Below are positions 1 to 64,000 of a stretch of DNA of 64,000 nt, one piece after another. Source of the DNA: Pseudoxanthomonas sp. NC8. GTDB lineage: Bacteria; Pseudomonadota; Gammaproteobacteria; Xanthomonadales; Xanthomonadaceae. The DNA is taken from NCBI GenBank assembly GCA_025232375.1, contig CP060419.1, positions 309,001 through 373,000 of the forward strand, given 5' to 3'. Position numbers and translations under genes: made by a program. Under the pieces are notes generated by a model. The model had not been told where the DNA came from. It searched no databases and was given only the letters and a program-made list of their open reading frames with translations. Position 1 is the stretch's first letter. Every line of letters begins with the position of its first letter.

Positions 1-332
1 CGGACCTGCTGGCCTACGCGCGGCGGCTGACCGGGGGCCTGGGGCGGCGTTGCTGGCCTTCCTCGCCTGGCCAATGCGCTGCTGGCGCTGTGCGCCGTGC
101 CCGGCGGGGTCCTGCACGCCGTCGGCGCCACGCCGCCGGTGGCGGTGTCGCATGCGGCCTTGGTCGTGGTTCGCCAACCTGCTCAACTACGGCCTTGGTC
201 GGCGGCTTCATGGCGGTCGAGTTCCAGTACCGCAAGCGCCATTTCCCGCGGCGTCCGTACCGCGACGGCGCCGATTTCGCGCGGCGGATGGCGGCGCTGG
301 GGCCGGGGTTCTGGCGCGACCTGCTGCGCTGA
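1..332 (+). CDS. COG4648-type inner-membrane protein, C-terminal part
   Basis: Only about the last 110 residues lie in the window. The chain ends with a hydrophobic segment (FANLLNYGLVGGFM) followed by a basic tail (EFQYRKRHFPRRPY) and stops at 330-332. The frame is broken in the first 60 bases and at two CCTTGG hexamers (158-163 and 193-198); reading both as CCTGG gives one continuous frame. Membrane proteins of this family recur in aryl-polyene and xanthomonadin clusters, but their biochemical role is unknown to me. The following gene is a FabZ-like dehydratase of the same cluster. The family assignment rests on recognising the C-terminal pattern; function is inferred only from context. Confidence 0.6.
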   Translation, partial: DLLAYARRLTGGLGRRCWPSSPGQCAAGAVRRARRGPARRRRHAAGGGVACGLGRGSPTCSTTALVGGFMAVEFQYRKRHFPRRPYRDGADFARRMAALGPGFWRDLLR

Positions 333-383
333 GGCCGCGTCCGCCGACGACGCTCCGCCAGCCGCTCGATATCCTTAGGTCCG

Positions 384-666
384 ATGCAGTTCTCCGTTCC
401 CCATGACCATCCCTGCCTTGGCCGGGCACTTCCCGGGACGGCCGCTGGTGCCCGGCGTGGTCCTGCTCGAGCGGGTACTCGAGGCGATCGAAGCCGCGCA
501 TGCGCCGACCGGACCGCTGCGCCTGCCGCAGGTGAAGTTCCTGCGCCCGCTGTTGCCGGACCGTCCTGCGCGGATCGTGATCGACGGCGCCGCGCCGCGC
601 TGGCGGTTCGAGGTGCACGGCGATGGCGGCGTGCTGGCACGCGGCGAGGTGGTGGCCGATGGTTGA
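384..666 (+). CDS. Hotdog-fold 3-hydroxyacyl-ACP dehydratase (ApeI/FabZ-like)
   Basis: This small hotdog protein of about 93 residues carries the FabA/FabZ signature GHFPGRPLVPGVVLLE near its start. In this family the His and a later acid dehydrate 3-hydroxyacyl-ACP, here presumably while the polyene chain is extended. I chose ATG 384 because reading CCTTGG at 416-421 as CCTGG joins MQFSVPHDHPCLAG directly to the signature; otherwise translation would begin at ATG 403, inside the motif region. It is shorter than FabZ (about 150 residues), as is usual for the small dehydratase of aryl-polyene clusters. The stop at 664-666 touches the GTG start of the next gene. Confidence 0.75.
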
Positions 667-1668
667 GTGCCCCGCCCGCCATGGAAGCGCCGCCCGGAAG
701 GCGGCACGCGCGGCTCGATCGCCCTGATCGCGGCGATCGCCCGGTACGGCGGGCGCCGGCTGGCGCGGCTGTGCCTGTATCCGATCACGTTGTACTTCCT
801 GTGCATGCGCGGCCCGGAACGCCGCGCCTCGCGCGCATGGCTGGCGCGGGTGCGCGGGCGCCGTGCCGGACTGTGGCTGGCGGCGCGGCACATCCATGCC
901 TTTGCCGCCACCATCCTCGACCGGCTGTTCCTTCTGGGTGGGCAGACCTGGCGCTACGACATCCGCGTGCATGGACTCGAGCCGCTGGCGGCGCTGGTCG
1001 ATCGCGGCCACGGCGCGCTGCTGTTCGGTTCGCACCTGGGCAGTTTCGACGCGCTGCGGGTGCTGTCGCGCCAGCGCCCCGGGTTGCAGGTGCGGATCGT
1101 GCTCGATCGAAGCCAGAACCCGGTGCTGACCGGGCTGTTCGATGCGCTGGACCCGTCGCTGGCGCAGGGCGTGATCGACGGCAGCCAGCCCGGCGCGGCG
1201 ATCGCGCTGGAGATCCAGCACGCGCTGGAGTCCGGTGCGCTGGTCGCGCTGCTGGTCGATCGTGCGCAGCTGCACGAGGACACCACGACGGTGCCGTTCC
1301 TCGGCCGGCCGGCCCGCTTTCCGCTCACGCCATGGCGGCTGGCCGCGGCGCTGCGCGCGCCGGTGCTGCTGTGCTTCGGCCTGTACGACGGCGGCAACCG
1401 CTACGACCTGCACTTCGAGCCGTTCATCGATCCGGCCACGGACGGCGCGCCGCCGCCGCGCGGCGAGCGCGGCCGCTGGCTGCACGAGCGCGTGGCCGCG
1501 TACGCGGCCAGACTCGAACACCACGCGCGGCGGGCGCCGCTGAACTGGTTCAACTTCTACGATTTCTGGAGCGACAGTCCCGATGAAGCGTCTGATGAGG
1601 TGTCGTCGGATTCCACGCCTGGCGGTCCTGCTGTGCGCGATCGCGCTGCCCTGCGCCGCGGCGCCTGA
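667..1668 (+). CDS. Lysophospholipid-acyltransferase-family (HtrB-like) acyltransferase
   Basis: The chain of about 306-333 residues starts at GTG 667, directly after the preceding stop. It contains the LPLAT/HtrB catalytic motif HX4D as SHLGSFD (His about 123, Asp about 128). Two hydrophobic stretches near residues 30-45 and 215-235 fit a membrane-associated enzyme. Aryl-polyene clusters carry such acyltransferases to attach the finished polyene to a lipid or glycolipid anchor; that role here is inferred. After FNFYDFWSD (about residue 305) the sequence looks unlike the family and runs 86 bases into the next gene, so the true stop is probably near 1583 and has been lost to an indel. Confidence 0.8.
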   Translation: MPRPPWKRRPEGGTRGSIALIAAIARYGGRRLARLCLYPITLYFLCMRGPERRASRAWLARVRGRRAGLWLAARHIHAFAATILDRLFLLGGQTWRYDIRVHGLEPLAALVDRGHGALLFGSHLGSFDALRVLSRQRPGLQVRIVLDRSQNPVLTGLFDALDPSLAQGVIDGSQPGAAIALEIQHALESGALVALLVDRAQLHEDTTTVPFLGRPARFPLTPWRLAAALRAPVLLCFGLYDGGNRYDLHFEPFIDPATDGAPPPRGERGRWLHERVAAYAARLEHHARRAPLNWFNFYDFWSDSPDEASDEVSSDSTPGGPAVRDRAALRRGA

Positions 1669-2250
1669 GCCGGCGCTGGACGCGGACTGGGTGCTGCGCG
1701 CGGTGGCGCGCCCGGCACCGAGCCGCACGCCGTTCGTCGAGCTGCGCGATTCGCCGATGCTCAGGCAGCCGCTGCGGCTGCAGGGCGAATACCGGCGCGA
1801 AACCGACGGCCGGCTGGTGCGGCAGGTGACCTCGCCGTATGCCGAGACCACCACGCTGGCCGCCGGCGAGGCGCTGGTCGAGCGTGCAGGCCGCGCGCCA
1901 CGCCGCGTCGCGCTGCAGCAGGTTCCGGAACTGGCCGCGATCCAGGCCGGTTTCGGCGCGCTGCTGGCCGGCGATCGCGAACTGCTGCAGAAGACCTACA
2001 GCGTGCAGGCCGGTGGCGTGCGCGGGCAGTGGCGGCTGCAGCTGCTGCCGCGCGAGCCACGCCTACCGCCGCGCTGCAGCGGATCGAACTGCACGGCCGC
2101 GGCGCCGAGCTGCGCTGCGTGGAAAGCCATCCGGCCAAGGGTGCGCCGCAGCTCACGCTGATGGCCGGGGCGGCCGTGGCGGCGGCCGGCATCGACGATC
2201 CGGCGGGACTGGCGGCGCTCTGCCACGGCGACCGCGGTCCGCAGCGATGA
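1583..2250 (+). CDS. LolA-like outer-membrane lipoprotein carrier of the polyene cluster
   Basis: An N-terminal signal peptide (basic MKRLMRCRR, then LAVLLCAIALPCAAA) precedes about 200 residues with the alternating LolA-like pattern (FVELRDSPMLRQPLRLQGEY, followed by LVRQVTSPY). Periplasmic LolA paralogues are standard members of aryl-polyene clusters, next to an MMPL exporter, and are thought to carry the product across the periplasm. The frame shifts near 2068 (CGCCTACCG); after it the chain continues as AAALQRIELHGRGAELRCVESH to the TGA at 2248-2250. That stop overlaps the ATG of the exporter (ATGA), indicating translational coupling. Confidence 0.75.
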
Positions 2251-4593
2251 GCGATACGCCGCGCGCCGGCGCCCGCATCGCCCTGCTGCTGGGCTGGCTT
2301 GCGGTGCTGGCCGTGGCTGGATGGCTGCTCGGTCGCGGCCTGCGCGTGGAGGAGGACCTGCGCCGGTTCCTGCCCACGCCGCGCACGCCGGCGCAGGTGC
2401 TGCTGGTCGACGAACTGGGCGAGGGCCCCGGTGCGCGCGTGCTGCTGCTGGCCCTGTCCGGTGCCACGCCCGAGGCGCTGGCCGCGCGCTCGCAGGCGTT
2501 GCGCGCGGCGCTGGCGGCGCGGCCGGAGATCGCGTTGGCATCCAACGGCGACAGCGGCGGCCTGGACGCGATCCCGCAGCACCTGCGCCCGTACCGCTAC
2601 CTGCTGTCGCCGACGCTGGATACGCAGCCGCTGGATGCGGCGTTCCTGCGCGACGAATTGCAGCAGCGCGTGCAGGGATAGGGTCGCCGGCCGCCGACCT
2701 GGTCGAGCCGCTGCTGCCGTCCGACCCGACCGGAAACGTTGCGCCTGGCCGAGCGCTGGCAACCGGCGAGCGAACCGCAGCGCCGGCACGGCGTGTGGTT
2801 CGACCGTGCGGGCGCGCAGGCATTGCTGCTGGTGCAGACCCGCACGCCAGGCTTCGACAGCGCCGGGCAGCAGCTGGCGGTGGCGGCGATCGGGGCCGCA
2901 TTCGCGGCCAGTGCCGACGCCGCGCCGGGCAGCGCCGGCGCGCGCCCAAATGTCCGGCCCGGGTGCGTTCGCGGTCGCCATCCGCGACCGCACCGAGGCG
3001 GAAATGCGCTGGATCGGCACCGCCGACACGATCGGCCTGCTGCTGCTGCTGGGCCCAGCCTACCGGCGCTGGAGCATGCCGCTGCTCGGCGCGCTGCCGC
3101 TGGCCAGCGGCGGGCTGGCGGGCCTGGGCGCGGTGGCGCTGCTGTTCGACGGCGTGCACGGCATCACCATCGCCTTCGGTTTCACCCTCATTGGTGTCGC
3201 GCAGGACTATCCGATCCACTTCTTCAGCCATCTGCGCCCGGGCCAGTCGCCGCCGACCGCCGTGCGCGCGCTGTGGCCGACGCTGGCCACCGGCGTCGCT
3301 TCCACCTGTATTGCCTACGCGACCTTCCTGTTCTCCGGCGTGGACGGACTCGAGCAGCTGGCGGTGTTCACCATCGCCGGCCTCGGCGTCGCCGCGGCCT
3401 GCACCCGCTGGCTGCTGCCGCGTCTGGTGACGCCGGCGCGGCGCGATCCGGCCGCGTCGGCGGTGCTGGCGCGGCTGTGGCGCGGCGTGGAGCGGCTGCC
3501 GCGTCCGCGCATGGCGCTGGCGCTGCTGGCGCTGCTGGCGCTGGGCGTGGTCGCGTTCGCGCCCGGCGCGTTCTGGCAGAACGACCTGTCGCGGCTGACC
3601 CCGGTGCCCGCCGCCGACCTGCAGCGCGACGCGCAGCTGCGCAGCGAACTCGGCGCGCCGGATGTGCGCTTCGTGCTCGCGCTGCACGGCAGGGACGCGC
3701 AGGCGGTGCTCGAAGCCTCCGAGCGGCTGCTGCCAGTGCTCGAGCGCGCGCGTACCGATGGCCTGCTGGACGGCTACGACCTTACCGCGCGCTACCTGCC
3801 CAGCATCGCGACCCAGCGTGCGCGCCAGGCTGCGTTGCCCGCCACGCCGGAACTGCAGGAAGCCCTGGATGCGGCGCTGCAGGCGCTGCCGTTCCGCACC
3901 GACGCGTTCGCGCCGTTCATCGATGACGTCGCCAGCGCGCGCGGCGCGGTACCGCTGCAGGCCGCGGACCTCGCCGGCACGCCGCTGGAACTGGCGGTGT
4001 CGGGCCTGCTGGTACGGGGTGGCGACCACGCCACCGCGCTGGTCTCGCTCACCGGGCTGCGCGATCCGGACGCACTGGCGGACGCAGTGGCGGCGCATGG
4101 TGCGCAGCTGCTCGACCTCAAGCAGGCCTCCGAATCGCTGGTCGCGCAGTGGCGGGGGCGCCTTCTCGCGGCGCTGGCAGTGGCCGTGTTCCTGCTGGCC
4201 GGCACGGTGTGGCTGGCCTTGCGCATGCCACGTCGGGTGCTGCGCGTGCTGGCGCCGATGACGCTGTCGACACTGCTGATCCCTGGCGGTGCTGCGTGGC
4301 CTGGGCGTGGAGCTGAACCTGTTCCACCTGGTCTCGCTGGTCCTTGCCGCCGGCCTAGCCTGGACTACGCGCTGTTCTTCGACCACGCCGGCGACGATCG
4401 CGACGAGCAGCTGCGCACGCTGCATGCGGTGATCGTGTGCAGCCTGACCACGCTGCTGGTGTTCAGCCTGCTGGCGCTGTCCTCGATCCCGGTGCTGCGC
4501 GCGATCGGCGCCACGGTCGCGCTGGGCGTGGTCTTCAATTTCGTGCTGGCGCTGCTGATCGCGCGCACCCCCGCGCCGGAGCGCGCGCGATGA
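2247..4593 (+). CDS. MMPL/RND-family exporter of the aryl-polyene cluster
   Basis: The roughly 780-residue protein has the two-fold layout of MMPL transporters. It starts with a TM helix (ALLLGWLAVLAVAGWLLGRG) and a periplasmic domain, followed by a TM bundle containing GVAQDYPIHFFSH, whose Asp is the usual RND proton-relay position. A second periplasmic domain and second bundle follow, with GLGLDYALFFDHAG after correction. Frame breaks occur near 2678, 2735, 2945, 4277 (ATCCCTGGCGG for ATCCTGGCGG) and 4353 (CCTAGCC for CCTTGGCC). ATG 2247 overlaps the LolA-like stop, and the TGA at 4591-4593 overlaps the next ATG. It most likely exports the aryl-polyene or its lipid conjugate. Confidence 0.82.
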
Positions 4594-5042
4594 GCACGCC
4601 CTTGCTCGACCGCGCCGGCATCCTCGCCCTGCTCCCCCACCAGCACGCGATGTGCCTGTGGGACGAAGTCGTCGCGTGGGACGTGCAACGCATCCGCCTG
4701 CGCGCCCGCAACCACGCCGATCCGGCGCATCCGCTGCGCGCGCGCGGGCGCCTGCATGCGCTGGCGTTGTGCGAATACGGTGCGCAGGCGATGGCGGTGC
4801 ATGGCGGCCTGCTTGCCGCCGGGCAGGGCGGTACAGCCGTTGCCGGCGTGCTGGTGGCGCTGCGCGAGGTCGAACTGGCGGTGGCGCGCATCGACGATCT
4901 CGATGGCGTGCTCGAGGGCGAGGCGGAGCTGGTCGCCGCCTCGGCGGCCAGCCAGCAGTACGCATTCCGCATCCATCACGCCGGCCGGCTGCTCGCCAGC
5001 GGCCGCGCGGCGGCCATGCTCGGCGGCGAGCCGCCCGGCTGA
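4590..5042 (+). CDS. Hotdog dehydratase, ApeP-like
   Basis: An uninterrupted 150-residue protein begins LLDRAGILALLPHQHAMCLWDEV, the LLPHx2-M start typical of ApeP-like 3-hydroxyacyl-ACP dehydratases. A central helix (LHALALCEYGAQAMAVHGGL) and a C-terminal strand (ASQQYAFRIHHAGRLLASGRAAAM) complete a hotdog fold. With the smaller dehydratase at 384-666 it would supply the two dehydratases found in most aryl-polyene clusters. It is coupled to the exporter by an ATGA overlap and followed after 29 bases by the ketoreductase. It is one of the few genes here with no frame break. Confidence 0.78.
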   Translation: MSTPLLDRAGILALLPHQHAMCLWDEVVAWDVQRIRLRARNHADPAHPLRARGRLHALALCEYGAQAMAVHGGLLAAGQGGTAVAGVLVALREVELAVARIDDLDGVLEGEAELVAASAASQQYAFRIHHAGRLLASGRAAAMLGGEPPG

Positions 5043-5071
5043 CGCGGCACGATCGCTGGCAGAATGTGCCG

Positions 5072-5813
5072 ATGAGCTCCCTGCAGACGACTTCGCGCCG
5101 CGCCCTGGTCACCGGCGGCAGCGGCGACCTCGGTGGCGCGATCTGCCATGCCCCTGGCCGCAGCCGGCATGGAGGTGGTCGTGCACGCGCACGGCAACCG
5201 CGATCGCGCCGAAGCGGTGGCCGCGTCGATCCGCGCGCAGGGCGGCAGCGCGCAGGCGATCGCGTTCGACATCGCCGATGCGGCGGCGGTGGCCAGCGCG
5301 ATCGAAAGGCTGCTGGGCCAGGGCCGCATCGACGTGCTGGTCAACAACGCCGGCGTCCACGACGACGCGCCGATGGCCGGGATGACCGACGCGCAGTGGC
5401 AGCGGGTGATCGACGTCTCGCTCAACGGCTTCTTCCACGTCACCCGGCCGCTGCTGTTGCCGATGGCGCGCGCGCGCTGGGGCCGGATCGTCAGTGTGTC
5501 CTCGGTCGCCGCGGTGCTGGGCAATCGCGGTAAGACCAACTACGCCGCGGCCAAGGCCGGCCTGCACGGCGCGTCGAAGTCGCTGGCGCGGGAGATGGCC
5601 AGCCGCGGCATCACCGTCAACGTCGTCGCGCCCGGGGTGATCGAAGGCGCGATGGCCGCCGCGCAGTTCCCGCCGGAAGCGGTGAAGCAGCTGGTGCCGG
5701 CCGCGCGCGCCGGAAGGCCGGAGGAAGTGGCCGCGCTGGTCGCGTTCCTGTGCTCGGAAGCTGCCGGCTACATCAACGGTAAGGTGATCGGGATAAACGG
5801 CGGCATGGCTTGA
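5072..5813 (+). CDS. 3-oxoacyl-ACP reductase (FabG-like SDR) of the polyene cluster
   Basis: This classical short-chain dehydrogenase of about 246 residues has the cofactor motif VTGGSGDLGGAI, the NNAG motif (VLVNNAGVHDDAP), the catalytic Ser (VSVSSVAAVLGN) and YxxxK (TNYAAAKAGLHG). It ends with the FabG-type GYINGKVIGINGGMA. It should reduce 3-ketoacyl-ACP with NADPH during polyene extension. One frame break near 5150 (GCCCCTGGCC; GCCCTGGCC restores ICHALAAAGMEV) separates the first 26 codons from the rest. It is the last gene of the plus-strand arm; the convergent antiporter ends 30 bases downstream. Confidence 0.85.
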
Positions 5814-5843
5814 GCGGCATGGCCTGGGCCGGGCCGGCGCGCG

Positions 5844-7112
5844 CTACTTGTCGGTGCCGGCGGTCTGTCCGCTTTCGTCGTCTTCGCGCCGCGGCGAGCC
5901 GCGGCCGAGCAGGTCCAGCAGCGGCCCGGTCATCAGCGTGGTGGTCATCGCCAGCAGCAGCAGCAAGGTGAACATCTCCGGCCCGATCAGGCCGGCATCC
6001 AAACCGACCTTCATCACGATCAGCTCGATCATGCCGCGCGCGTTCATCAGCGAGCCGACCGCCAGGCTGTCACGGGTGCCGTAGCCGGACAGCTTCGCGC
6101 CAGGCCGCCGCCGAGCAGCTTGCCGGGCACGGCGACCAGCAGGATCAGCACGAAAGCACCGATGCCGGTGGCGCTGAACGCATCGGCGGTGGTGCCCATG
6201 CCGGCCAGGGCGAAGAACAGCGGCATCAGCAGCACCAGCGCCAGGTGTTCGATGCGCTCGACCAGGCTGTGGGTCAGGCGGTCGTCGCGCGGCAGGCAGG
6301 TGCCGAACAGGAACGCGCCGAACACCGCGTGCAGGTGCAGCCATTCGGTCGCCGCCGCACAGGCCAGTACGCCGACCAGCATTGCCGCCAGCACCGTGCC
6401 CGAGGCCTTGCCGTCGTTGGCATGGTGGCGCACCAGCCAGGCGAACAGCGGCCGCAGCAGGGCATATACGAGCACCAGCAGCAGGGCCAGCCCGGTGAGG
6501 GTTCGGGTAAGGCTCGACCAGCCGCCATCGCCGGTGAGCGCGACCAGCAGCGCCAGCACGATCCACGCGCCGACGTCGAGCAGGGCTGCGGCCGACAGCG
6601 CCAGGCGGCCGATCGGGGTCTGCTGCAGGCGGCGGTCCTTGAGGATCCGTGCCAGCACCGGGAATGCGGTCACCGACAGCGCCACCGCCAGGTACAGCGC
6701 GAACGACCAGAAGCCCACGCCCTTCGGCGCCAGCGGCCCGTGCAGCAGCGGCGCGACCGCCAGCGCCAGCCCGAACGGCAGCAGCGCCGACAGCGCGGCC
6801 ACCCGGGTGGCCGCCAGCACCTGCGCACGCGCGCCTTCCGGCGCGCGCAGTTCCGCGCCGATCACGAACATGAAGAGCACTAAGGCCCAGCGTCGAGAGC
6901 GAGGTCAGCCCCTGCAGCGAACCGGCCGGGAACAGCGCCGCGTGCAGGTCCGGCAGGGCCGCGCCGAACACGATCGGGCCCAGCAGCACGCCGGCGGCCA
7001 TCTCGCCGATCACCGGCGGCTGCCCCAGCCGCACCAGCAGCAGCCCGCACAGGCGCGCGGCCACCAGGATCACGGCGATCTGCAACAGCAACAACCCGGT
7101 CATCGACTGCAT
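5844..7112 (-). CDS. Cation:proton antiporter, CPA2 (Kef/NapA-like) family, without TrkA domain
   Basis: This integral membrane protein of about 422 residues has at least ten hydrophobic segments. Family features are GEMAAGVLLGP in the second helix, the SVTAFPVLARIL segment of the core, and LMNARGMIELIV near the C-terminus. It ends in a short hydrophilic tail with no TrkA-N domain. Breaks lie at 6882 (CACTAAGG; CACCAGG restores STLGLVLFMFVIG) and near 6100 (after GKLLGGG). It sits 91 bases downstream of the glycosyltransferase in the minus-strand arm of the pigment cluster; whether it belongs to the pathway functionally is unclear. Ion specificity cannot be read from sequence. Confidence 0.8.
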   Translation of the reverse strand: MQSMTGLLLLQIAVILVAARLCGLLLVRLGQPPVIGEMAAGVLLGPIVFGAALPDLHAALFPAGSLQGLTSLSTLGLSALHVRDRRGTARAGRRACAGAGGHPGGRAVGAAAVRAGAGGRAAAARAAGAEGRGLLVVRAVPGGGAVGDRIPGAGTDPQGPPPAADPDRPPGAVGRSPARRRRVDRAGAAGRAHRRWRLVEPYPNPHRAGPAAGARICPAAAAVRLAGAPPCQRRQGLGHGAGGNAGRRTGLCGGDRMAAPARGVRRVPVRHLPAARRPPDPQPGRAHRTPGAGAADAAVLRPGRHGHHRRCVQRHRHRCFRADPAGRRARQAARRRPGAKLSGYGTRDSLAVGSLMNARGMIELIVMKVGLDAGLIGPEMFTLLLLLAMTTTLMTGPLLDLLGRGSPRREDDESGQTAGTDK

Positions 7113-7203
7113 CCCTCCCCTGGGAATCGGATTCTAATGCCAGCGCCGGCGCAGCGCGGCCGGCGCGACCAGCGTTCCAGCGGAACCATCCCTCCGCACG
7201 CGC

Positions 7204-7969
7204 TCAGTGGCCGTGGTCGACCTGCGGCCGCTGCGCACGTACGCGCGCGTATTCGCGCCACACGTCGCCGTGTCGCAGCACCTGGCGGACCACGTGCGAG
7301 GTGATCCGGTACAGGTCGCGCAGCGGGCGGAAGTGGCTGCGCCGCAGCGGGCCGCCTTCGCTGCCGCGGTAGCGCGTCACCACCGGCACCGACACGCAGC
7401 GCACGCCGAGGCGTCGTGCCGCCGAGATCAGCAGCTGCGCCTCGAACACGAAATCCTCGCCCGGCACGTCGTGGGGCGGCGACGCTGGCCGGGTAGTAGC
7501 GCTGCCCGCTCTGCGTGTCGACGATGCGATGGCCGGCGGCCCGGGCCACGCCCCAGTCGCCGAAGGCGTTGGCCATGCGCCGCAACGCCGGTGCGGCCGC
7601 GCGATGGTGCAGGCGCGCGCCGATGACAATGCAGCGCGGATGCCGCGCCGCCGCTTCGAGCAGGCGCGGCAGGTCGGCCGGATCGTGCTGGCCGTCGCCG
7701 TCGATGGTGAGCACGCCGCGCGCACCACGCGCGAGCGCTTCGGCGAAGCCGGTGCGCAGTGCCGCGCCCTTGCCGCGCCGCTGCGGGTGGCGCAGCACGG
7801 TCACCGGCAGGTCGCGCAGGCATTCGCCGGTGCCATCGTCCGAACCGTCGTCGACCACGATCACCCACGGACAGTGGCGCAGGGTGTGTTCGACCACGTC
7901 GCGAATCCGCAGCGCCTCGTTCAACGCCGGGATCACCACCGCCACTTCGCCGGCGCGCCGCTCAGCCAT
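7204..7969 (-). CDS. Family 2 (GT-A) glycosyltransferase
   Basis: The protein of about 254 residues begins MAERRAGEVAVVIPALNEA, then has VIVVDDGSDDGTGE and the metal/nucleotide motif TIDGDGQHDPADLP, all typical of family 2 transferases related to dolichol-phosphate mannosyltransferases. There is no clear C-terminal membrane segment. A frame break lies near 7487, between YYPASVA and PHDVPGEDF. ATG 7969 overlaps the end of the chain-length-factor gene by a few bases, so it is co-transcribed with the ketosynthases. In aryl-polyene clusters such enzymes are proposed to glycosylate the polyene or its lipid anchor; donor and acceptor are not evident. Confidence 0.8.
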
Positions 7970-8730
7970 GGCTGAGCTCCACGCGCAGCACGCGGCCCGG
8001 CGGCGCCGGCAGCAGCGCCACATTGCCGCGCCGGGCCAGCGCCTCGAACAGCGCCAGCATCGGCGCCATCGCGTTGCCCGCGGCGACGGTCGCCGGTGGT
8101 GGCGGGGCTTCGCCATCGACCAGTGCCAGCGACAGGTTCGTCCGACCCGGCGCAGCGGCCCCCAGCACCAGCGCGCCACCGAGCAGGCCTTCGGTCGGTG
8201 CGACCTGGCGCATCAGTCCGGGGGCATTGCCGTCGTAGCCGACCAGCAGCACCGCGGCAGCGCCGGTGGCCAGTTGCGCCACCGCTTCGAGCAGGCCCAT
8301 GGCGAAACCGGCGCTGATCGCGGTCGCCGGGGCCATCGCGCCGGTGCCGATCGTCCAGTAGCCGGCGGCGGCGTTGTGCACCGAGTTGTGGAAGCGCGTC
8401 GGCGAAAGATCCAGCGGTGATCCGGTAAGGGTCTCGCACAGGTTCTCGGTGATCGCCAGGTCGCCATAGGTGGAAACGAACACCGACGGCAGCGTCGACG
8501 GATCGCGACCGGCATCGGTGCAGGCGGCCTGCGCGGCCTCCAGTGCGACCAGCACGGTGTCGGCGCGCGCGGCGGCGCTCGTTGGCCGGCAGCAGCGCCG
8601 GGGCAGGGCGGGTGGCGACATCGGGCGCCGGGCCGCCGGACAGCAGCGCCCGGTACGCGGCCCACGACGGGGCCTGCGCCGTCCACAGGCCGACGCCTTC
8701 GATCGCAGCGCTGAGCAGGGGTGCGGTCAT
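7962..8730 (-). CDS. Beta-ketoacyl synthase-like chain-length factor (ApeC-type)
   Basis: A short ketosynthase-fold protein of about 255 residues (Ketoacyl-synt_2 type), beginning MTAPLLSAAIEGVGLWTAQA. It has FVSTYGDLAITENLCETL and SPTRFHNSVHNAAAGYWTIG, but no active-site Cys of the TACSSS type. This is what is expected of the ApeC-like chain-length factor that pairs with an active ketosynthase. A frame break falls in the CGCCGCCGCGCGCGCC run near 8575. The start ATG (8728-8730) overlaps the upstream ketosynthase stop as ATGA, supporting a heterodimer made from one message. It is too short to be a complete independent ketosynthase. Confidence 0.78.
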
Positions 8731-9938
8731 GCGCGGCCGAACACCAGCGAACAGTTGTTGCCGCCGAAGCCGAACGCGTTGTTCATCGCGTAGCGGATCG
8801 GCTGCTGCACCGTCGCAAAGCGCAGCTGCGGCCCGCACGCCGGATCGCGGACCTCGCTGTTGAGCGTGCCCGGCAGCAGGCCTTCCTCCAGCGCGAGCAG
8901 CGCGAATACCGATTCGACGATCCCGGCCGCGCCGAGCGTGTGCCCGGTCCAGCCCTTGGTTGAACCGGCATGCAGCGTATCGGGAACATCGCCGCCACGG
9001 CCTGGGCCTCGACCGCGTCGTTGGCCGGCGTGGCGGTGCCATGCAGGTTCAGGTAACCGATCGCCGCCGGCTCCAGCCCGGCACGTGCCAGTGCATCGGC
9101 CATCGCCTGGCGCGCACCCAGGCCCTGCGGATGCGGTGCGGACATGTGGTGCGCATCGCTGGATTCGCCGTAGCCGCACAACCACGCGCGCGCTGCGGTG
9201 GCGGGCTCGCGTTCGAGCAGGGCGAAGCCGCCGGCCTCGCCCAGGGACAGGCCGCGGCGCCGCGCATCGAAGGGCCGGCACGGTTCCGGCGAGACCAGCT
9301 GCAGCGAATTGAAGCCGTACAGCACGCTGCCGCACAGCGTATCCACGCCGCCGACCACGGCCGCATCGGCGATCCCCGCCTGCAGCATGCGCGCGGCCAG
9401 GGCAAAGACCTTGGCGCTGGAGGAGCAGGCGGTGGCCACGGTCATGCAGGGTCCGCGCGCGCCGGTGGCCAGTGCGACGAAATCACCGAGCGCGTGCGGC
9501 GCATGCACCAGCAGCCGGGCCAGCGCCTCCGGGAAGCGACCGTCCTGCTGCTGCGCATAGGCCGTTTCGGTTTCGCCGATGCTCGAGGTGGACGTGCCCA
9601 TCAGCACCGCCACCCGCGTGGCGCCGTGGCGCGCGACCGCGGCGCGGGTGGCCTCGATGAAGCCGTCCCGGGTGCAACGCACCCTGGCGGTAAGGCGATG
9701 GTTGCGCGATTCCCAGTCGGCCAGCGTCGCCGGCAGCGGCGCCTGTTCCAGGCCGTGGACCCGGCCGATCCAGCAGTCGAGCCGCGGTTCGGCGCCGAAA
9801 TCGTTGCGCCGCAGGCCGCTGCGGCCCCTGGCGCAGGGCCTCGCGTTGCGCGGGCAGTCCCGCTCCCAGCGCGGTGGTCGCGGTGTGGGCGGTGACGGCA
9901 AGCGGTTCGCTGCGTGGCGGTGGCGGGACGAGGTGCAA
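8727..9938 (-). CDS. Beta-ketoacyl-ACP synthase (aryl-polyene ketosynthase)
   Basis: This is a full ketosynthase of about 400 residues with all catalytic elements: the Cys in TVATACSSSAK, the first His in NLHGTATPANDA, and the Lys/His in STKGWTGHTLGAAG, ending NAFGFGGNNCSLVFG. It condenses malonyl-ACP units onto the growing aryl-polyene, presumably as a heterodimer with the adjacent factor. Breaks occur near 9830 (GGCCCCTGGCG) and 8990 (a lost C in TTCCCCGAT). No ATG is seen at the expected start; I place it at a TTG near 9938, with a few codons of uncertainty. It is the first gene of the minus-strand arm. Confidence 0.8.
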
Positions 9939-10109
9939 ACGGGGCAGTCGGGCAGGCGGGCCGCGAGTATAGCTACTGCCCCGCATGTGCCCGGTGTCGG
10001 GCAAACGTGAACGTGGCGTGCCCGCGTGATGTCGCGGCGCGCTTCCGCACCTGCCCCGTTTCCGACACAATCCCGGGCATTCCCCCTGCAAAGCCGGCGC
10101 AGTACGCGC

Positions 10110-10367
10110 ATGCAAGCCTACGTCTACAAGAGCCGACGCAAAGCCGACACCTTCGTGTTCTTGGCCACCCGCGACGATTTCATGCGGCTGCCCGAACCGG
10201 TGCGCGCACAGCTCGGCGAGCTGGCGTTCGTGCTGGAAGTCGCCCTGACCCCGGACCGGCGCCTGGCCCAGTCCGATCCGGACGTGGTGCGCGCCAACCT
10301 GTCGGCGAAGGGCTTCCACGTGCAGTTTCCGCCGGACACGCCGGCACCGGCGCGCGACGATGGCTGA
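10110..10367 (+). CDS. YcgL domain protein
   Basis: An intact 85-residue protein, [20 protein letters not shown] onward, matches the small YcgL (DUF709) family of gammaproteobacteria: an N-terminal YVYKS strand, an acidic helix around [14 protein letters not shown], and a C-terminal GFHVQFP strand. The molecular function is not established. Its last codons overlap the start of the ankyrin gene (ATG 10360), so the two are probably translated from one message. The ATG was chosen because the conserved family start coincides with it. Confidence 0.8.
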
Positions 10368-13300
10368 CGTGCAGTTGCGTTCGCGCCGGATCGCAGGAGG
10401 CGCCGCCGTCGCCGGCATCGTGCTGGGCCTGCTGGCGGGCATCGCCGGACCGGCGGGGCTGCTGCCGGGACTGCTGGCCCAGCTGGTGCTGGCCCTGGCG
10501 GTGTCGTGGTGGACCGGTACCCGCGCGGTGTCGCTCGATCCGCGTGCGCTGAAGCAGTCCCTGGCCGGGCTGTTGCTGGTGTGGGCCGCCGGCCTGCTGC
10601 TTTCCCTCGTGCTGCTGGCGTGGCCGCTGCAGGCCTTGCGCCGGGGCGGAGGCCTCGGATCGGCGCTGGGCGTCAGCGCGATGGGCGCGGTGGTCTTGCT
10701 CGGCCTGTGGCGGACGTGGCCGCTGTGGCAGGCGCTGGAGCGCGACAGCGTGCCGCTCGGCCTCGCCTGGCGGCGGCTGGCGCAGCAGGAAACCGGCAGC
10801 TGGTCCGGGCTGGGTGCCGCCGCTGCGGTCGCCGCGATCCCTGGGCGGCCTGCTGCTGCTCGCCTGGCCCGGCCTGGTCGATCCGCCCGTACGCTGGGTG
10901 GTCGCCGCCGCGCTGGCCGTGCTGCAGCCGGTACTGCACTTCGTCCTGCAGCGGACGCCGGCGCCGGGGGTGCAGGCGGTTCCGCTGGACTTCCTGGTCG
11001 CGTCCGCGGCACCGGCCGAGCCCTTGCCCGACGTGCTGGTGGCAGACCCGGCCCAGATGGCCGCCGAGCTTCACGCGGCCGCGCGCAGTGGCCGGGTCGA
11101 CCTGGCCCTGCAGCTGCTCGATGCCGGGGCCGACGCGCACGCCGCGCCCCCGGCCGGGGAACGCGACCAGCGCAGCCTGGCGGCGCTGGCCGCGGTGCTT
11201 CCGGACCTGCGCCTGCTGCGTGCGCTGATCGTGCGCGGGGTGGACCTCAACAGCGGCGATGCCGGCATGACCCCGTTGCTGGCCGCGACCCGCGACAGCT
11301 GGCACGGTCGTCCCGAGGCGGTGATGACCCTGCTGGCCAATGGCGCCGATCCACGCGTGGCCGACGCCGATGGCAACACGCCGCTGCACCATGCCGCGCG
11401 CAGCACCGATCCCGGCGTGGCCGCGCTGCTGCGCGATGCCGCCGCCGACATCGATGCGCTCAACGATGAAGGCTTCTCGCCACTGGGTGTCGCCTGCGCC
11501 AGCGGCAACTGGCGGCTGGCCAAGTTCCTGCTCGAACGCGGCGCGCGGCCGGAACCGGCGGGCGGGCAGCCGGCGCTGCTGGCGGCCGCGGCCAGCGAAG
11601 AGGACGACCCGGCCGGCGTGCAGCTGCTGCTGAAGTTCAAGGCGAAGGTCACCACCCCCGGCCGCGAGGCGCGCACCGCGCTGCACGAGGCCGCGCTGGC
11701 CGGCCACGCCGAAGTTGCCGCCGCGCTGCTGGCGGCCGGTGCCGAGCCGCAAACGGCGGACGCCGCCGGCCGCACCCCGTGGCTCGAGGCCGCACGCGCA
11801 CTGCGCGCCGGGGTGATCGAACAGCTGGCGACGCAGCGGATCGACATCGCCGCTACCGACGCGGAGGGACGCAACGCCCCGGTGCTGGCCGCAGGCGCGG
11901 AACAGGCGTCGCTGGCCCTGGTCCGGCGCCTGCTCGAACTGGGCGTGGACCCCGCACGGGCCGACCATGCCGGACGTCGCGCGGTCGACATCGCCGCCGA
12001 GTCCGGGCGCTGGGCGATCGTCTCCGTGCTCGATCCGGCGTATCCGCTGCCGGCGGCGGTGGCCGAAGCCGCTGCCGAGAACGTGGCCGACGAGCGGCCG
12101 CCGCTGGCATTGCTGCACGACGGCCTGCAGGGCGGCCGCCTGGAGGGCCTGTCCGCGCTGGCGCGGCTGTGCGCGCGGGCGGAACTGGGTGGGCTGCTGC
12201 ACGACCCGGCGCTGCAGCTGCGCCCGTCCGTCGTCGAGTGGCTGCTTTCGCACCAAGCCGATGCGGAAACCTGCGTGGGCGGCGAGACGGCGTTGACCGC
12301 GTTGCTTGGCCAGGGCGGCGACGGGGCCGCGACGATCGGGGTCCTGCTCGCACATGGCGCCTCGCCGGCCGGGGCCGGCGGGCTGGCGCGCTTCATGGCC
12401 GCCTGCGCGCAGCGCGACCACGTCGCCCGCAGCCACGAGCAGCTGGCGCTGGACCTGTTCCTGCAGGGCGCCGATCCGTTCGCGCCGTCGCCGGCCGGCG
12501 ACCCGGCGTTGTCGCTGGCGGTGCGGCTGGGCTGGCTGCGCCTGCTCGATGCGCTGCTCGAGGCCGGCGTCGATCGCGAGGTCCGCGACGGCCATGGCAT
12601 GACCGCGCTGCACCTGGCCGCCGCGCTGGGCCGCGAATCGGCGCTGAAGCGGCTGGTCGCACAGGGCGCATCGCCCGACGCGCGCGCCGCCGACGGGCAG
12701 ACGCCGCTCGGCGTGGGCCCTGGCCAGCGGCCGCCGCGACCTGGCCGACTGGCTGGACTGGCGGGTATGGCCGCTGCCGAAGCGTCCGCTGCGCGAGGCC
12801 GACGTGGTCGCCGCGGCGATGGCCGGCGACGCCGACGCGGTGCGGCGCCTGCTCGAACTCGGTTTCCCGGTCGACGCGGTCGACGCGCAGGGCTGCACCG
12901 GCCTGCTGCGCGCTGCCGGCGGCGGCCACGCCGCCGCGGTGGACCTGCTGCTGGCGCGCGGCGCCGATCCGCAGCATGCCGCGCACAGCGGCGCGACTCC
13001 GCTGTCGGCCGCGGTGAGCATGCGCCAGACCGCGATCGTGGCCGCGCTGCTCGATGCGGTGCCGACCTCGAACACCGCCTGCCCGGCGGCGTCACCGTGC
13101 TGATGCTGGCGTCGGCGCTGGGCCTTAGCCGACATCGCCGCGCGCCTGCTCACCGCCGGCGCCAACATCGACGCCGGCGACAGCCAGGCGCCCAGCGCCG
13201 CTCCATTGCGCCGCGCTGTACGGCTTCACCGGCCGCGACCGTACCCGCCTGCTGGCCCTGTTCGACACGCTGCTGCTGGCCGGCGCCGAAGCGGACATGC

Positions 13301-13659
13301 CGGCCGCCGGCGGGTGACGCCGCTGCTGTTGCTGCTAGGTGCGCGCGCCGAGCCGGGCGGCGCCTGCGACGAAGGCGTGGTCCTTGGCCGGACTGGAGCG
13401 GCTGCTGGACGAAGGCGTGACGCTGGAGGCGCAGGACCCGCGCGGCTTCGGCCCGCTGCACCTTACCGCGCTGCACGGCCTGCATGGCGTGGTCCAGCGC
13501 CTGCTGCGCGCCGGCGCCGACCCGGACCTGCGCGACACGCTCAACCGCACGCCCCGCGAGATCGCGGTGATGCGCGGTTTCGTCGACGTGGCCGCCGAGT
13601 TCGCGCCGGCGCAGTCCGGCGTGTCGATGGCCCGCTTCCTGCGCGAACCCCGCCGCTGA
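10360..13659 (+). CDS. Large ankyrin-repeat membrane protein
   Basis: About 1,100 residues. Residues 1-200 contain four or five hydrophobic helices; the rest is a solenoid of roughly 20 ankyrin repeats with the canonical G-x-TPLHxAA pattern ([43 protein letters not shown]). Ankyrin repeats bind proteins, so this looks like a membrane-tethered scaffold facing the cytoplasm; the partner is unknown. Frame breaks: 10847 (ATCCCTGGGC), 12720 (GTGGGCCCTGG), 13065, 13123 (CCTTAGCC for CCTGGCC), 13195 and 13382 (CCTTGG for CCTGG). Except near 13065 and 13195, these restore the repeat register when read as CCTGG. The stop is followed at once by a hairpin shared with the convergent antiporter gene. Confidence 0.82.
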
Positions 13660-13663
13660 GGCC

Positions 13664-13686
13664 CCTTCCGGCGTTCAGCCGGAAGG
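13664..13686. terminator. Convergent-gene hairpin
   Basis: Nine-base perfect arms CCTTCCGGC (13664-13672) and GCCGGAAGG (13678-13686) with a 5-base loop. It lies immediately after the ankyrin stop and contains the antiporter stop codon in its loop. There is no T-tract, so it may act as a weak bidirectional terminator or as an RNA end-protecting structure. Confidence 0.5.
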
Positions 13687-15528
13687 CGGGCGGGCCGGGT
13701 CGCTGCCGGCCCCGGCGTCATCGGCGGCGCCGGTCGACGGTCCCGAATCGGCTTCGAACAGGCGCTGCAGGTCGGCGCGTGCCTCGCGCGCGCTCTGCAC
13801 CACCGCCGCGTCGTCGTCGTAGACCAGGTATTGCTCGCGCAGCAGCGCTTCGTCGTGCTCGCGGAAGCGCCGCACGTGGTCGGCGGCGACCGCCGGCGGT
13901 ACGCCCAGTTCCAGCAGCAGCCGTTCGCCCACCTCCAGGCTGGTGCCGAGCAGTTCGCGGAACGGTTCGGCGCCCAGGTCCATCAGCCGCCACGCATGCT
14001 GGCGGTTGCGCGCGCGCGCCATGATCTTCGCCTGCGGATACAGCCGCCGGATCAGCCGCACCGCGCGCAGGTTGCTGTCCGGGTCGTCGGTGCAGACCAC
14101 GAACAGGCGCGCATGCTGGGCGCCAGCCGCGCGCAGCAGGTCCGGCCGGGTCGGGTCGCCGTAGAAGATGCGCCCGCCGCTGCGACGCACGTCTTCCACC
14201 TGTTCGACGCTGCTCTCCAGCGCCACGTAGGGAATGCGCTGGGCCGCCAGCAGGCGGACCACGATCTGGCCGAAGCGGCCGACCCCGGCGATCACCACCT
14301 GCGGCGGCTGCGAGGCGGCATCGGGCACGTCGTAGCGGGCCGGTTCGGCGGGCGGATGGCGCGCGTCGTGGCGGCGCAGGCGCCCATCCAGCGCCAGCAG
14401 CAGCAGCGGCATCAGCGCCATCGACACGCCGACGATCGCCACCAGCCGGTCGTGGTTCTCGGCCGAGACCAGGCGCACGCGCAGCGCTTCTGGAACACCA
14501 CGAAGGCGAACTCGCCGCCCAGCCACAGGGTTCCACCCAGCATCAGCGCATGGCTGCCGGCCAGCCCGGCGGCGCGGCCGATGCCGAACAGCACCGCGAA
14601 CTTCACCAGCAGCAGCACCGCCACGCCGCCGGCGACCAGCGCCGGTTCGGCGGCGATGCGGTCCAGGTCGATGCCCATGCCCACGGCGATGAAGAACAGG
14701 CCCAGCAGCAGGCCCTTGAACGGCTCGATCTGCGATTCCAGCTCGTGCCGGTACTCCGAGTCGGCCAGCAGCACGCCGGCGATGAACGCGCCCAGGCCCG
14801 GGCTCAGGCCGGCCTGCTGCATGATCCAGGCGCTGCCGAGCACGGCCAGCAGCGCGGTCGCGGTAAACACCTCCGGCGCCTGGATCCCGGCGACCACGCG
14901 CAGGGCGCGGTGCATCAGCAGCCGCCCGCCGAACCAGACACCAGGGCCAGTGCGCCGAACGCATGGCCGACCATCGTCCAGGTCAGGGTCTCGTCCTTGA
15001 CCCCGCCCAGCAGCGGGATGACCGCCAGCAGCGGGATCGCGATCAGGTCCTGGAACAGCAGGATCGCGAACGCCAGCCGCCCGAAGTCGCTGTTGAGCTG
15101 CTGGCGCTCGGCCAGCAGCTGCAGACCCACCGCCGTCGACGACAGGGTAAGGCCGAGTCCGGCGACCAGCGCCCCTTCCATTGCACCTGGTAGGCCAGCA
15201 GGGCCCCGGCCAGCAGCAGGGCCGAGACCAGGACCTGGGTGCCGCCGGCGCCGAGCACGGTCCGGCGCATCAGCGCCAACCGCTTCGGCGACAGCTCCAT
15301 ACCGATCACGAACAGCAGCATGACCACGCCGATTTCGGACGCGCCGAGGATGCGGTCGGGGTCGCTCACCACGCCGATGCCGTCGGGACCCAGCAGCACG
15401 CCGGTGGTGGCAGAGGCCAGCACCGCCATAAGGCCGAGCTTGCGGAACAGCGGCACGGCGATGATCGCCGCGACCAGCAGGACTGGGGCCAGTTCCAGAC
15501 TCAGGCTGGAGGAGAAGGTCGCATCCAT
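13675..15528 (-). CDS. KefB/KefC-type monovalent cation:proton antiporter with TrkA-N domain
   Basis: About 617 residues: an N-terminal CPA2 membrane domain of twelve or so helices (GVLLGPDGIG, then STAVGLQLLAERQQ), followed by a TrkA-N/RCK nucleotide-binding domain starting VVIAGVGRFGQIVVRLLAAQ (GxGxxG). This layout matches KefB/KefC, which exchange K+ for H+ under control of glutathione adducts. Breaks: 15187, 14937 (TCTGG for TCCTGG) and 14490 (CCAGAAG for CCAGGAAG). All three sit at CCWGG positions and restore the family sequence when corrected. It is convergent with the ankyrin gene. Regulation by glutathione is known for the family and not visible here. Confidence 0.85.
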
Positions 15529-16048
15529 CGCCGGAAATTATGCGGCGGCAGGGGTGGAGAAAGGGCGACCGCAACCGGGAGCGGGATCGCCGGCGCCTGC
15601 CTGCAGCCGCGAGCGATGGCTGCCGCATCGCCGCGGGCAGGTCTGCAGCGGGATCCCGGGCGGGACCACCCTGCCACGGAATGCCTTAGCCAGTGCCCGG
15701 GGCGGTCCCGCCCTGGCGCACCCGGAACGGCGCACGTCATCGCCATCCGGTGCGGTTTGGGGGTGTCCAGCCAGGCTGACGAACGGGCGGCGGAAGGCGG
15801 CTTCGGGAGCAATTACCCCCTCACCTCTAATTCCAAAATGGCATGAGCAGGTGCGGGCCATTCGCCCCCATGCCTGACCGTATGTTTGGGCATTTATTAG
15901 AAATTCGCCCGTCAACCCCTATAAATGTGAACTGGTTCACATTTTTAACGCAAAAGAAATATAAATCGGAGCTGACTATTGACGGTTTCATCTGCCATAA
16001 GTCACGTTTGTAACCGCTCGTAAGGGCCATTTCTTATATGGGGAAAAC
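15529..16048. promoter_or_regulatory. 520-base intergenic region upstream of the TonB-dependent receptor
   Basis: The first 270 bases are GC-rich with no convincing gene on either strand. From about 15815 the composition turns markedly AT-rich up to the receptor start, in contrast to the surrounding DNA. This part carries the CRP-like palindrome described separately, plus candidate promoter elements (TTGACG at 15979-15984; no convincing -10 partner at standard spacing). The region also separates the divergently transcribed antiporter, so it may serve both directions. Confidence 0.6.
15923..15944. promoter_or_regulatory. CRP/Clp-type operator
   Basis: A perfect inverted repeat with 10-base arms and a 2-base centre. 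Its core TGTGAACTGGTTCACA fits TGTGA-N6-TCACA, the binding consensus of CRP and of its xanthomonad homologue Clp, and is flanked by AAA and TTT as in the ideal CRP site. Its centre is about 115 bases upstream of the receptor ATG at 16049. By position it could activate the receptor promoter; the sign of regulation is inferred. Confidence 0.75.
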
Positions 16049-19000
16049 ATGAATCGCTCATCTCTGAACCGCAAATTGCGGCGCAGTGCCTTGACCGTGG
16101 CTCTGGGCCTCTGCATTACCTCGGGGGTCCATGCCCAGCAGGCCGTTGGCGCGCTGTTCGGTCAGGCGACGTCTGGGGAGACTGTCGTCGTCGAGAATCC
16201 GGCCACCGGCTACCACCGCGAGATCGTGGTCGGCGCCGATGGTGGCTACCGCGTACCTGCGCTCCAGCCTTGGCAGCTACCGGGTCACCCTCAAGCGTGC
16301 CGACGGCACCACCGCCGTCCGCGACGTGCTGGTCAACGTGGGCACCGGCACGCCGGTCAGCTTCGTCGCCGCCGCCGGCACCACCGAAATGGGCACCGTG
16401 AACGTGGTCGGCGCCCGCGCGGTCAATCCGATCGACGTCTCCTCGGTGGCTTCGACCAGCATCCTCACCGCCGAGCAGATCGCCAAGATCCCGGTGCCGC
16501 GCGATGCCACCTCGGTGGCGCTGCTGGCGCCGGGCACCGTCCGCGGCGACACCGCGTTCGGCAACCTCGCTTCGCTTCGTTCGGCGGCTCTTCGGTCGCC
16601 GAGAACCAGTACTACCTCAACGGCTTCAACATCACCAACTCGTTCCGCAGCCTGAATTTCGCCCAGGTGCCGTACGAGTCGATCGCCGAGCAGCAGACCA
16701 TGACCGGCGGCTACGGCGCCGAGTTCGGCCGTTCGCTGGGCGGCGTGGTCAACATGGTGTCCAAGCGCGGCACCAACGAGTTCCAGCTGGCGCCAACGTG
16801 TTCTGGTCGCCGGATTCGCTGCGCTCGGAGCCGGAGAGCACCTACTACTCCAACCCGCTGGTCCCGGGCGACCTGGGCAAGCTGCGCAGGGCAACTCCGA
16901 GGACACGCTGGGCAACATGGCCGCCTCGGTCTGGGCCGGCGGCGCCATCGTCAAGGACAAGCTGTTCGCCTACGGCGCGTTGACCTACAGCAAGACCGAC
17001 CAGGACTACTGGGGCACGGTGCTTTCCCGGACCAACAGCAACGAGTCGGAGAAGGGCGACCCGATCTGGCTGGTGAAGCTGGACTGGGCGATCAACGACG
17101 ACCACCACCTCGAATTCACCGGGATGTCGGACAAGCGCACCACCACGATCAAGACCTATACCAACACGATTGGTGAACTGGATCGCGGCAACCTTGGTCG
17201 GCACCTCCTACGCCGAATCCGGTGGCGAGAACTACATCTTCCGCTACAACGGCTACCTGACCGACACCTTCTCCGTGTCGGCGCTGTGGGGCACCAGCGA
17301 GTACTCGCGCTCGCGGCGCCTGGTCACGGCGGACGGGCAGCGGGTCGAGTACGGCGGCGACATCACCCAGCCGGCCTCGGGTTGCCCGGTCATCACCGAT
17401 GCGCGCCCGGGCTACCGCCAGGCGATCACCGGCGGCTATGCCAGCGCGTGCAACATCACCGGCGGCTCGATCGACCGCTCCGACTCGAAGGACAACCGCG
17501 ACCAGTTCCGCCTGGACTTCGACTGGGAAATCGGCGACCACCGCATCGGCTTCGGCTACGACACCGACGACTTCGAATCGATCGCCGGCCAGTCGATCGA
17601 GGGCGGCCGCCTCTGGCGCTACTCGACCAACAACGGCCCGGACGGGCAGGCCAACACCGGCGACGAATTCGACATCGTCCGCGAGCAGATCGTCACGCAG
17701 GGTTCCACGGTCCGGGTCGAACAGAAGGCCTACTACATCGAGGACAACTGGGCGGTCACCGACAACTTCCTGGCCTATATCGGCGCGCGCTGGGATACGT
17801 TCGAGAACTTCAACGGCGAAGGCCAGGCCTACGTCAAGATCGAGAACCAGTTCGCCCCGCGCCTGGGCTTCTCCTGGGACGTCAGCGGCGATTCCACGTT
17901 CAAGGTCTACGGTACCGCCGGCCGCTACGCGCTGCCGCTGACCTCCAGCGTGGCCGTGCGCGGCGCCAGCATCTCGCTGTTCACCCGCCAGAACTACAAC
18001 TTCACCGGCGTCGATCCGGTCACCGGCGCACCGACCGGGCTGACCCCGCGCGGCGCGCTGACCTACGTCAACGGTGAATTCGGCGAACCGAAGAACCCGG
18101 CCACCATCGCCTCGAAGAACCTCGACCCGATGTACCAGGACGAGCTGATCCTGGGCACGCAGTACGCGCTGACCGACCACCAGAACATCGGCGTCAAGGG
18201 CATCTACCGCAAGCTGAAGGCGGCGATCGACGACAACTGCGACTACACGCCGATCTACGACATGGCCGTGGCCGACGGGCTGGATCCGGTCCTGCCCAGC
18301 AGCGGCTTTCCCTACTGCCGCATGTTCAACCCCGGCGCGGATTCGGTGTTCGTCACCGACATCGAGGACAACGGCACGCTCACCGAGTACACCGTGCCGG
18401 GCGAGCTGCTGTCGCCGGCGGCCAAGCGCAGCTACAAGGCGCTGGAGTTCTCCTGGGACGGCGCCTGGGACAAGTGGTTCGCCAGCGCCTCGTACACCTG
18501 GCGTGGAGCAAGGGCAACACCGAAGGCGGCGTGAAGTCGGACATCCAGCAGGCCGACACCAGCGTCACCCAGGACTTCGACTACAAGGAACTGGCGGTCG
18601 ACTCGTACGGCTACCTGCCCAACGACCGCCGCCACAGCCTGAAGCTGTTCGGCAACTACCAGTTCAACGACGAGTGGTCGGCCGGCGGCAACCTGCTGGT
18701 GCAGTCGGGGCGCCCGATCAACTGCTTATGGGCGTGCTCTACCCGTACCACGGCGGGGTGCACGGATACGGCTCGTCGTTCTTCCGTTGCGGTACCACCG
18801 AGGCCGGTGGCGTCAACGGTCCCGCCGAGCCGATGCCGCGCGGCACCGCCGGTCGCCTGCCTGGACCAATACCGTCGACGTCAATGTCGCCTACATGCCC
18901 AAGTGGGCGAGCGGCCTGATGTTCAAGATCGACGTGTTCAACCTGTTCGACAGCCAGAAGGTGACCTCGGTGACCGAAGTGGCTGAGGACGCGATCACCG

Positions 19001-19083
19001 GCGTGCCCTTGAACACCTACCTGGTGCCGCGTGGTTTCCAGACCCCGCGCAGCGTCCGCTTCATGGTGCAGTACGACTTCTGA
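16049..19083 (+). CDS. Oar-like TonB-dependent outer-membrane receptor
   Basis: About 1,010 residues: a signal peptide (ALTVALGLCITSGVHAQ); a carboxypeptidase-regulatory-like beta domain (about 30-110); a plug with QYYLNGFNITNSFRS, GGYGAEFGRSLGG and NMVSKRGTNEF; and a long barrel ending SVRFMVQYDF with the C-terminal Phe of outer-membrane proteins. Such receptors import, or in Oar's case help export, large substrates using TonB energy. Breaks: about 16255, 16570 (5-base duplication), 16793, 16890, 17192 (CCTTGG), 18505 (CCTGGCG), 18727 (CTTATGGG) and 18846 (CCTGG for CCCTGG). A CRP/Clp site lies upstream and two TPR-sulfotransferases downstream, which may be functionally linked. Confidence 0.85.
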
Positions 19084-19118
19084 CCAGGGCGTCTTCCTTA
19101 GCGGTACTTTCTCTCCAG

Positions 19119-19143
19119 GCCGCCGCAAGGCGGGCTTTTTTTT
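19119..19143 (+). terminator. Intrinsic terminator after the receptor gene
   Basis: A short stem CCGCC/GGCGG with a GCAA loop is followed directly by eight T residues (19136-19143). It lies 35 bases after the receptor stop. The stem is only 5 base pairs, so termination may be partial, and the sulfotransferase genes 80 bases on could receive read-through. Confidence 0.65.
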
Positions 19144-19219
19144 GCGGCATCGCGACGGACCGTGCGATGCGCGCGCGGGGCGACGATATGCTTGGGTCTT
19201 CCAGGCGCGGACGGGTGCG

Positions 19220-20777
19220 ATGCAGGCGGTCATAGAAGCGTGGCGACAGGCACAGCAGCACGAGGCCGCCGGCGCTTGGATGCAGGCACGCCCGCTCTAC
19301 GAGGCGATCCTGGACGCGGAACCCGACCACGTCCCGGCGCGGTTGCGCATGTCGCGCCTGGAGCAGGCGGCCGGGCGCTACCGGCCATCGCGCGCGCATG
19401 CGTTGCACGCCGCCGCCGCGATGCGCCGCGGGGTGGGCCTGCGCCACGTCGGCCACGTCACGGTAAGGCTGCTGGAATTCGCCGAGGAGAACGAGGCGGT
19501 GGCGGTGATCCTGGCCGCCGACTGGCGCGAGCCGGACGTGGTCCGCCACTCGCCCGCGCTCGCCCAGCACCTGTGGCTGGCGGGTCGCTACGAGGACGCG
19601 TTGCGCCTGCTCGACGCCATGGAATCGCGCGCGCCGGGCCATCCGCTGCTGCGCCTCACCCGGGCCAACGTGATGCGTTACCTCGGCGACGCGACAGCGG
19701 CCGAGCGCGATTATGAGACGTCTTACCGCCGCTGCGCCGGACCTGGTCGACGCGCACTGGGCGCTGGCGACCCACTCGCGCGCGCAGCCGCCGTTGGCGC
19801 GGGTGCCGCGCCTGCAGCGCGCACTGCAAGCCGCGGGTGACGACGCCTCGCGCGCCCATCTGCACTACGCGCTGTTCCGCGAGTACGACGCGGCCGACGA
19901 CACTGAATCCGCCTTGGCAGGCGCTGTCGGCCGGGGCCGCCCTGATGCGACGCCGGCATGCCTATGACGCCGCGCGCGAGGCCGCGTGGCTGGACGCGAT
20001 CATGCGCACCCCGCTGCCGAGGCCGACGCCCGGGGGCGGGGACGGCCCGCGACCGGTCTTCATCGTCGGCATGCCGCGCACCGGCACGACGCTGCTCGAT
20101 CGCATCCTCGGCAACCATCCGGCCGTGCATTCGCTGGGGAGCGCAACGACCTTGGCCGCCTCGGTCAGTGAGGCGACGGGGCGCTTCTTCCATCCGGCCG
20201 CCGATGACGGCATGGCCGGCTCGTTCGATGGCGCCGAGGTCGAGGCGACCGGGCGCCTCTACCTTCAGCGCACGCGTACCGGTGTGCCCACCGCCACCCA
20301 CCTGGTCGACAAGAATCCGCTCAACCTGTACTGCATCCCGCTGATCCTGCGCGCGCTGCCGCACGCGCGCGTTGTGGTCATGCGTCGCGAACCGATGGAT
20401 GCGTGCTTTTCCAACCTCAAGGAGCTGTTGGGGTGGCGCGTATCCCTACAGCTACGCGCTGGAGGACCTGGCGGGCCACTGCCGCAACGTGCGCCGCTGG
20501 AGCGCGCACTGGGCCGCCGCCGCGCCCGACGCGGTCCGCGTGGTCGACTACGAGGTCCTTGGCACGGGAACCGCAAGGGGTGGCCGCGTCGCTGCTGGAA
20601 TTCCTCGGATTGCCCGCCCATGCCGGCCTGCACGACATCGCGGCCAACACCTCGCCGGTGTCCACGGCCAGCAGCAGCCAGGTACGCGAGGCGGTGCATG
20701 GCCGCGCGATCGGCGCGTGGCGCCGCTACGCCGGGCAGCTGCAGCCGTTGCGCGGGCTGCTGGAGGTCCAGCCATGA
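19220..20777 (+). CDS. TPR-containing sulfotransferase family protein (first of pair)
   Basis: About 520 residues: an N-terminal half of TPR-like helical repeats (EAWRQAQQHEAAGAWMQARP, then YEDALRLLDAMESRAPG) and a C-terminal sulfotransferase domain. The PAPS 5'-phosphosulfate loop is FIVGMPRTGTTLLDRI and the 3'-phosphate motif region is VVMRREPMDACFSNL, as in the tyrosylprotein-sulfotransferase-like Sulfotransfer_3 family. Breaks near 19725, 19912 (CCTTGG), 20123, 20430 and 20557 (CCTTGG). The stop overlaps the ATG of the second sulfotransferase (ATGA). The acceptor is unknown; no signal peptide is seen, so sulfation would be cytoplasmic. Confidence 0.82.
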
Positions 20778-22343
20778 GCTTCCCGGCGCCGAAGGCGATA
20801 TGGCCGCTGCTGTCCGCCGCCGAGGAACACGCCGCACGCCAGGACTGGGACGCGGCGATCGCCAGCTACGAGCGCGCACTGGCGCAGGCGCCCGGCGATC
20901 CCTGCACACTGGTGCAGCTGTCCTACGTGCATTCGCTGGCCGGGCACTACCGGCTCGCCAGCCGGCATGCGCAGGCGGCCGCGCGCGGCGGGGCGAGCGA
21001 TCCGGCCCTGTTGCTGGAGCTGCTGCCGCGACTGCGCACGTTCAACCAGGTGCCGGCGATGCTCGAATGCGTGGAGCGGCTGTTGCCGATGTCGCGCATG
21101 CCGATCCCGCTGCTGCTGGCCGTCGCCGCACAGCTGAGCTACGCGAACCTGCCCGACCGGGCGATCGCCTTCCTCGACGAGGCACGCCGGGCCGACCCGG
21201 ACTTCCCGCCCACGCTGTTGTCGCGCGGTAAGGTGCTGACCTACCTGGGGCGTTTCGAAGAGGCCGGGCAGGACCTGGCGCGCGCGCGCGCTGCGCCGCG
21301 CGCCGGAGATCGCGCAGGGCTACTGGCTGCAGGCGTGGATCGGACGGCAGACCGGCGAGCGCAACCACGTCGAAGCGATCCGCCGCGAACTGGCCCGCCC
21401 GGGGCGCAAGCCGGAGGACGTGGCCCTGCTGGGATTCGCCCTGCACAAGGAGCTGGACGACCTCGGCCGCCACGACGAGGCATGGCAGGCGCTGGTGCTG
21501 GCGTGCCGCGCCAAGCGCTCGCGGCTGGCCTACGATCCCGCCGCCACCCGGGCACTGTTCGGCGCGCTGGCGGCGTTCGAGCCGGCGCCGTCGCCTGTCC
21601 ACGCAGTGCACGAACATGCGCGCACGCCCCTGTTCATCGTCGGCATGCACCGCTCGGGTACGACCCTGCTGGAGCAGCTGCTCGACAGCCATCCGCAGGT
21701 GCAGGGTATGGGCGAGCTGTACGACTTCACCTGCGCGATGCGCCAGGCCACCGACCACCACTGCCGCGGGGTCCTCGATAAGGTGCTGGTCGAGCGCGCA
21801 CGCACGGCCGACCTGGCCGCGGCCGGACGCCAGTACCTGGATGGCGTGGCCTTGGCGGCTGGGGCCGCAGCGCTTCTTCAGCGACAAGCTGCCGTCCAAC
21901 TTCCTCAACGTCGGCTTCATCGTCCACGCATTGCCGCAGGCGCGGATCCTGCACATGGTCCGCGACCCGGTCGAGACCTGCTTCTCCAACCTGCGCGAGC
22001 TGTTCTCCGAAGCCAACGCCTACAGCTACGACCCACTCGAGCTGGCCGACTACCACCGCATGCACGATGGCCTGATGCGGCACTGGAAGGCGCGCCATCC
22101 CGGACGGATCCGGAAGTCGACTACCAGCGCCTGACCCGCGACACGGAAGCGGAGATGCGACGGGTGGCGGCGTTCTGCGGCCTGGAATTCGATCCGGCGA
22201 TGCTCCAGCCCGCCGCCGGCCGCGGCGTGGTCACCGCCAGCGCGGTGCAGGTGCGCGAGCGCATCCAGGTGCGCGAGCGGCCGAAATGGGAGCCGTACGC
22301 CCGCTGGCTGGCGCCGATGATCGAACGGCTGCAGGCGCGCTGA
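20774..22343 (+). CDS. TPR-containing sulfotransferase family protein (second of pair)
   Basis: About 520 residues with the same architecture as its neighbour: TPR helices (EEHAARQDWDAAIASYERAL, SLAGHYRLASRHAQAAARGG), then a sulfotransferase domain with the phosphosulfate loop FIVGMHRSGTTLLEQLLDSH and HMVRDPVETCFSNLRELF. Breaks at the CG run near 21285, at 21850 (CCTTGG; CCTGG restores DGVAWRLGPQRFFSDKLPSN) and at 22112 (ATCCGGAAG for ATCCTGGAAG). The two proteins align in order but differ enough in sequence to be an old duplication. ATG 20774 lies inside the preceding stop, so both are made together, possibly as a heteromer or with different acceptors. Confidence 0.82.
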
Positions 22344-22410
22344 GGCGAGTCGGCGGATCCGGCTCGACGGGTGGCGTGGCTTCGGCGGAATCGCGTGCCA
22401 CGCACCGGCG

Positions 22411-23265
22411 TCAGCCTGGCACGAGCTGCAGCAGGTGCCGCCCGTACTTCCCGCCTTCGGTGGCGCTGACCATGACGATCGCATAGGCGAACACGAGGCC
22501 GGCGGCGGCAAGCGCCGCCATGGCCGGCCACTTCAGCGTGCGCGGCAGCGCGAGCTGCCTGTGCCTGTTGCGGATGAAGAACTCGGCGACCAGCAGGTTG
22601 GGCACGAAGAACAGGTACAGGATCGCGTAGTCGAACGGGCCGAACGTATTGTCCCTGCCGACCCCCATCCCGCCGGTCAGGTCGTTTGAGCGCGGATCTC
22701 AAGGTCGAACACCCACGAGCCCAGCACCATCGCGAACAGGCGGATCGCCCACGCCCGGTGCAGGTCGAAGCGCCGGGCCCGGGCATGGACGTAGGCCATG
22801 ACCGCGCTCAGCATCAACACAGCGCCCCAGATCGCGAACGCGACCGAGGCCGGGGGCGCGTAGGCGCCGTGGGTCAGGATGAAGGACATGCCGCCGACCC
22901 CGGCGAGGAAGCCCGCGCCCACATAGATCCGGCCGGTCCAGCGGTGCACGGCGCGGTGGCGTGCGCGGATCGTGGCCGAGAACAGGATCGGTAAGGCCAG
23001 CACTAAGGATCGTGCCCATGGCGAAATGCAGGCCGATGCCGATGCCGGCGATCCAGTCGGACACGGTCGGCATCGGCAGGCCGGCGACCAGCACCCTCCA
23101 CTGTTCGAAGTTCTCCGAGGTGGCACCGGTGGCGCGGGCAATGATGTACAGGCCGAACAGGCCCAGGCCCGCCAGTGCCGCGAGGTGGAAGAAGCGACCG
23201 ATCCGGCCGTACAGGCGCTGTGCGGCAACCGCTGGCTGCGACCGCACGTGGGTGTGCTCGCCCAT
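22411..23265 (-). CDS. DUF2306-family integral membrane protein
   Basis: About 284 residues with seven or eight hydrophobic helices: FFHLAALAGLGLFGLYIIAR at the start, then HFAMGTIL, RAVHRWTGRIYVGAGFLAGV and HRAWAIRLFAMVLGSWVFDL, a layout resembling DUF2306 membrane proteins with conserved His in helices. The biochemical function is unknown. Breaks: 22980-23010 (CCTTAGTG for CCTGGTG) and 22683, where CCTGACC for CCTGGACC creates a false stop. Without that correction the last 85 residues (TFGPFDYAILYLFFVPNLLV to the end) would look like a separate gene. It lies downstream of the TPR gene on the same strand. Confidence 0.65.
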
Positions 23266-23356
23266 GGCGATTTCTCCGTGGGTCATGTCGCCGCGCCGAT
23301 CGGCATCGGACGGACGAGTCGTCAGACGAGTTTCTGTCGGGTCGCGGCCCGTGGCC

Positions 23357-25152
23357 TTACAGCCGCGCGATATCGGGCGCCTTGCCGCCAAGTAAGGCGT
23401 TGTCGTACGCCTTCCGTGCCGCTTCTTCGGCCGGCTTGTCGCCCTTGCGCCTGTAGACCTCCGCCAGCCCGGCCAACGCCCAGCCGTTGCCGCGCGAGCG
23501 CAGCAGCGATTCGCGCAGCACCTTTTCCGATTCGTCGAGCCGGCCTGGCGCAGGTAGACCGATCCCAGCGACTGCCGGATCGGGTAGTACCAGTACGGCG
23601 GTTCCATGTAGACAAGCGAATCCTCAATGGCGATCGCGGCCTCGTAGGCACGGGCCGCGGCAGCGAGGTCGCCGCGTGCGTCGGTAAGGCGGGCGGCGGC
23701 GACCAGGGCGCGCGGTCTGCACGATTTCCTTTCCGGGCACGTACCAGTCGATGTAGGGCTGGAAGTCCGCGCTGCGTTCGATGCGTTCGATCGCCGAGAT
23801 CTCGTGCTGTGCCCCAGCGAAGTCCTTTTCGGTAGCGTGGGCCAGCGCACGGGCATAGTGCGCGAGCGCCGACACCAGCACCTGGTTCTTGGGCGGCACT
23901 TCCAACGCGAGGATCTGCGCGGGCGGACTGAAGATGGCATGCGCCAGGTGCGGGGCGGCCTTGATCGGTTCGAGCAGCGGGAACTGCGCGACGACCTCGT
24001 CACCCAGCGCGGCGTCGAGCTTGCCCGCCGCCTCGATCGCGGTCGCGCCATCGCCCCCATCTGCGCGGAGACCAGCACGAAGTGGATGTTGTGCGGGTAG
24101 TAGGCCGCCTTGTAGAGCGGGTCCGATGGCGAGCTGGCGAAGTACGCTTCGTCGACGGCCATCGCGCGTTTGTTGATCTCCAGCGATTCCTTGAACATGC
24201 CGGCGCGGTAGTAGATATGCGCGGGCATATGCACGATGTGCCCCGCGCCGGGCATCAGCGCGGTAAGGCTGCCTGGCGTGCGGAAGGCCGCGCTCGGGCG
24301 AGGCCGACGCTTCGACGGCGTGGATGTACAGGTGGATCGCGCCGGGATGTTCCGGATTGCGGGGTAGGACCTTTTCGAGCGTGTCCAGCATCGCGCCCGC
24401 GCGGCCCTTGGGCTGCGTTCCCGCTGCCTCCCAGTAGTCCGGGGCTGGGTGTCCATGATGGATTCGGCGTACAGCGTCTGGATCGTGTCGTCCTCCGGGT
24501 ATTGCCTTACCACCGCTTCCATCGCGTCGGCGAAGGCGGAGTCGAGCGCGGCGCGGTCGGCGCCCGGATCGGCTAGATAGCGCTTGCCCAGCGCGGCGAT
24601 CAGCGCGCGGTCCTTGGCCGGCGCCGCCGCTGCCAGTTCCTGCGCCCGGCTCAGCGCCGCGAACGCGGGCGCCACCGCCTCCGGCTGCATGGGCGCGTTG
24701 ATGTTCGGCCCCAGCACCAGCGCCTCGCCCCAGTGCGCCATCGCCAGCCTGGGGTCCTCACGCTGCGCCGCATGGAACGCGCGCTGGGCCTCGGCATGGT
24801 TGAACGCGAACGCCCAGCGCAGGCCCTGGTCGAAATACGCCTGCGCCTTCGGGTGTGCCGTGCCCACCTCCAGGCTCAGCGTGCCGAGGTTGTCGTACAG
24901 CGGCACCGCGCCCCTGGGCGGCCTTCATCGGCGGCGCCGGGAACGGCCGGGTCTCGGTGGCCTGCGCGAGCACCGGGGCGTCGAGCAGTGCCGGCCGCCC
25001 AGCGGTGGCGGGCGAGCAGAATGCGCCTGCCGGATCGAGCAGGGAGTCGTACGCCGGCGGCGCACTCTCCGGCCGGCCCAGCAGGCTGGCCGAGCCGCAG
25101 ATGCCGGCGACCGCAACGGACAGGGCGATGAGTCGGGGGATGGCTTTCTCAT
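23357..25152 (-). CDS. Exported tetratricopeptide-repeat protein
   Basis: About 597 residues. The N-terminus (MRKAIPRLIALSVAVAGICG after correction) is a signal peptide. The mature part is TPR-like (AYFDQGLRWAFAFNHAEAQR, AMAHWGEALVLGPNINAPM, GAGHIVHMPAHIYYRAGMFK), the pattern of large secreted TPR proteins of proteobacteria whose function is not known. Numerous breaks: near 25140, 24917, 24435 (CCCCGGAC for CCCTGGGAC), 24290, 24070, 23708 and 23548 (CCAGGCC for CCAGGGCC). It is transcribed away from the CadC-like regulator, with 168 bases between starts. A regulatory link is plausible but unproven. Confidence 0.65.
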
Positions 25153-25320
25153 GACGGATGTCTCCAGGGAGCGTGTCCAGCTTCCGTCCCCGGCCCTTTC
25201 CAGTCTTTAGGGCAGTCGCAGGGCAGTCGCAGGTTGACGGCAGGACGGCCCGGGAGAGGCCGGGTTGCCCGTATGGACGGCCCCATATACTTGGCCGGGT
25301 GGGGTTTACCCTGGAAACGT

Positions 25321-27328
25321 ATGCCGCCGCCCGCTCCGGACCGCCTTGCCTTCGACGACGTGGTCATCGACTTCGCCGGCCTGCGGCTGTCGCGCGCCGG
25401 GCGGGAGCAGCCGCTCGAACCCAAGGCCTTCGCCGTGCTCGCTTTGCTGGCCGGCTCGCCCGGCCGGGTATTCACCCGCGACGAGATCCTCGACGCGGTC
25501 TGGGGCCATCGGCACGTCACCCAGAGCGTGCTCAACCGGATCATGAGCCTGCTGCGGCAGACCCTGGGCGAGGACGCGCAGCATCCGCGCCTGCTGCATA
25601 CGGTGTACGGGATCGGCTACCGGTTCGATCTGCCCGGGTCCGGCTCGATCGGCGAGGCAGCAGGGGCGAACGATGCCGTCGCGACGGCGCTGGCTCCGGC
25701 GCCTCCAAGGCTGCGACCGGCCTTGGCGCGTCATCATCGCGACAATCGGGCTTCTGGCGATCGGGGCCATCGCCTTGGCTGCTGACGAAGGACGAGCCGA
25801 TCCAGCCGCCTGCCACGGCGATCGCGCCTTCCGCATCCGGTGCGCCTTCGCTGGCGGTGCTGCCGTTCGCAGACCTGTCCCGGGCCCATGATAAGAATAC
25901 CTGGCCGATGGCCTTGGCCGAGGACATCCTCAACCAGCTCGCCCAGTCGCAGTCGCTGCGGGTGGTGGGGCGCACGTCGAGTTTCTCGTTCAAGGGCAGG
26001 AACGAGGACCTGCGCGTCATCGGCAGCAAGCTCGGCGTCGATCACCTGCTGGAAGGCAGCGTCCGCCGCGACGGCGACCAGCTGCGCGTCACCGCGCAGC
26101 TGATCCGCACCGACGACGGCACCCACCTGTGGTCGAAGACCTATGCGCGCGAGCTGCGCGACGTCTTCGCGGTGCAGGAGGAAATCGCGCGCGATGTGGC
26201 GCTGGCTTTGAGCGTGAAGCTGGATGTGGCCCGGTTCAACCGCGAACAGGGAGGCACCACCAACATCGAGGCTTACGACCGCTTGTTGCGCTGGCGCAGC
26301 ATCATGATGCGCGGGCAACTGGACGCCGAACACGATCGCGAACGCCTGCAGCTGGCGCGCGGGATGGTGGCGCTGGATCCGCAATGCGTGCTGTGCCGCG
26401 ACCTGCTGGCGCGCTCGCTGGATTCCATGGCACGGGAGCTGGGCGAGGCGCGCGGCGGACCGCTGCGGGCCGAGGCGCAGCAGGTGCGCGCGGAGATCGC
26501 CCGCACCGCGCCGGACAGCTGGGTGGGCAAGCTGATCCGCGCCAATGCGCTGTGGCGCGAGGGCAGGCGTGCGGAAGCCATCGACCTTAGTAAGGCAGGT
26601 CGTGGATGCCGGGCCACCGACCAAGGAGCGGGTCTGGGATTACACCTACATGCTCTACGCGATGGGCCATCTGGAGGAAGTCACCGCGCTGGTGGAACAG
26701 GTCCGGGCGAACGAACCCATGGCGCTGTACCTCTCGCGCGACCTGCAGTACGACTACACCGCCACGCGCCGCTACGAGGACGCCGAGGCCGAATACCGGC
26801 GCGCCCGCGTCCTGGAGGGCAGCCAGCTGTCGCCGGATTCGCTGGCCTTCTTCCGCCAGCTGGCGGGCAAGCGCGCCGGCGGCATGGAGGAGCTGCGCGC
26901 GCTGCATGCCCGCCTGCTGCGCCAGTCACCGGAGTTCGACACGCCGTTCTTCCGCGAGCTCGGCGCGGTGCTGGGCGATCGTGAGGCGATGCTCGCCCGT
27001 GTGCGCAAGGCGCTGGAGGACGAGAGCTATGGGGGAGGCAGCAGCGCCGCCTATCTATGGACCAACGTGGCCGATGCGCTGGGCGATGCCGACCTAGCCG
27101 TGGCCGCGATGCGCCGGGACCCTGGCGGGCTGGGAAGGATTCGAGCAGGGGGCCATGGCGCCGCCGCCGTATGTCGCGCTCTGGAACGCGCCGTACTCGA
27201 ACGTGCGCGCGCATCCGGACTTCAGGAAGCTGCTGGCCGAAACCGGCGTGGTCGATTACTGGCGCCAGACCGGCCGCTGGGGCGACGGCTGCGCGCCGGT
27301 GGGTGCTGAAGACTTCCAGTGCCGGTGA
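25321..27328 (+). CDS. CadC-like membrane transcriptional regulator with TPR-type sensor domain
   Basis: About 669 residues: an N-terminal OmpR-type winged helix (LEPKAFAVLALLAGSPGRVF, then NRIMSLLRQTLGE and VYGIGYRF), one TM helix (RVIIATIGLLAIGAIAWLLT), a TolB/FlgO-like segment (SLAVLPFADLS, LLEGSVRRDGDQLRVTAQLI) and C-terminal TPR-like helices. Such ToxR/CadC-type proteins bind DNA from the inner membrane and sense in the periplasm. Breaks at 25721 and 25773 (both CCTTGG for CCTGG; together they restore the TM helix exactly), 26588 (CCTTAGTAAGG for CCTGGTGCGG) and 27125 (GACCCTGG). A strong terminator follows. The likely target is the divergent TPR gene. Confidence 0.8.
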
Positions 27329-27359
27329 GGCGTACGGCGCGGTTCCCGGGCTGGAAAAG

Positions 27360-27385
27360 AAAAGCCCCGCCTGGGCGGGGCTTTT
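27360..27385. terminator. Bidirectional intrinsic terminator
   Basis: A perfect 12-base inverted repeat, AAAAGCCCCGCC and GGCGGGGCTTTT, with only two bases between the arms. It is flanked by A-rich and T-rich ends in both directions, so it can terminate both the regulator (stop at 27326-27328) and the convergent rho gene (stop at 27439). The centre reads CCTGG; given the error pattern of this sequence, the true loop may be longer. Confidence 0.9.
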
Positions 27386-27438
27386 CTCGATAACGTCGAT
27401 TGCGAAAACTCAGCGCTTCGTCGAGCTGAAGAACTCGC

Positions 27439-29127
27439 TCATCTCTTCATGGAAGAGAAGAATTCATCATTCGACTTGGTGTTCTTCATCTTGTCGAGCA
27501 TGAACTCCATCGCGCCGATCTCGTCCATCGGGTGCAGCAGCTTGCGCAGGATCCAGATCTTCTGCAGCAGCAGCTCCGGCTCGATCAGCAGGTCCTCGCG
27601 GCGGGTGCCCGAGCGGTTGATGTCGATGGCCGGGAACACGCGCTTTTCGGCGATGCGGCGGGACAGGTGCACTTCGGAGTTGCCGGTGCCCTTGAACTCC
27701 TCGTAGATCACCTCGTCCATCTTGCTGCCGGTGTCGATCAGGGCGGTGGCGATGATCGACAGCGAGCCGCCTTCCTCGACGTTGCGCGCCGCGCCGAAGA
27801 ACCGCTTCGGGCGGTGCAGCGCGTTGGCGTCCACGCCGCCGGTCAGCACCTTGCCCGAGCTGGGCACGACGTTGTTGTAGGCGCGGGCAGGCATGGGTGA
27901 TCGAGTCGAGCAGGATGACCACGTCCTTCTTGTGCTCGATAAGGCGCTTGGCCCGCTCGATCACCATTTCGGCGACCTGCACGTGGCGCGCGGCCGGCTC
28001 GTCGAAGGTCGAGGAGATGACCTCGCCGCGCACGGTGCGCTGCATTTCGGTCACTTCCTCGGGGCGCTCGTCGATCAGCAGCACGATCAGGTGCACGTCA
28101 GGATGGTTGGTCGTGATCGCGGTGGCGACCTGCTGCATCATCATCGTCTTGCCCGCCTTGGGCTGGGAGACGATCAGCGCGCGCTGGCCCTTGCCCTGCG
28201 GGGCCATCAGGTCGAGGATGCGGCCGGTGATGTCCTCGGTCGAACCGTCGCCGCGCTCCAGGCGGAAACGCCTCCGCGGGAACAGCGGCGTGAGGTTCTC
28301 GAACAGGGTCTTGTTCTTGGACGCTTCCAGCGGCTCGCCGTTGATCGTGTCGACCACCGACAGGGCGAAGTAGCGCTCACCGTCCTTGGGCCAGCGGATG
28401 CGGCCGCTCAGGTGGTCGCCGGTGCGCAGGTTGAAGCGGCGGATCTGGCTGGGCGAGATGTAGGTGTCGTCCGGGCCGGTAAGGTAGCTGGCCTCGGCCG
28501 CGCGCAGGAAGCCGAAGCCGTCCGGCAGGATTTCCAGCACGCCGTCGGCGGCCACGCCCTCGCCGTGGCGGGTCAGCACCTTGAGCAGGGCGAAGATCAC
28601 GTCCTGCTTGCGGGCGCGGGCCACGCCTTCGTGGATCTGCAGCTGCTCGGCGATTTCCAGCAACTTGTGCGCCGGCATCCGCTTGAGGTCGCCCAGCGAA
28701 TACTGGGGAAGCCTTCCGGCACGCTCGGGTGCGGGCGCGGCGGGTGCGGCATCTGGTTGTTGCCGTTGTCGTCCTGCATGCCACCGTCGTCGCGGAAGCC
28801 GCGGTTGCGCTCGCGGTCGCGCCGGTTGCGGAAGCGGTCGCGGCGGTTGTTGCGGCCACCGCCCTCGCGCTGGTCGCCGGCGTCGCCGCCTTGCGGCTGG
28901 CCCTGCTGGCTGCCGGAGTGGTCGGAGGCGGACTGGCTGGCGGGGTTTTCGCCACCGGACTGGGTCGCGGCGGGGGCTTGGGGCGGGGGAGGAGCCGAAG
29001 CGGCGGTCGCCGGCGCGGCGGCCTCGCCGGTACCGGCGTCGGCCGGCTTGCTTACGCGCTTGCGCGCACGCTTCTCGGCGGGTGCGTCATCGCTCCCGGG
29101 CGCTTCAGGCAGGGTGTTCTCGGACAA
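27439..29127 (-). CDS. rho: Transcription termination factor Rho with long basic N-terminal extension
   Basis: Rho core: N-terminal helix bundle ([15 protein letters not shown]), cold-shock-type RNA-binding fold ([30 protein letters not shown]), Walker A ([12 protein letters not shown]), Walker B ([12 protein letters not shown]), Q-loop region ([13 protein letters not shown]), and C-terminus [19 protein letters not shown]. About 140 extra residues precede the core, rich in Ala/Pro/Gln and then Arg/Asn/Gly/Asp ([20 protein letters not shown]), as in Rho of other high-GC bacteria, where such inserts add RNA binding. Breaks at 28706 (run of C) and 27893 (CCCATGCCTGCC where ACCCGCCTGGCC is required, giving DSITRLARAYNN). 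Rho is essential, so these breaks cannot be real inactivation. It is downstream of trxA on the same strand. Confidence 0.93.
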
Positions 29128-29350
29128 GGGTGTGATTCCTCGCTGGTAGATGCGAGCGCCCGATGCGGGCGTTGGATCCTGTGTGGGATGGTGGTCCGGC
29201 GATGGCCGGACGGGACGCGGCAGCGGATTCTGCGGCCGGTTGGAGCGACACTAACACCGGCTGCCGCGCACCGGCAAGCGCGCCGGTGGCATGGTCGGGG
29301 ACAGTTCAGGCGCGGACGGCCGGACTGGCCGTCGCGCCGGGGGCAGCGGC

Positions 29351-29688
29351 TCAGGCGGCGGCGCCGAGGGTCTTGTCGATCATCTGGGTCAGCTGGCCCT
29401 TGCCCACGGCGCCGACCCGGTGGCCTGGATCTGGCCATCCTTGAACAGCAGCAGCATCGGGATCGAGCGCACGTGGTACTTGATCGCGGTGGCGCGGTTC
29501 TGGTCGATATTGACCTTGGCCACCTTCATCCGGCCGTCGTAGGCCTGGGCCAGTTCATCGACGATCGGGGAAATCATCTTGCAGGGACCGCACCACTCGG
29601 CCCAGAAGTCGACCAGGACCGGTTCCTGGGACTGCAGCACGGCGCTGTCGAAATCGCCGTCGCCGACGTGCATCACCTTGTCGTTCAC
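29351..29688 (-). CDS. trxA: Thioredoxin
   Basis: About 112 residues with the canonical active site [11 protein letters not shown] and cis-Pro region [14 protein letters not shown]. It reduces cytoplasmic protein disulfides. A single break near 29417 (CCACCGGGTCGG; one C lost) separates the last 24 residues; after correction the protein ends [20 protein letters not shown], a normal thioredoxin C-terminus. Gene order trxA then rho on one strand, with rhlB divergent, is conserved in xanthomonads and other gammaproteobacteria. The 223 bases between trxA and rho contain no further gene; they probably hold the rho promoter and leader. Confidence 0.92.
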
Positions 29689-29890
29689 TTGGTATCTCCG
29701 TGGATTGCCGGCACCTCGGGCGGAGCCGGGGTGCCTTTGGGTTAAACTGGGGCGTTTCGCGGAGAAATCAAGGGGGCCACCGTCCCCCGACGGCCGCGCG
29801 ATCCGACGACGGACCGCAGTGTGCGGCCCCCGGAAACCGATGCAACCCGCGCGCCGCCGGCGTTGCGACGGGGCACCTCATGAAGACTGG
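29689..29890. promoter_or_regulatory. Divergent promoter region between trxA and rhlB
   Basis: About 200 bases separate the two divergent starts. I see no clear conserved operator; the segment contains GGTTAAACTGGGGCG near 29740, a local AT-rich patch that could form a promoter. Nothing else is apparent. Confidence 0.4.
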
Positions 29891-31615
29891 ATGATGAGCG
29901 ACAAACCGCTGACCGATGTAGCTTTTTCCTCTTTCGACCTGCACCCGGCGCTGCTCGCCGGGCTGGAAGCCGCCGGCTTCTCGCGCTGCACGCCGATCCA
30001 GGCGCTGACCCTGCCGGTCGCGCTGCCCGGCGGCGATGTCGCCGGGCAGGCCCAGACCGGCACCGGCAAGACCCTGGCGTTCCTGGTGGCGGTGATGAAC
30101 CGCCTGCTGACCCGCCCGGCGCTGGCCGAGCGCAAGCCCGAGGACCCGCGCGCCCTGATCCCAGCGCCGACCCGCGAGCTGGCGATCCAGATCCACAAGG
30201 ACGCGGTCAAGTTCGGCAGCGACTGGGCCTGCGCTTCGCCCTGGTCTATGGCGGCGTGGACTACGACAAGCAGCGCGAGCTGCTGCAGAAGGGCGTGGAC
30301 GTGATCATCGCCACCCCGGGCCGGCTGATCGACTACGTCAAGCAGCACAGGGTCGTTTCGCTCCACGCCTGCGAGATCTGCGTGCTGGACGAAGCGGACC
30401 GCATGTTCGACCTGGGTTTCATCAAGGACATCCGCTTCCTGCTGCGGCGCATGCCGGTCCGCACCGAGCGCCAGACCCTGCTGTTCTCGGCCACCCTCAG
30501 CCACCGCGTGCTGGAGCTGGCCTACGAGCACATGAACGAGCCGGAAAAGCTCGTCGTGGAAACCGAGACGATCACCGCCGCGCGCGTGCGCCAGCGCCTG
30601 TACTACCCGTCCGACGAGGAGAAGCTGCCGCTGTTGATCGGCCTGCTGTCGCGCAGCGAGGGCGCGCGCACCATGGTGTTCGTCAACACCAAGGCCTTCG
30701 TCGAGCGCGTTGCGCGTTCGCTGGAACGGGCCGGCTACCGGGTGGGCGTGCTGTCGGGCGACGTGCCGCAGAAGAAGCGCGAATCCCTGCTCAAGAAGTT
30801 TGGCCGGGCAGCTGGAGATCCTGGTCGCGACCGACGTGGCCGCGCGCGGCCTGCACATCGACGGGGTGTCGCATGTCTACAACTACGACCTGCCGTTCGA
30901 CGCGGAGGACTACGTCCACCGCATCGGCCGCACGGCGCGCCTGGGCGCGGAAGGCGATGCGATCAGCTTCGCCTGCGAGCGCTACGCGATGGGCCTGCCG
31001 GACATCGAGGCCTACATCGAACAGCGGATCCCGTCCGAGCCGGTCACCGCCGAACTGCTGACCGCGCTGCCGCGACCGGAGCGTCCGAAGCTGGAAGGCG
31101 ACGCGGCGGGCGAGGGCGAGGAAGAGGAAAGCATCGGCCAGATCTTCCGCGAGGCGCGCGAGCAGCGCGCCGCCGACGAGGAGCGTCGTGGCGGCGGTCG
31201 TTCGGGCGGCCGCAGTGGCGGTGGCCGCAGCAGTGGTGGCGAACGTCGCGAGGGCGAGCGTCGTCCGCGGCGCAAGCCGGCCGGTACGGGCGACGCCGCG
31301 GTCGAAGCGACGGCGACCGTCGCCGGTGCCGGGACCGCTGCCGGCAGCGAGGCCCCCCGTCCGCGCCCCGCGTCCGCCGCGTGGCGAAGGCCAGGGCGAG
31401 CCGCGGACGGATGACGAACGCGCCCCGCGCAAGCGTCGTCGCCGCCGCAACGGAAAGCCGGTCGATGGCAGTGCCGCGCAGGCTCCCGCCGAGCGCAAGC
31501 CCGTGGCTCCCTCGCAGGTGCCGGCCACGCACCAGGCTCCCCGGTCGCAGACAAGGAGAAGGACTCCTTCTTCGGCCGCATCGGCCGCAAGCTGCGTTCG
31601 CTGGTCGGCGGCTGA
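29891..31615 (+). CDS. rhlB: DEAD-box RNA helicase RhlB
   Basis: About 574 residues. Helicase motifs in order: Q motif ([16 protein letters not shown]), motif I ([10 protein letters not shown]), Ia (APTRELA), Ib (TPGRL), DEAD box as [16 protein letters not shown] (LLFSATLS), motif IV region ([10 protein letters not shown]), V ([15 protein letters not shown]) and VI ([12 protein letters not shown]). A long low-complexity Arg/Gly/Ser tail ends in a conserved C-terminal piece ([15 protein letters not shown]). It unwinds structured RNA in the degradosome. Breaks: 30227 (CGACTGGG for CGACCTGGG), 30797 (TTTGGCC for TTCCAGGCC), about 31380 and 31545. At 30153 an in-frame change gives IPAPTREL where ILAPTREL is expected (CCCAG for CCTGG). 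Confidence 0.9.
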
Positions 31616-31626
31616 CGGGGCTGGCC

Positions 31627-31654
31627 CCGCGTTCCCGCCCTGGCGGGAACGCGG
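31627..31654. repeat. Perfect hairpin after rhlB
   Basis: Thirteen-base arms CCGCGTTCCCGCC and GGCGGGAACGCGG separated by two bases, 11 bases after the rhlB stop. There is no T-run on either side, so it is more likely an mRNA 3'-end stabilising structure or a Rho-independent-like pause site than a classical terminator. Confidence 0.6.
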
Positions 31655-31807
31655 CACGGCCGTCGGCGGTGAGCGCCGGGCGGCCCGCTTTTGCTTCGGG
31701 GTCCTTGGCCTCGCGCATGGGCGTGCTGGCGCCGCGGGGTTGCCGCGGCGGGAGCGATGTGGCCAAGCCCTGTCGCTGCCCGCTCAAGCCCCGGCATAAT
31801 CAGCCGC

Positions 31808-32496
31808 ATGAGCGTCCTGCGATTCGAAAACGTCAGCAAGCAGTATCCCGGCGGCCATAAGGCGCTGGTCGACGTGAGCTTCGACGTGGCCGAGGGCGAA
31901 ATGCTGTTCGTCACCGGCCATTCCGGTGCGGGCAAGAGCACCCTGCTCAAGCTGATCCACCTGTCCGAACGGCCCAGCCGTGGTGCGGTGCTGTTCGGCG
32001 AACACAACCTGCAGCGGGTGCGTGGTGGCAGGGTCGCGCTGCACCGGCGCGAGGTCGGCGTGGTCTACCTGGGACCACCGCCTGCTCACCGACCGCACGA
32101 TCGGCGAGAACGTGGCCCTGCCGCTGATCCTGCGTGGCACCCGTCGTGCCGACATCGGCAAGCGCGTGCGTTCGGTGCTGGAGCGGATGGGCCTGGGCCA
32201 TCGCGAGAAGGCGTTGCCGACCCAGCTGTCGGCCGGCGAGCAGCAGCGCGTGGGCATTGCCCGGGCGATCATCGCCGAGCCGCGCCTGCTGGTGGCCGAC
32301 GAGCCCACCGGCAACCTCGACCCGACCCTGTCGGCGGAGATCATGGAGCTGTTCGCCGGCCTGCCCGAGCGCGGCACCAGCGTGCTGGTGGTCAGCCACG
32401 ACCTGCCGCTGCTGCGGCGGATGCGCAGGCGCGTGCTGGTGCTCGACCATGGCCGCCTGGTCGACGACATTTCGCCGCAGGACCTTGGCCGAATGA
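31808..32496 (+). CDS. ftsE: Cell-division ATP-binding protein FtsE
   Basis: About 229 residues, an ABC ATPase with Walker [10 protein letters not shown], signature [15 protein letters not shown] and Walker [13 protein letters not shown]. With FtsX it forms the divisome complex that activates septal peptidoglycan hydrolases. Breaks at 32068 (TACCTGGGACC; TACCAGGACC restores the Q-loop VVYQDHRLL) and 32483 (CCTTGG for CCTGG, restoring PQDLAE and the stop). The corrected stop TGA (32494-32496) overlaps the ftsX ATG at 32493. Both errors sit in CCWGG. Confidence 0.92.
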
Positions 32497-33466
32497 GTAC
32501 GGGTGCGATCAGTGCGAAGGCGGTCCCCGCGTCCACGGCGCCGTCGCGCCTGCGGATCTGGTTCGACCAGCACCTGCATGGCCTTGGCCTTCAGCCTCGG
32601 CCGCGCGCTGCGCAAGCCGTGGGCCACGCTGCTGACCGTGGCGGTGATGGGCGTGGCCTGGCGTTGCCACTGGGCCTGTCGATCGTGATGGACAACCTGC
32701 GCCACTTCGCCGGCAACGTGCAGCAGTCGCGCGAGATCAACCTGTTCCTGAAGGCGGACGTCGATGCGGCGGCCGCGGCGAAGCTGGCCGACACCCTGCG
32801 CGGCCGTGGCGACGTGGCCGCGGTGGAGCTGCGCACCCCGGAGCAGGCGATCGCCGGGTTCCGCGAAAGCAGCGGTATGGGCGAAGCGCTCGACGCGCTG
32901 GGCGAAAACCCGCTGCCGACCCTGCTGGTGGTCACGCCAGGCGACGGCGGCAGCGCCGCGGACGCGCGCCTGGTGTCCACGCTCGAAGCCCTGCCGCAAG
33001 CCGACCTATGGTCCAGCACGACGCGGTCTGGCGGCAGCGCCTGGACGGCTGGCTGGGATTCGGCCAGCGCGTGGTCCAGGTACTGTCGCTGCTGCTGGGC
33101 CTCGGCGCGCTGCTGGTGGTCGGCAACACCGTCCGCCTGGACATCCAGTCGCGGCGCGAGGAGATCGGCGTGCTGCAGCTGCTGGGGGCCAGCGACGGCT
33201 TCATCCGCCGTCCATTCCTTTATCTGGGCGTGTGGTACGGACTGGGCGCGGGACTGCTCGCGCTGGGCCTGATCGCGGGCGCCGGATGGGCGCTGCGCGG
33301 GCCGCTGGCCGCACTCAGTGCCAGCTATGGGAGCCAGTTCGCACTCGCGGGTCTGGATGCAATGCACTCGGCAATGGTATTGCTGGGGACTGTCCTGCTC
33401 GGTTGGCTGGGGGCCGGTGCGGTTACCGGACACTTCCTGCGCCAGACCCGGCCCACGGAGACCTGA
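32493..33466 (+). CDS. ftsX: Cell-division permease FtsX
   Basis: About 324 residues with four TM helices: one after the N-terminal region (PWATLLTVAVMGVALALPLG after correction), then a periplasmic domain, then three C-terminal helices (VLSLLLGLGALLVVGNTVRL, YLGVWYGLGAGLLALGLIAG, MVLLGTVLLGWLGAGAVTGH). RRREEIGVLQLLGAS-type sequence between helices 2 and 3 is diagnostic. Breaks at 32582 (CCTTGG), 32657 (GCCTGGCG for GCCCTGGCG) and 33007 (CCTATGG for CCTGG); each is repaired by writing CCTGG. It couples FtsE ATP hydrolysis to periplasmic murein-hydrolase activators. Its stop overlaps the next gene as TGATG. Confidence 0.92.
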
Positions 33467-34306
33467 TGGCTGTCCAAGAGCTCAAGCACCTGATCAGCGA
33501 TGCACCGCGGGTGATGGTCGCCGACGGGTCCAAGCTGGTGCGCAAGCTGATCGCCGACGTTCTCGCGCGCGAACTGCCGGGCGTGCAGGTGGTCGGATGC
33601 TCGAGCATCGCCGAAGCGCGCGCCGCGCTGGAGGCCGGTCCGGTGGACCTGGTCACCACCGCGCTGTCGTTGCCCGATGGAGACGGTATGGAGCTGGCGC
33701 GCAGCGTGCGCGAGGCCGCCGGCCAGGCCTACGTGCCGGTGATCGTGGTGTCCGGCGATGCGCAGCAGCACCTGGTCGAGCGCCGTTTCACCGAATACGT
33801 CACCGACTATTTCGACAAGGCGCAGGGCCATGACGCGCTGGCGGAGTTCATCCGCGGCTACGTGCAGCCGCAGCCCATCGTCGGCGCGACCGTGCTGTAC
33901 ATCGAGGACAGCCGGGTGGTGGCCGAAGCGACCAAGCGCATGCTCGAGCGCCAGCAGCTGAAGGTGATCCATGTGATCACCGCCGAGGAGGCGTTCGGGC
34001 TGCTGACCGCCGAATCGCTGGGCCGCATCCCCGAGCGCATCGACTATGGTCCTCACCGACGTGACCCTGAAGGGCGAACTGAGCGGCCGCGACGTGGTCG
34101 AGCGGGTCCGCATCGACTTCGGTTACGGCAAGCGCCGCCTGCCGGTGCTGGTGATGACCGGCGACGGCAACCGTCACAACCAGTCCGAACTGCTCAAGGC
34201 CGGCGCCAACGATCTGGTGCAGAAGCCGATCGAGGAGCGGCTGCTGGTGACCAAGGTGCTGTTCCAGTTGCGCGTGGCGCGGCTGGATGGCGGCCGCTCG
34301 AACTGA
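33466..34306 (+). CDS. Double-receiver response regulator with degenerate first receiver
   Basis: About 280 residues made of two receiver domains and no output domain. The second (from [13 protein letters not shown]) has the acidic pair, the phospho-acceptor Asp ([10 protein letters not shown]), Thr (VLVMTGDG) and Lys (LVQKPIEE). The first (from [14 protein letters not shown]) has only one residue of the acidic pair, and Ala where the phospho-acceptor Asp should be ([14 protein letters not shown]), but keeps Ser and Lys. One break at 34046 (GACTATGGTCC for GACCTGGTCC). It overlaps ftsX (TGATG) and ends 4 bases before ung. It probably acts by protein contact, with phosphorylation of receiver 2 as the switch. 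Confidence 0.82.
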
Positions 34307-34310
34307 TGCC

Positions 34311-35030
34311 GTGAGCGGGGAGGATCGCGTCCGGCTGGAGCCTTCGTGGAAGGCGCGCGTCGGCGACTGGCTGCTGCGGCCGGAGATGCAGGCGCTGGCC
34401 GGGTTCCTGCGCCAGCGCAGCGCATCCGGTGCGCGGATCTATCCGCCCGGTCCGCAGATCTTCGCCGCCTTCGACGCGACCCCGTTCGACGAGGTGAAGG
34501 TGGTGATCCTCGGTAAGGACCCGTACCACGGTCCCGGTAAGGCCCATGGCCTGTGCTTCTCGGTGCTGCCGGGCGTGCCGGTGCCGCCGTCGCTGCTGAA
34601 CATCTTCAAGGAGATCGAGGCCGGACTGCGCTTGCCGCGGCCGGAGCATGGCTGCCTGCTGCCTGGGCGCGGCGCGGTGTGCTGCTGCTCAACGCGGTGT
34701 TGACGGTGGAGGAGGGCCGGGCCGGAGCGCACCGGGGCAAGGGCTGGGAAGGCTTCACCGATCACGCGATCGAGACCCTGGCCAACGAGCGCGAGGGCCT
34801 GGTGTTCATGCTGTGGGGCAGCTACGCCCGGGCCAAGGGCAAGGTGATCGACCCGCGTCGCCATCGGGTGCTGAAGGCGCCGCACCCCTCGCCGCTGTCG
34901 GCGCACCGGGGATTCCTCGGGTGCGGGCACTTCGCCGCGGCCAACGAATCTGGCCCGGCGCGGGCAGGCGCCGATCGACTGGTCGCTGCCGTCCCGCGCC
35001 CAGGTCGAGGCGCTGCTGGCGGCTGGATGA
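34311..35030 (+). CDS. ung: Uracil-DNA glycosylase, family 1
   Basis: About 239 residues with the catalytic water-activating motif [16 protein letters not shown] (GQDPYH in most members; Lys replaces Gln here) and [11 protein letters not shown]. It removes uracil from DNA as the first step of base-excision repair. I chose GTG 34311 because it follows the preceding stop by 4 bases and is in frame; an ATG at 34287 would overlap the receiver gene. Breaks at 34664 (CTGCCTGGGC for CTGCCCTGGGC, restoring [20 protein letters not shown]) and about 34951 (AATCTGGCC), before the final [20 protein letters not shown] segment. Confidence 0.92.
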
Positions 35031-35206
35031 GGCTTGTCGGATGAGCTCGGGAAAGCGCCGCGCCACCATTTCAATCAAAAATAGAACAATAAGTGGATTG
35101 AACGGTAGTTTATTCCATTGATGTAGAGGTTCATTCTGCCGGCCAGTCGCAGGGCCCTTCCGATCCGCACTCCGCGTATCCGCCCCGCGTCGCTCTCGAG
35201 GCCACC

Positions 35207-35626
35207 ATGAACCACCTGTATGCGCTCCTGGGCCGTATCGGCCTGTCCCTGATCTTCATCCTCTCCGGCTGGAGCAAGCTCACCGGCTACGAGGCCACCC
35301 AGCAGTACATGGACGCGATGGGCGTGCCCGGCGCGATGCTGCCGCTGGTGATCGCGCTGGAAATCGGCGGCGGCCTGGCCGTGCTGGCCGGCGCTTTCAC
35401 CCGCCGCGCCGCGCTGGCGCTGGCCCTGTTCTCGCTGGCCGCCGGCATGCTGTTCCACGCCGACCTGGCCGACCAGAACCAGTTCATCCACCTGATGAAG
35501 AATGTCGCCTGGGCGGTGGCTTCCTGATGCTGGCCGCCAATGGCGCCGGCGCCTTCAGCGTCGGCCTTGCAGCGCCGCGACCGCCAGCTGTCCCGTGCCA
35601 CCCTCGCCACTGGAGGTGCCCTGTGA
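35207..35626 (+). CDS. DoxX-family membrane protein
   Basis: About 139 residues with four TM helices; the first (RIGLSLIFILSGWSKLTGY) is the DoxX signature. DoxX-like proteins are small quinone/thiol-associated membrane proteins with diverse roles. Breaks near 35512 (GCCTGGGCGGTGGC, one G lost; NVAWAGGFLMLAANGAGAFS after correction) and about 35562. The corrected stop (35624-35626) overlaps the GTG start of the pirin gene. DoxX-pirin pairs are common in proteobacteria. The upstream 175 bases are AT-rich (35070-35110) and likely hold the promoter. Confidence 0.8.
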
Positions 35627-36335
35627 TCACCCTGCGTCCCGCCGCCGAGCGCGGCCATGCCAACCACGGCTGGCTCGACTCAGCACAGCTTTTCGTTCGC
35701 CGAATACTTCGACCCGGACCATGTGCACTGGGGGCCGCTGCGGGTGATCAACGAGGACCGCGTGGCCGCCGGGCAGGGCTTCGGCACCCATGGCCACCGC
35801 GACATGGAGATCATCAGCTACGTGCTCGAGGGCGCGCTCGGCCACAAGGACTCGATGGGCAACGTCGAGACGATCACTCCGGGCGAGGTGCAGCGGATGA
35901 GCGCCGGCACCGGGGTGACCCACTCGGAGTTCAACTACGACAGCGCCGGTACCACCCATTTCCTGCAGATCTGGATCCTGCCCGACCGCACCGGCATCAC
36001 CCCGGCTACGAACAGAAGCGGTTTGAAGAGGCCGACAAGCGTGGCCGCCTGCGGCTGGTGGTCAGCCCGGATGGCGCCGACGGTTCGGTCAGCATCCACC
36101 AGGACGCGCGGATGTACGCCGGCCTGTTCGACGCGGGCGAGGAAGCCACCCAGGCGATCGCCCCGGGCCGGCTGGCCTACGTCCACCTGGTCCGTGGCAC
36201 GGCCACGGTCAACGGCCGCGCGCTGGTCGCCGGTGACGCCCTGCTGTACCGGGACGAACCGCAGGTCCGGGTCGAGGCCGGGCGGGGTGCCGAGGTGCTG
36301 GTGTTCGACCTGCCCGACCTATGGTCCGGCACTGA
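35623..36335 (+). CDS. Pirin-family protein (YhaK-like)
   Basis: About 237 residues, bicupin. The metal-site motif of pirins is visible as [20 protein letters not shown] with the later THSEFN. YhaK-type pirins are oxidisable cupins, and some have quercetinase activity; the role here is not determined. It starts at GTG 35623, coupled to DoxX. Breaks near 35680 (GACTCAGCACAGC), near 36000 (run of C before GGCTACGAA) and at 36319, where CCTATGG for CCTGG hides the true stop (VFDLPDLVRH then TGA at 36333-36335). Confidence 0.82.
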
Positions 36336-36536
36336 GCCGGGGGCGGGCCGAGGGGTGGGGCGCGGCCCCCTTGAAAGGCGTCCACGGTGCCTCAAGACCT
36401 GTGGGCAGGCGTGCGGGCAGGACCGTTTCCGGTTCCTGCCGGCGTTCAGCTTTCCAGACACAAGTGGTTGATTCGACAGGATTCGACGTCGGATGAACCG
36501 TTGCACGGATGCAATGCTGGGAACCAGTCCCTGGCG

Positions 36537-36563
36537 TTAGCAGTCCAACTGCCCGATTGCTAA
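36537..36563 (+). promoter_or_regulatory. CIRCE-like inverted repeat upstream of rpoH
   Basis: TTAGCAGTC - 9 bases - GATTGCTAA. The HrcA operator CIRCE is TTAGCACTC-N9-GAGTGCTAA, so each arm matches at 8 of 9 positions and the spacer length is exact. The element ends one base before ATG 36565 and 10 bases before ATG 36574, a leader position where a bound repressor would block transcription. This suggests HrcA control of the heat-shock sigma factor; hrcA is not in the window. Confidence 0.6.
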
Positions 36564-36573
36564 TATGACTGCC

Positions 36574-37451
<878 letters not shown>

Positions 37452-37478
37452 TCCGCGCCCGCGTCGCTCTCCAGATCC

Positions 37479-37506
37479 GAACGGCCCGGGTGATTCCGGG
37501 CCGTTC
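37479..37506 (+). terminator. rpoH terminator hairpin
   Basis: Eleven-base perfect arms GAACGGCCCGG (37479-37489) and CCGGGCCGTTC (37496-37506) with a 6-base loop, 28 bases after the rpoH stop. No long T-run follows (CGCGTTGG). A related sequence, GAACGGCCCC, begins the next hairpin 50 bases on. Confidence 0.7.
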
Positions 37507-37530
37507 GCGTTGGGGCGCCACGAAAAAGGA

Positions 37531-37550
37531 ACGGCCCCTTGCGGGGCCGT
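37531..37550 (-). terminator. Intrinsic terminator of the Met/Cys-rich gene
   Basis: Arms ACGGCCCC and GGGGCCGT around a TTGC loop. On the minus strand the hairpin is followed by CC and then five T residues (37523-37527 complement), and it sits 28 bases past the stop of the Met/Cys-rich reading frame. This placement is independent support for that frame being the real gene. Confidence 0.8.
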
Positions 37551-37577
37551 CCTTGCATCGGGCGGAGTGCGCCGCGC

Positions 37578-38027
37578 TCAGCGCATGCACACCATCATCG
37601 GCGTGCCGCCGCACACCATGGTCATCGGCATGCCGCAGCCCATCATGCGGTTCATCGCGTCGCAGCACATCTTCATCATGTCCATGCCCATCATCCCGGT
37701 GGGCTTCATCATGCAGACCATGCCGCCGGCCTCCATGGTGCAGCTCATCTCCGGCATCATCGGCATGCCGCAGCAGGCCATCATCGGCATGCCGCCGCAC
37801 ATCATCCCGCACGGGGTGCCGCAAGCCATCATCGACATCATCAGGTCGCAGCACGCCTGGAGCATCTCCATGCTCGAGCCCTCGGCGGGCTTCATCACGC
37901 ACATCATGCCCTCGGCCGTCATGGAGCAATCCATGTGGCACATCATCGGCATCATCGTGGCCATCGGCATCGACGGCATCTGCATCGGCATGCCGGCCAT
38001 CGGCATCATGTTCATCGCGGTGTTCAT
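37578..38027 (-). CDS. Met/Cys-rich protein with internal duplication (unknown function)
   Basis: From ATG 38027 the protein has 149 residues, 53 Met (36%) and 17 Cys (11%). It contains two related units of about 50 residues: CSMTAEGMMCVMKPAEG then LQACCDLMMSMMACG, and CTMEAGGMVCMMKPTG then KMCCDAMNRMMGCG, each followed by CGG(M/T)PMM. No signal peptide or TM helix is evident. Such density of thioether and thiol ligands suggests binding of soft metals (Cu+, Ag+, Hg2+) or a methionine-based oxidant sink; this is inference. An upstream in-frame ATG at 38078 would add 17 residues. A proper terminator follows the stop. Because the DNA is repetitive, other frames are also open here. Confidence 0.65.
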   Translation of the reverse strand: MNTAMNMMPMAGMPMQMPSMPMATMMPMMCHMDCSMTAEGMMCVMKPAEGSSMEMLQACCDLMMSMMACGTPCGMMCGGMPMMACCGMPMMPEMSCTMEAGGMVCMMKPTGMMGMDMMKMCCDAMNRMMGCGMPMTMVCGGTPMMVCMR

Positions 38028-38078
38028 GGGAGATCTGGGGCGGTGGTGAAGGCAAATTACGATCGGCAATGACATCAT

Positions 38079-38251
38079 GCGCGTCCGGAATTAGCGTTTC
38101 AAGCATTTGATAATAAAGGGGAAATTTCCGTTATCGCGAACGTCCGTCCGTTTTCCCGGATGGGTTATATGGCTATGTCCAGCGGTTGTTTCCCCGCCGC
38201 CGGCGACGGCGGCAGATTGGGTGTCACGCTTCCCGCCGATGCCCGACCGCG
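38079..38251. promoter_or_regulatory. Divergent regulatory region with GGAAATTTCC palindrome
   Basis: The segment between the minus-strand Met/Cys-rich gene and the plus-strand small gene has an AT-rich core (ATTTGATAATAAAGGGG around 38104-38121) and a perfect 10-base palindrome GGAAATTTCC at 38120-38129. It could hold back-to-back promoters sharing an operator; the XRE-cupin protein encoded 220 bases away is a candidate ligand. Confidence 0.4.
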
Positions 38252-38455
38252 ATGCACATTCCCGACTCCGCCACTGTTTACGACGCCGAGCAGTACCGCC
38301 GCCGCAAGGCGCTGCGCGAGTGCGGCGGCAGCAGCAGCCGGCGCGAGTTCCTGTGGGTACAGCCCGGTTTCGGGGCCGTGCAGCTGGTGGTGTTCCGTCC
38401 CGCGCCGCCGACGGCCGCCGAGGCGCTGCGCTCGGCCGCACGGCGCACCGGCTGA
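38252..38455 (+). CDS. Small unknown protein upstream of XRE-cupin regulator
   Basis: A 67-residue reading frame, MHIPDSATVYDAEQYRRRKA onward, with a basic middle and a hydrophobic stretch (FLWVQPGFGAVQLVVFR). I do not recognise a family. It ends 16 bases before the regulator ATG at 38472, so it is probably the first gene of a two-gene unit. Its GC-rich third positions are consistent with coding. No signal peptide is seen. Confidence 0.45.
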   Translation: MHIPDSATVYDAEQYRRRKALRECGGSSSRREFLWVQPGFGAVQLVVFRPAPPTAAEALRSAARRTG

Positions 38456-38471
38456 CGGTCCGCACGGCGCG

Positions 38472-39092
38472 ATGGCCGACGGGCTGGACGTGGCCCCGGT
38501 GCGCGAGCCGGCGGCGGACGACCTTGCCGCGCTCGTGGCCCGGCGCTTGGCCGGCCTGCGGCGCGAGCGGCGGCTGTCGCTGGATGCGCTGGCCCGCAGT
38601 TCGGGGGTCAGCCGGGCGATGCTCTGGCAGATCGAGCAGGGACGCAGCGCGCCGACCTTGAAGGTGCTGGCCCGCATCGCCGCTTCACTGGATGTGCCGC
38701 TGGCCGACCTGCTGCAGGGTCCGGGGCGGGGCGCGCGTAAGGCAGAGGTCCTGCGTTCGGGCGAATCAAGCAGCTGGTCTCGGCCGACGGCGGCTTTGTC
38801 TCGAGAGCGCTGTTCCCGTTCAGCGGCAGCCATGCAGTGGAGTTCTACGAGATCCGGCTGGCGCCGGGGACGGAGGAGCGGGCGCTGCCGCATGCGGCCG
38901 GCACGGTCGAGAACCCGGTGGTCCACGCCGGCCGGGTCGAGGTCGAGGTCGCTGCCGAGGTGTATCGGCTGGAGGCCGGCGACGCGATCCGCTTCCGCGC
39001 CGACCAGCTGCATACCTACCGCAATTCCGGCGATGCGCCCGCGCTGGTGTACCTTGGTGATGGCCTACGCCAACCCGCTCGAATACGGCTGA
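38472..39092 (+). CDS. XRE-family regulator with C-terminal cupin domain
   Basis: About 206 residues: an N-terminal Cro/C1 helix-turn-helix (LAGLRRERRLSLDALARSSG, then SRAMLWQIEQGRSAPTLKVL) and a cupin domain (YEIRLAPGTEERALPHAAGT, VYRLEAGDAIRFRADQLHTY). This architecture is that of PuuR-like regulators that sense a small ligand in the cupin barrel. Breaks near 38764 and at 39052 (CCTTGG for CCTGG, restoring ALVYLVMAYANPLEYG). The ligand is unknown; the neighbouring Met/Cys-rich gene or the small upstream gene may be its targets. Confidence 0.8.
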   Translation: MADGLDVAPVREPAADDLAALVARRLAGLRRERRLSLDALARSSGVSRAMLWQIEQGRSAPTLKVLARIAASLDVPLADLLQGPGRGARKAEVLRSGESSSWSRPTAALSRERCSRSAAAMQWSSTRSGWRRGRRSGRCRMRPARSRTRWSTPAGSRSRSLPRCIGWRPATRSASAPTSCIPTAIPAMRPRWCTLVMAYANPLEYG

Positions 39093-39128
39093 GCCGCGGG
39101 AGCGGCCGTCGCCCGTGCAACAGCCACC

Positions 39129-39809
39129 TCAGCCGCCGTCGCCGTGCGGTCGCGCCACCGGCAGGTGCCAGCCGTGGCGGATGGCCATGTAGCGCAGGCC
39201 GAAGCAGACCAGCGCGCCGACCGCCATCGCCGGGGTCTGTGGCAGCCCGGCCACATGCGCCAGCGCGACCACGCCGCCGCCGGCCAGCGCCGCCACAGCG
39301 TACAGCTCGGCCTGCAGCACCGCCGGCGTGCGCGCCACCAGCAGGTCGCGGGCGATGCCGCCGCCGATACCGCTGGTCATGCCCAGCAGCGTCGCCGCGA
39401 ACGGCGACAGCCCGAACGCCAGCGCCTTGCCGGTGCCCAGCACCGCGAACAGGGCCAACCCGGCGGCGTCGAACAGCTGCACCGGGTTGCGCATCCGCTC
39501 GATCGCACCGTGCCGGTAGAAGGTGACCACGCCGGCGAGCATCGCGGTGGCCAAGTAGCGCCAGTCGGCCAGCGCCGCCGCCGGCTGTGCGCCGATCAGC
39601 ACGTCCCGCACCAGTCCGCCGGACACCGCCGCCGCGCAGGACAGCACAAGCACACCGAACAGGTCGAGCCGGTGGCGCACGGCCAGCGTGCCGCCGCTGA
39701 GCGCGAACACGAAGGTGCCGACCAGGTCGAACAGCAGCAGGAGGGTGGACACGGTGGTCGCGCGCAGGGGGCGTGCGGCAAGGATCGCAGCGACAGGGTG
39801 GCTTGTCAT
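39129..39809 (-). CDS. TRIC-family (UPF0126) cation channel
   Basis: An intact 226-residue protein with seven hydrophobic helices arranged as two repeats. Each repeat carries the signature with an Arg-Asp pair (VSGGLVRDVLIG and TSGIGGGIARDLLV), the hallmark of bacterial trimeric intracellular cation channel homologues (YadS/YicG). The family conducts K+/Na+ in structural studies; the physiological role in bacteria is unclear. It is on the same strand as ndh but separated by 135 bases. Confidence 0.88.
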   Translation of the reverse strand: MTSHPVAAILAARPLRATTVSTLLLLFDLVGTFVFALSGGTLAVRHRLDLFGVLVLSCAAAVSGGLVRDVLIGAQPAAALADWRYLATAMLAGVVTFYRHGAIERMRNPVQLFDAAGLALFAVLGTGKALAFGLSPFAATLLGMTSGIGGGIARDLLVARTPAVLQAELYAVAALAGGGVVALAHVAGLPQTPAMAVGALVCFGLRYMAIRHGWHLPVARPHGDGG

Positions 39810-39944
39810 GCCTGGCGGGGTCGCGGCCGGTCCAGGGTGGATATTCCACTACCACCGCGGCTGCGTGGGTTCCATTGAGCCGCCGCGGGCCATCGCATCG
39901 TCCCGCGTGGGTGTTTCGCGGTGCCGGGCCTTCGCGCCGGCGGG

Positions 39945-41234
39945 CTATCCGCGTGTCGGCCGCTGCTCTCCGCTCCCCGCGCCGCCAAGGATGATCCGCG
40001 CCGCGCGCTGGTAGCTCCAGTAGGCCCAGGCCCAGTTGAGCAGCACCACCAGCCGGTTGCGGAAGCCGATCAGGAAGAACACGTGCGCGGCCAGCCAGAA
40101 CCATAAGGCGAGCAGGCCCCACAGTTGGAACCCGTGCAGGTCGACCACCGCGGCCATGCGGCCGATCGTGGCCAGGTTGCCGAAGTCGCGATAGCGGAAC
40201 GGCCGCGCCACCGCGCCGCGCAGGCGCGCGCGGATCGCGGCCGCCACGTGCCGGCCCATCTGCTTGGCCGCGGGGGCCACGCCGGGGACCGGGCTTCCGT
40301 CGGCGCGCTTCACCGCGGCCAGGTCGCCGGCGACGAACACGTGCGGGAGCCGGGCCACGCTGAGGTCCGGCTCGACCGGCACCCGGCCGGCGAGATCCAG
40401 CGGCACGCCCAGCGAATGCGCCAGCGGCGACGCAGCCACGCCCGCGGCCCAGACCACCGTGCGTGCCGCCACGTAGTCCTCGCCGAGCCGGTAGCCGCCG
40501 GCATCGATGGCGGTGACCGGCACGCCGGTGGAAACCTCCACGCCCAGCCGTTCCAGCTGGCGTCGCGCCTTCTCCGAAAGTGCCTCGGGGAACGAGGCCA
40601 GCACGCGTGGCCCGGCTTCGACCAGGCGCACGCGCGCGCTGGCCGGGTCGATGTGGCGGAACTCGTCGCGCAGCGTGTGCCGGGCGATCTCCGCCAGCGT
40701 GCCGGCCAGTTCCACGCCGGTCGGGCCACCGCCGACGATGGCGAAGCTCAGCCAGGCTGCGCGCTCGGCCGGGTCGGTGCACGCTTCGGCGCGCTCGAAC
40801 GCCAGCAGCAGCCTGCGCCGCAGGTCCAGCGCGTCGTCGAGGGATTTCAGTCCGGGCGCGTGTGCGGCCCAGTGGTCGTTGCCGAAGTAGGCGTGGGTCG
40901 CGCCACTGGCCAGCAGCAGGTAGTCGAAGTCCAGCACGGCGCCATCGGCCAGCGTGGCCTGCCTGCGCGTCGCATCGATCGCGGTCGCCTCGCCGAGCCG
41001 TACCTCGACGTTGCGCTGCCGGCGCAGGATGTGGCGCAGCGGCGCGGCGATGTCGGGCGCAGACAGTCCCGCGGTGGCGACCTGGTAGAGCAGCGGCTGG
41101 AAGAGATGGTGGTTGCTGCGGTCGAGCAGGGTGATGCGCAACGGCGCCTTCGCCAGCGCCCGCGTCGCCCACAGCCCGGCGAAGCCACCGCCGATGACCA
41201 GCAGGTGTGGAAGCGGTCCAGTGCGGTCACTCAC
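39945..41234 (-). CDS. ndh: Type II NADH:quinone oxidoreductase
   Basis: An intact protein of 429 residues from GTG 41234. FAD-binding GxGxxG is LLVIGGGFAGLWATRAL; the NADH-binding site is AIVGGGPTGVELAGTLAE; a second FAD contact is HVFVAGDLAAV. The amphipathic, hydrophobic C-terminus (FFLIGFRNRLVVLLNWAWAY) is the membrane anchor of NDH-2. It oxidises NADH and reduces ubiquinone without proton pumping. The GTG start overlaps the stop of the upstream transporter (GTGA), which supports this start over an ATG at 41312. Confidence 0.9.
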   Translation of the reverse strand: MSDRTGPLPHLLVIGGGFAGLWATRALAKAPLRITLLDRSNHHLFQPLLYQVATAGLSAPDIAAPLRHILRRQRNVEVRLGEATAIDATRRQATLADGAVLDFDYLLLASGATHAYFGNDHWAAHAPGLKSLDDALDLRRRLLLAFERAEACTDPAERAAWLSFAIVGGGPTGVELAGTLAEIARHTLRDEFRHIDPASARVRLVEAGPRVLASFPEALSEKARRQLERLGVEVSTGVPVTAIDAGGYRLGEDYVAARTVVWAAGVAASPLAHSLGVPLDLAGRVPVEPDLSVARLPHVFVAGDLAAVKRADGSPVPGVAPAAKQMGRHVAAAIRARLRGAVARPFRYRDFGNLATIGRMAAVVDLHGFQLWGLLALWFWLAAHVFFLIGFRNRLVVLLNWAWAYWSYQRAARIILGGAGSGEQRPTRG

Positions 41235-42573
41235 GTCGTTCTCCCGCGTGCGCCATTCCCGGGCGCAGGATCCTGGTCGATCCGCGAATGGCGCCGGGTG
41301 TCGGGCATCCATGCGTACACCGCCATGGGGACATGGCGATGCAGGCGGTGACGTACCAGTAGAAGCCGCTCTCCAGGCCGATGTTCTTGAACCACAGCGC
41401 GACGGTCTCGGCGGTACCGCCGAAGATGGCCACGGTCAGGGCGTAGGGCAGTCCGACGCCGAGCGCGCGGATCTCCACCGGGAACAGCTCGGCCTTCACC
41501 ACCGCGTTGATCGCGGTATAGCCACTGAGCACCAGCAGCGCGAGCATCACCAGCCAGAACGCCTCCGTCGCGCCCTGCACCGATTGCAGGCGCGACAGGA
41601 TCGGGACGGTCAGCAGCGTGCCCAGCACGCCGAACGCGATCAACACCGGCCGCCGGCCGATCCGGTCCGACAACGCGCCGACCAGTGGCTGCAACAGCAT
41701 GAACACGAACAGCGTCGATGCATTCACCCGCGCGGCGTCCTCGCTGGAAAGTCCGGCGCTGTTGATAAGGAACTTGTGCACGTAGGTCGTGTAGGTATAG
41801 AAGGCCAGGGTGCCGCCCATGGTCAGCCCGACCACGGTAAACAGGGCGCGCGGATGCTGCAGCAGGACGCGCAGCGTGCCCTGCCGGCGCTGGTGCGGGG
41901 CGGAGCCGTCGGCCTCGCTGCGCACGAACGAATCGGTTTCGGCCATGTTCCGCCGCAGCCACAACGCGACCACCGCGGCCGCCGCGCCGATCGCGAACGG
42001 AATCCGCCAGCCCCAGTCACGCAGCTGCTCGGGCGCCAGCAGCAGCTGCAGGGCCAGCAGCACGGCCAGCGCAAGCAGGTGTCCCATCACCAGGGTCACG
42101 TACTGGAAGCTGGACCAGAAGCCGCGGTGTTCGCGTCCCGCCATCTCGCTCAGGTAGGTGGCCGAGGTCCCGTACTCGCCGCCGACCGACAGGCCCTGCA
42201 GCAGACGCGCCAGCACCAGCAGCACCGGTGCGGCGATGCCGATGCTGGCGTAGCCGGGAGTGAAGGCGATAAGCAGGGAGCCGGCACACATCATCCACAC
42301 CGACAGCAGCAGTGCGGCCCGGCGCCCGTGCCGGTCGGCGTACCGGCCCAGCAGCCAGCCGCCGAGCGGGCGCATCAGGAAGCCGACCGCGAAGATCGTC
42401 GCGGTCTTCAGCAGCTGGCTGGTGCGGTCGCCGCCGGGGAAGAACGCCTCGGCGAAATACAGCGAGAACGCTGCGTACACGTACCAGTCGTACCACTCCA
42501 CCAGGTTGCCGACCGAGCCGCTGACGATGCTGCGCAGGCGTCGGGCCGGGGTGAGGTCGCGGGCGGGCTCCAT
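41231..42573 (-). CDS. MFS metabolite:H+ symporter, alpha-ketoglutarate permease (KgtP)-like
   Basis: About 447 residues with twelve TM helices. The MHS-family start SGSVGNLVEWYDWYVYAAFS, the helix 2-3 loop GRYADRHGRRAALL, the LLQGLSVGGEYGTSATYLSE segment and the second loop SDRIGRRPVLI are all present, and the chain resembles E. coli KgtP over its full length. It should import a dicarboxylate such as 2-oxoglutarate with protons. One break at 41322 (TCCCCATGGCGG where TCCCTGGCGG is required) affects the last 30 residues. It is translationally coupled to ndh, suggesting joint use of organic acids and NADH. Confidence 0.85.
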
Positions 42574-42663
42574 GGGGCGATTCTGGCATGGCGGCCGGTC
42601 CGGCCACACGCGTGGCGGGTGTGCAAGACTGCGCGTGCGCCGCCGCGCGCAGGAGACGACACC

Positions 42664-43411
42664 ATGGCCGAGGTTGAAAAACGCATCGCCCTGCTGATCG
42701 ACGCCGACAACGCACCGGCGGGCAAGATAGACGTGATCCTGGCCGAGGTGGCACGCCACGGCGTGGCCAACGTGCGCCGTGCCTACGGCAACTGGAAGAG
42801 CCCCGGCCTCAAGGGCTGGGAAGCGGTCCTGCATGAGTACGCGATCCGCCCGATCCAGCAGTTCGCCTATTCGTCGGGCAAGAACGCCTCGGACATGGCG
42901 ATGGTCGTCGACGCGATGGACCTGCTCTACGCGCGCAACCTGGATGGCTTCGCCATCGTCTCCAGCGACGCCGACTTCACCCCGATGGTGATGCGGCTGC
43001 TCACCGACGGGGTCAAGGTCTACGGCTTCGGGGAGCAGAAGACGCCCAAGCCGTTCGTCAATGCCTGCTCCAAGTTCACCTATATCGAAGCACTGGGTGC
43101 GCCAGCGGAGAACGGCAAGGCCACCAGTGCCACGAAGAAGGGCGCGCAGGAGCTGCGTGGCGATACGCGCCTGGTGCAGATGCTGCGCAGCGCGGTGGAG
43201 ACCACCAGCGGCGACGATGGCTGGGCGAACCTCAGCGTGGTCGGCAGCCAGATCAGCAATAAGGCGTCCTTCGATTCGCGCAACTACGGGTACGGCAAGC
43301 TCAGCGACCTTGGTCAAGGCCAGTGGGCTGTTCGAGGTCAAGCAGGAAGGCAAGACCGTGCTGGTGCGGGACAAGCCGGGACGGCGCGTGGCGAAGAAGA
43401 CGGCGGACTGA
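42664..43411 (+). CDS. NYN-domain (LabA/DUF88-like) protein with C-terminal OST-HTH/LOTUS domain
   Basis: About 249 residues. The N-terminal NYN nuclease-fold has the acidic residues in ALLIDADNAPAGK, SDMAMVVDAMDLL and FAIVSSDADFTPMV; the C-terminal domain (TRLVQMLRSAVETTSGDDGW, then WANLSVVGSQISN) is a LOTUS-type winged helix. Members are thought to be RNA-binding or RNA-cleaving. A single break at 43308 (CCTTGG for CCTGG) restores GKLSDLVKASGLFEVKQEGK. It is transcribed alone, divergent from the transporter. Confidence 0.85.
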
Positions 43412-43496
43412 GTCGCCGTGCGCGGCCGCCGCGCAGGTCGGGAACGATCGGCGCGCGCCGCCGGTCCTGTCCCGCGAGCGGAAGGACACGGCGGGC

Positions 43497-43878
43497 ATGG
43501 ACGCACGAGGCAGTACGGCCGGGCGGTGGCTGCCGGGAACACGGAACCGTGGCGGGCGCGGCTTGGCGATGGCGCTGGCCGTGGCGTTGCACGTGCCGTT
43601 TTACCTGCTGCTGCGCCACGTTGGCGAACGGGAGTCCGCGCCACCACTCACTGGAGTCGATGCACGCATCCGCCTGGTCTGGTCGGAACGCGCTTCGCCA
43701 CCGCGCCCCCCGCTGGACGGTCGCGGCCCATCACGGTCGCGACGGTGAACGCGCGCATCGCCGTGCTGGACAGGTCCCGGCACCGGTGACCGCACCCGCT
43801 TCAGCCATGGTGCTTGTGCAGGAAAGCGACGTGTGGAAAAGCCCCACGGGAACCCCGGCGACGGCCGATGGCCAGTGA
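43497..43878 (+). CDS. Small single-TM protein with TonB-like N-terminus (broken frame)
   Basis: The N-terminus MDARGSTAGRWLPGTRNRGG, followed by the hydrophobic segment LAMALAVALHVPFYLLLRHV and then a Pro/Arg-rich stretch (VWSERASPPRPPLDG), resembles the inner-membrane anchor of TonB-like or GspC-like proteins. After about residue 75 the frame appears to break twice (about 43725 and 43780); continuing frames give ITVATVNARIAVLDRS and SAMVLVQESDVWKSPTG up to a stop at 43876-43878. Whether these pieces form one protein is uncertain. It converges on priA. Confidence 0.4.
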
Positions 43879-43927
43879 AACGCTGGGATTGCGATCCTTG
43901 ATCTCGCCTGTCCAGGTCGGGCACGCG

Positions 43928-46153
43928 TCAGTACAGGTCGACCGGATCCACATCCAGCGACCAGCGGGTGCGCCGTGCTTCCGGCAGCGCATGGACCGCC
44001 GGCAGGACGGCATCGAGCAGGGCATGCAGCGCCGGGCGGGATGCCGAGGACAGCAGCAGCTGCATCCTGTACAGGCCGGCGCGGCGCGCCATCGGTGCGG
44101 TCAGCGGGCCGTGCAGTTCGACCGGCATCCGTGATCCGTCTGCAATGGTGTCCTCGACGATCGCCCGCACCGCACGCAGGAAGGCACCGGCCGCCTCGGC
44201 CTGCTGGGCTTCGGCGCGCAGCAGCGCCAGATGGGCGAAGGGCGGGAAGCCGGCGTCGTCGCGCTGGGCGAGTTCGTCGCCGGCGAACGCCTCGTAGCCG
44301 CCATTGATCAGGTCGTGCAGCAGGCGGTGGTCCGGATGGTGGGTCTGCCACCAGACCTCGCCGGGCCGCTGCGCACGACCGGCGCGGCCGGCGACCTGGA
44401 TCAGCAGCTGCGCCAGCTTCTCGCCGGCACGGAAGTCCGAGGAGAACAGGCCCTCGTCCACGCCGACCACGACCACCCGGGTCAGGTTGGGCAGGTCGTG
44501 GCCCTTGGTAGGATCTGCGTACCGACCAGGATGCCGGGCCGCTCGCCGAGTTCGGCCAGCAGCTTCGCCAGCCCGTCGCGGCGCTGGGTGGTGCCGCGGT
44601 CGATGCGCAGCACCGGCCAGTCGGCGAAGCGCTCGGCCAGCAGTTCCTCGAGACGTTCGGTACCGACGCCCTGCGGCTGCAGCGCCAGGCTGGCGCAGTC
44701 CGGGCAGGCCAGCGGCCGGGCCTGGCGGTGGCCGCAGTGGTGGCAGACCAGCTTGCCGCCGCCGGCATGGACGGTGAGCGGCGTGCTGTGCGCCGGCGTG
44801 CTGCAGCGCGGGCAGTGCGCGCTCCAGCCGCAGTCGTGGCACAGCAGCACCGGGGCATAGCCGCGGCGATTCTTGAATACCAGCACCTGGCCGCCGTCGC
44901 GCAGCGCCGCGCCGATCATCTCCAGCACTTCCGGTGCGAGCCCGGCCTGCAGCGGTCGCTTGCGCACGTCGAGGATGCGCACCGCCGGCGGCCGAGCGTC
45001 GCCGGCGCGACGGCGCAGGCGCAGGTGCGCGTAGCGCCCCGCCTGTGCGTTGTGCAGCGTTTCCAGCGAAGGCGTGGCGCTGCCGAGCAGCACCGGCACG
45101 CCCAGCTTGCTGGCCCGGACCAGGGCGAAATCGCGCGCGTGGTAGCGGATGCCGTCCTGCTGCTTGTAGCTGGCGTCGTGCTCCTCGTCGATCACGATCA
45201 GCCCGGCCTCGGGCAGGGGCGTGAACACCGCCGAGCGCGTGCCGACGATGACCCGGGCCTCGCCGCGCCATGCCGCGGTCCACGCCCGCGCCCGCTCGTT
45301 GTCGTTGAGTCCCGAATGCAGTGCATGCACCGGTACCCCGAGGCGGGCGCGGAAGCGGGCCAGGGTCTGCGGGGTCAGGCCGATCTCGGGCACCAGCATA
45401 AAGAGCCTGGCGACCGCGCGCCAGGCAGTCGGCGATGGCGTGCAGGTAGACCTCGGTCTTGCCGCTGCCGGTCACGCCCTCCAGCAGGAACGGACGGAAG
45501 CCTTCGGCCGCGGCGAGCGCGTCGATCGCCGCCTGCTGCTCGGGATTGGGTGCCGGACCCGGATGCGGCGTGGCCGCGGGTGCCAGCGCCGGGACGGCGA
45601 CGCGCACCGCAAAGCCACGCCTAGTAAGGGCGCGGGCCGCCTCGCGCCAGCCCTCCTGCATCCGCTCCAGTGTGTCCTCGTCCTGCGCGCCGTCCTGTAG
45701 CAGCTCGGTAAGGCGGCGCGGGCGGGTACCGCGGCGCAGGCCAGCCAGGCCGGTCACTCCGGCTTCGCTGAGCAATAAGGCCCAGGCGTGGGTGTCGGGC
45801 AGTGCTTCGCCGGCACGCAGCGGCGCCGGCAAGGCGGTCGCGAACACCTCGCCGGGCGGGGCATGGGTATAGCGGGCCAGCCAGCGCAGCGATTCGAGCA
45901 GCTCGCCGTGGAACAGCGGCTCCGGGTCGGGCAGGGCATGGGCATGGCGCAGTTCCACGCCGGCGGTCGTGGCACTGACGCCCACGACCACGCCGGCCAG
46001 CTCGCGGTTGCCGAACGGTACCCGGACCCGGTGCCCGATCAACGCGCCGCTCGCTTCCCGCTGGGCGGGCGGGAGGTAGTCGAACAACCGCGGCACCGGT
46101 ACGGGGAGGGCGACCTGGAGACTGGAGGGGGCGTCGGGGCCGGGATCTGGCAT
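43928..46153 (-). CDS. priA: Primosomal replication-restart helicase PriA
   Basis: About 741 residues. An N-terminal 3'-DNA-binding domain (VALPVPVPRLFDYLPPAQR), Walker A LEGVTGSGKTEVY, DEEH box VIDEEHDASYKQ, and a zinc module with eight Cys (CHDC, CPRC, CHHC, CPDC). The helicase C domain (GTQILTKGHDLPNLTRVVVV, QVAGRAGR) and the C-terminal domain follow. PriA reloads the replisome at stalled forks. Breaks at 45405 (GGCTCTTTATGCTGG) and 44512 (CCTACC for CCTGACC). Upstream lies a 442-base non-coding region with two inverted DnaA boxes. Confidence 0.93.
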   Translation of the reverse strand: MPDPGPDAPSSLQVALPVPVPRLFDYLPPAQREASGALIGHRVRVPFGNRELAGVVVGVSATTAGVELRHAHALPDPEPLFHGELLESLRWLARYTHAPPGEVFATALPAPLRAGEALPDTHAWALLLSEAGVTGLAGLRRGTRPRRLTELLQDGAQDEDTLERMQEGWREAARALTRRGFAVRVAVPALAPAATPHPGPAPNPEQQAAIDALAAAEGFRPFLLEGVTGSGKTEVYLHAIADCLARGRQALYAGARDRPDPADPGPLPRPPRGTGACTAFGTQRQRAGAGVDRGMARRGPGHRRHALGGVHAPARGRADRDRRGARRQLQAAGRHPLPRARFRPGPGQQAGRAGAARQRHAFAGNAAQRTGGALRAPAPAPSRRRRSAAGGAHPRRAQATAAGRARTGSAGDDRRGAARRRPGAGIQESPRLCPGAAVPRLRLERALPALQHAGAQHAAHRPCRRRQAGLPPLRPPPGPAAGLPGLRQPGAAAAGRRYRTSRGTAGRALRRLAGAAHRPRHHPAPRRAGEAAGRTRRAARHPGRYADPTKGHDLPNLTRVVVVGVDEGLFSSDFRAGEKLAQLLIQVAGRAGRAQRPGEVWWQTHHPDHRLLHDLINGGYEAFAGDELAQRDDAGFPPFAHLALLRAEAQQAEAAGAFLRAVRAIVEDTIADGSRMPVELHGPLTAPMARRAGLYRMQLLLSSASRPALHALLDAVLPAVHALPEARRTRWSLDVDPVDLY

Positions 46154-46595
46154 CGCAGCAGTCTAAGCCACGCCCCCGGCGGTTCTCTGGAGCCATGCGT
46201 GCTTGCGGGTCACTTCTGCAGCATCTTTGACGAATGAAAGGTAAACCCCCGTCACGCTTGGGGATTTCCCTTTATCCACACCATAAGGTGTGGATAACCT
46301 TGTGCATGACGGTGATGCTCCACGCCGCAAACACGGCAATTCCAGCCTGTGAGTCGGGATGGTCAAAAAAACGCCACATGAAAATGTCCAATAAAATCAA
46401 TGTTCTGAACGTGAAACATGCGTGCATTGCGGGCCGGGGCGCCAATAACCGCGGTTTTAGGCCGAAAGTAATTGCGCTGTGCACAACCGAGTTGCCGGCA
46501 ACCCTTGTCATTGCGTGCTGGAACAGCGTCGCCAGGACTGTCAAGAGCGAGCTCCGCTGGCCGCGGGCGTATTCTTCCGAGATGCCGGAGACCCG
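46154..46595. promoter_or_regulatory. 442-base non-coding region with DnaA boxes
   Basis: An AT-rich stretch (46260-46420) interrupts the GC-rich surroundings. It holds the inverted DnaA-box pair described separately, a near-consensus TTGTGCACA on the minus strand (46479-46487), and A-runs around 46365 and 46380. Weak reading frames on both strands have atypical composition and no family resemblance. It contains the priA promoter and that of the gene at 46596; an RNA gene cannot be excluded. Confidence 0.5.
46272..46297. promoter_or_regulatory. Two perfect inverted DnaA boxes
   Basis: TTATCCACA at 46272-46280 and its complement TGTGGATAA at 46289-46297, extended by CC/GG into an 11-base inverted repeat around ATAA. 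TTATCCACA is the strict DnaA-box consensus. The site lies 119 bases upstream of the priA start, so DnaA could tie priA expression to replication. The central ATAA lies in CCATAAGG, a form this sequence elsewhere shows in place of CCAGG, so the true spacer may be shorter. Confidence 0.7.
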
Positions 46596-47987
46596 ATGCA
46601 CGACGAATCACTGAACCGCGGTCTGGATGACCTGCCGGCGGCCATGACCGCCTTCCTGCGCGGCGTCGAGCGACGCGCCTTCGTCTTCCTGTGGCTGCAG
46701 GGCGGCGACATCGACGGGGCCGGGCGTGCCCTGGCCGCGGCGATCCGCGCCTTCCCCGGCCCGGCCGGGGACATGCCGATGGCCGAATGGCCGATCCGGT
46801 TCTGGAAGCTGCTGCTGGCCCTGCCGCTGGACCGGGGGCCGGGCTACTGGCCGCCCGCCCCTGGCGTTATGGCGACGCTGCCAATGCCGGTCCGGCGCGC
46901 CCTGCTGCTGCGCCAGGTCGCCGGACTGGACGAGAACGCCGCCGCAGCCGTCATCGGGATCGACCTTCCGGGCTACCAGCAGGCCCTGGCCGAGGCATGC
47001 CCGCGCGACCCCGCCGGCGCGCCGGACGCTGCCGGCTGGCGGCGCCATACCGAAGCGATCCAGCGCGCGGAGCGGGACCTGGATGTGCGACGGCTGCAGG
47101 ACGTGCGCGCATCGGCCTTGTCCGCGCGTGCAGCACCTGCGCCGGCACGCGAAGCGGAAGCCGCGCCGGGCATCCCGCAGCGCCGGCGGAGCGGCAGGCC
47201 GGTCCCCGGTGCGCGCCGCGGATGGATCATCGCGGCCGTTGCGGGGCTGCTGCTCGTCCTCGTCGCGGCCGTCTGGGTGATGCGTTCGCCGGTGGCCTCC
47301 CCGGGGACGCGCGACGCGGGCGCCACCTCCTCCGCTCCGGAAAGCGACGATCTGCGCGTGCGCGACAACGACCCGGTCGTGGTCGAACCGCTGCCCGAGG
47401 CCGAGCCGCCGGCGCAGCCACCCGACTGGCCCACGGCATTGCCCGAGCCGGTCCGGGATCCGGTGATCGCCGAGCTGGCGCTGCTGTCGTGGTACGCCGC
47501 CGGCATGCCCGCCTCGCGCATCGAGCGCGACGGTAAGGACGTTGCCGCGCCGGCTGCCGCGGCCAGTGGCGAAGGCGAGTTCTACGCCAGTGCCGTTGCG
47601 GTGGAGGCGTGGCAGCAGCTGGACGCGATCGAACAGGCGCAGGTGCGCGCGGCCGCGACCGCCCTGCAGTCGCAGGATCCAGGCATGCGCGCAAGCCTGC
47701 GCGCGCGCTTTGCCGCGCTCGACGCGATGGAACGGGCCGGCTGGCAGCTGGGCCCGTCGCTCGGTGCGGACTACGTCGCCCTGCAGCCGCTGCTGGGCTT
47801 TGTCGGCGAAGACGAACGCGGGCCGCTGCTGGCGCTCCTGCGCGAGCTGACCCCGCCGCAACGCGCACGGCTGGGCGAGCTGTCGGCGCGCACGCCCCCA
47901 GCCGGGCGCGAACAGCTGCGGCGCGAACTGCTGGCGGTGCCGCCTGCCGGGCGCGGCGCGTGGCTGGAACAGCGCGCGCGGCAGTGA
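46596..47987 (+). CDS. Unknown single-TM protein: sigma-4-like N-terminal domain, DUF3106-like C-terminus
   Basis: An intact 463-residue frame. Residues 1-150 are helical and contain RRALLLRQVAGLDENAAAAV, which resembles the region-4 helix-turn-helix of ECF sigma factors. Residues 207-232 (RRGWIIAAVAGLLLVLVAAV) form one TM helix; a Pro/Glu-rich linker follows. The C-terminal 150 residues contain a DUF3106-like motif (PQRARLGELSARTPPAGREQ). This topology (cytoplasmic helical domain, TM, periplasmic domain) recalls anti-sigma or membrane-bound regulators, but I do not recognise a named family. It is convergent with the DUF3667 gene. Confidence 0.65.
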   Translation: MHDESLNRGLDDLPAAMTAFLRGVERRAFVFLWLQGGDIDGAGRALAAAIRAFPGPAGDMPMAEWPIRFWKLLLALPLDRGPGYWPPAPGVMATLPMPVRRALLLRQVAGLDENAAAAVIGIDLPGYQQALAEACPRDPAGAPDAAGWRRHTEAIQRAERDLDVRRLQDVRASALSARAAPAPAREAEAAPGIPQRRRSGRPVPGARRGWIIAAVAGLLLVLVAAVWVMRSPVASPGTRDAGATSSAPESDDLRVRDNDPVVVEPLPEAEPPAQPPDWPTALPEPVRDPVIAELALLSWYAAGMPASRIERDGKDVAAPAAAASGEGEFYASAVAVEAWQQLDAIEQAQVRAAATALQSQDPGMRASLRARFAALDAMERAGWQLGPSLGADYVALQPLLGFVGEDERGPLLALLRELTPPQRARLGELSARTPPAGREQLRRELLAVPPAGRGAWLEQRARQ

Positions 47988-48004
47988 GCGCCACGGGGCC
48001 GCGC

Positions 48005-49101
48005 TCAGGCGCGGGCTAAGGCTCACCACCGTCAGCAGGAGCGCGGCGGTACCCAGCACGAACGCGTACACGCCGCCGAGCGCGGCGAACTTGATCCCGG
48101 TCGGCAGCCAGCCCTGCCGATAGACCCGCTTCTGCATCAGCAGCAGGTAGCCCGGCATCCACAGCCACAGCAACGCCGCCAGCAGCCCGGTCAGGATGCC
48201 GAACGCGTCCAGGTGCGGCCTGACCACGTGGTCCAGCGCCAGCAGTGCGAACTGCCCGAGCAGGGCCAGGCACAGGAAGGCGTGGCTGTAGAGCGCGACG
48301 ACCAGGTGTTCGAGGTACAGGCGGCCGGAACCGAGGTAGAGCAGCTTCAGCAGCAGGGCGAACAGCGGCACCAGCACGAACAGTGCCGAAGGCACGCTGC
48401 CCATGAACGCGGACTTGAACAGCGACGGATCCTGCTGGATGCGCGGCACGTTGTCGGCGATGCGCTGGGCCTTGGCGCTGGAACCAGCCGTCGGACGCGG
48501 CATCGGTGGACAGGACGATCGCCGTCGCGGGCGCCTCGCCAGCGGGCCCGGCGTTGGCTGGGGTGCCGTGCAGTTCAACGATCCGCTGGTCGGCCTGTCG
48601 CCGGATCCCGGCGATGCCGCGGTCCAGGCCGTACCGTGCCGGTGCGGCGACTGCCGGCAGGCCGTCGCGCGCCTGTTCCATTTCGGTCACGGCGGCATCG
48701 CGGATCCGCTCGACCTCGGCCACCGACCTGGCTTGCGAAAAATCGCCGCCGAGGCCGGCATCGTTCACCTGCACCGGCGGCATGCCGGCCTCGCTGCCGA
48801 AGTCGACCACCTTGCCGACGAAGAACGTCAGCACGCACAGGATCACGAACAGGCGCATCGGCGCCACGTACGGCGCGCGCTGTCCGGTAAGGTAGTCGCT
48901 GGCCAGCGCGCCCGGCGACAGCAACCGGCGCAGGGTGCGGAAGATGCGGCCATCGAGGTGCCAGAACGATTCGAACACCTCTTCGAGCGCATGCGCGAAG
49001 CTGCGTACCGGGCTGTGCGCGGCCTGTCCGCAGCTGTGGCAGAACGGTCCGTGCAGCGGAGCGGTGCAGTTCTCGCATGCGGCGCTATGGCTGTCGCTCA
49101 T
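48005..49101 (-). CDS. DUF3667 membrane protein with N-terminal zinc ribbon
   Basis: About 365 residues. The N-terminus carries a four-Cys ribbon (CENCTAPLHGPFCHSCGQ), the defining start of DUF3667 proteins, then HLDGRIFRTLRRLLSPGALA and YLTGQRAPYVAPMRLFVILC. About four C-terminal TM helices follow (LFVLVPLFALLLKLLYLGSG and others). Function unknown. Breaks at 48468, where CCTTGG (CCAAGG on the coding strand) should be CCAGG (restores WFQRQAQRIADNVPRIQQ), and 48026, where CCTTAGCC for CCTGGCC hides the true stop (VVSLARA, then TGA at 48005-48007). Confidence 0.8.
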
Positions 49102-49203
49102 CGGTGCAGTCGTGTGGGTTCCCGGTCGGGGCTAAGATAACGGCCCGCCGGAGCCCGGTGCCAGCGCCTTCCGCGCGGCCGCAGCCCGCTCACAGTGCCT
49201 CCC

Positions 49204-50589
49204 ATGTCTTCTTCCCCTGCGCCGCGCTTCGCCCGCGAACTGCGCGCCACCGCCACCCTTGCCCTGCCGCTGGTGCTGGGACACGTGTCGACGGGCCTGA
49301 TCAATTTCGTCGACAACGTCATCGCGGGCCACCACGGCACCCGCACGCTGGCGTCGGTGACGGTCGGCACCGCGCTGCTGTGGCTGCCGATGATGGTGCC
49401 GATCGGCACGCTGATCGCACTGACCGCTTCGGTCTCCCAGCTCGATGGTGCCGGACGCCGCCGGGAGATCGCGCCGCTGTTCCGCCAGGCGCTGTGGCTC
49501 GGCCTGGGCTTGGGCCTGCTGATGTTCGCGTTCCTCAGCGCGGTGCCGCTGGCGCTGGATGCGTTCGGCATCGCCGCGGACATCATTCCGGGCGCGACCG
49601 CCTTCGCCCACGCGGTGCGCTGGGGCGTGCCGGCGCTGACCCTGTTCTTCTGCATGCGCTACCTCAGCGAAGGCCTGCACTGGACCCTGCCGACGATGCT
49701 GCTCGGCTTCGGCGGACTGCTGGTGCTGGCGCCGCTGGGCTATGCACTGGCGTTCGGCGCCGGACCGTTGCCGGAGATGGGCGCGGCCGGGCTGGGCGCG
49801 GCCTCGGCCACGGTGATGTGGCTGCAGGCGCTGGGCTTCGGACTCTACCTGTGGCGCTCGCGCCGGTTCGCCCCGCTCGGCCTGTTCGCGCACCTGGAAC
49901 CGCCGCGCTGGCATGCGATCGCGGCGCTGCTGGCCACCGGCCTGCCGATCGGCGTGACCGTGCTGATGGAGGGCGGCCTGTTCATCGCCACCGCGCTGCT
50001 GATCGCGCGCCTGGGCGAAGTGCCGGCGGCCGCGCACCAGATCGCCATCAATGTCTCCGCGCTGTGCTTCATGGTGCCGATGGGCCTGGCCGAAGCAACC
50101 ACGGTGCGCGTCGGCCACGCGCTGGGCGCCGGCGCGCCCGAGGGCGTGCGCCGCGCGGCGCGCGCCGGGTATGCGATCGTGCTGGCCACGCAGGCGCTCT
50201 CTGCGCTGCTGCTGCTGTCCGGACACGATGCGATCGTGGCCGTCTACACCACCGACGCGGCGGTGGCCGCGCTCGCCTCGACCCTGCTGCTGTACGCGGC
50301 CGCGTTCCAGTTTCCCGACGGCATCCAGGTGATGTCGGCCGGTTCGCTGCGCGGACTGCGCGACACCCGGGTGCCGATGTTCCCATGGCGATGATCTCGT
50401 ACTGGGGGCTGGGCATGCCGCTGGGTGCCGGGCTGGGGCTGGGACTGGGCTGGGGGCCGCAGGGGATGTGGGCCGGACTGATCGTGGGCCTGACCGCCGC
50501 GGCGCTGCTGATGGGCGCACGCCCAGGCCCAGCGGCTGCGCAACCTGCCGCCCGCCGTGGCCGCCCCGCCCGTCGGCACCCTGACTTAA
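49204..50589 (+). CDS. MATE-family multidrug efflux protein (NorM-like)
   Basis: About 461 residues with twelve TM helices and the MATE pattern: start ARELRATATLALPLVLGHVS, GALLWLPMM-like helix 2, VPALTLFFCMRYLSEGLHWT and HQIAINVSALCFMVPMGLAE, then VRVGHALGAG. NorM-type pumps export cationic drugs in exchange for Na+ or H+. Breaks at 50384 (TTCCCATGGCG for TTCCTGGCG, restoring VPMFLAMISYWGLGMPLG) and 50530 (CGCCCAGGCC for CGCCAGGCC). It is followed after 80 bases by sppA. Confidence 0.88.
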
Positions 50590-50668
50590 GGCTTATGAAA
50601 GCCTCGGCGCAGGGGCTATCCTGCATGGCGTAACCCGTATCCCGCCCCCTCGCTGGAGCCGTTGTCCG

Positions 50669-52571
50669 ATGAATCCTCCCCCGCTGCCGCGCTCCAATCC
50701 CATTGGCCGTTTCTTCGTCGGCCTGTGGGATGTGATGAATTTCACCCGCCGGCTGATCCTGAACCTGCTGTTCTTCGGACTGCTGCTGCTGATCCTGGTC
50801 GGCTTCATCGCCGCGGTGGGCGCCGGCGGTGGCGTGCAGCCGCTGCAGGAACGCACCACCCTTTGGTGATCGCGCCGGAAGGCCGCCTGGTCGAGCAGTT
50901 CACCGCCGATCCGGTGACCCGCGCGCTGGCGCGCGTGCTGGGCGACCGCTCGGCCGAGGAAGTGCAGCTGCGCGACCTGCTGCGCGCGATCGAGGCGGCC
51001 AAGGACGACAAGCACATCGAGCGCGTGCTGCTGCAGCTGGACAAGCTCCAGCCCGGCGGGCTGGCCTCGATGCGCGAGGTCGCCAAGGCGCTGGGCGAGC
51101 TGCGTGCGTCGGGCAAGCAGGTCGTCGCCTTCGGCGAGAACATCGACCAGGGCCAGTACCTGCTGGCCGCGCAGGCCAACGAGATCTACCTCGACCCGAT
51201 GGGCAGCCTGTTGCTGGAGGGACTGGGCCGCTATCGCCAGTACTTCCGCACCGGCCTGCAGGACAAGCTGGGCGTAGACGTGCACCTGTTCCGCGTAGGC
51301 GAGTTCAAGTCGGCGGCCGAACCGTACATCCTCGACGCGGCCTCGCCTGAAGCCAAGGAAGCGGACCTGTACTGGATGAGCGATGTCTGGCAGCGCTACC
51401 TGGCCGACATCGGCGCGGCGCGCAAGCTCGATCCGGCGCAGCTGGCCGCGCAGATCGATGCGCTGCCGGAAGGCATCGAGGCGGCGGGCGGCGACATCGC
51501 AGGCATGCCCAGGCGATGAAGCTGGTCGACGGCCTGAAGACCCGCGAGGAGATCGTGAAGCTGATGACCGAGCGCGGCGTGGCCGACGAGGACAACGACG
51601 CCGGTTTCCGCAGCGTCAACCTCGATGCCTACCTGGTTCAGCTCGACAGCAGGCGCCTGCCGGTCGACCGCCGGCCGCAGGTGGCGGTGGTGGTGGCCGA
51701 GGGCGAGATCACCGGCGGCGAGCAGCCGGCCGGCCAGGTCGGTGGCGAGTCCACCGCCGCGCTGCTGCGCCAGGCGCGTGACGAGGAAGAGATCAAGGCG
51801 GTGGTGCTGCGGGTGGATTCGCCCGGCGGCGAGGTGTTCGCCTCCGAGCAGATCCGCCGCGAGGTCGAACTGCTCAAGGCCGCCGGCAAGCCGGTGGTGG
51901 TGTCGATGGGCGACCTGGCCGCGTCCGGCGGCTACTGGATCAGCATGAACGCCGACCGGATCTACGCCGATCCCTCGACGATCACCGGTTCGATCGGCAT
52001 CTTCGGCCTGATCCCCAACTTCGCCCGCACCCTGGACAAGATCGGCGTGCATGACGGCGTGGGCACGACCCGCTTCGCCGGCGCGTTCGACGTGACCCGG
52101 CCGCTGGACCCCGAGGTGGGCCGCGTCGTCCAGGCGGTGATCAACAAGGGCTACGCCGATTTCACCGGCAAGGTCGCCGCCGCGCGCGGCAAGCCGGTGG
52201 AGGAAATCGACGCGGTCGCCCGTGGCCGCGTGTGGAGCGGTGCGCAGGCCAAGGAGCGTGGGCTGGTCGACGAACTGGGCGACCTGCGCGATGCCATCGC
52301 CGACGCGGCCGAGCGCGCCAAGCTCGGCGACAAGGACAAGTTCCGCGTGAGCTACGTCGAAAAGCCGGCCACCCCGTTCGCGCAGTTCATGAGTGGCTTC
52401 GCCGGCAGCCGGATCGGCGCGGCGCTGCTGCAGGAGTCGGGCCTGGCGCGCGCCGTGCTGGCCCGGACCATGCCGGAAACCGAAGCGCAGCTGCGCTTCG
52501 TCGAAAATGCGGTGAAGGACCGCAACGGGGCGCCGGTGAAGTCGCTGGCGTACTGCTTCTGCGGGCTGTGA
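50669..52571 (+). CDS. sppA: Signal peptide peptidase SppA (67K-type, two-domain)
   Basis: About 634 residues. An N-terminal TM helix (LILNLLFFGLLLLILVGFIA) anchors it. The N-terminal domain supplies the catalytic Lys in VGEFKSAAEPYI and the C-terminal domain the Ser nucleophile in MGDLAASGGYWIS, the Ser/Lys dyad of the long SppA form. It degrades cleaved signal peptides in the inner membrane. Breaks at 50862 (CCTTTGG for CCTGG, restoring RTTLVIAPEGRLVEQF) and 51510 (CATGCCCAGGCG). Upstream is the MATE gene; downstream is a convergent small lipoprotein. Confidence 0.92.
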
Positions 52572-52640
52572 GCGGTGGCGGCTGCCCGCACCGTCGATGA
52601 CGGTGCGGCGGACGCCCGCCCGCCGGCACGAGGTGCCGGT

Positions 52641-52892
52641 TCAGCTGCCTTCGGCCGCGTCGACCTGCGCCCGCGTGCGGTCGGCGTCTTCCTGCAGCGT
52701 CTTCTCGAGCGCGCGCGCCTTGTCCTGCGGCGCCTGGATCGCGTCGCGCAGCTCGGCATTCGCCTGCGGTTCGGGCGGACGTTCGGTGGGCGGCGGCTCC
52801 GGCCGGCAGCCCGCGAGCAGCACGATGCCCGGCACCAGGGCGCCGATACGCAGCGCGGTGACCACGGAAGGGAAACGGCGGTTGGCGGGCAT
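52641..52892 (-). CDS. Small predicted lipoprotein
   Basis: 83 residues with a type II signal peptide: VTALRIGALVPGIVLLAGC, lipobox LAGC, Cys at 29. The mature part is short, Pro/Glu-rich and then a charged helix (LRDAIQAPQDKARALEKTLQ) that could form a coiled coil. No family is recognised. It is intact and faces sppA in convergent orientation, divergent from the SDR gene with 40 bases between starts, so the two share a promoter region. Confidence 0.65.
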   Translation of the reverse strand: MPANRRFPSVVTALRIGALVPGIVLLAGCRPEPPPTERPPEPQANAELRDAIQAPQDKARALEKTLQEDADRTRAQVDAAEGS

Positions 52893-52932
52893 CGTTCGGT
52901 CTCCGTCGTGAGGCGGGGTTATCCTACGCCCC

Positions 52933-53709
52933 ATGACGACGAACCGGTGGCGACTGGACGGGCAACTGGCACTGGTGACCGGTGCGAGCGCCGGTATCGG
53001 CCTTGCGATCGCGCGTGAGCTGGCCGGCCTCGGCGCGCACCTGCTGCTGGTCGCACGCGAAGAAGATCCGCTGCAGGAAGCACGCGACGAGCTGGCCGAA
53101 CGCCACCCGCAGCAGGACATCCTGGCGCTGGCCGCCGACGTGGCCGATGACGAGGACCGGCAGGCGATCCTGGACTGGGCCGAAGACCACGGCGAAGGCC
53201 TGCACATCCTGGTCAACAATGCCGGCGGCAACGTCACCCGGGCGGCGGTGGACTACACCGAGGACGAATGGCGCGGGATCTTCGAGAGCAACGTGTTCTC
53301 GGCCTTCGAGCTGTCGCGCTATGCGCATCCGCTGCTGGCGCGGCATGCGGCTTCGAGCATCGTCAATGTCGGCAGCGTGTCGGGGATCACCCATGTGCGC
53401 AGCGGCGTGGTCTACGGCATGAGCAAGGCGGCGCTGCACCAGATGACCCGCAACCTGGCGGCCGAATGGGCCGAGGACGGCATCCGCGTGAACGCGGTGG
53501 CGCCGTGGTACATCCGCACGCGGCGCACCTCCGGCCCGCTGTCGGATCCGGACTACTACGAGGAAGTGATCGCGCGTACGCCGATGGGAAGGATCGGGGA
53601 GCCGGAAGAGGTCGCCTCGGCGGTCGCGTTCCTGTGCCTGCCGGCGGCGAGCTACGTGACCGGCGAGTGCATCGCGGTGGATGGCGGATTCCTGCGCTAC
53701 GGGTTCTGA
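52933..53709 (+). CDS. Short-chain dehydrogenase/reductase (tropinone-reductase-like)
   Basis: An intact 258-residue SDR with [16 protein letters not shown] (cofactor), [20 protein letters not shown], the catalytic Ser ([13 protein letters not shown]) and YxxxK ([13 protein letters not shown]). The C-terminal part [20 protein letters not shown] is that of proteins annotated as tropinone reductase-like. The substrate is unknown. It precedes the DJ-1 gene by 86 bases and could be part of the same unit handling reactive carbonyls. Confidence 0.85.
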
Positions 53710-53795
53710 GGCCGCGCCCGCCTGGGCGCAACTGATCCTGGTTCTACATCACCGCTCCAGCATGCCCAGCCATCGGAGATCGATGGAGAGTGGAC

Positions 53796-54849
53796 ATGTG
53801 GAAATGGACCAGGCGCATCGGCGTGTCGGTGCTGGCGCTGCTGGTGGCGCTGTCGGCCGGCGTCGGCCTGTGGTGGCATGCGCTGGACCTGGACAGCCAG
53901 CCACCCGCCGATCCGGCGACCGTCGCCGCCGACGTCGAATTCCTGCGCGCACCGCCGCCGGCAACTCGCGGCCGGGTGCTCGCGGTGGTGACCAGTACCG
54001 CGCAGCTGGGCGACAGCGGCCGGCGCGGCGGCTACGAACTCACAGAACTGTCGCGCGCGTACTACACCTTCATTGCCAACGGCTATGAAGTGGACATCGC
54101 CAGCCCACGCGGTGGCGAGCCGCCCATGCGGACCGACGACGACATGGTCGCCGCCGACCATGCCTTCCTCAACGATCCGCAGGCGCGGGTAAGGCTTGCC
54201 GCGACATTGCCGCTGGCCGACGTCGACGCTTCCCGCTACGACGCGATCTATTTCGTCGGCGGCAAGGGCACGATGTTCGACTTCCCCGACGACCGGACCA
54301 TCGCGCACCTGGTCGGCTCGATCCATGACGCCGGCGGCGTGGTCGGCGCGGTCTGCCATGGGCCGGCCGCGCTGCTGGGCGTGGTGCTGGACGACGGCCG
54401 GCCATTGCTCGCGGGCCGCTCGGTCACCGGCTTCACCAATGCCGAGGAACTGTTCCTGATCGAGGATGCGCGCCAGGTGTTTCCGTTCCTGCTGGAGGAC
54501 AGGCTGCGGCAGTCGGGCGCGCGTTTCGTGGAAGGTCCGATGTACCCTAACAACACCGTCGTCGATGGCCGCCTGGTGACCGGCCAGAACCCGTGGTCGA
54601 CCTGGTCGGTGGCCGAGGCGATGGTGCGTGCGCTGGGCCATGAGCCGGTCGCGCGCGAACGCAGCGGCGAGGAACTGGCGGTGCGGGTCGTGCATGCGTA
54701 CCGGCACGGCGGGATGGAGGCGGCATTGGCCCTGCGGCAGCAACTGCCCGACGCCGACAAGCGCCTGCTGTTGATGCACGCGCTGGTCGCGGCGATGCAG
54801 GGCCAGCCCGGCGATGCATGGCGCCTGCAACGCCTTGGCGCGTGGCTAG
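53796..54849 (+). CDS. Membrane-anchored DJ-1/PfpI-family protein
   Basis: About 350 residues. A TM anchor (IGVSVLALLVALSAGVGLWW) is followed by a DJ-1/PfpI domain with LAVVTSTAQLG, FVGGKGTMFDFPDD and the nucleophile elbow VVGAVCHGPAALLGV (Cys in AVCHG). A C-terminal extension (RSGEELAVRVVHAYRHGGME onward) is not part of DJ-1. Relatives hydrate glyoxals or act as chaperones; periplasmic placement is unusual. A break at 54833 (CCTTGG for CCTGG) moves the stop from beyond 55050 back to TAG 54847-54849, clearing the overlap with the response regulator. Confidence 0.8.
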
Positions 54850-54952
54850 GGCCGGAACGGTCGGCGGTGCGGTCCATCGCGCCCGTTACACTGCCCGTAC
54901 CGTCGCGCGCAGACGGCATCACGGGCAGGTTCGTATGGGCGGGGATCGATCG

Positions 54953-55630
54953 ATGCGACTGTTGCTGGTTGAGGACGACGCCGACATCGCAGCCGGCATC
55001 GGCGAGTTATGGGCACGCACGGGATCGAAGTCGACTTCGCCTACACCGCCGGTAAGGCCCGCGCGCGCCTGCAGGAACACGCCTTCGACCTGGTGGTGCT
55101 CGACGTCAACCTGCCCGGTAAGGATGGCCTTGGCGCTGTGTCGTGCGCTCAAGCGTGAGGCGGGGCTGCGTTCGCCGGTCCTGTTCCTGACCGCGCGCGG
55201 CGCCTTGGCCGACAAGCTGGAAGCGTTCGACGCCGGCGCGGTGGACTACATGGTCAAGCCGTTCGCGCCGGCCGAACTGCTCGCCCGTGCGCGCGCGATC
55301 GTCGCGCATGCGCCGGCCACGGGCGGTGCGCAGTTGCGCGTGGGCGACTATGTGCTCGACCTGCAGGGCCACCTGCTGCGCCACGGCGAAGCAGTGCAGC
55401 CTTTGCATGCCACCGGCCTGGTCCTGTTGCGAAGCCTGATGGAAGCCAGTCCCGGCTGCGTATCGCGCGAGGAACTGTGCGCGCTGCTGTGGCAGGACGG
55501 CCCGCCCGGCAGCGATCCGCTGCGCATGCATGTCTACCAGCTGCGCAGGCAGTTCGGGCATCGTTTCGGCCGGCCGCTGATCGCCACCATGCGCGGCGTG
55601 GGCTACCGCTTCACCGGTGTCGACGAATGA
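54953..55630 (+). CDS. OmpR/PhoB-family response regulator (QseB/PmrA-like)
   Basis: About 225 residues: a receiver with acidic residues in LLLVEDDADIAAG, phospho-acceptor Asp in DLVVLDVNLPGKDG, Thr (LFLTARG) and Lys (YMVKPFAPAELL), then a winged helix ending HVYQLRRQFGHRFG and MRGVGYRFTGVDE. Breaks at 55007 (GAGTTATGGGC for GAGCTGGGC) and 55128 (CCTTGG for CCTGG). Its stop overlaps the histidine-kinase start by 4 bases. It is likely to control nearby genes. Confidence 0.88.
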   Translation: MRLLLVEDDADIAAGIGELWARTGSKSTSPTPPVRPARACRNTPSTWWCSTSTCPVRMALALCRALKREAGLRSPVLFLTARGALADKLEAFDAGAVDYMVKPFAPAELLARARAIVAHAPATGGAQLRVGDYVLDLQGHLLRHGEAVQPLHATGLVLLRSLMEASPGCVSREELCALLWQDGPPGSDPLRMHVYQLRRQFGHRFGRPLIATMRGVGYRFTGVDE

Positions 55631-56842
55631 GCGCGCAGCGCCGGCACAGCCTGCAGCGTGCGTTGGCGCGGCGCTGGATGGCATTCGCCGCGCTGTTGTC
55701 GGTGCTGCTGGCGGGCAATGCTTTGCTGCTGCTGTTCCTGCTGGAAGACAGCTTCATCGATCGGCACCTGCGCGCGGTGGCGGCGACGGTGGTCGAGCCG
55801 GTGGATGCATCGCCCGGTCTTCCGGCGAGGTTCCAGGCGTTGGCGTGGCCGGCGGTACCGGACGACATCGGCGCGCGCCTTGGCCAGCAGGAAGCACGGT
55901 GCGATCGTCGAGTTCCGCCGCGACGATGGCAGCTACGTACATGCGTTGTCTGCGCGCACCGCCAGCGGCCAGCCGTTCGTGCTGGTCTACGACGTGACCG
56001 ACGAGCTGACCGTGAACCCGCGGCTGCCGGCCGGGCTGGGTTATGCGCTGGCATGGCTGGTGCTTTCGCTGCTGGTCGCATATCTGCTGGCGCGCACGTT
56101 CGTGGCCGGCATCACCCGGCGCGCGCGGGCATTGATGGCCCAGGTGCTGGCCAGCCCCGATCCGCAGGCGCTGGAGGCGCTGGCGCAGCAGGAGCCGGTG
56201 GAAGAACTGGCCGGACTGCTGCGCCTGCATGCCGGGGCCTGGCGCGAGCAGCAGTCGGCGGTGGAGCGCGAGCGCGAGACGCTGGCGTTCCTGGCCCATG
56301 AGCTGCGCACGCCGCTGCAATCGGCGCGGACCAGCGTGGCGCTGCTGTCGCAGTCGCCCACGCATGGACCGGCGCTGGACCGCCTGCAGCGCGCGGTGGA
56401 ACGGCTGACCCGTGCCAGCAACGCGATCCTGTGGCTGGCCAGCGACGCGCCGCTGCCGCAGGTACGCACGCACACAGCCACCCGTCTTCCCGTCCTGGTC
56501 GAGGAACTGCGACCGCTGGCGGAAGTGCGCGGCCAGCACATCGAATTGCGGATCGCGCCGGACCTGCACTGGGATGCACCGTGGGACGTGGTCGAGACGC
56601 TGCTGGCCAACGTGCTGTTGAATGCGATCCAGCATGGCGGCGAAGGTGCGATCGTGCTCGAAGCCGATGCGTGCGTGATGCTCGTGCGCAATGCGCCGGA
56701 GGTGGCCGGTTCGCCCGGTTTCGGGCTGGGCCTGCGGATCGTGCAGCGGCTGGCGGCACGGATCGGCTGGCAGGTGGCGATGGTGCAGGACCGGTACGAG
56801 GTCCGCTGCGAGCTGCGCTGGGCGTCTGCGCCCCGCGGCTAG
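55627..56842 (+). CDS. Sensor histidine kinase (QseC-like)
   Basis: About 405 residues. TM1 (WMAFAALLSVLLAGNALLLL), a short periplasmic sensor of about 100 residues, TM2 (YALAWLVLSLLVAYLLARTF), then a dimerisation H-box (FLAHELRTPLQSART) and a HATPase domain with N-box (LLANVLLNAIQHGG) and a glycine box (GFGLGLRIVQRLAAR). A break at 55878 (CCTTGG for CCTGG) restores GARLASRKHGAIVEFRRDDG in the sensor. The ATPase domain is compact and lacks a clear D-box; kinase activity is assumed. It forms a pair with the preceding regulator. Confidence 0.85.
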
Positions 56843-56882
56843 TGCGACATATCCGGCAGCCTGGCTGCGCCTTGGCACCCTG

Positions 56883-57697
56883 TCAGGTGCGCAGCGCGCT
56901 TTCCGGGACCTCGATTTCCATCGCCAACGCCAGGTGGTCGGAGAACGCGGCGGGAAAGGCCCGCGCGCCGGCGCACTTGAGGTCGCCGCTGACCATGGGA
57001 TGTGGTCGATCGCGCGCAGCGGCTTCCAGCTGGGGAAGGTGGGCACCACGCATTCGGGCGGACGCAGCGTGGTGTTGCGGTAGAGGATTTCCATCTCCGG
57101 CTGGTCGGGCAGGCAGTTGAAATCGCCCATCAGCACGGCATTGGGATGGTCCTTGAGCACTTCTGCGATGAATGACAGCTGCGCGAGCCTGGACTTGGCG
57201 CCCAGCGACAGGTGCGCCACGGCTACGGTCAGGCCTTCGCGGTTGTCGCCGAAATGGGCCAGCAGTACGCCCCGGCCCTTGATCCGGCCGGGCAGCGCAT
57301 GGTCGGTGGTCTTCACCGGCTCCAGCCTGCTGAGCAGGCCGTTCGCACTGGAGGCCACGCCGCCCATGCTGCGGTTGGGCTGGTGGGTCCAGTAACTGAA
57401 ACCCGCGCGCTGGGCCAGGTAGTGGGTCTGGTTGGTGAAACCCGAGCGCAGGCTGCCCGGGTCGCTTTCCTGCAGGCCGACGATGTCGTGGTTGCTGGCC
57501 AGCTGCGCGATCGCGTCCAGGCTGGTGCGCTTGCGCCCGGCCGGCAGCGCGTGCGACCAGCTGCGGGTCACGTAGTCGCTGTAGCGGCGCGTGCTGGAGC
57601 CGGCCTGGATGTTGGCGCTGAGCACGCGCAGCGTGCGCACGCCAGCGCCGACGGTGACCGGCGGGGTGGCGCTGGCGTTGGGCGTGGGGGAGCCCAT
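56883..57697 (-). CDS. Endonuclease/exonuclease/phosphatase-family protein
   Basis: About 271 residues with the EEP metal and catalytic residues: LSANIQAGS, HDIVGLQESDPGS (Glu), AVAHLSLG, LMGDFNCLPDQPE (Asp, Asn) and AIDHI with a final SDHLALAMEIEV (Asp-His). The substrate may be DNA, a phospholipid or an inositide-like ester. A break at 56999 (ATCCCATGGTC for ATCCTGGTC) restores RAIDHILVSGDLKC. I chose ATG 57697; an upstream ATG would overlap the dsbA gene. It is the last gene of a minus-strand run following two DsbA genes. Confidence 0.82.
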
Positions 57698-57713
57698 GGG
57701 GTCGAGCGGCGCG

Positions 57714-58511
57714 TCAGTTCGCGCCGCCACGCTCCCGGGCAACCAGCCAGTCGACGGTGTCGAGCATCTTGCCGAAGCCCTGCTGGTCCACCGACACGGT
57801 GTACTTGCCGTTGACCACCACCGAGGGCGTGCTTTCGATCTTGGTCTTCACCGCGAACTGCTTGGCGCGATTGATCTTGGCGTCGACGCCGAAGCTGTTG
57901 AAGGTGTCGGCGAAGCGCTTGGCATCCACGCCGTACTGCGCATAGAACGGCGCGATCTGCTCTGCGGTGACGTTGGCGTTCACCGGCAGGCTGTGCTGCA
58001 GGTGGATCGCCGCGAACATCGCGTCATGCGATTGCGGCAGCACGCCCAGCGCCTCGGCGGCGTAGAACGCGCGGGCATAGGGTGTCCAGTAACCGCCGAA
58101 CGCGGCCGGCACCTGGATCGCGGCCACGTCGGCCGGCTGGCGCGCCTTCCATGCCTGGAAGTCGGGATCGAAGCGGGCGCAGTGCGGGCAGGTGTAGCCG
58201 AACACCTCGGCTACCTCGATCTTGCCCGGCGTCGGCTGGAAGGCCTGGCCATTGGCGATCTCGACGTAGTCCACGCCGGCGACCGGTGCCGGACCGGTCG
58301 GGGCGCTGGGGGCCGGCGCAGCGGCCGGGGTGGCCTGCGTCGCCGGGGCGGACGGAGCGGCCGCCTCGGCCGGTGCCGGGGCGCTGGCCGGTGCGGTTTC
58401 TGCCGGCGCCGGTGCCGGGGGCGTGGCCGCCGGTGCGGGGGCCTGGCCGGAACAGGCGGCCAGCGCCAGCAGCAGGGGCAGGGTCAGGCTGACAAGATGG
58501 CGCTTGGACAT
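57714..58511 (-). CDS. DsbA-type thiol:disulfide oxidoreductase, lipoprotein with long linker
   Basis: An intact 265-residue protein. The signal peptide ends in a lipobox (LLLALAACSG), followed by a 60-residue Ala/Pro linker and a DsbA domain with CPHC (EVFGYTCPHCARFDPD) and the cis-Pro loop (IESTPSVVVNGKY). It would oxidise Cys pairs in exported proteins while tethered to a membrane by lipid. It is the second of two tandem DsbA genes; the xanthomonad arrangement is similar. Confidence 0.88.
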   Translation of the reverse strand: MSKRHLVSLTLPLLLALAACSGQAPAPAATPPAPAPAETAPASAPAPAEAAAPSAPATQATPAAAPAPSAPTGPAPVAGVDYVEIANGQAFQPTPGKIEVAEVFGYTCPHCARFDPDFQAWKARQPADVAAIQVPAAFGGYWTPYARAFYAAEALGVLPQSHDAMFAAIHLQHSLPVNANVTAEQIAPFYAQYGVDAKRFADTFNSFGVDAKINRAKQFAVKTKIESTPSVVVNGKYTVSVDQQGFGKMLDTVDWLVARERGGAN

Positions 58512-58586
58512 GGATCGGTCTCCTGGACGAAGAATGAGGATAGGGCACGGGGGTCGTCAGCGCCGGGTCGGCGCGGTCGCCCCGGG

Positions 58587-59245
58587 TCAGGGTTTGGCCG
58601 CGACCTGGCGTTCGCGTGCCACCAGCCAGTCGGCAATGCGCAGCATGTCCTCGAAATCGCGGCCGAGCACGCGGTAGCGGCCGGCGACGACCAGGGCGGG
58701 CGTGCCCTCCAGGTCCCAGACGCGGGCCGTGTCGGCTGCGTGCTTCATCTGCGCATCGACCTTCGGGTCGGCCAGCGCGGCGAGGAAGCGCTCGCTGCTC
58801 ACCCCGTAGTCGGCGTAGAAGGTGGCCAGTTCCTGCGCGGTCGGGTTGCGCGGCAGCGCGCCCCTTTCGTGGATCGCCCTGGAACACGGCATCGTGGGTG
58901 CGGCCCAGCAGGCCGAGGTTGGACGCGGCGAAGTAGGCGCGCGCCCAGGCGTCCCAGGAGCCGCCGAAGGCCGCCGGCACGGCGACGAAGTCCACGTTGC
59001 GCGGCAGCTTGGCCTTCCACGGCTTGAGCATCGGTTCCAGGTGCGCGCAATGCGGGCAGGAATAGCCGAACACCTCGGCCACCTCGATCCGTCCGGGCCG
59101 GGATGCCCACGGCTGGCCGCCGGGAATCTCGACGTAGTCCTGTCCGGCCTGCGGGACCGGCGGGGCGGCCTGGGCGGCGACGGGCGCGGCGGCAGGCAGC
59201 CGGGTACTGGGTGGCAAGCAGCAGTCCGGTGAGCAGCGCCTTCAT
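58587..59245 (-). CDS. DsbA-type thiol:disulfide oxidoreductase, soluble
   Basis: About 219 residues. A signal peptide (MKALLTGLLLA) precedes a DsbA domain with CPHC (EVFGYSCPHCAHLEPM) and the cis-Pro loop (LEGTPALVVAGRY). It differs from its neighbour in lacking the long linker and lipobox. Breaks near 59205 (end of the signal peptide) and at 58876 (TTCCAGGGCGATCC for TTCCAGGCGATCC, restoring DAVFQAIHERGALPRNPTAQ). The pair may divide soluble and membrane-bound oxidation, or oxidise different partners, for example cytochrome maturation given the upstream cytochrome gene. Confidence 0.85.
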
Positions 59246-59289
59246 CGATCAAGTCTCCGGGTGGGGCCGTTCGCGGTGGCCTCCCGTGG

Positions 59290-59317
59290 AAAAAACGACG
59301 CCGGCCATGGGCCGGCG
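59290..59317 (-). terminator. Intrinsic terminator after cytochrome c4 gene
   Basis: Eight-base arms CGCCGGCC (59299-59306) and GGCCGGCG (59310-59317) with a 3-base loop. On the minus strand it is followed by CGT and then a run of six T residues (A-run 59290-59295). It lies about 50 bases past the cytochrome stop and separates it from the dsbA genes. Confidence 0.88.
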
Positions 59318-59368
59318 CAAGTCTGGAGAGGGACCGCGGTGTTCAGACCGCGCCGGCGCCGCGAAGTT

Positions 59369-60157
59369 TCACGGGCGCGGTCCGGCGGCGGCGACCTCGG
59401 CATCGTCAGCGTGGTCGTGCAGGCCCTGCAGGTAGCTGGCCAGCGCGCCGATCTCCTGCTCGGTGAGTATGGCGGCGACCTTGGCCATGATGTGGAACGC
59501 GGCCGGATCCCGCTCGCTGGTGGTGCCGGCCTTGTACTCGGTCAGGCGACGGGCCACGTACTCGGCCTGCTGGCCGCCGATGTGCGGGTACGGCGGGCCG
59601 GGGTTGCCGGCGCCGGTCGGGCCATGGCAGGAGGCGCAGGCCGGGATGCCGCGCTCGGCGTCGCCGGCTCGGAACAGCTTCTGGCCGATCTCGTAGTACT
59701 TCAGGCCGGCGTAGGCGCCGTCGGCCACTGCGGTGTCGTCGGCCACGCCGGCGCCCGCCTTCTGCGTGGCGAAGAACGCGCCGACGTCGCGCATGTCCTG
59801 CGGGCTCAGCGCCTGGGCGAACGGCGTCATCACCGCGGCCATGCCGGTATTGCGCTCGCCGCTGGCGAACAGGGCCAGCTGCCTGGCGATGAAGCGCTCG
59901 CTCTGGCCGGTAAGGCGCGGATACATCGGCGTGGCCGGATTGCCGTCCGCACCGTGGCAGGCGCCGCAGGCCGCGGCCTTGGCCGCACCGGCTTCGGCAT
60001 CGCCCCAGTGGGTCTTGCTCAGGTCCACCTCCAGCGGGGCGGTCTCCACCGGCGCGTTGTCCGGGACCGGCACCACGGTGGTCTGGGCGGCATAGGCGGC
60101 GACGGCGGTGACCGCGAAGGCCAGTCCGGCAAGGGCGAAAACGCGAGCGTGGCGCAT
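59369..60157 (-). CDS. Di-haem cytochrome c4
   Basis: An intact 262-residue protein with a signal peptide ([18 protein letters not shown]) and two c-type haem sites, CGACH and CASCH, each followed by a domain with the PRLTGQ or PHIGGQ motif supplying the distal Met region ([19 protein letters not shown]). Two homologous halves of about 90 residues are characteristic of cytochrome c4, a periplasmic electron carrier to terminal oxidases. It is divergent from engB, as in other xanthomonads and pseudomonads. Confidence 0.9.
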
Positions 60158-60318
60158 GTGCTAAAGCTCCGGGGACCCGATCGAGGCGGCCGATTAACGG
60201 CCGCGAAACGTCGGGATTATCCCTGCCGCGGGGCGCGACGGTCAACGAAACCCGGCGCCGGCACGGGGCCGCCTTCGCCGGCGGCGACCGCAGGGCCATG
60301 CCGTGCGATCCTATGCCC

Positions 60319-60922
60319 ATGTCCAATCCGCTCGAAAAGGCCCGCTACCTGGGCTCGGCGCACACACCTGCGCAGCTTCCGCCCGATGGCGGCCACGAGG
60401 TCGCCTTCGCCGGTCGCTCCAATGCCGGCAAGTCCAGCGCGCTCAACGCCCTGACCCGGCAGAACGCGCTGGCGCGGGTGTCCAAGACCCCGGGCCGGAC
60501 CCAGCAGCTGGTCTTTTTCGAGGTCGAGCCGCAGCGCTACTGGTCGACCTGCCCGGCTATGGCTACGCCAAGGTGCCGATGGAGATGAAGGCGCACTGGC
60601 AGGGCTTCCTCGACCGCTACTTCCGCCAGCGCGAGGCGCTGCGGGGCCTGGTGGTGGTCATGGACATCCGCCATCCGCTGAAGGACTACGACCGGCAGAT
60701 GCTCGAGTACGCGGTCGCCCGCGGCCTGCCGGCGCATGCGCTGCTGACCAAGGCCGACAAGCTCGGTCGCGGCCAGCAGGCCCATAAGCACTGGCCGCGG
60801 TGCGGCGCGAACTGGTCGCGGTCTTCGGCGAGGGCAGCGTCGGCCTGCAGACGTTCTCCAGCGAGAGCAAGCAGGGCGTCGACGAGGCCCGCGCGGTGGT
60901 CAGCGGCTGGCTGGAGCTGTAG
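60319..60922 (+). CDS. engB: Ribosome-biogenesis GTPase EngB (YihA/YsxC)
   Basis: About 201 residues: G1 [15 protein letters not shown], the switch segment [17 protein letters not shown]3 [11 protein letters not shown] (after correction), G4 [10 protein letters not shown] and G5 FSSESKQGV. It is needed for late assembly of the large ribosomal subunit. Breaks at 60540 (TACTGGTC for TACCTGGTC) and 60785 (CATAAGCACTGG for CACAAGGCACTGG). ATG 60319 gives [11 protein letters not shown], the usual family start; an ATG 6 bases upstream is possible. Because the gene is essential, the breaks must be sequence errors. Confidence 0.92.
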
Positions 60923-60945
60923 TCCGGCCGGCGCCCGGCGGGTGC

Positions 60946-61659
60946 CTAGATCGCGACGTTGAACAGGCCGCCGATCGCGTGCGAGGCGGCCATCGCCAGT
61001 GCCCCCAGAAGCCGACGCGCAGCGCGCCGCGCAACATCGGCGCGCCACCCAGCCGCGCCGCCAGCCCCCGACAGCAGCAGCCCGGCCAGCGTCACCGCGG
61101 AGGTGACCGCGGCCACGTGCTGGACCGGGGCCAGCACGGCGCTGCCGATCGGCAGCACGGCCCCGGCGGTGAACGCGGCCGCCGAGGCCAGTGCGGCCTG
61201 CAACGGACGCGCGCGCAGCATTTCGGTGATGCCCAGTTCGTCGCGGGCGTGCGCGCCCAGAGCGTCGTGCGCATGCAGCTGCTCGGCGACCTCGCGTGCC
61301 AGTGCGGGCGACAGGCCGCGGCGCACGTAGATGTGCGCGAGCTCTTCGAGTTCGTGCGCCGGCTCGCTCTCCAGCTCCTGCCGCTCGACCGCCAGGTCGG
61401 CGGCCTCGGTATCGGCCCAGGACTGCACCGAAACGTATTCACCGGCGGCCATCGACATGGCACCGGCGACCACCGCGGCCACCCCGGTCGCATGGGATCA
61501 CCTCCGCCCCGGCACCGCTGGCGGCCACGCCGACCACTACGCCGGCGACCGGACGATGATGCCGTCGTTGGCGCCGAGCACGGCCGCGCGCAGCCAGCCC
61601 ACGCGCTGGGTGCGGTGGCGTTCGGGGTGGCGGCTGTGCGATCCGGAATGCGCGAACAT
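60946..61659 (-). CDS. VIT1/CCC1-family transporter
   Basis: About 237 residues. An N-terminal [20 protein letters not shown], then NDGIIV, is the conserved start of VIT1/CCC1 proteins. TM helices follow ([20 protein letters not shown]) along with a charged cytoplasmic segment ([20 protein letters not shown]), then two C-terminal TM helices. Family members move Fe2+/Mn2+. Breaks near 61550 and at 61492 (ATCCCATGCGACC for ATCCTGGCGACC). It is convergent with engB. Confidence 0.85.
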
Positions 61660-61845
61660 GCCGCCAGCGTAGCCGTCCCGGGGCCGCCGCGCGGGACTGC
61701 GAAGCGTTCGCGGGATGCCGGCGGAACACTGCGAGCGCCAGGCCGGGACACCGGGACGACGCACGCGCAGGCTATAGTTCGCCCCCTGCGATACGGTCCA
61801 CGCGGCCGCGCATCGCCCTCCCGTCCGCACCGTGCGAGCCGCCCC

Positions 61846-63220
61846 TTGTCGAGCCCCAGCCACGTCGCCGATACGCCGATCACCCAGCGCAACCAGCTGG
61901 TCGAGTACATCGCGTCCGGCGAGAAGCCGGTGGCCGCCTGGCGCATCGGCACCGAGCACGAGAAGTTCGGCTTCCGCCTGGACGACCTGCGTCCGCCCAC
62001 GTTCGACGGCGACCGCGGCATCGAAGCGCTGCTGCAGGGGCTGGTCCGCTTCGGCTGGGAGCCGGTGCGCGAGAGCGTGGACGGACAGCCGGAACGCGTC
62101 ATCGCCCTGCTGCGCGACAACGCCTCGGTGACCTGGAGCCGGCCGGACAGCTCGAACTGTCCGGCGCGCCGCTGGAAACCATCCACCAGACCTGCGTGGA
62201 GCTGGGCACCCACCTCAACGAGGTGCGCCAGGTCTCCGACGAACTGCAGCTGGGCTTCCTCGGCATGGGCTTCCAGCCCAAGTGGCGCCGCGACGAGATG
62301 CCGTGGATGCCCAAGGGCCGCTACCGGATCATGAAGTCGTACATGCCAGGGTCGGCCAGCTCGGCCTGGACATGATGACCCGCACCTGCACGGTGCAGGT
62401 GAACCTGGACTACGCCTCCGAAGCGGACATGGTGAAGAAGTTCCGCGTGTCGCTGGCGCTGCAGCCGGTCGCCACCGCGCTGTTCGCCGATTCGCCGTTC
62501 ACCGAAGGCAAGCCCAACGGCTACCTGAGCTACCGCTCGCATATCTGGACCGATACCGATCCGGACCGCACCGGCATGCTCGATTTCGTGTTCGAGGACG
62601 GATTCGGCTACGAGCGCTACGTCGACTACCTGCTCGACGTGCCGATGTACTTCTCCTACCGCGATGGCGTCTATGTCGACGCCTCCGGCAAGTCGTTCCG
62701 CAAGTTCCTCAAGGGCGAGCTGGACGTGCTCCCCGGCGCGCTGCCGACCCTGCGCGACTGGTCCGACCACATGACCACCGCCTTCCCGGAAGTGCGGCTG
62801 AAGAAGTTATGGAGATGCGCGGCGCCGACGGGGGCCCGTGGAACCGGCTGTGCGCGCTGCCCGCGTTCTGGGTCGGCCTGCTCTACGACCAGGTCGCACT
62901 GGACGCGGCTCAGACCTGGTCAAGGACTTCAGCACCGCCGAGCGCCATGCCCTGCGCGATGGCGTGCCGGGCACGCACTCGGCTTGCCGTTCCGCGGCGC
63001 CAGCGTGCGCGAGCTGGCGGTCGAGGCGCTGAAGATTTCCGTCGCCGGCCTGCGTCGCCGCGCCGCGCTCAACGCCGACGGCATCGACGAGTCGCGCTTC
63101 CTCGAGCCGCTGATCGAGATCGCCGAAAGCGGCCAGACCGCGGCCGAGCGCAAGCTCGAACTCTTCCACGGCCGCTGGAACGGCGACATCGACCGGGTGT
63201 TCCCGGAATTCGCCTACTGA
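61846..63220 (+). CDS. gshA: Glutamate-cysteine ligase (plant/alphaproteobacterial type)
   Basis: About 458 residues of the GCS2-type ligase: [20 protein letters not shown] (active-site Glu), [31 protein letters not shown] and PSFRGAS-type C-terminal segment ([20 protein letters not shown]). It makes gamma-glutamylcysteine, the first step of glutathione synthesis. I chose TTG 61846 because it begins the family start [20 protein letters not shown]. Breaks: 62133 (ACCTGGAG for ACCCTGGAG), 62346 (CCAGGGTC), 62807 (TTATGG for CTGATGG), 62910 (ACCTGGTC for ACCCTGGTC) and about 62970. Glutathione links it to the KefB/C-type antiporter at 13.7-15.5 kb. Confidence 0.9.
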
Positions 63221-63255
63221 GGTGCGGCGGCGTGCAGGAATGCGCCGCCGGCGAT

Positions 63256-63283
63256 GGAGCCGCGACCACCAGGCCGCGGCTCC
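63256..63283. terminator. Hairpin between convergent gshA and lipoprotein gene
   Basis: Nine-base arms GGAGCCGCG and CGCGGCTCC with a 10-base loop in the 69-base gap between two convergent genes. There is no T-run, so it may be a weak bidirectional terminator. Confidence 0.5.
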
Positions 63284-63289
63284 CTGCCA

Positions 63290-63972
63290 TCACGGCAGCA
63301 GGTGGTTGCTCACGACCTGCTTGCCGTCCAGCGACACCGATGCGTAGCCGTTGTTCTTGACGTCGTTGGCGGTAAGGCGGCCTTCCAGGTCCAGCCGCAG
63401 CGTGTGCACGTCACTGAAGGCGCCCGGCGCTTCCATAGGCGCACGCCGTTCCAGCGGTAGCTGCTGTAGACCGGGTCCAGCGAAGGCTTGAGTCCCTCGA
63501 TGGTGCCGGACAGCGCGGCTGCGTCGACCTTCGACAGCGGCACCATAAGGTAGTCCTCCAGGCGGAAGCTGGCCGCATCGCCGCTGACCGTCAGCTCGAT
63601 GTCGTAGGGGGCGCCGAACTTGCCGGTCGCCAGATCCAGCTGCTGTCCGACCAGCTTCCGTGCATCAGCCGGATTCTGGTAGTCGACGGTGCAGACCTGC
63701 AGCTTGCCGTCGGCATCGAAAGACGAGGTGATCTCCGACACCAGCGTGGCCGGAGCCAGCGCATCGGCCACGGCGCGGAAGCACACGTCGGGACCTTCGT
63801 TGAAGGTCAGGGCGGGGGCAGGGGACGGCGCGGCCGGGGAAGCGGCGGCAGTCGCGGGTGTGGCAGGCGCGGTCGACGTGGCGGCCGCGTCCGGCTCGGA
63901 CGGGGTGGCCTTCTCGCCGCAGGCGGTCAGGCCAAGGGCCAGCGCGGTGCCCAGCAGGCAAGCATGGACCAT
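63290..63972 (-). CDS. Predicted lipoprotein
   Basis: About 227 residues. The signal peptide ends in a lipobox ([12 protein letters not shown]), then an Ala/Pro/Thr linker and a globular domain with two Cys ([11 protein letters not shown] and [14 protein letters not shown]) that could form a disulfide. No named family is recognised; similar lipoproteins occur in xanthomonads. A break at 63436 (CGCCTATGG for CGCCTGATGG) separates the last 50 residues; corrected, the chain continues [20 protein letters not shown] and ends [20 protein letters not shown]. The ATG may not be the true start if the gene extends past the window edge, but the signal peptide supports it. Confidence 0.7.
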
Positions 63973-64000
63973 GGGGAAGGCGTGCGCACGGTCGGGGTCA

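What the first reader, a model, noticed from the sequence alone, without database searches (positions are those of the whole stretch)
1..64000. Frame breaks cluster at CCWGG: fingerprint of an unmodelled DNA modification
About two thirds of the genes are broken by 1-2 base indels, mostly where the protein family requires CCTGG or CCAGG. Seen directly: CCTTGG for CCTGG at 158, 193, 416, 13382, 17192, 19912, 20557, 21850, 25721, 25773, 32483, 32582, 36895, 39052, 43308, 54833, 55128 and 55878. CCTTAG occurs at 6882, 13123, 22990, 26588 and 48026; CCTATGG or CTATGG at 33007, 34046 and 36319; CCCATGG at 41322, 50384 and 56999. Lost bases (CTGG, CCTG, CCGG) occur at 14937, 22112, 22683, 30227 and 60540. 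Writing CCWGG restores the family sequence each time, twice in a row at 25721/25773 to rebuild one TM helix. Many CCWGG sites are unaffected. Consensus errors of this kind are known for native nanopore reads at modified cytosines, so the host probably has a Dcm/EcoRII-like CCWGG methyltransferase. Genes called broken here are most likely intact.
Basis: partly seen in the sequence, partly recalled or inferred. Interest (0 to 1): 0.85.

Follow-up and report, generated by a model that had tools for sequence, protein, structure and literature searches.

The report
Sequencing errors at methylated CCWGG sites
Most of the broken genes here are probably not broken in the cell: the genome seems to have been read wrongly at the five-letter word CCWGG, which this bacterium very probably marks with methyl groups as part of a restriction-modification system.

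Summary
Against six same-genus relatives (Pseudoxanthomonas-like) the window has 108 clean frame-changing indels in 47,951 aligned bases (2.25 per kb); the relatives themselves have 0.06-0.72 per kb. Among all pentamers CCAGG/CCTGG ranks first: 22 of 140 conserved sites carry an indel, CCSGG 0 of 50; with 400 kb more, 72 of 507 against 5 of 242. No mutational process follows contig orientation, so these are consensus errors. The only C5-methyltransferase locus found lies between Vsr and an MvaI/BcnI-family endonuclease and is itself split into three pieces. A relative with that locus intact lacks the signature. Known artefact, new instance; reads were not available.

The parts
1..64000 (.). 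Stretch with dense consensus errors; window = G000:C1:309001-373000 of a 3.54 Mb single contig with completeness 57.12%
27442..29202 (-). Transcription termination factor Rho, a core gene (recalled), needing more than one frame here; the frame changes near codon 264 of the 403-aa ORF 27467-28678
158..163 (+). Example of the insertion form (CCTTGG): frame shift against 4 of 4 relatives, CCWGG in 4 of 4
416..421 (+). Same form: shift in 4 of 4, CCWGG in 4 of 4 relatives
13382..13387 (+). Same form: shift in 6 of 6, CCWGG in 5 of 6 relatives
25721..25778 (+). Two insertion-form sites 52 bases apart (25721, 25773): shift in 2 of 2 and 3 of 3, CCWGG in 2 of 2 and 2 of 3 relatives
36895..36900 (+). 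Same form: shift in 4 of 4, CCWGG in 4 of 4 relatives
43308..43313 (+). Same form: shift in 3 of 3, CCWGG in 3 of 3 relatives
33006..33011 (+). CTATGG form: shift in 5 of 5, CCWGG in 5 of 5 relatives
9687..9695 (+). GGTAAGG (9689-9695) where 6 of 6 relatives have GGCCAG and 5 of them GGCCAGG: the double miscall, beside a two-base insertion
55878..55883 (+). Listed CCTTGG site with a frame shift but CCWGG in 0 of 2 relatives: the link to CCWGG rests on analogy only

Best explanation
The frame breaks are assembly consensus errors, not mutations. The host very probably methylates a cytosine of CCWGG with the C5-methyltransferase of a Vsr / methyltransferase / MvaI-like restriction locus at G000:C1:2517105-2520356 (outside the window). 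In native, strand-by-strand (nanopore-type) reads the modified base shifts the signal, and a basecaller not trained on it miscalls CCTGG-strand reads as CCTTGG (insertion) and CCAGG-strand reads as TAAGG (double substitution), plus rarer forms. A long-read-only consensus kept these, favouring the contig's + strand. Shown: the motif enrichment, the CCWGG/CCSGG contrast, the orientation-specific forms and bias, and the locus. Inferred: that the modification is m5C, that this enzyme makes it, that the reads were nanopore, and that each read strand has its own miscall.
For: Unbiased pentamer ranking puts CCAGG/CCTGG first in the window (22 of 140) and in window plus 400 kb (72 of 507, p 7.3e-57; CCSGG 5 of 242). 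Of clean frame-changing indels, 44 of 108 in the window have CCWGG in most relatives, against 0 of 60 over the six relatives as focal genomes. Reference-free: in 464 kb of own DNA CCAGG/CCTGG is the most depleted pentamer (2172 seen, 3371 expected from four relatives) and CCTTA/TAAGG the most enriched (339 seen, 52 expected). SCCTTACS occurs 117 times forward and 837 reverse in the own genome; the 20 relatives searched have 15-179 forward and 22-166 reverse, the most uneven being G031 64/107 and G001 26/42; among the other 394 of 395 family genomes sampled, no total exceeds 290 by my reading of the table. TAAGG:CCTTA on + is 408:89 in positive-skew and 135:26 in negative-skew stretches. At aligned sites, contig-+ CCAGG gives TAAGG 22 / CCAAGG 3, contig-+ CCTGG gives CCTTGG 21 / CCTTA 5, p 8e-7. 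Locus: Vsr PF03852, PF00145 in three pieces, PF15515 211.7 bits against cut-off 25; nearest solved structure MvaI E 2.2e-5, BcnI 0.04. Precedent: Wick 2019 reports about 70% of consensus errors of then-current ONT basecallers in CCAGG/CCTGG for K. pneumoniae (PMC6591954, passages).
Against: No reads, raw signal or sequencing metadata were available. 44 of 108 clean frame-changing indels have no CCWGG in any relative; 18 of the 108 lack CCWGG but have a homopolymer of 3 or more in most relatives. With CCWGG neighbourhoods masked the residual indel rate (0.0043 of pentamers) is above that of the window controls (0.0011-0.0025), so there is general read error too. CCSGG shows 5 indels of 242 in the larger set, above the masked average (5 of 233 there, p 0.0034 uncorrected). 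The larger set uses only two relatives; with just one relative as reference, G012 and G006 as focal show 9 of 746 and 10 of 649 at CCWGG, 13 of 483 and 19 of 528 at CCSGG. G006 carries the locus intact without the signature, so the gene alone does not produce the pattern; this fits but does not prove a dependence on sequencing method. One of 42 stretches has the strand bias reversed (8:9 at 493001). The methyltransferase's specificity was not read from its sequence.
Confidence: 0.92

Rival explanations
1. Ordinary unpolished long-read noise (homopolymers and random indels) with no role for DNA modification.
For: A residual error rate remains away from CCWGG (masked); 18 of 108 clean events sit at homopolymers without CCWGG.
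Against: The top motif is CCWGG, with CCSGG far lower: 72 of 507 against 5 of 242. CCTGG holds no run of three or more bases.
Confidence: 0.03
2. CCWGG is modified, but by another enzyme or with another chemistry (for example N4-methylcytosine), not by the C5-methyltransferase at 2.518 Mb. (Overlaps the best explanation except for the enzyme.)
For: Specificity was inferred from errors, not from the enzyme; frame breaks could hide a second methyltransferase. M.MvaI is an N4-cytosine enzyme from recall; no call confirmed it.
Against: PF01555 gives no match in the own genome while it is found in 11 of 14 control genomes; PF00145 gives one locus only, linked to Vsr, which acts on deaminated m5C (recalled), and to an MvaI-like endonuclease. 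Other methyltransferase families were not searched.
Confidence: 0.08
3. Real mutations at methylated CCWGG: m5C deamination, failed Vsr repair or another mutator process.
For: CCWGG is a known m5C deamination hotspot (recalled), and Vsr is itself split in this assembly.
Against: Deamination gives C-to-T, not single-base insertions or CC-to-TA. The bias follows contig orientation in both replichores, which no cellular process can know. It would also break rho.
Confidence: 0.01
4. Genome-wide gene decay (a degenerating or host-restricted lineage).
For: 24 of 39 genes multi-frame, completeness 57.12%.
Against: Size 3.54 Mb lies within the 2.3-4.5 Mb of the 16 same-genus genomes listed, rho is hit, and breaks concentrate at one pentamer.
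Confidence: 0.01

Closest known systems
Dcm-motif consensus errors of nanopore assemblies (Wick et al. 2019, PMC6591954; passages seen)
   Same: Errors concentrate in CCAGG/CCTGG; [quoted passage not shown]
   Different: There K. pneumoniae with Dcm and about 70% of errors in the motif; here a Pseudoxanthomonas-like genome without a Dcm orthologue at that locus, 44 (CCWGG in most relatives) to 64 (in any) of 108 clean frame-changing indels, and a contig-orientation bias in the final consensus. The passages seen do not discuss such a bias.
Modification-mediated errors / Modpolish (PMC10687267; passages seen)
   Same: Errors at lineage-specific pentamers; amplification of the DNA is reported to improve the genomes.
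   Different: Motifs there are GCAGC and GCTGG in Listeria, mostly mismatches rather than indels.
Strand-dependent ambiguous positions in ONT data (PMC11610573; passages seen)
   Same: The wrong base is seen mainly in reads of one orientation; linked to methylation.
   Different: Mostly A/G or T/C ambiguity with minimal shared motif RA/TY, not CCWGG indels.
MvaI / BcnI restriction-modification family
   Same: PF15515 endonuclease above cut-off beside a cytosine methyltransferase; closer to MvaI than to BcnI by phmmer.
   Different: Here a PF00145 C5-methyltransferase and a Vsr gene; M.MvaI is N4-specific from recall. Cleavage not tested.

Membership tests
Modification-induced (Dcm-type) consensus error | Errors concentrated in CCAGG/CCTGG and not in the matched CCSGG | tested here: met
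   72 of 507 against 5 of 242; window alone 22 of 140 against 0 of 50
Modification-induced (Dcm-type) consensus error | Error forms that depend on which strand of the site faces the contig's + direction | tested here: met
   22/3 against 5/21, p 8e-7
Modification-induced (Dcm-type) consensus error | Errors vanish with amplified DNA or short reads; native nanopore input | not testable with these tools
   no reads or metadata held
Dcm (solitary enterobacterial CCWGG methyltransferase) orthologue | NCBIfam NF007772 (PRK10458) above its cut-off | tested here: not met
   intact G006 homologue scores 60.3 bits against 710; own pieces 33.7 and 18.3
Dcm (solitary enterobacterial CCWGG methyltransferase) orthologue | No cognate restriction endonuclease beside it | tested here: not met
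   PF15515 endonuclease next to it
C5-cytosine methyltransferase superfamily (PF00145; TIGR00675, named dcm) | Profile above cut-off | tested here: met
   PF00145: three own pieces at 65.5, 67.2 and 45.1 bits, cut-off 22. TIGR00675: own pieces 62.1, 60.6 and 28.9, each below the cut-off of 100.65; intact G006 homologue 154.9
Type II R-M system of the MvaI/BcnI kind | PF15515 endonuclease | tested here: met
   211.7 bits, cut-off 25, profile 1-227 of 227
Type II R-M system of the MvaI/BcnI kind | Adjacent cytosine methyltransferase | tested here: met
   PF00145 pieces over the cut-off; one open frame in G006
Type II R-M system of the MvaI/BcnI kind | Recognition of CCWGG (MvaI) rather than CCSGG (BcnI) | tested here: inconclusive
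   errors point to CCWGG; phmmer nearer MvaI; no cleavage or methylation assay
Vsr very-short-patch repair endonuclease | TIGR00632 above cut-off | tested here: inconclusive
   own two pieces 46.6 and 82.2 bits, cut-off 97.85; PF03852 61.1 and 39.4, cut-off 27; intact G006 homologue 149.9 for TIGR00632

The most novel reading that the evidence does not exclude
The orientation-biased error spectrum (insertions where the contig + strand reads CCTGG, TAAGG where it reads CCAGG) is a reference-free fingerprint by which active DNA modification and its target motif can be read from a bare assembly, without reads. Here it assigns CCWGG to an uncharacterised locus pairing a C5-methyltransferase and Vsr with an MvaI-like endonuclease.
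Probability: 0.4. Interest if true: 0.45.

Novelty: new member of a known kind. Interest (0 to 1): 0.32.

Why it matters
This genome should not be used for claims about pseudogenes, gene loss or protein variants: more than half of the tested genes in the window are affected, and frame-preserving TAAGG miscalls put wrong residues into genes that look intact. The low completeness (57.12%) is probably an effect of the errors (inference). On the positive side, the errors point to an active CCWGG modification system, and the CCTTA/TAAGG strand imbalance is a one-line screen for similar assemblies; by eye it singled out this genome among 395 sampled from the family.

Tried and rejected
A second modified motif: after masking CCWGG neighbourhoods no pentamer stood out strongly; best in the combined set was CGCCC, 7 of 225, p 5.6e-5 uncorrected. 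An N4/N6 methyltransferase: PF01555 no match in the own genome; no other N4/N6 family was searched. Replication strand as cause of the asymmetry: the bias has one sign in both skew classes. Gene strand: in the window TAAGG is 17 in + genes and 16 in - genes, CCTTA 6 and 0; CCTTGG/CCAAGG is 19/14 in + genes and 7/1 in - genes; numbers are small (34 gene intervals made from the 39 rows, four overlapping rows dropped and two merged; + genes cover about twice the bases). Unfiltered indel counts are less clean than those quoted: 125 frame-changing in 47,951 bases for the window against 0.54-1.34 per kb for five relatives. Source of the genome: a compost study with R9.4.1 reads, Guppy, Flye and Medaka mentions Pseudoxanthomonas (PMC11794307, passages); no link to this genome was shown. 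A 24 kb piece of the window against plasmids gave only short matches at 71-86% identity. Papers: listings only for the searches; passages only of PMC6591954, PMC10687267, PMC11794307, PMC11610573, PMC4081073 and PMC3804486 (the last gave nothing on M.MvaI chemistry).
Full report
Setting. The window is bases 309,001-373,000 of a 3,541,173-base single-contig genome with completeness 57.12%. Six of them aligned to the window over 15 to 59 kb each, mostly in order.

The breaks are features of this assembly. Multiple alignment in 800-base chunks covered 62 of 80 chunks with at least two relatives. 125 of 141 window-specific indels are not multiples of three. Counting clean events only (no gaps nearby in relatives), 108 are frame-changing, 104 of them one or two bases long, in 47,951 bases. 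With the relatives as focal genome and the window left out: G012 2 in 31,743, G008 14 in 33,969, G002 14 in 39,515, G001 10 in 19,370, G014 15 in 20,929, G004 5 in 12,381. Genes needing more than one frame are 24 of 39, 21 of 38 and 13 of 18 for the G002, G012 and G001 gene sets; the same sets tested in other relatives gave 0 to 5 such genes of 13 to 37. The gene sets were picked mechanically and include a few overlapping or doubtful ORFs. Rho is among the broken genes.

They concentrate at CCWGG. Ranking all pentamers conserved in the relatives by how often the window has an indel inside, CCAGG/CCTGG is first: 22 of 140, p 5.5e-19; the next four overlap it. CCSGG: 0 of 50. Controls at CCWGG: 0 of 107, 0 of 122, 0 of 158 (G012, G008, G002 as focal). 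Adding 400 kb of the own genome against G012 and G006 (107 of 500 chunks usable): 72 of 507 against 5 of 242 (p 2.4e-8). Of the 108 clean events 44 have CCWGG in most relatives (4.9% of random positions do) and 64 in any (11.5%); 3 have CCSGG in most (3.2%). Over the six relatives as focal genomes, 0 of 60 clean events have CCWGG in most others and 6 of 60 in any. So CCWGG explains roughly half; the remaining 44 are homopolymer or other read error, or sites where only this lineage had CCWGG.

At conserved CCAGG/CCTGG sites the commonest altered form is TAAGG (27 of 507), just ahead of CCAAGG and CCAGC (24 each; the latter is a single substitution and may be natural). Without any alignment, CCTTA/TAAGG is the most over-represented pentamer in 464 kb of own DNA (339 against 52 expected) and CCAGG/CCTGG the most under-represented (2172 against 3371). 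Such errors leave frames open and change residues silently.

SCCTTACS is found 117 times forward and 837 times reverse in the own genome; the 20 relatives searched are near balance, the most uneven being 64/107 and 26/42. Among the other 394 of 395 genomes sampled from the family, the largest total is 290 (5.5 Mb, 145/145) and the most uneven large counts are like 138/88, 145/95 and 96/134, by my reading of the table. In 884 kb of own DNA, TAAGG:CCTTA on the + strand is 566:120 and CCTTGG:CCAAGG 499:309, while 1.04 Mb of relatives give 54:61 and 330:303. TAAGG exceeds CCTTA in 41 of 42 own stretches (8:9 in the other). The sums are 408:89 in 31 stretches of the positive-skew half and 135:26 in 9 of the negative-skew half; two stretches near the switch (6:3, 17:2) were left out of the sums. 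At aligned sites, contig-+ CCAGG yields TAAGG 22 and CCAAGG 3; contig-+ CCTGG yields CCTTGG 21 and CCTTA 5. This is what is expected if each strand has its own miscall and the consensus leaned to reads in contig direction. A cellular process would follow replication or transcription, not the arbitrary direction of a contig. Why the consensus leaned one way is not shown; an orientation-sensitive polisher is my guess.

The modifying enzyme. PF00145 finds one locus, at 2.5179-2.5191 Mb, in three matches. Its pieces lie in alternating frames; upstream is Vsr (PF03852, two pieces), downstream an MvaI_BcnI endonuclease (PF15515, 211.7 bits). The nearest solved structures are MvaI (E 2.2e-5) and BcnI (0.04). 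PF01555 has no match. PF15515 occurs in 3 of 41 genomes searched, all of this genus: own, G006 and G002. G006 holds Vsr, methyltransferase and endonuclease as open frames, and that methyltransferase is no Dcm orthologue (60.3 bits against 710). G006 has no error signature (CCWGG 10 of 649 against 1645 of 83,162 pentamers overall; SCCTTACS 49/46): the gene alone is not enough, which fits an artefact of how G000 was sequenced. The enzyme blamed for the errors is thus itself among the genes they seem to break.

Comparison. Wick et al. 2019 report about 70% of consensus errors of then-current ONT basecallers in CCAGG/CCTGG in K. pneumoniae, implying models trained without Dcm methylation (PMC6591954, passages). 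Modification-mediated errors at other pentamers (PMC10687267, passages) and strand-dependent ambiguity (PMC11610573, passages) are also in print. The case is therefore a new instance of a known artefact, with an unusually clear orientation bias. In the passages seen and in the listings I did not see that bias used as an assembly-only sign of modification; this is a limited search of one library.

Verdict. Observation right in the main, overstated in detail; interpretation supported. The genes called broken are most likely intact in the cell.

Noticed in passing
G000:C1:2517105-2520356 (L121:7105-10356): Vsr, C5-methyltransferase and MvaI/BcnI-family endonuclease in a row; the first two are split across frames in this assembly.
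   Followed up: yes
L205:6049-9469 (G006): Intact version of the same locus in a same-genus genome that shows no CCWGG error signature.
   Followed up: partly
L206 (G002:C31:345001-360000): A more distant PF15515 endonuclease (129 bits) with a Vsr-like gene and a different C5-methyltransferase nearby; the own endonuclease had no tblastn match there at 1e-3, so its specificity may differ.
   Followed up: no
window about 37515-39125: Stretch without a long aligned counterpart (over 300 bases) in the six relatives' regions compared; holds the listed site 39052. Possibly lineage-specific.
   Followed up: no
window, positions away from CCWGG: 44 of 108 clean frame-changing indels have no CCWGG in any relative; 18 of the 108 lack CCWGG but have a homopolymer of 3 or more in most relatives.
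   Followed up: partly
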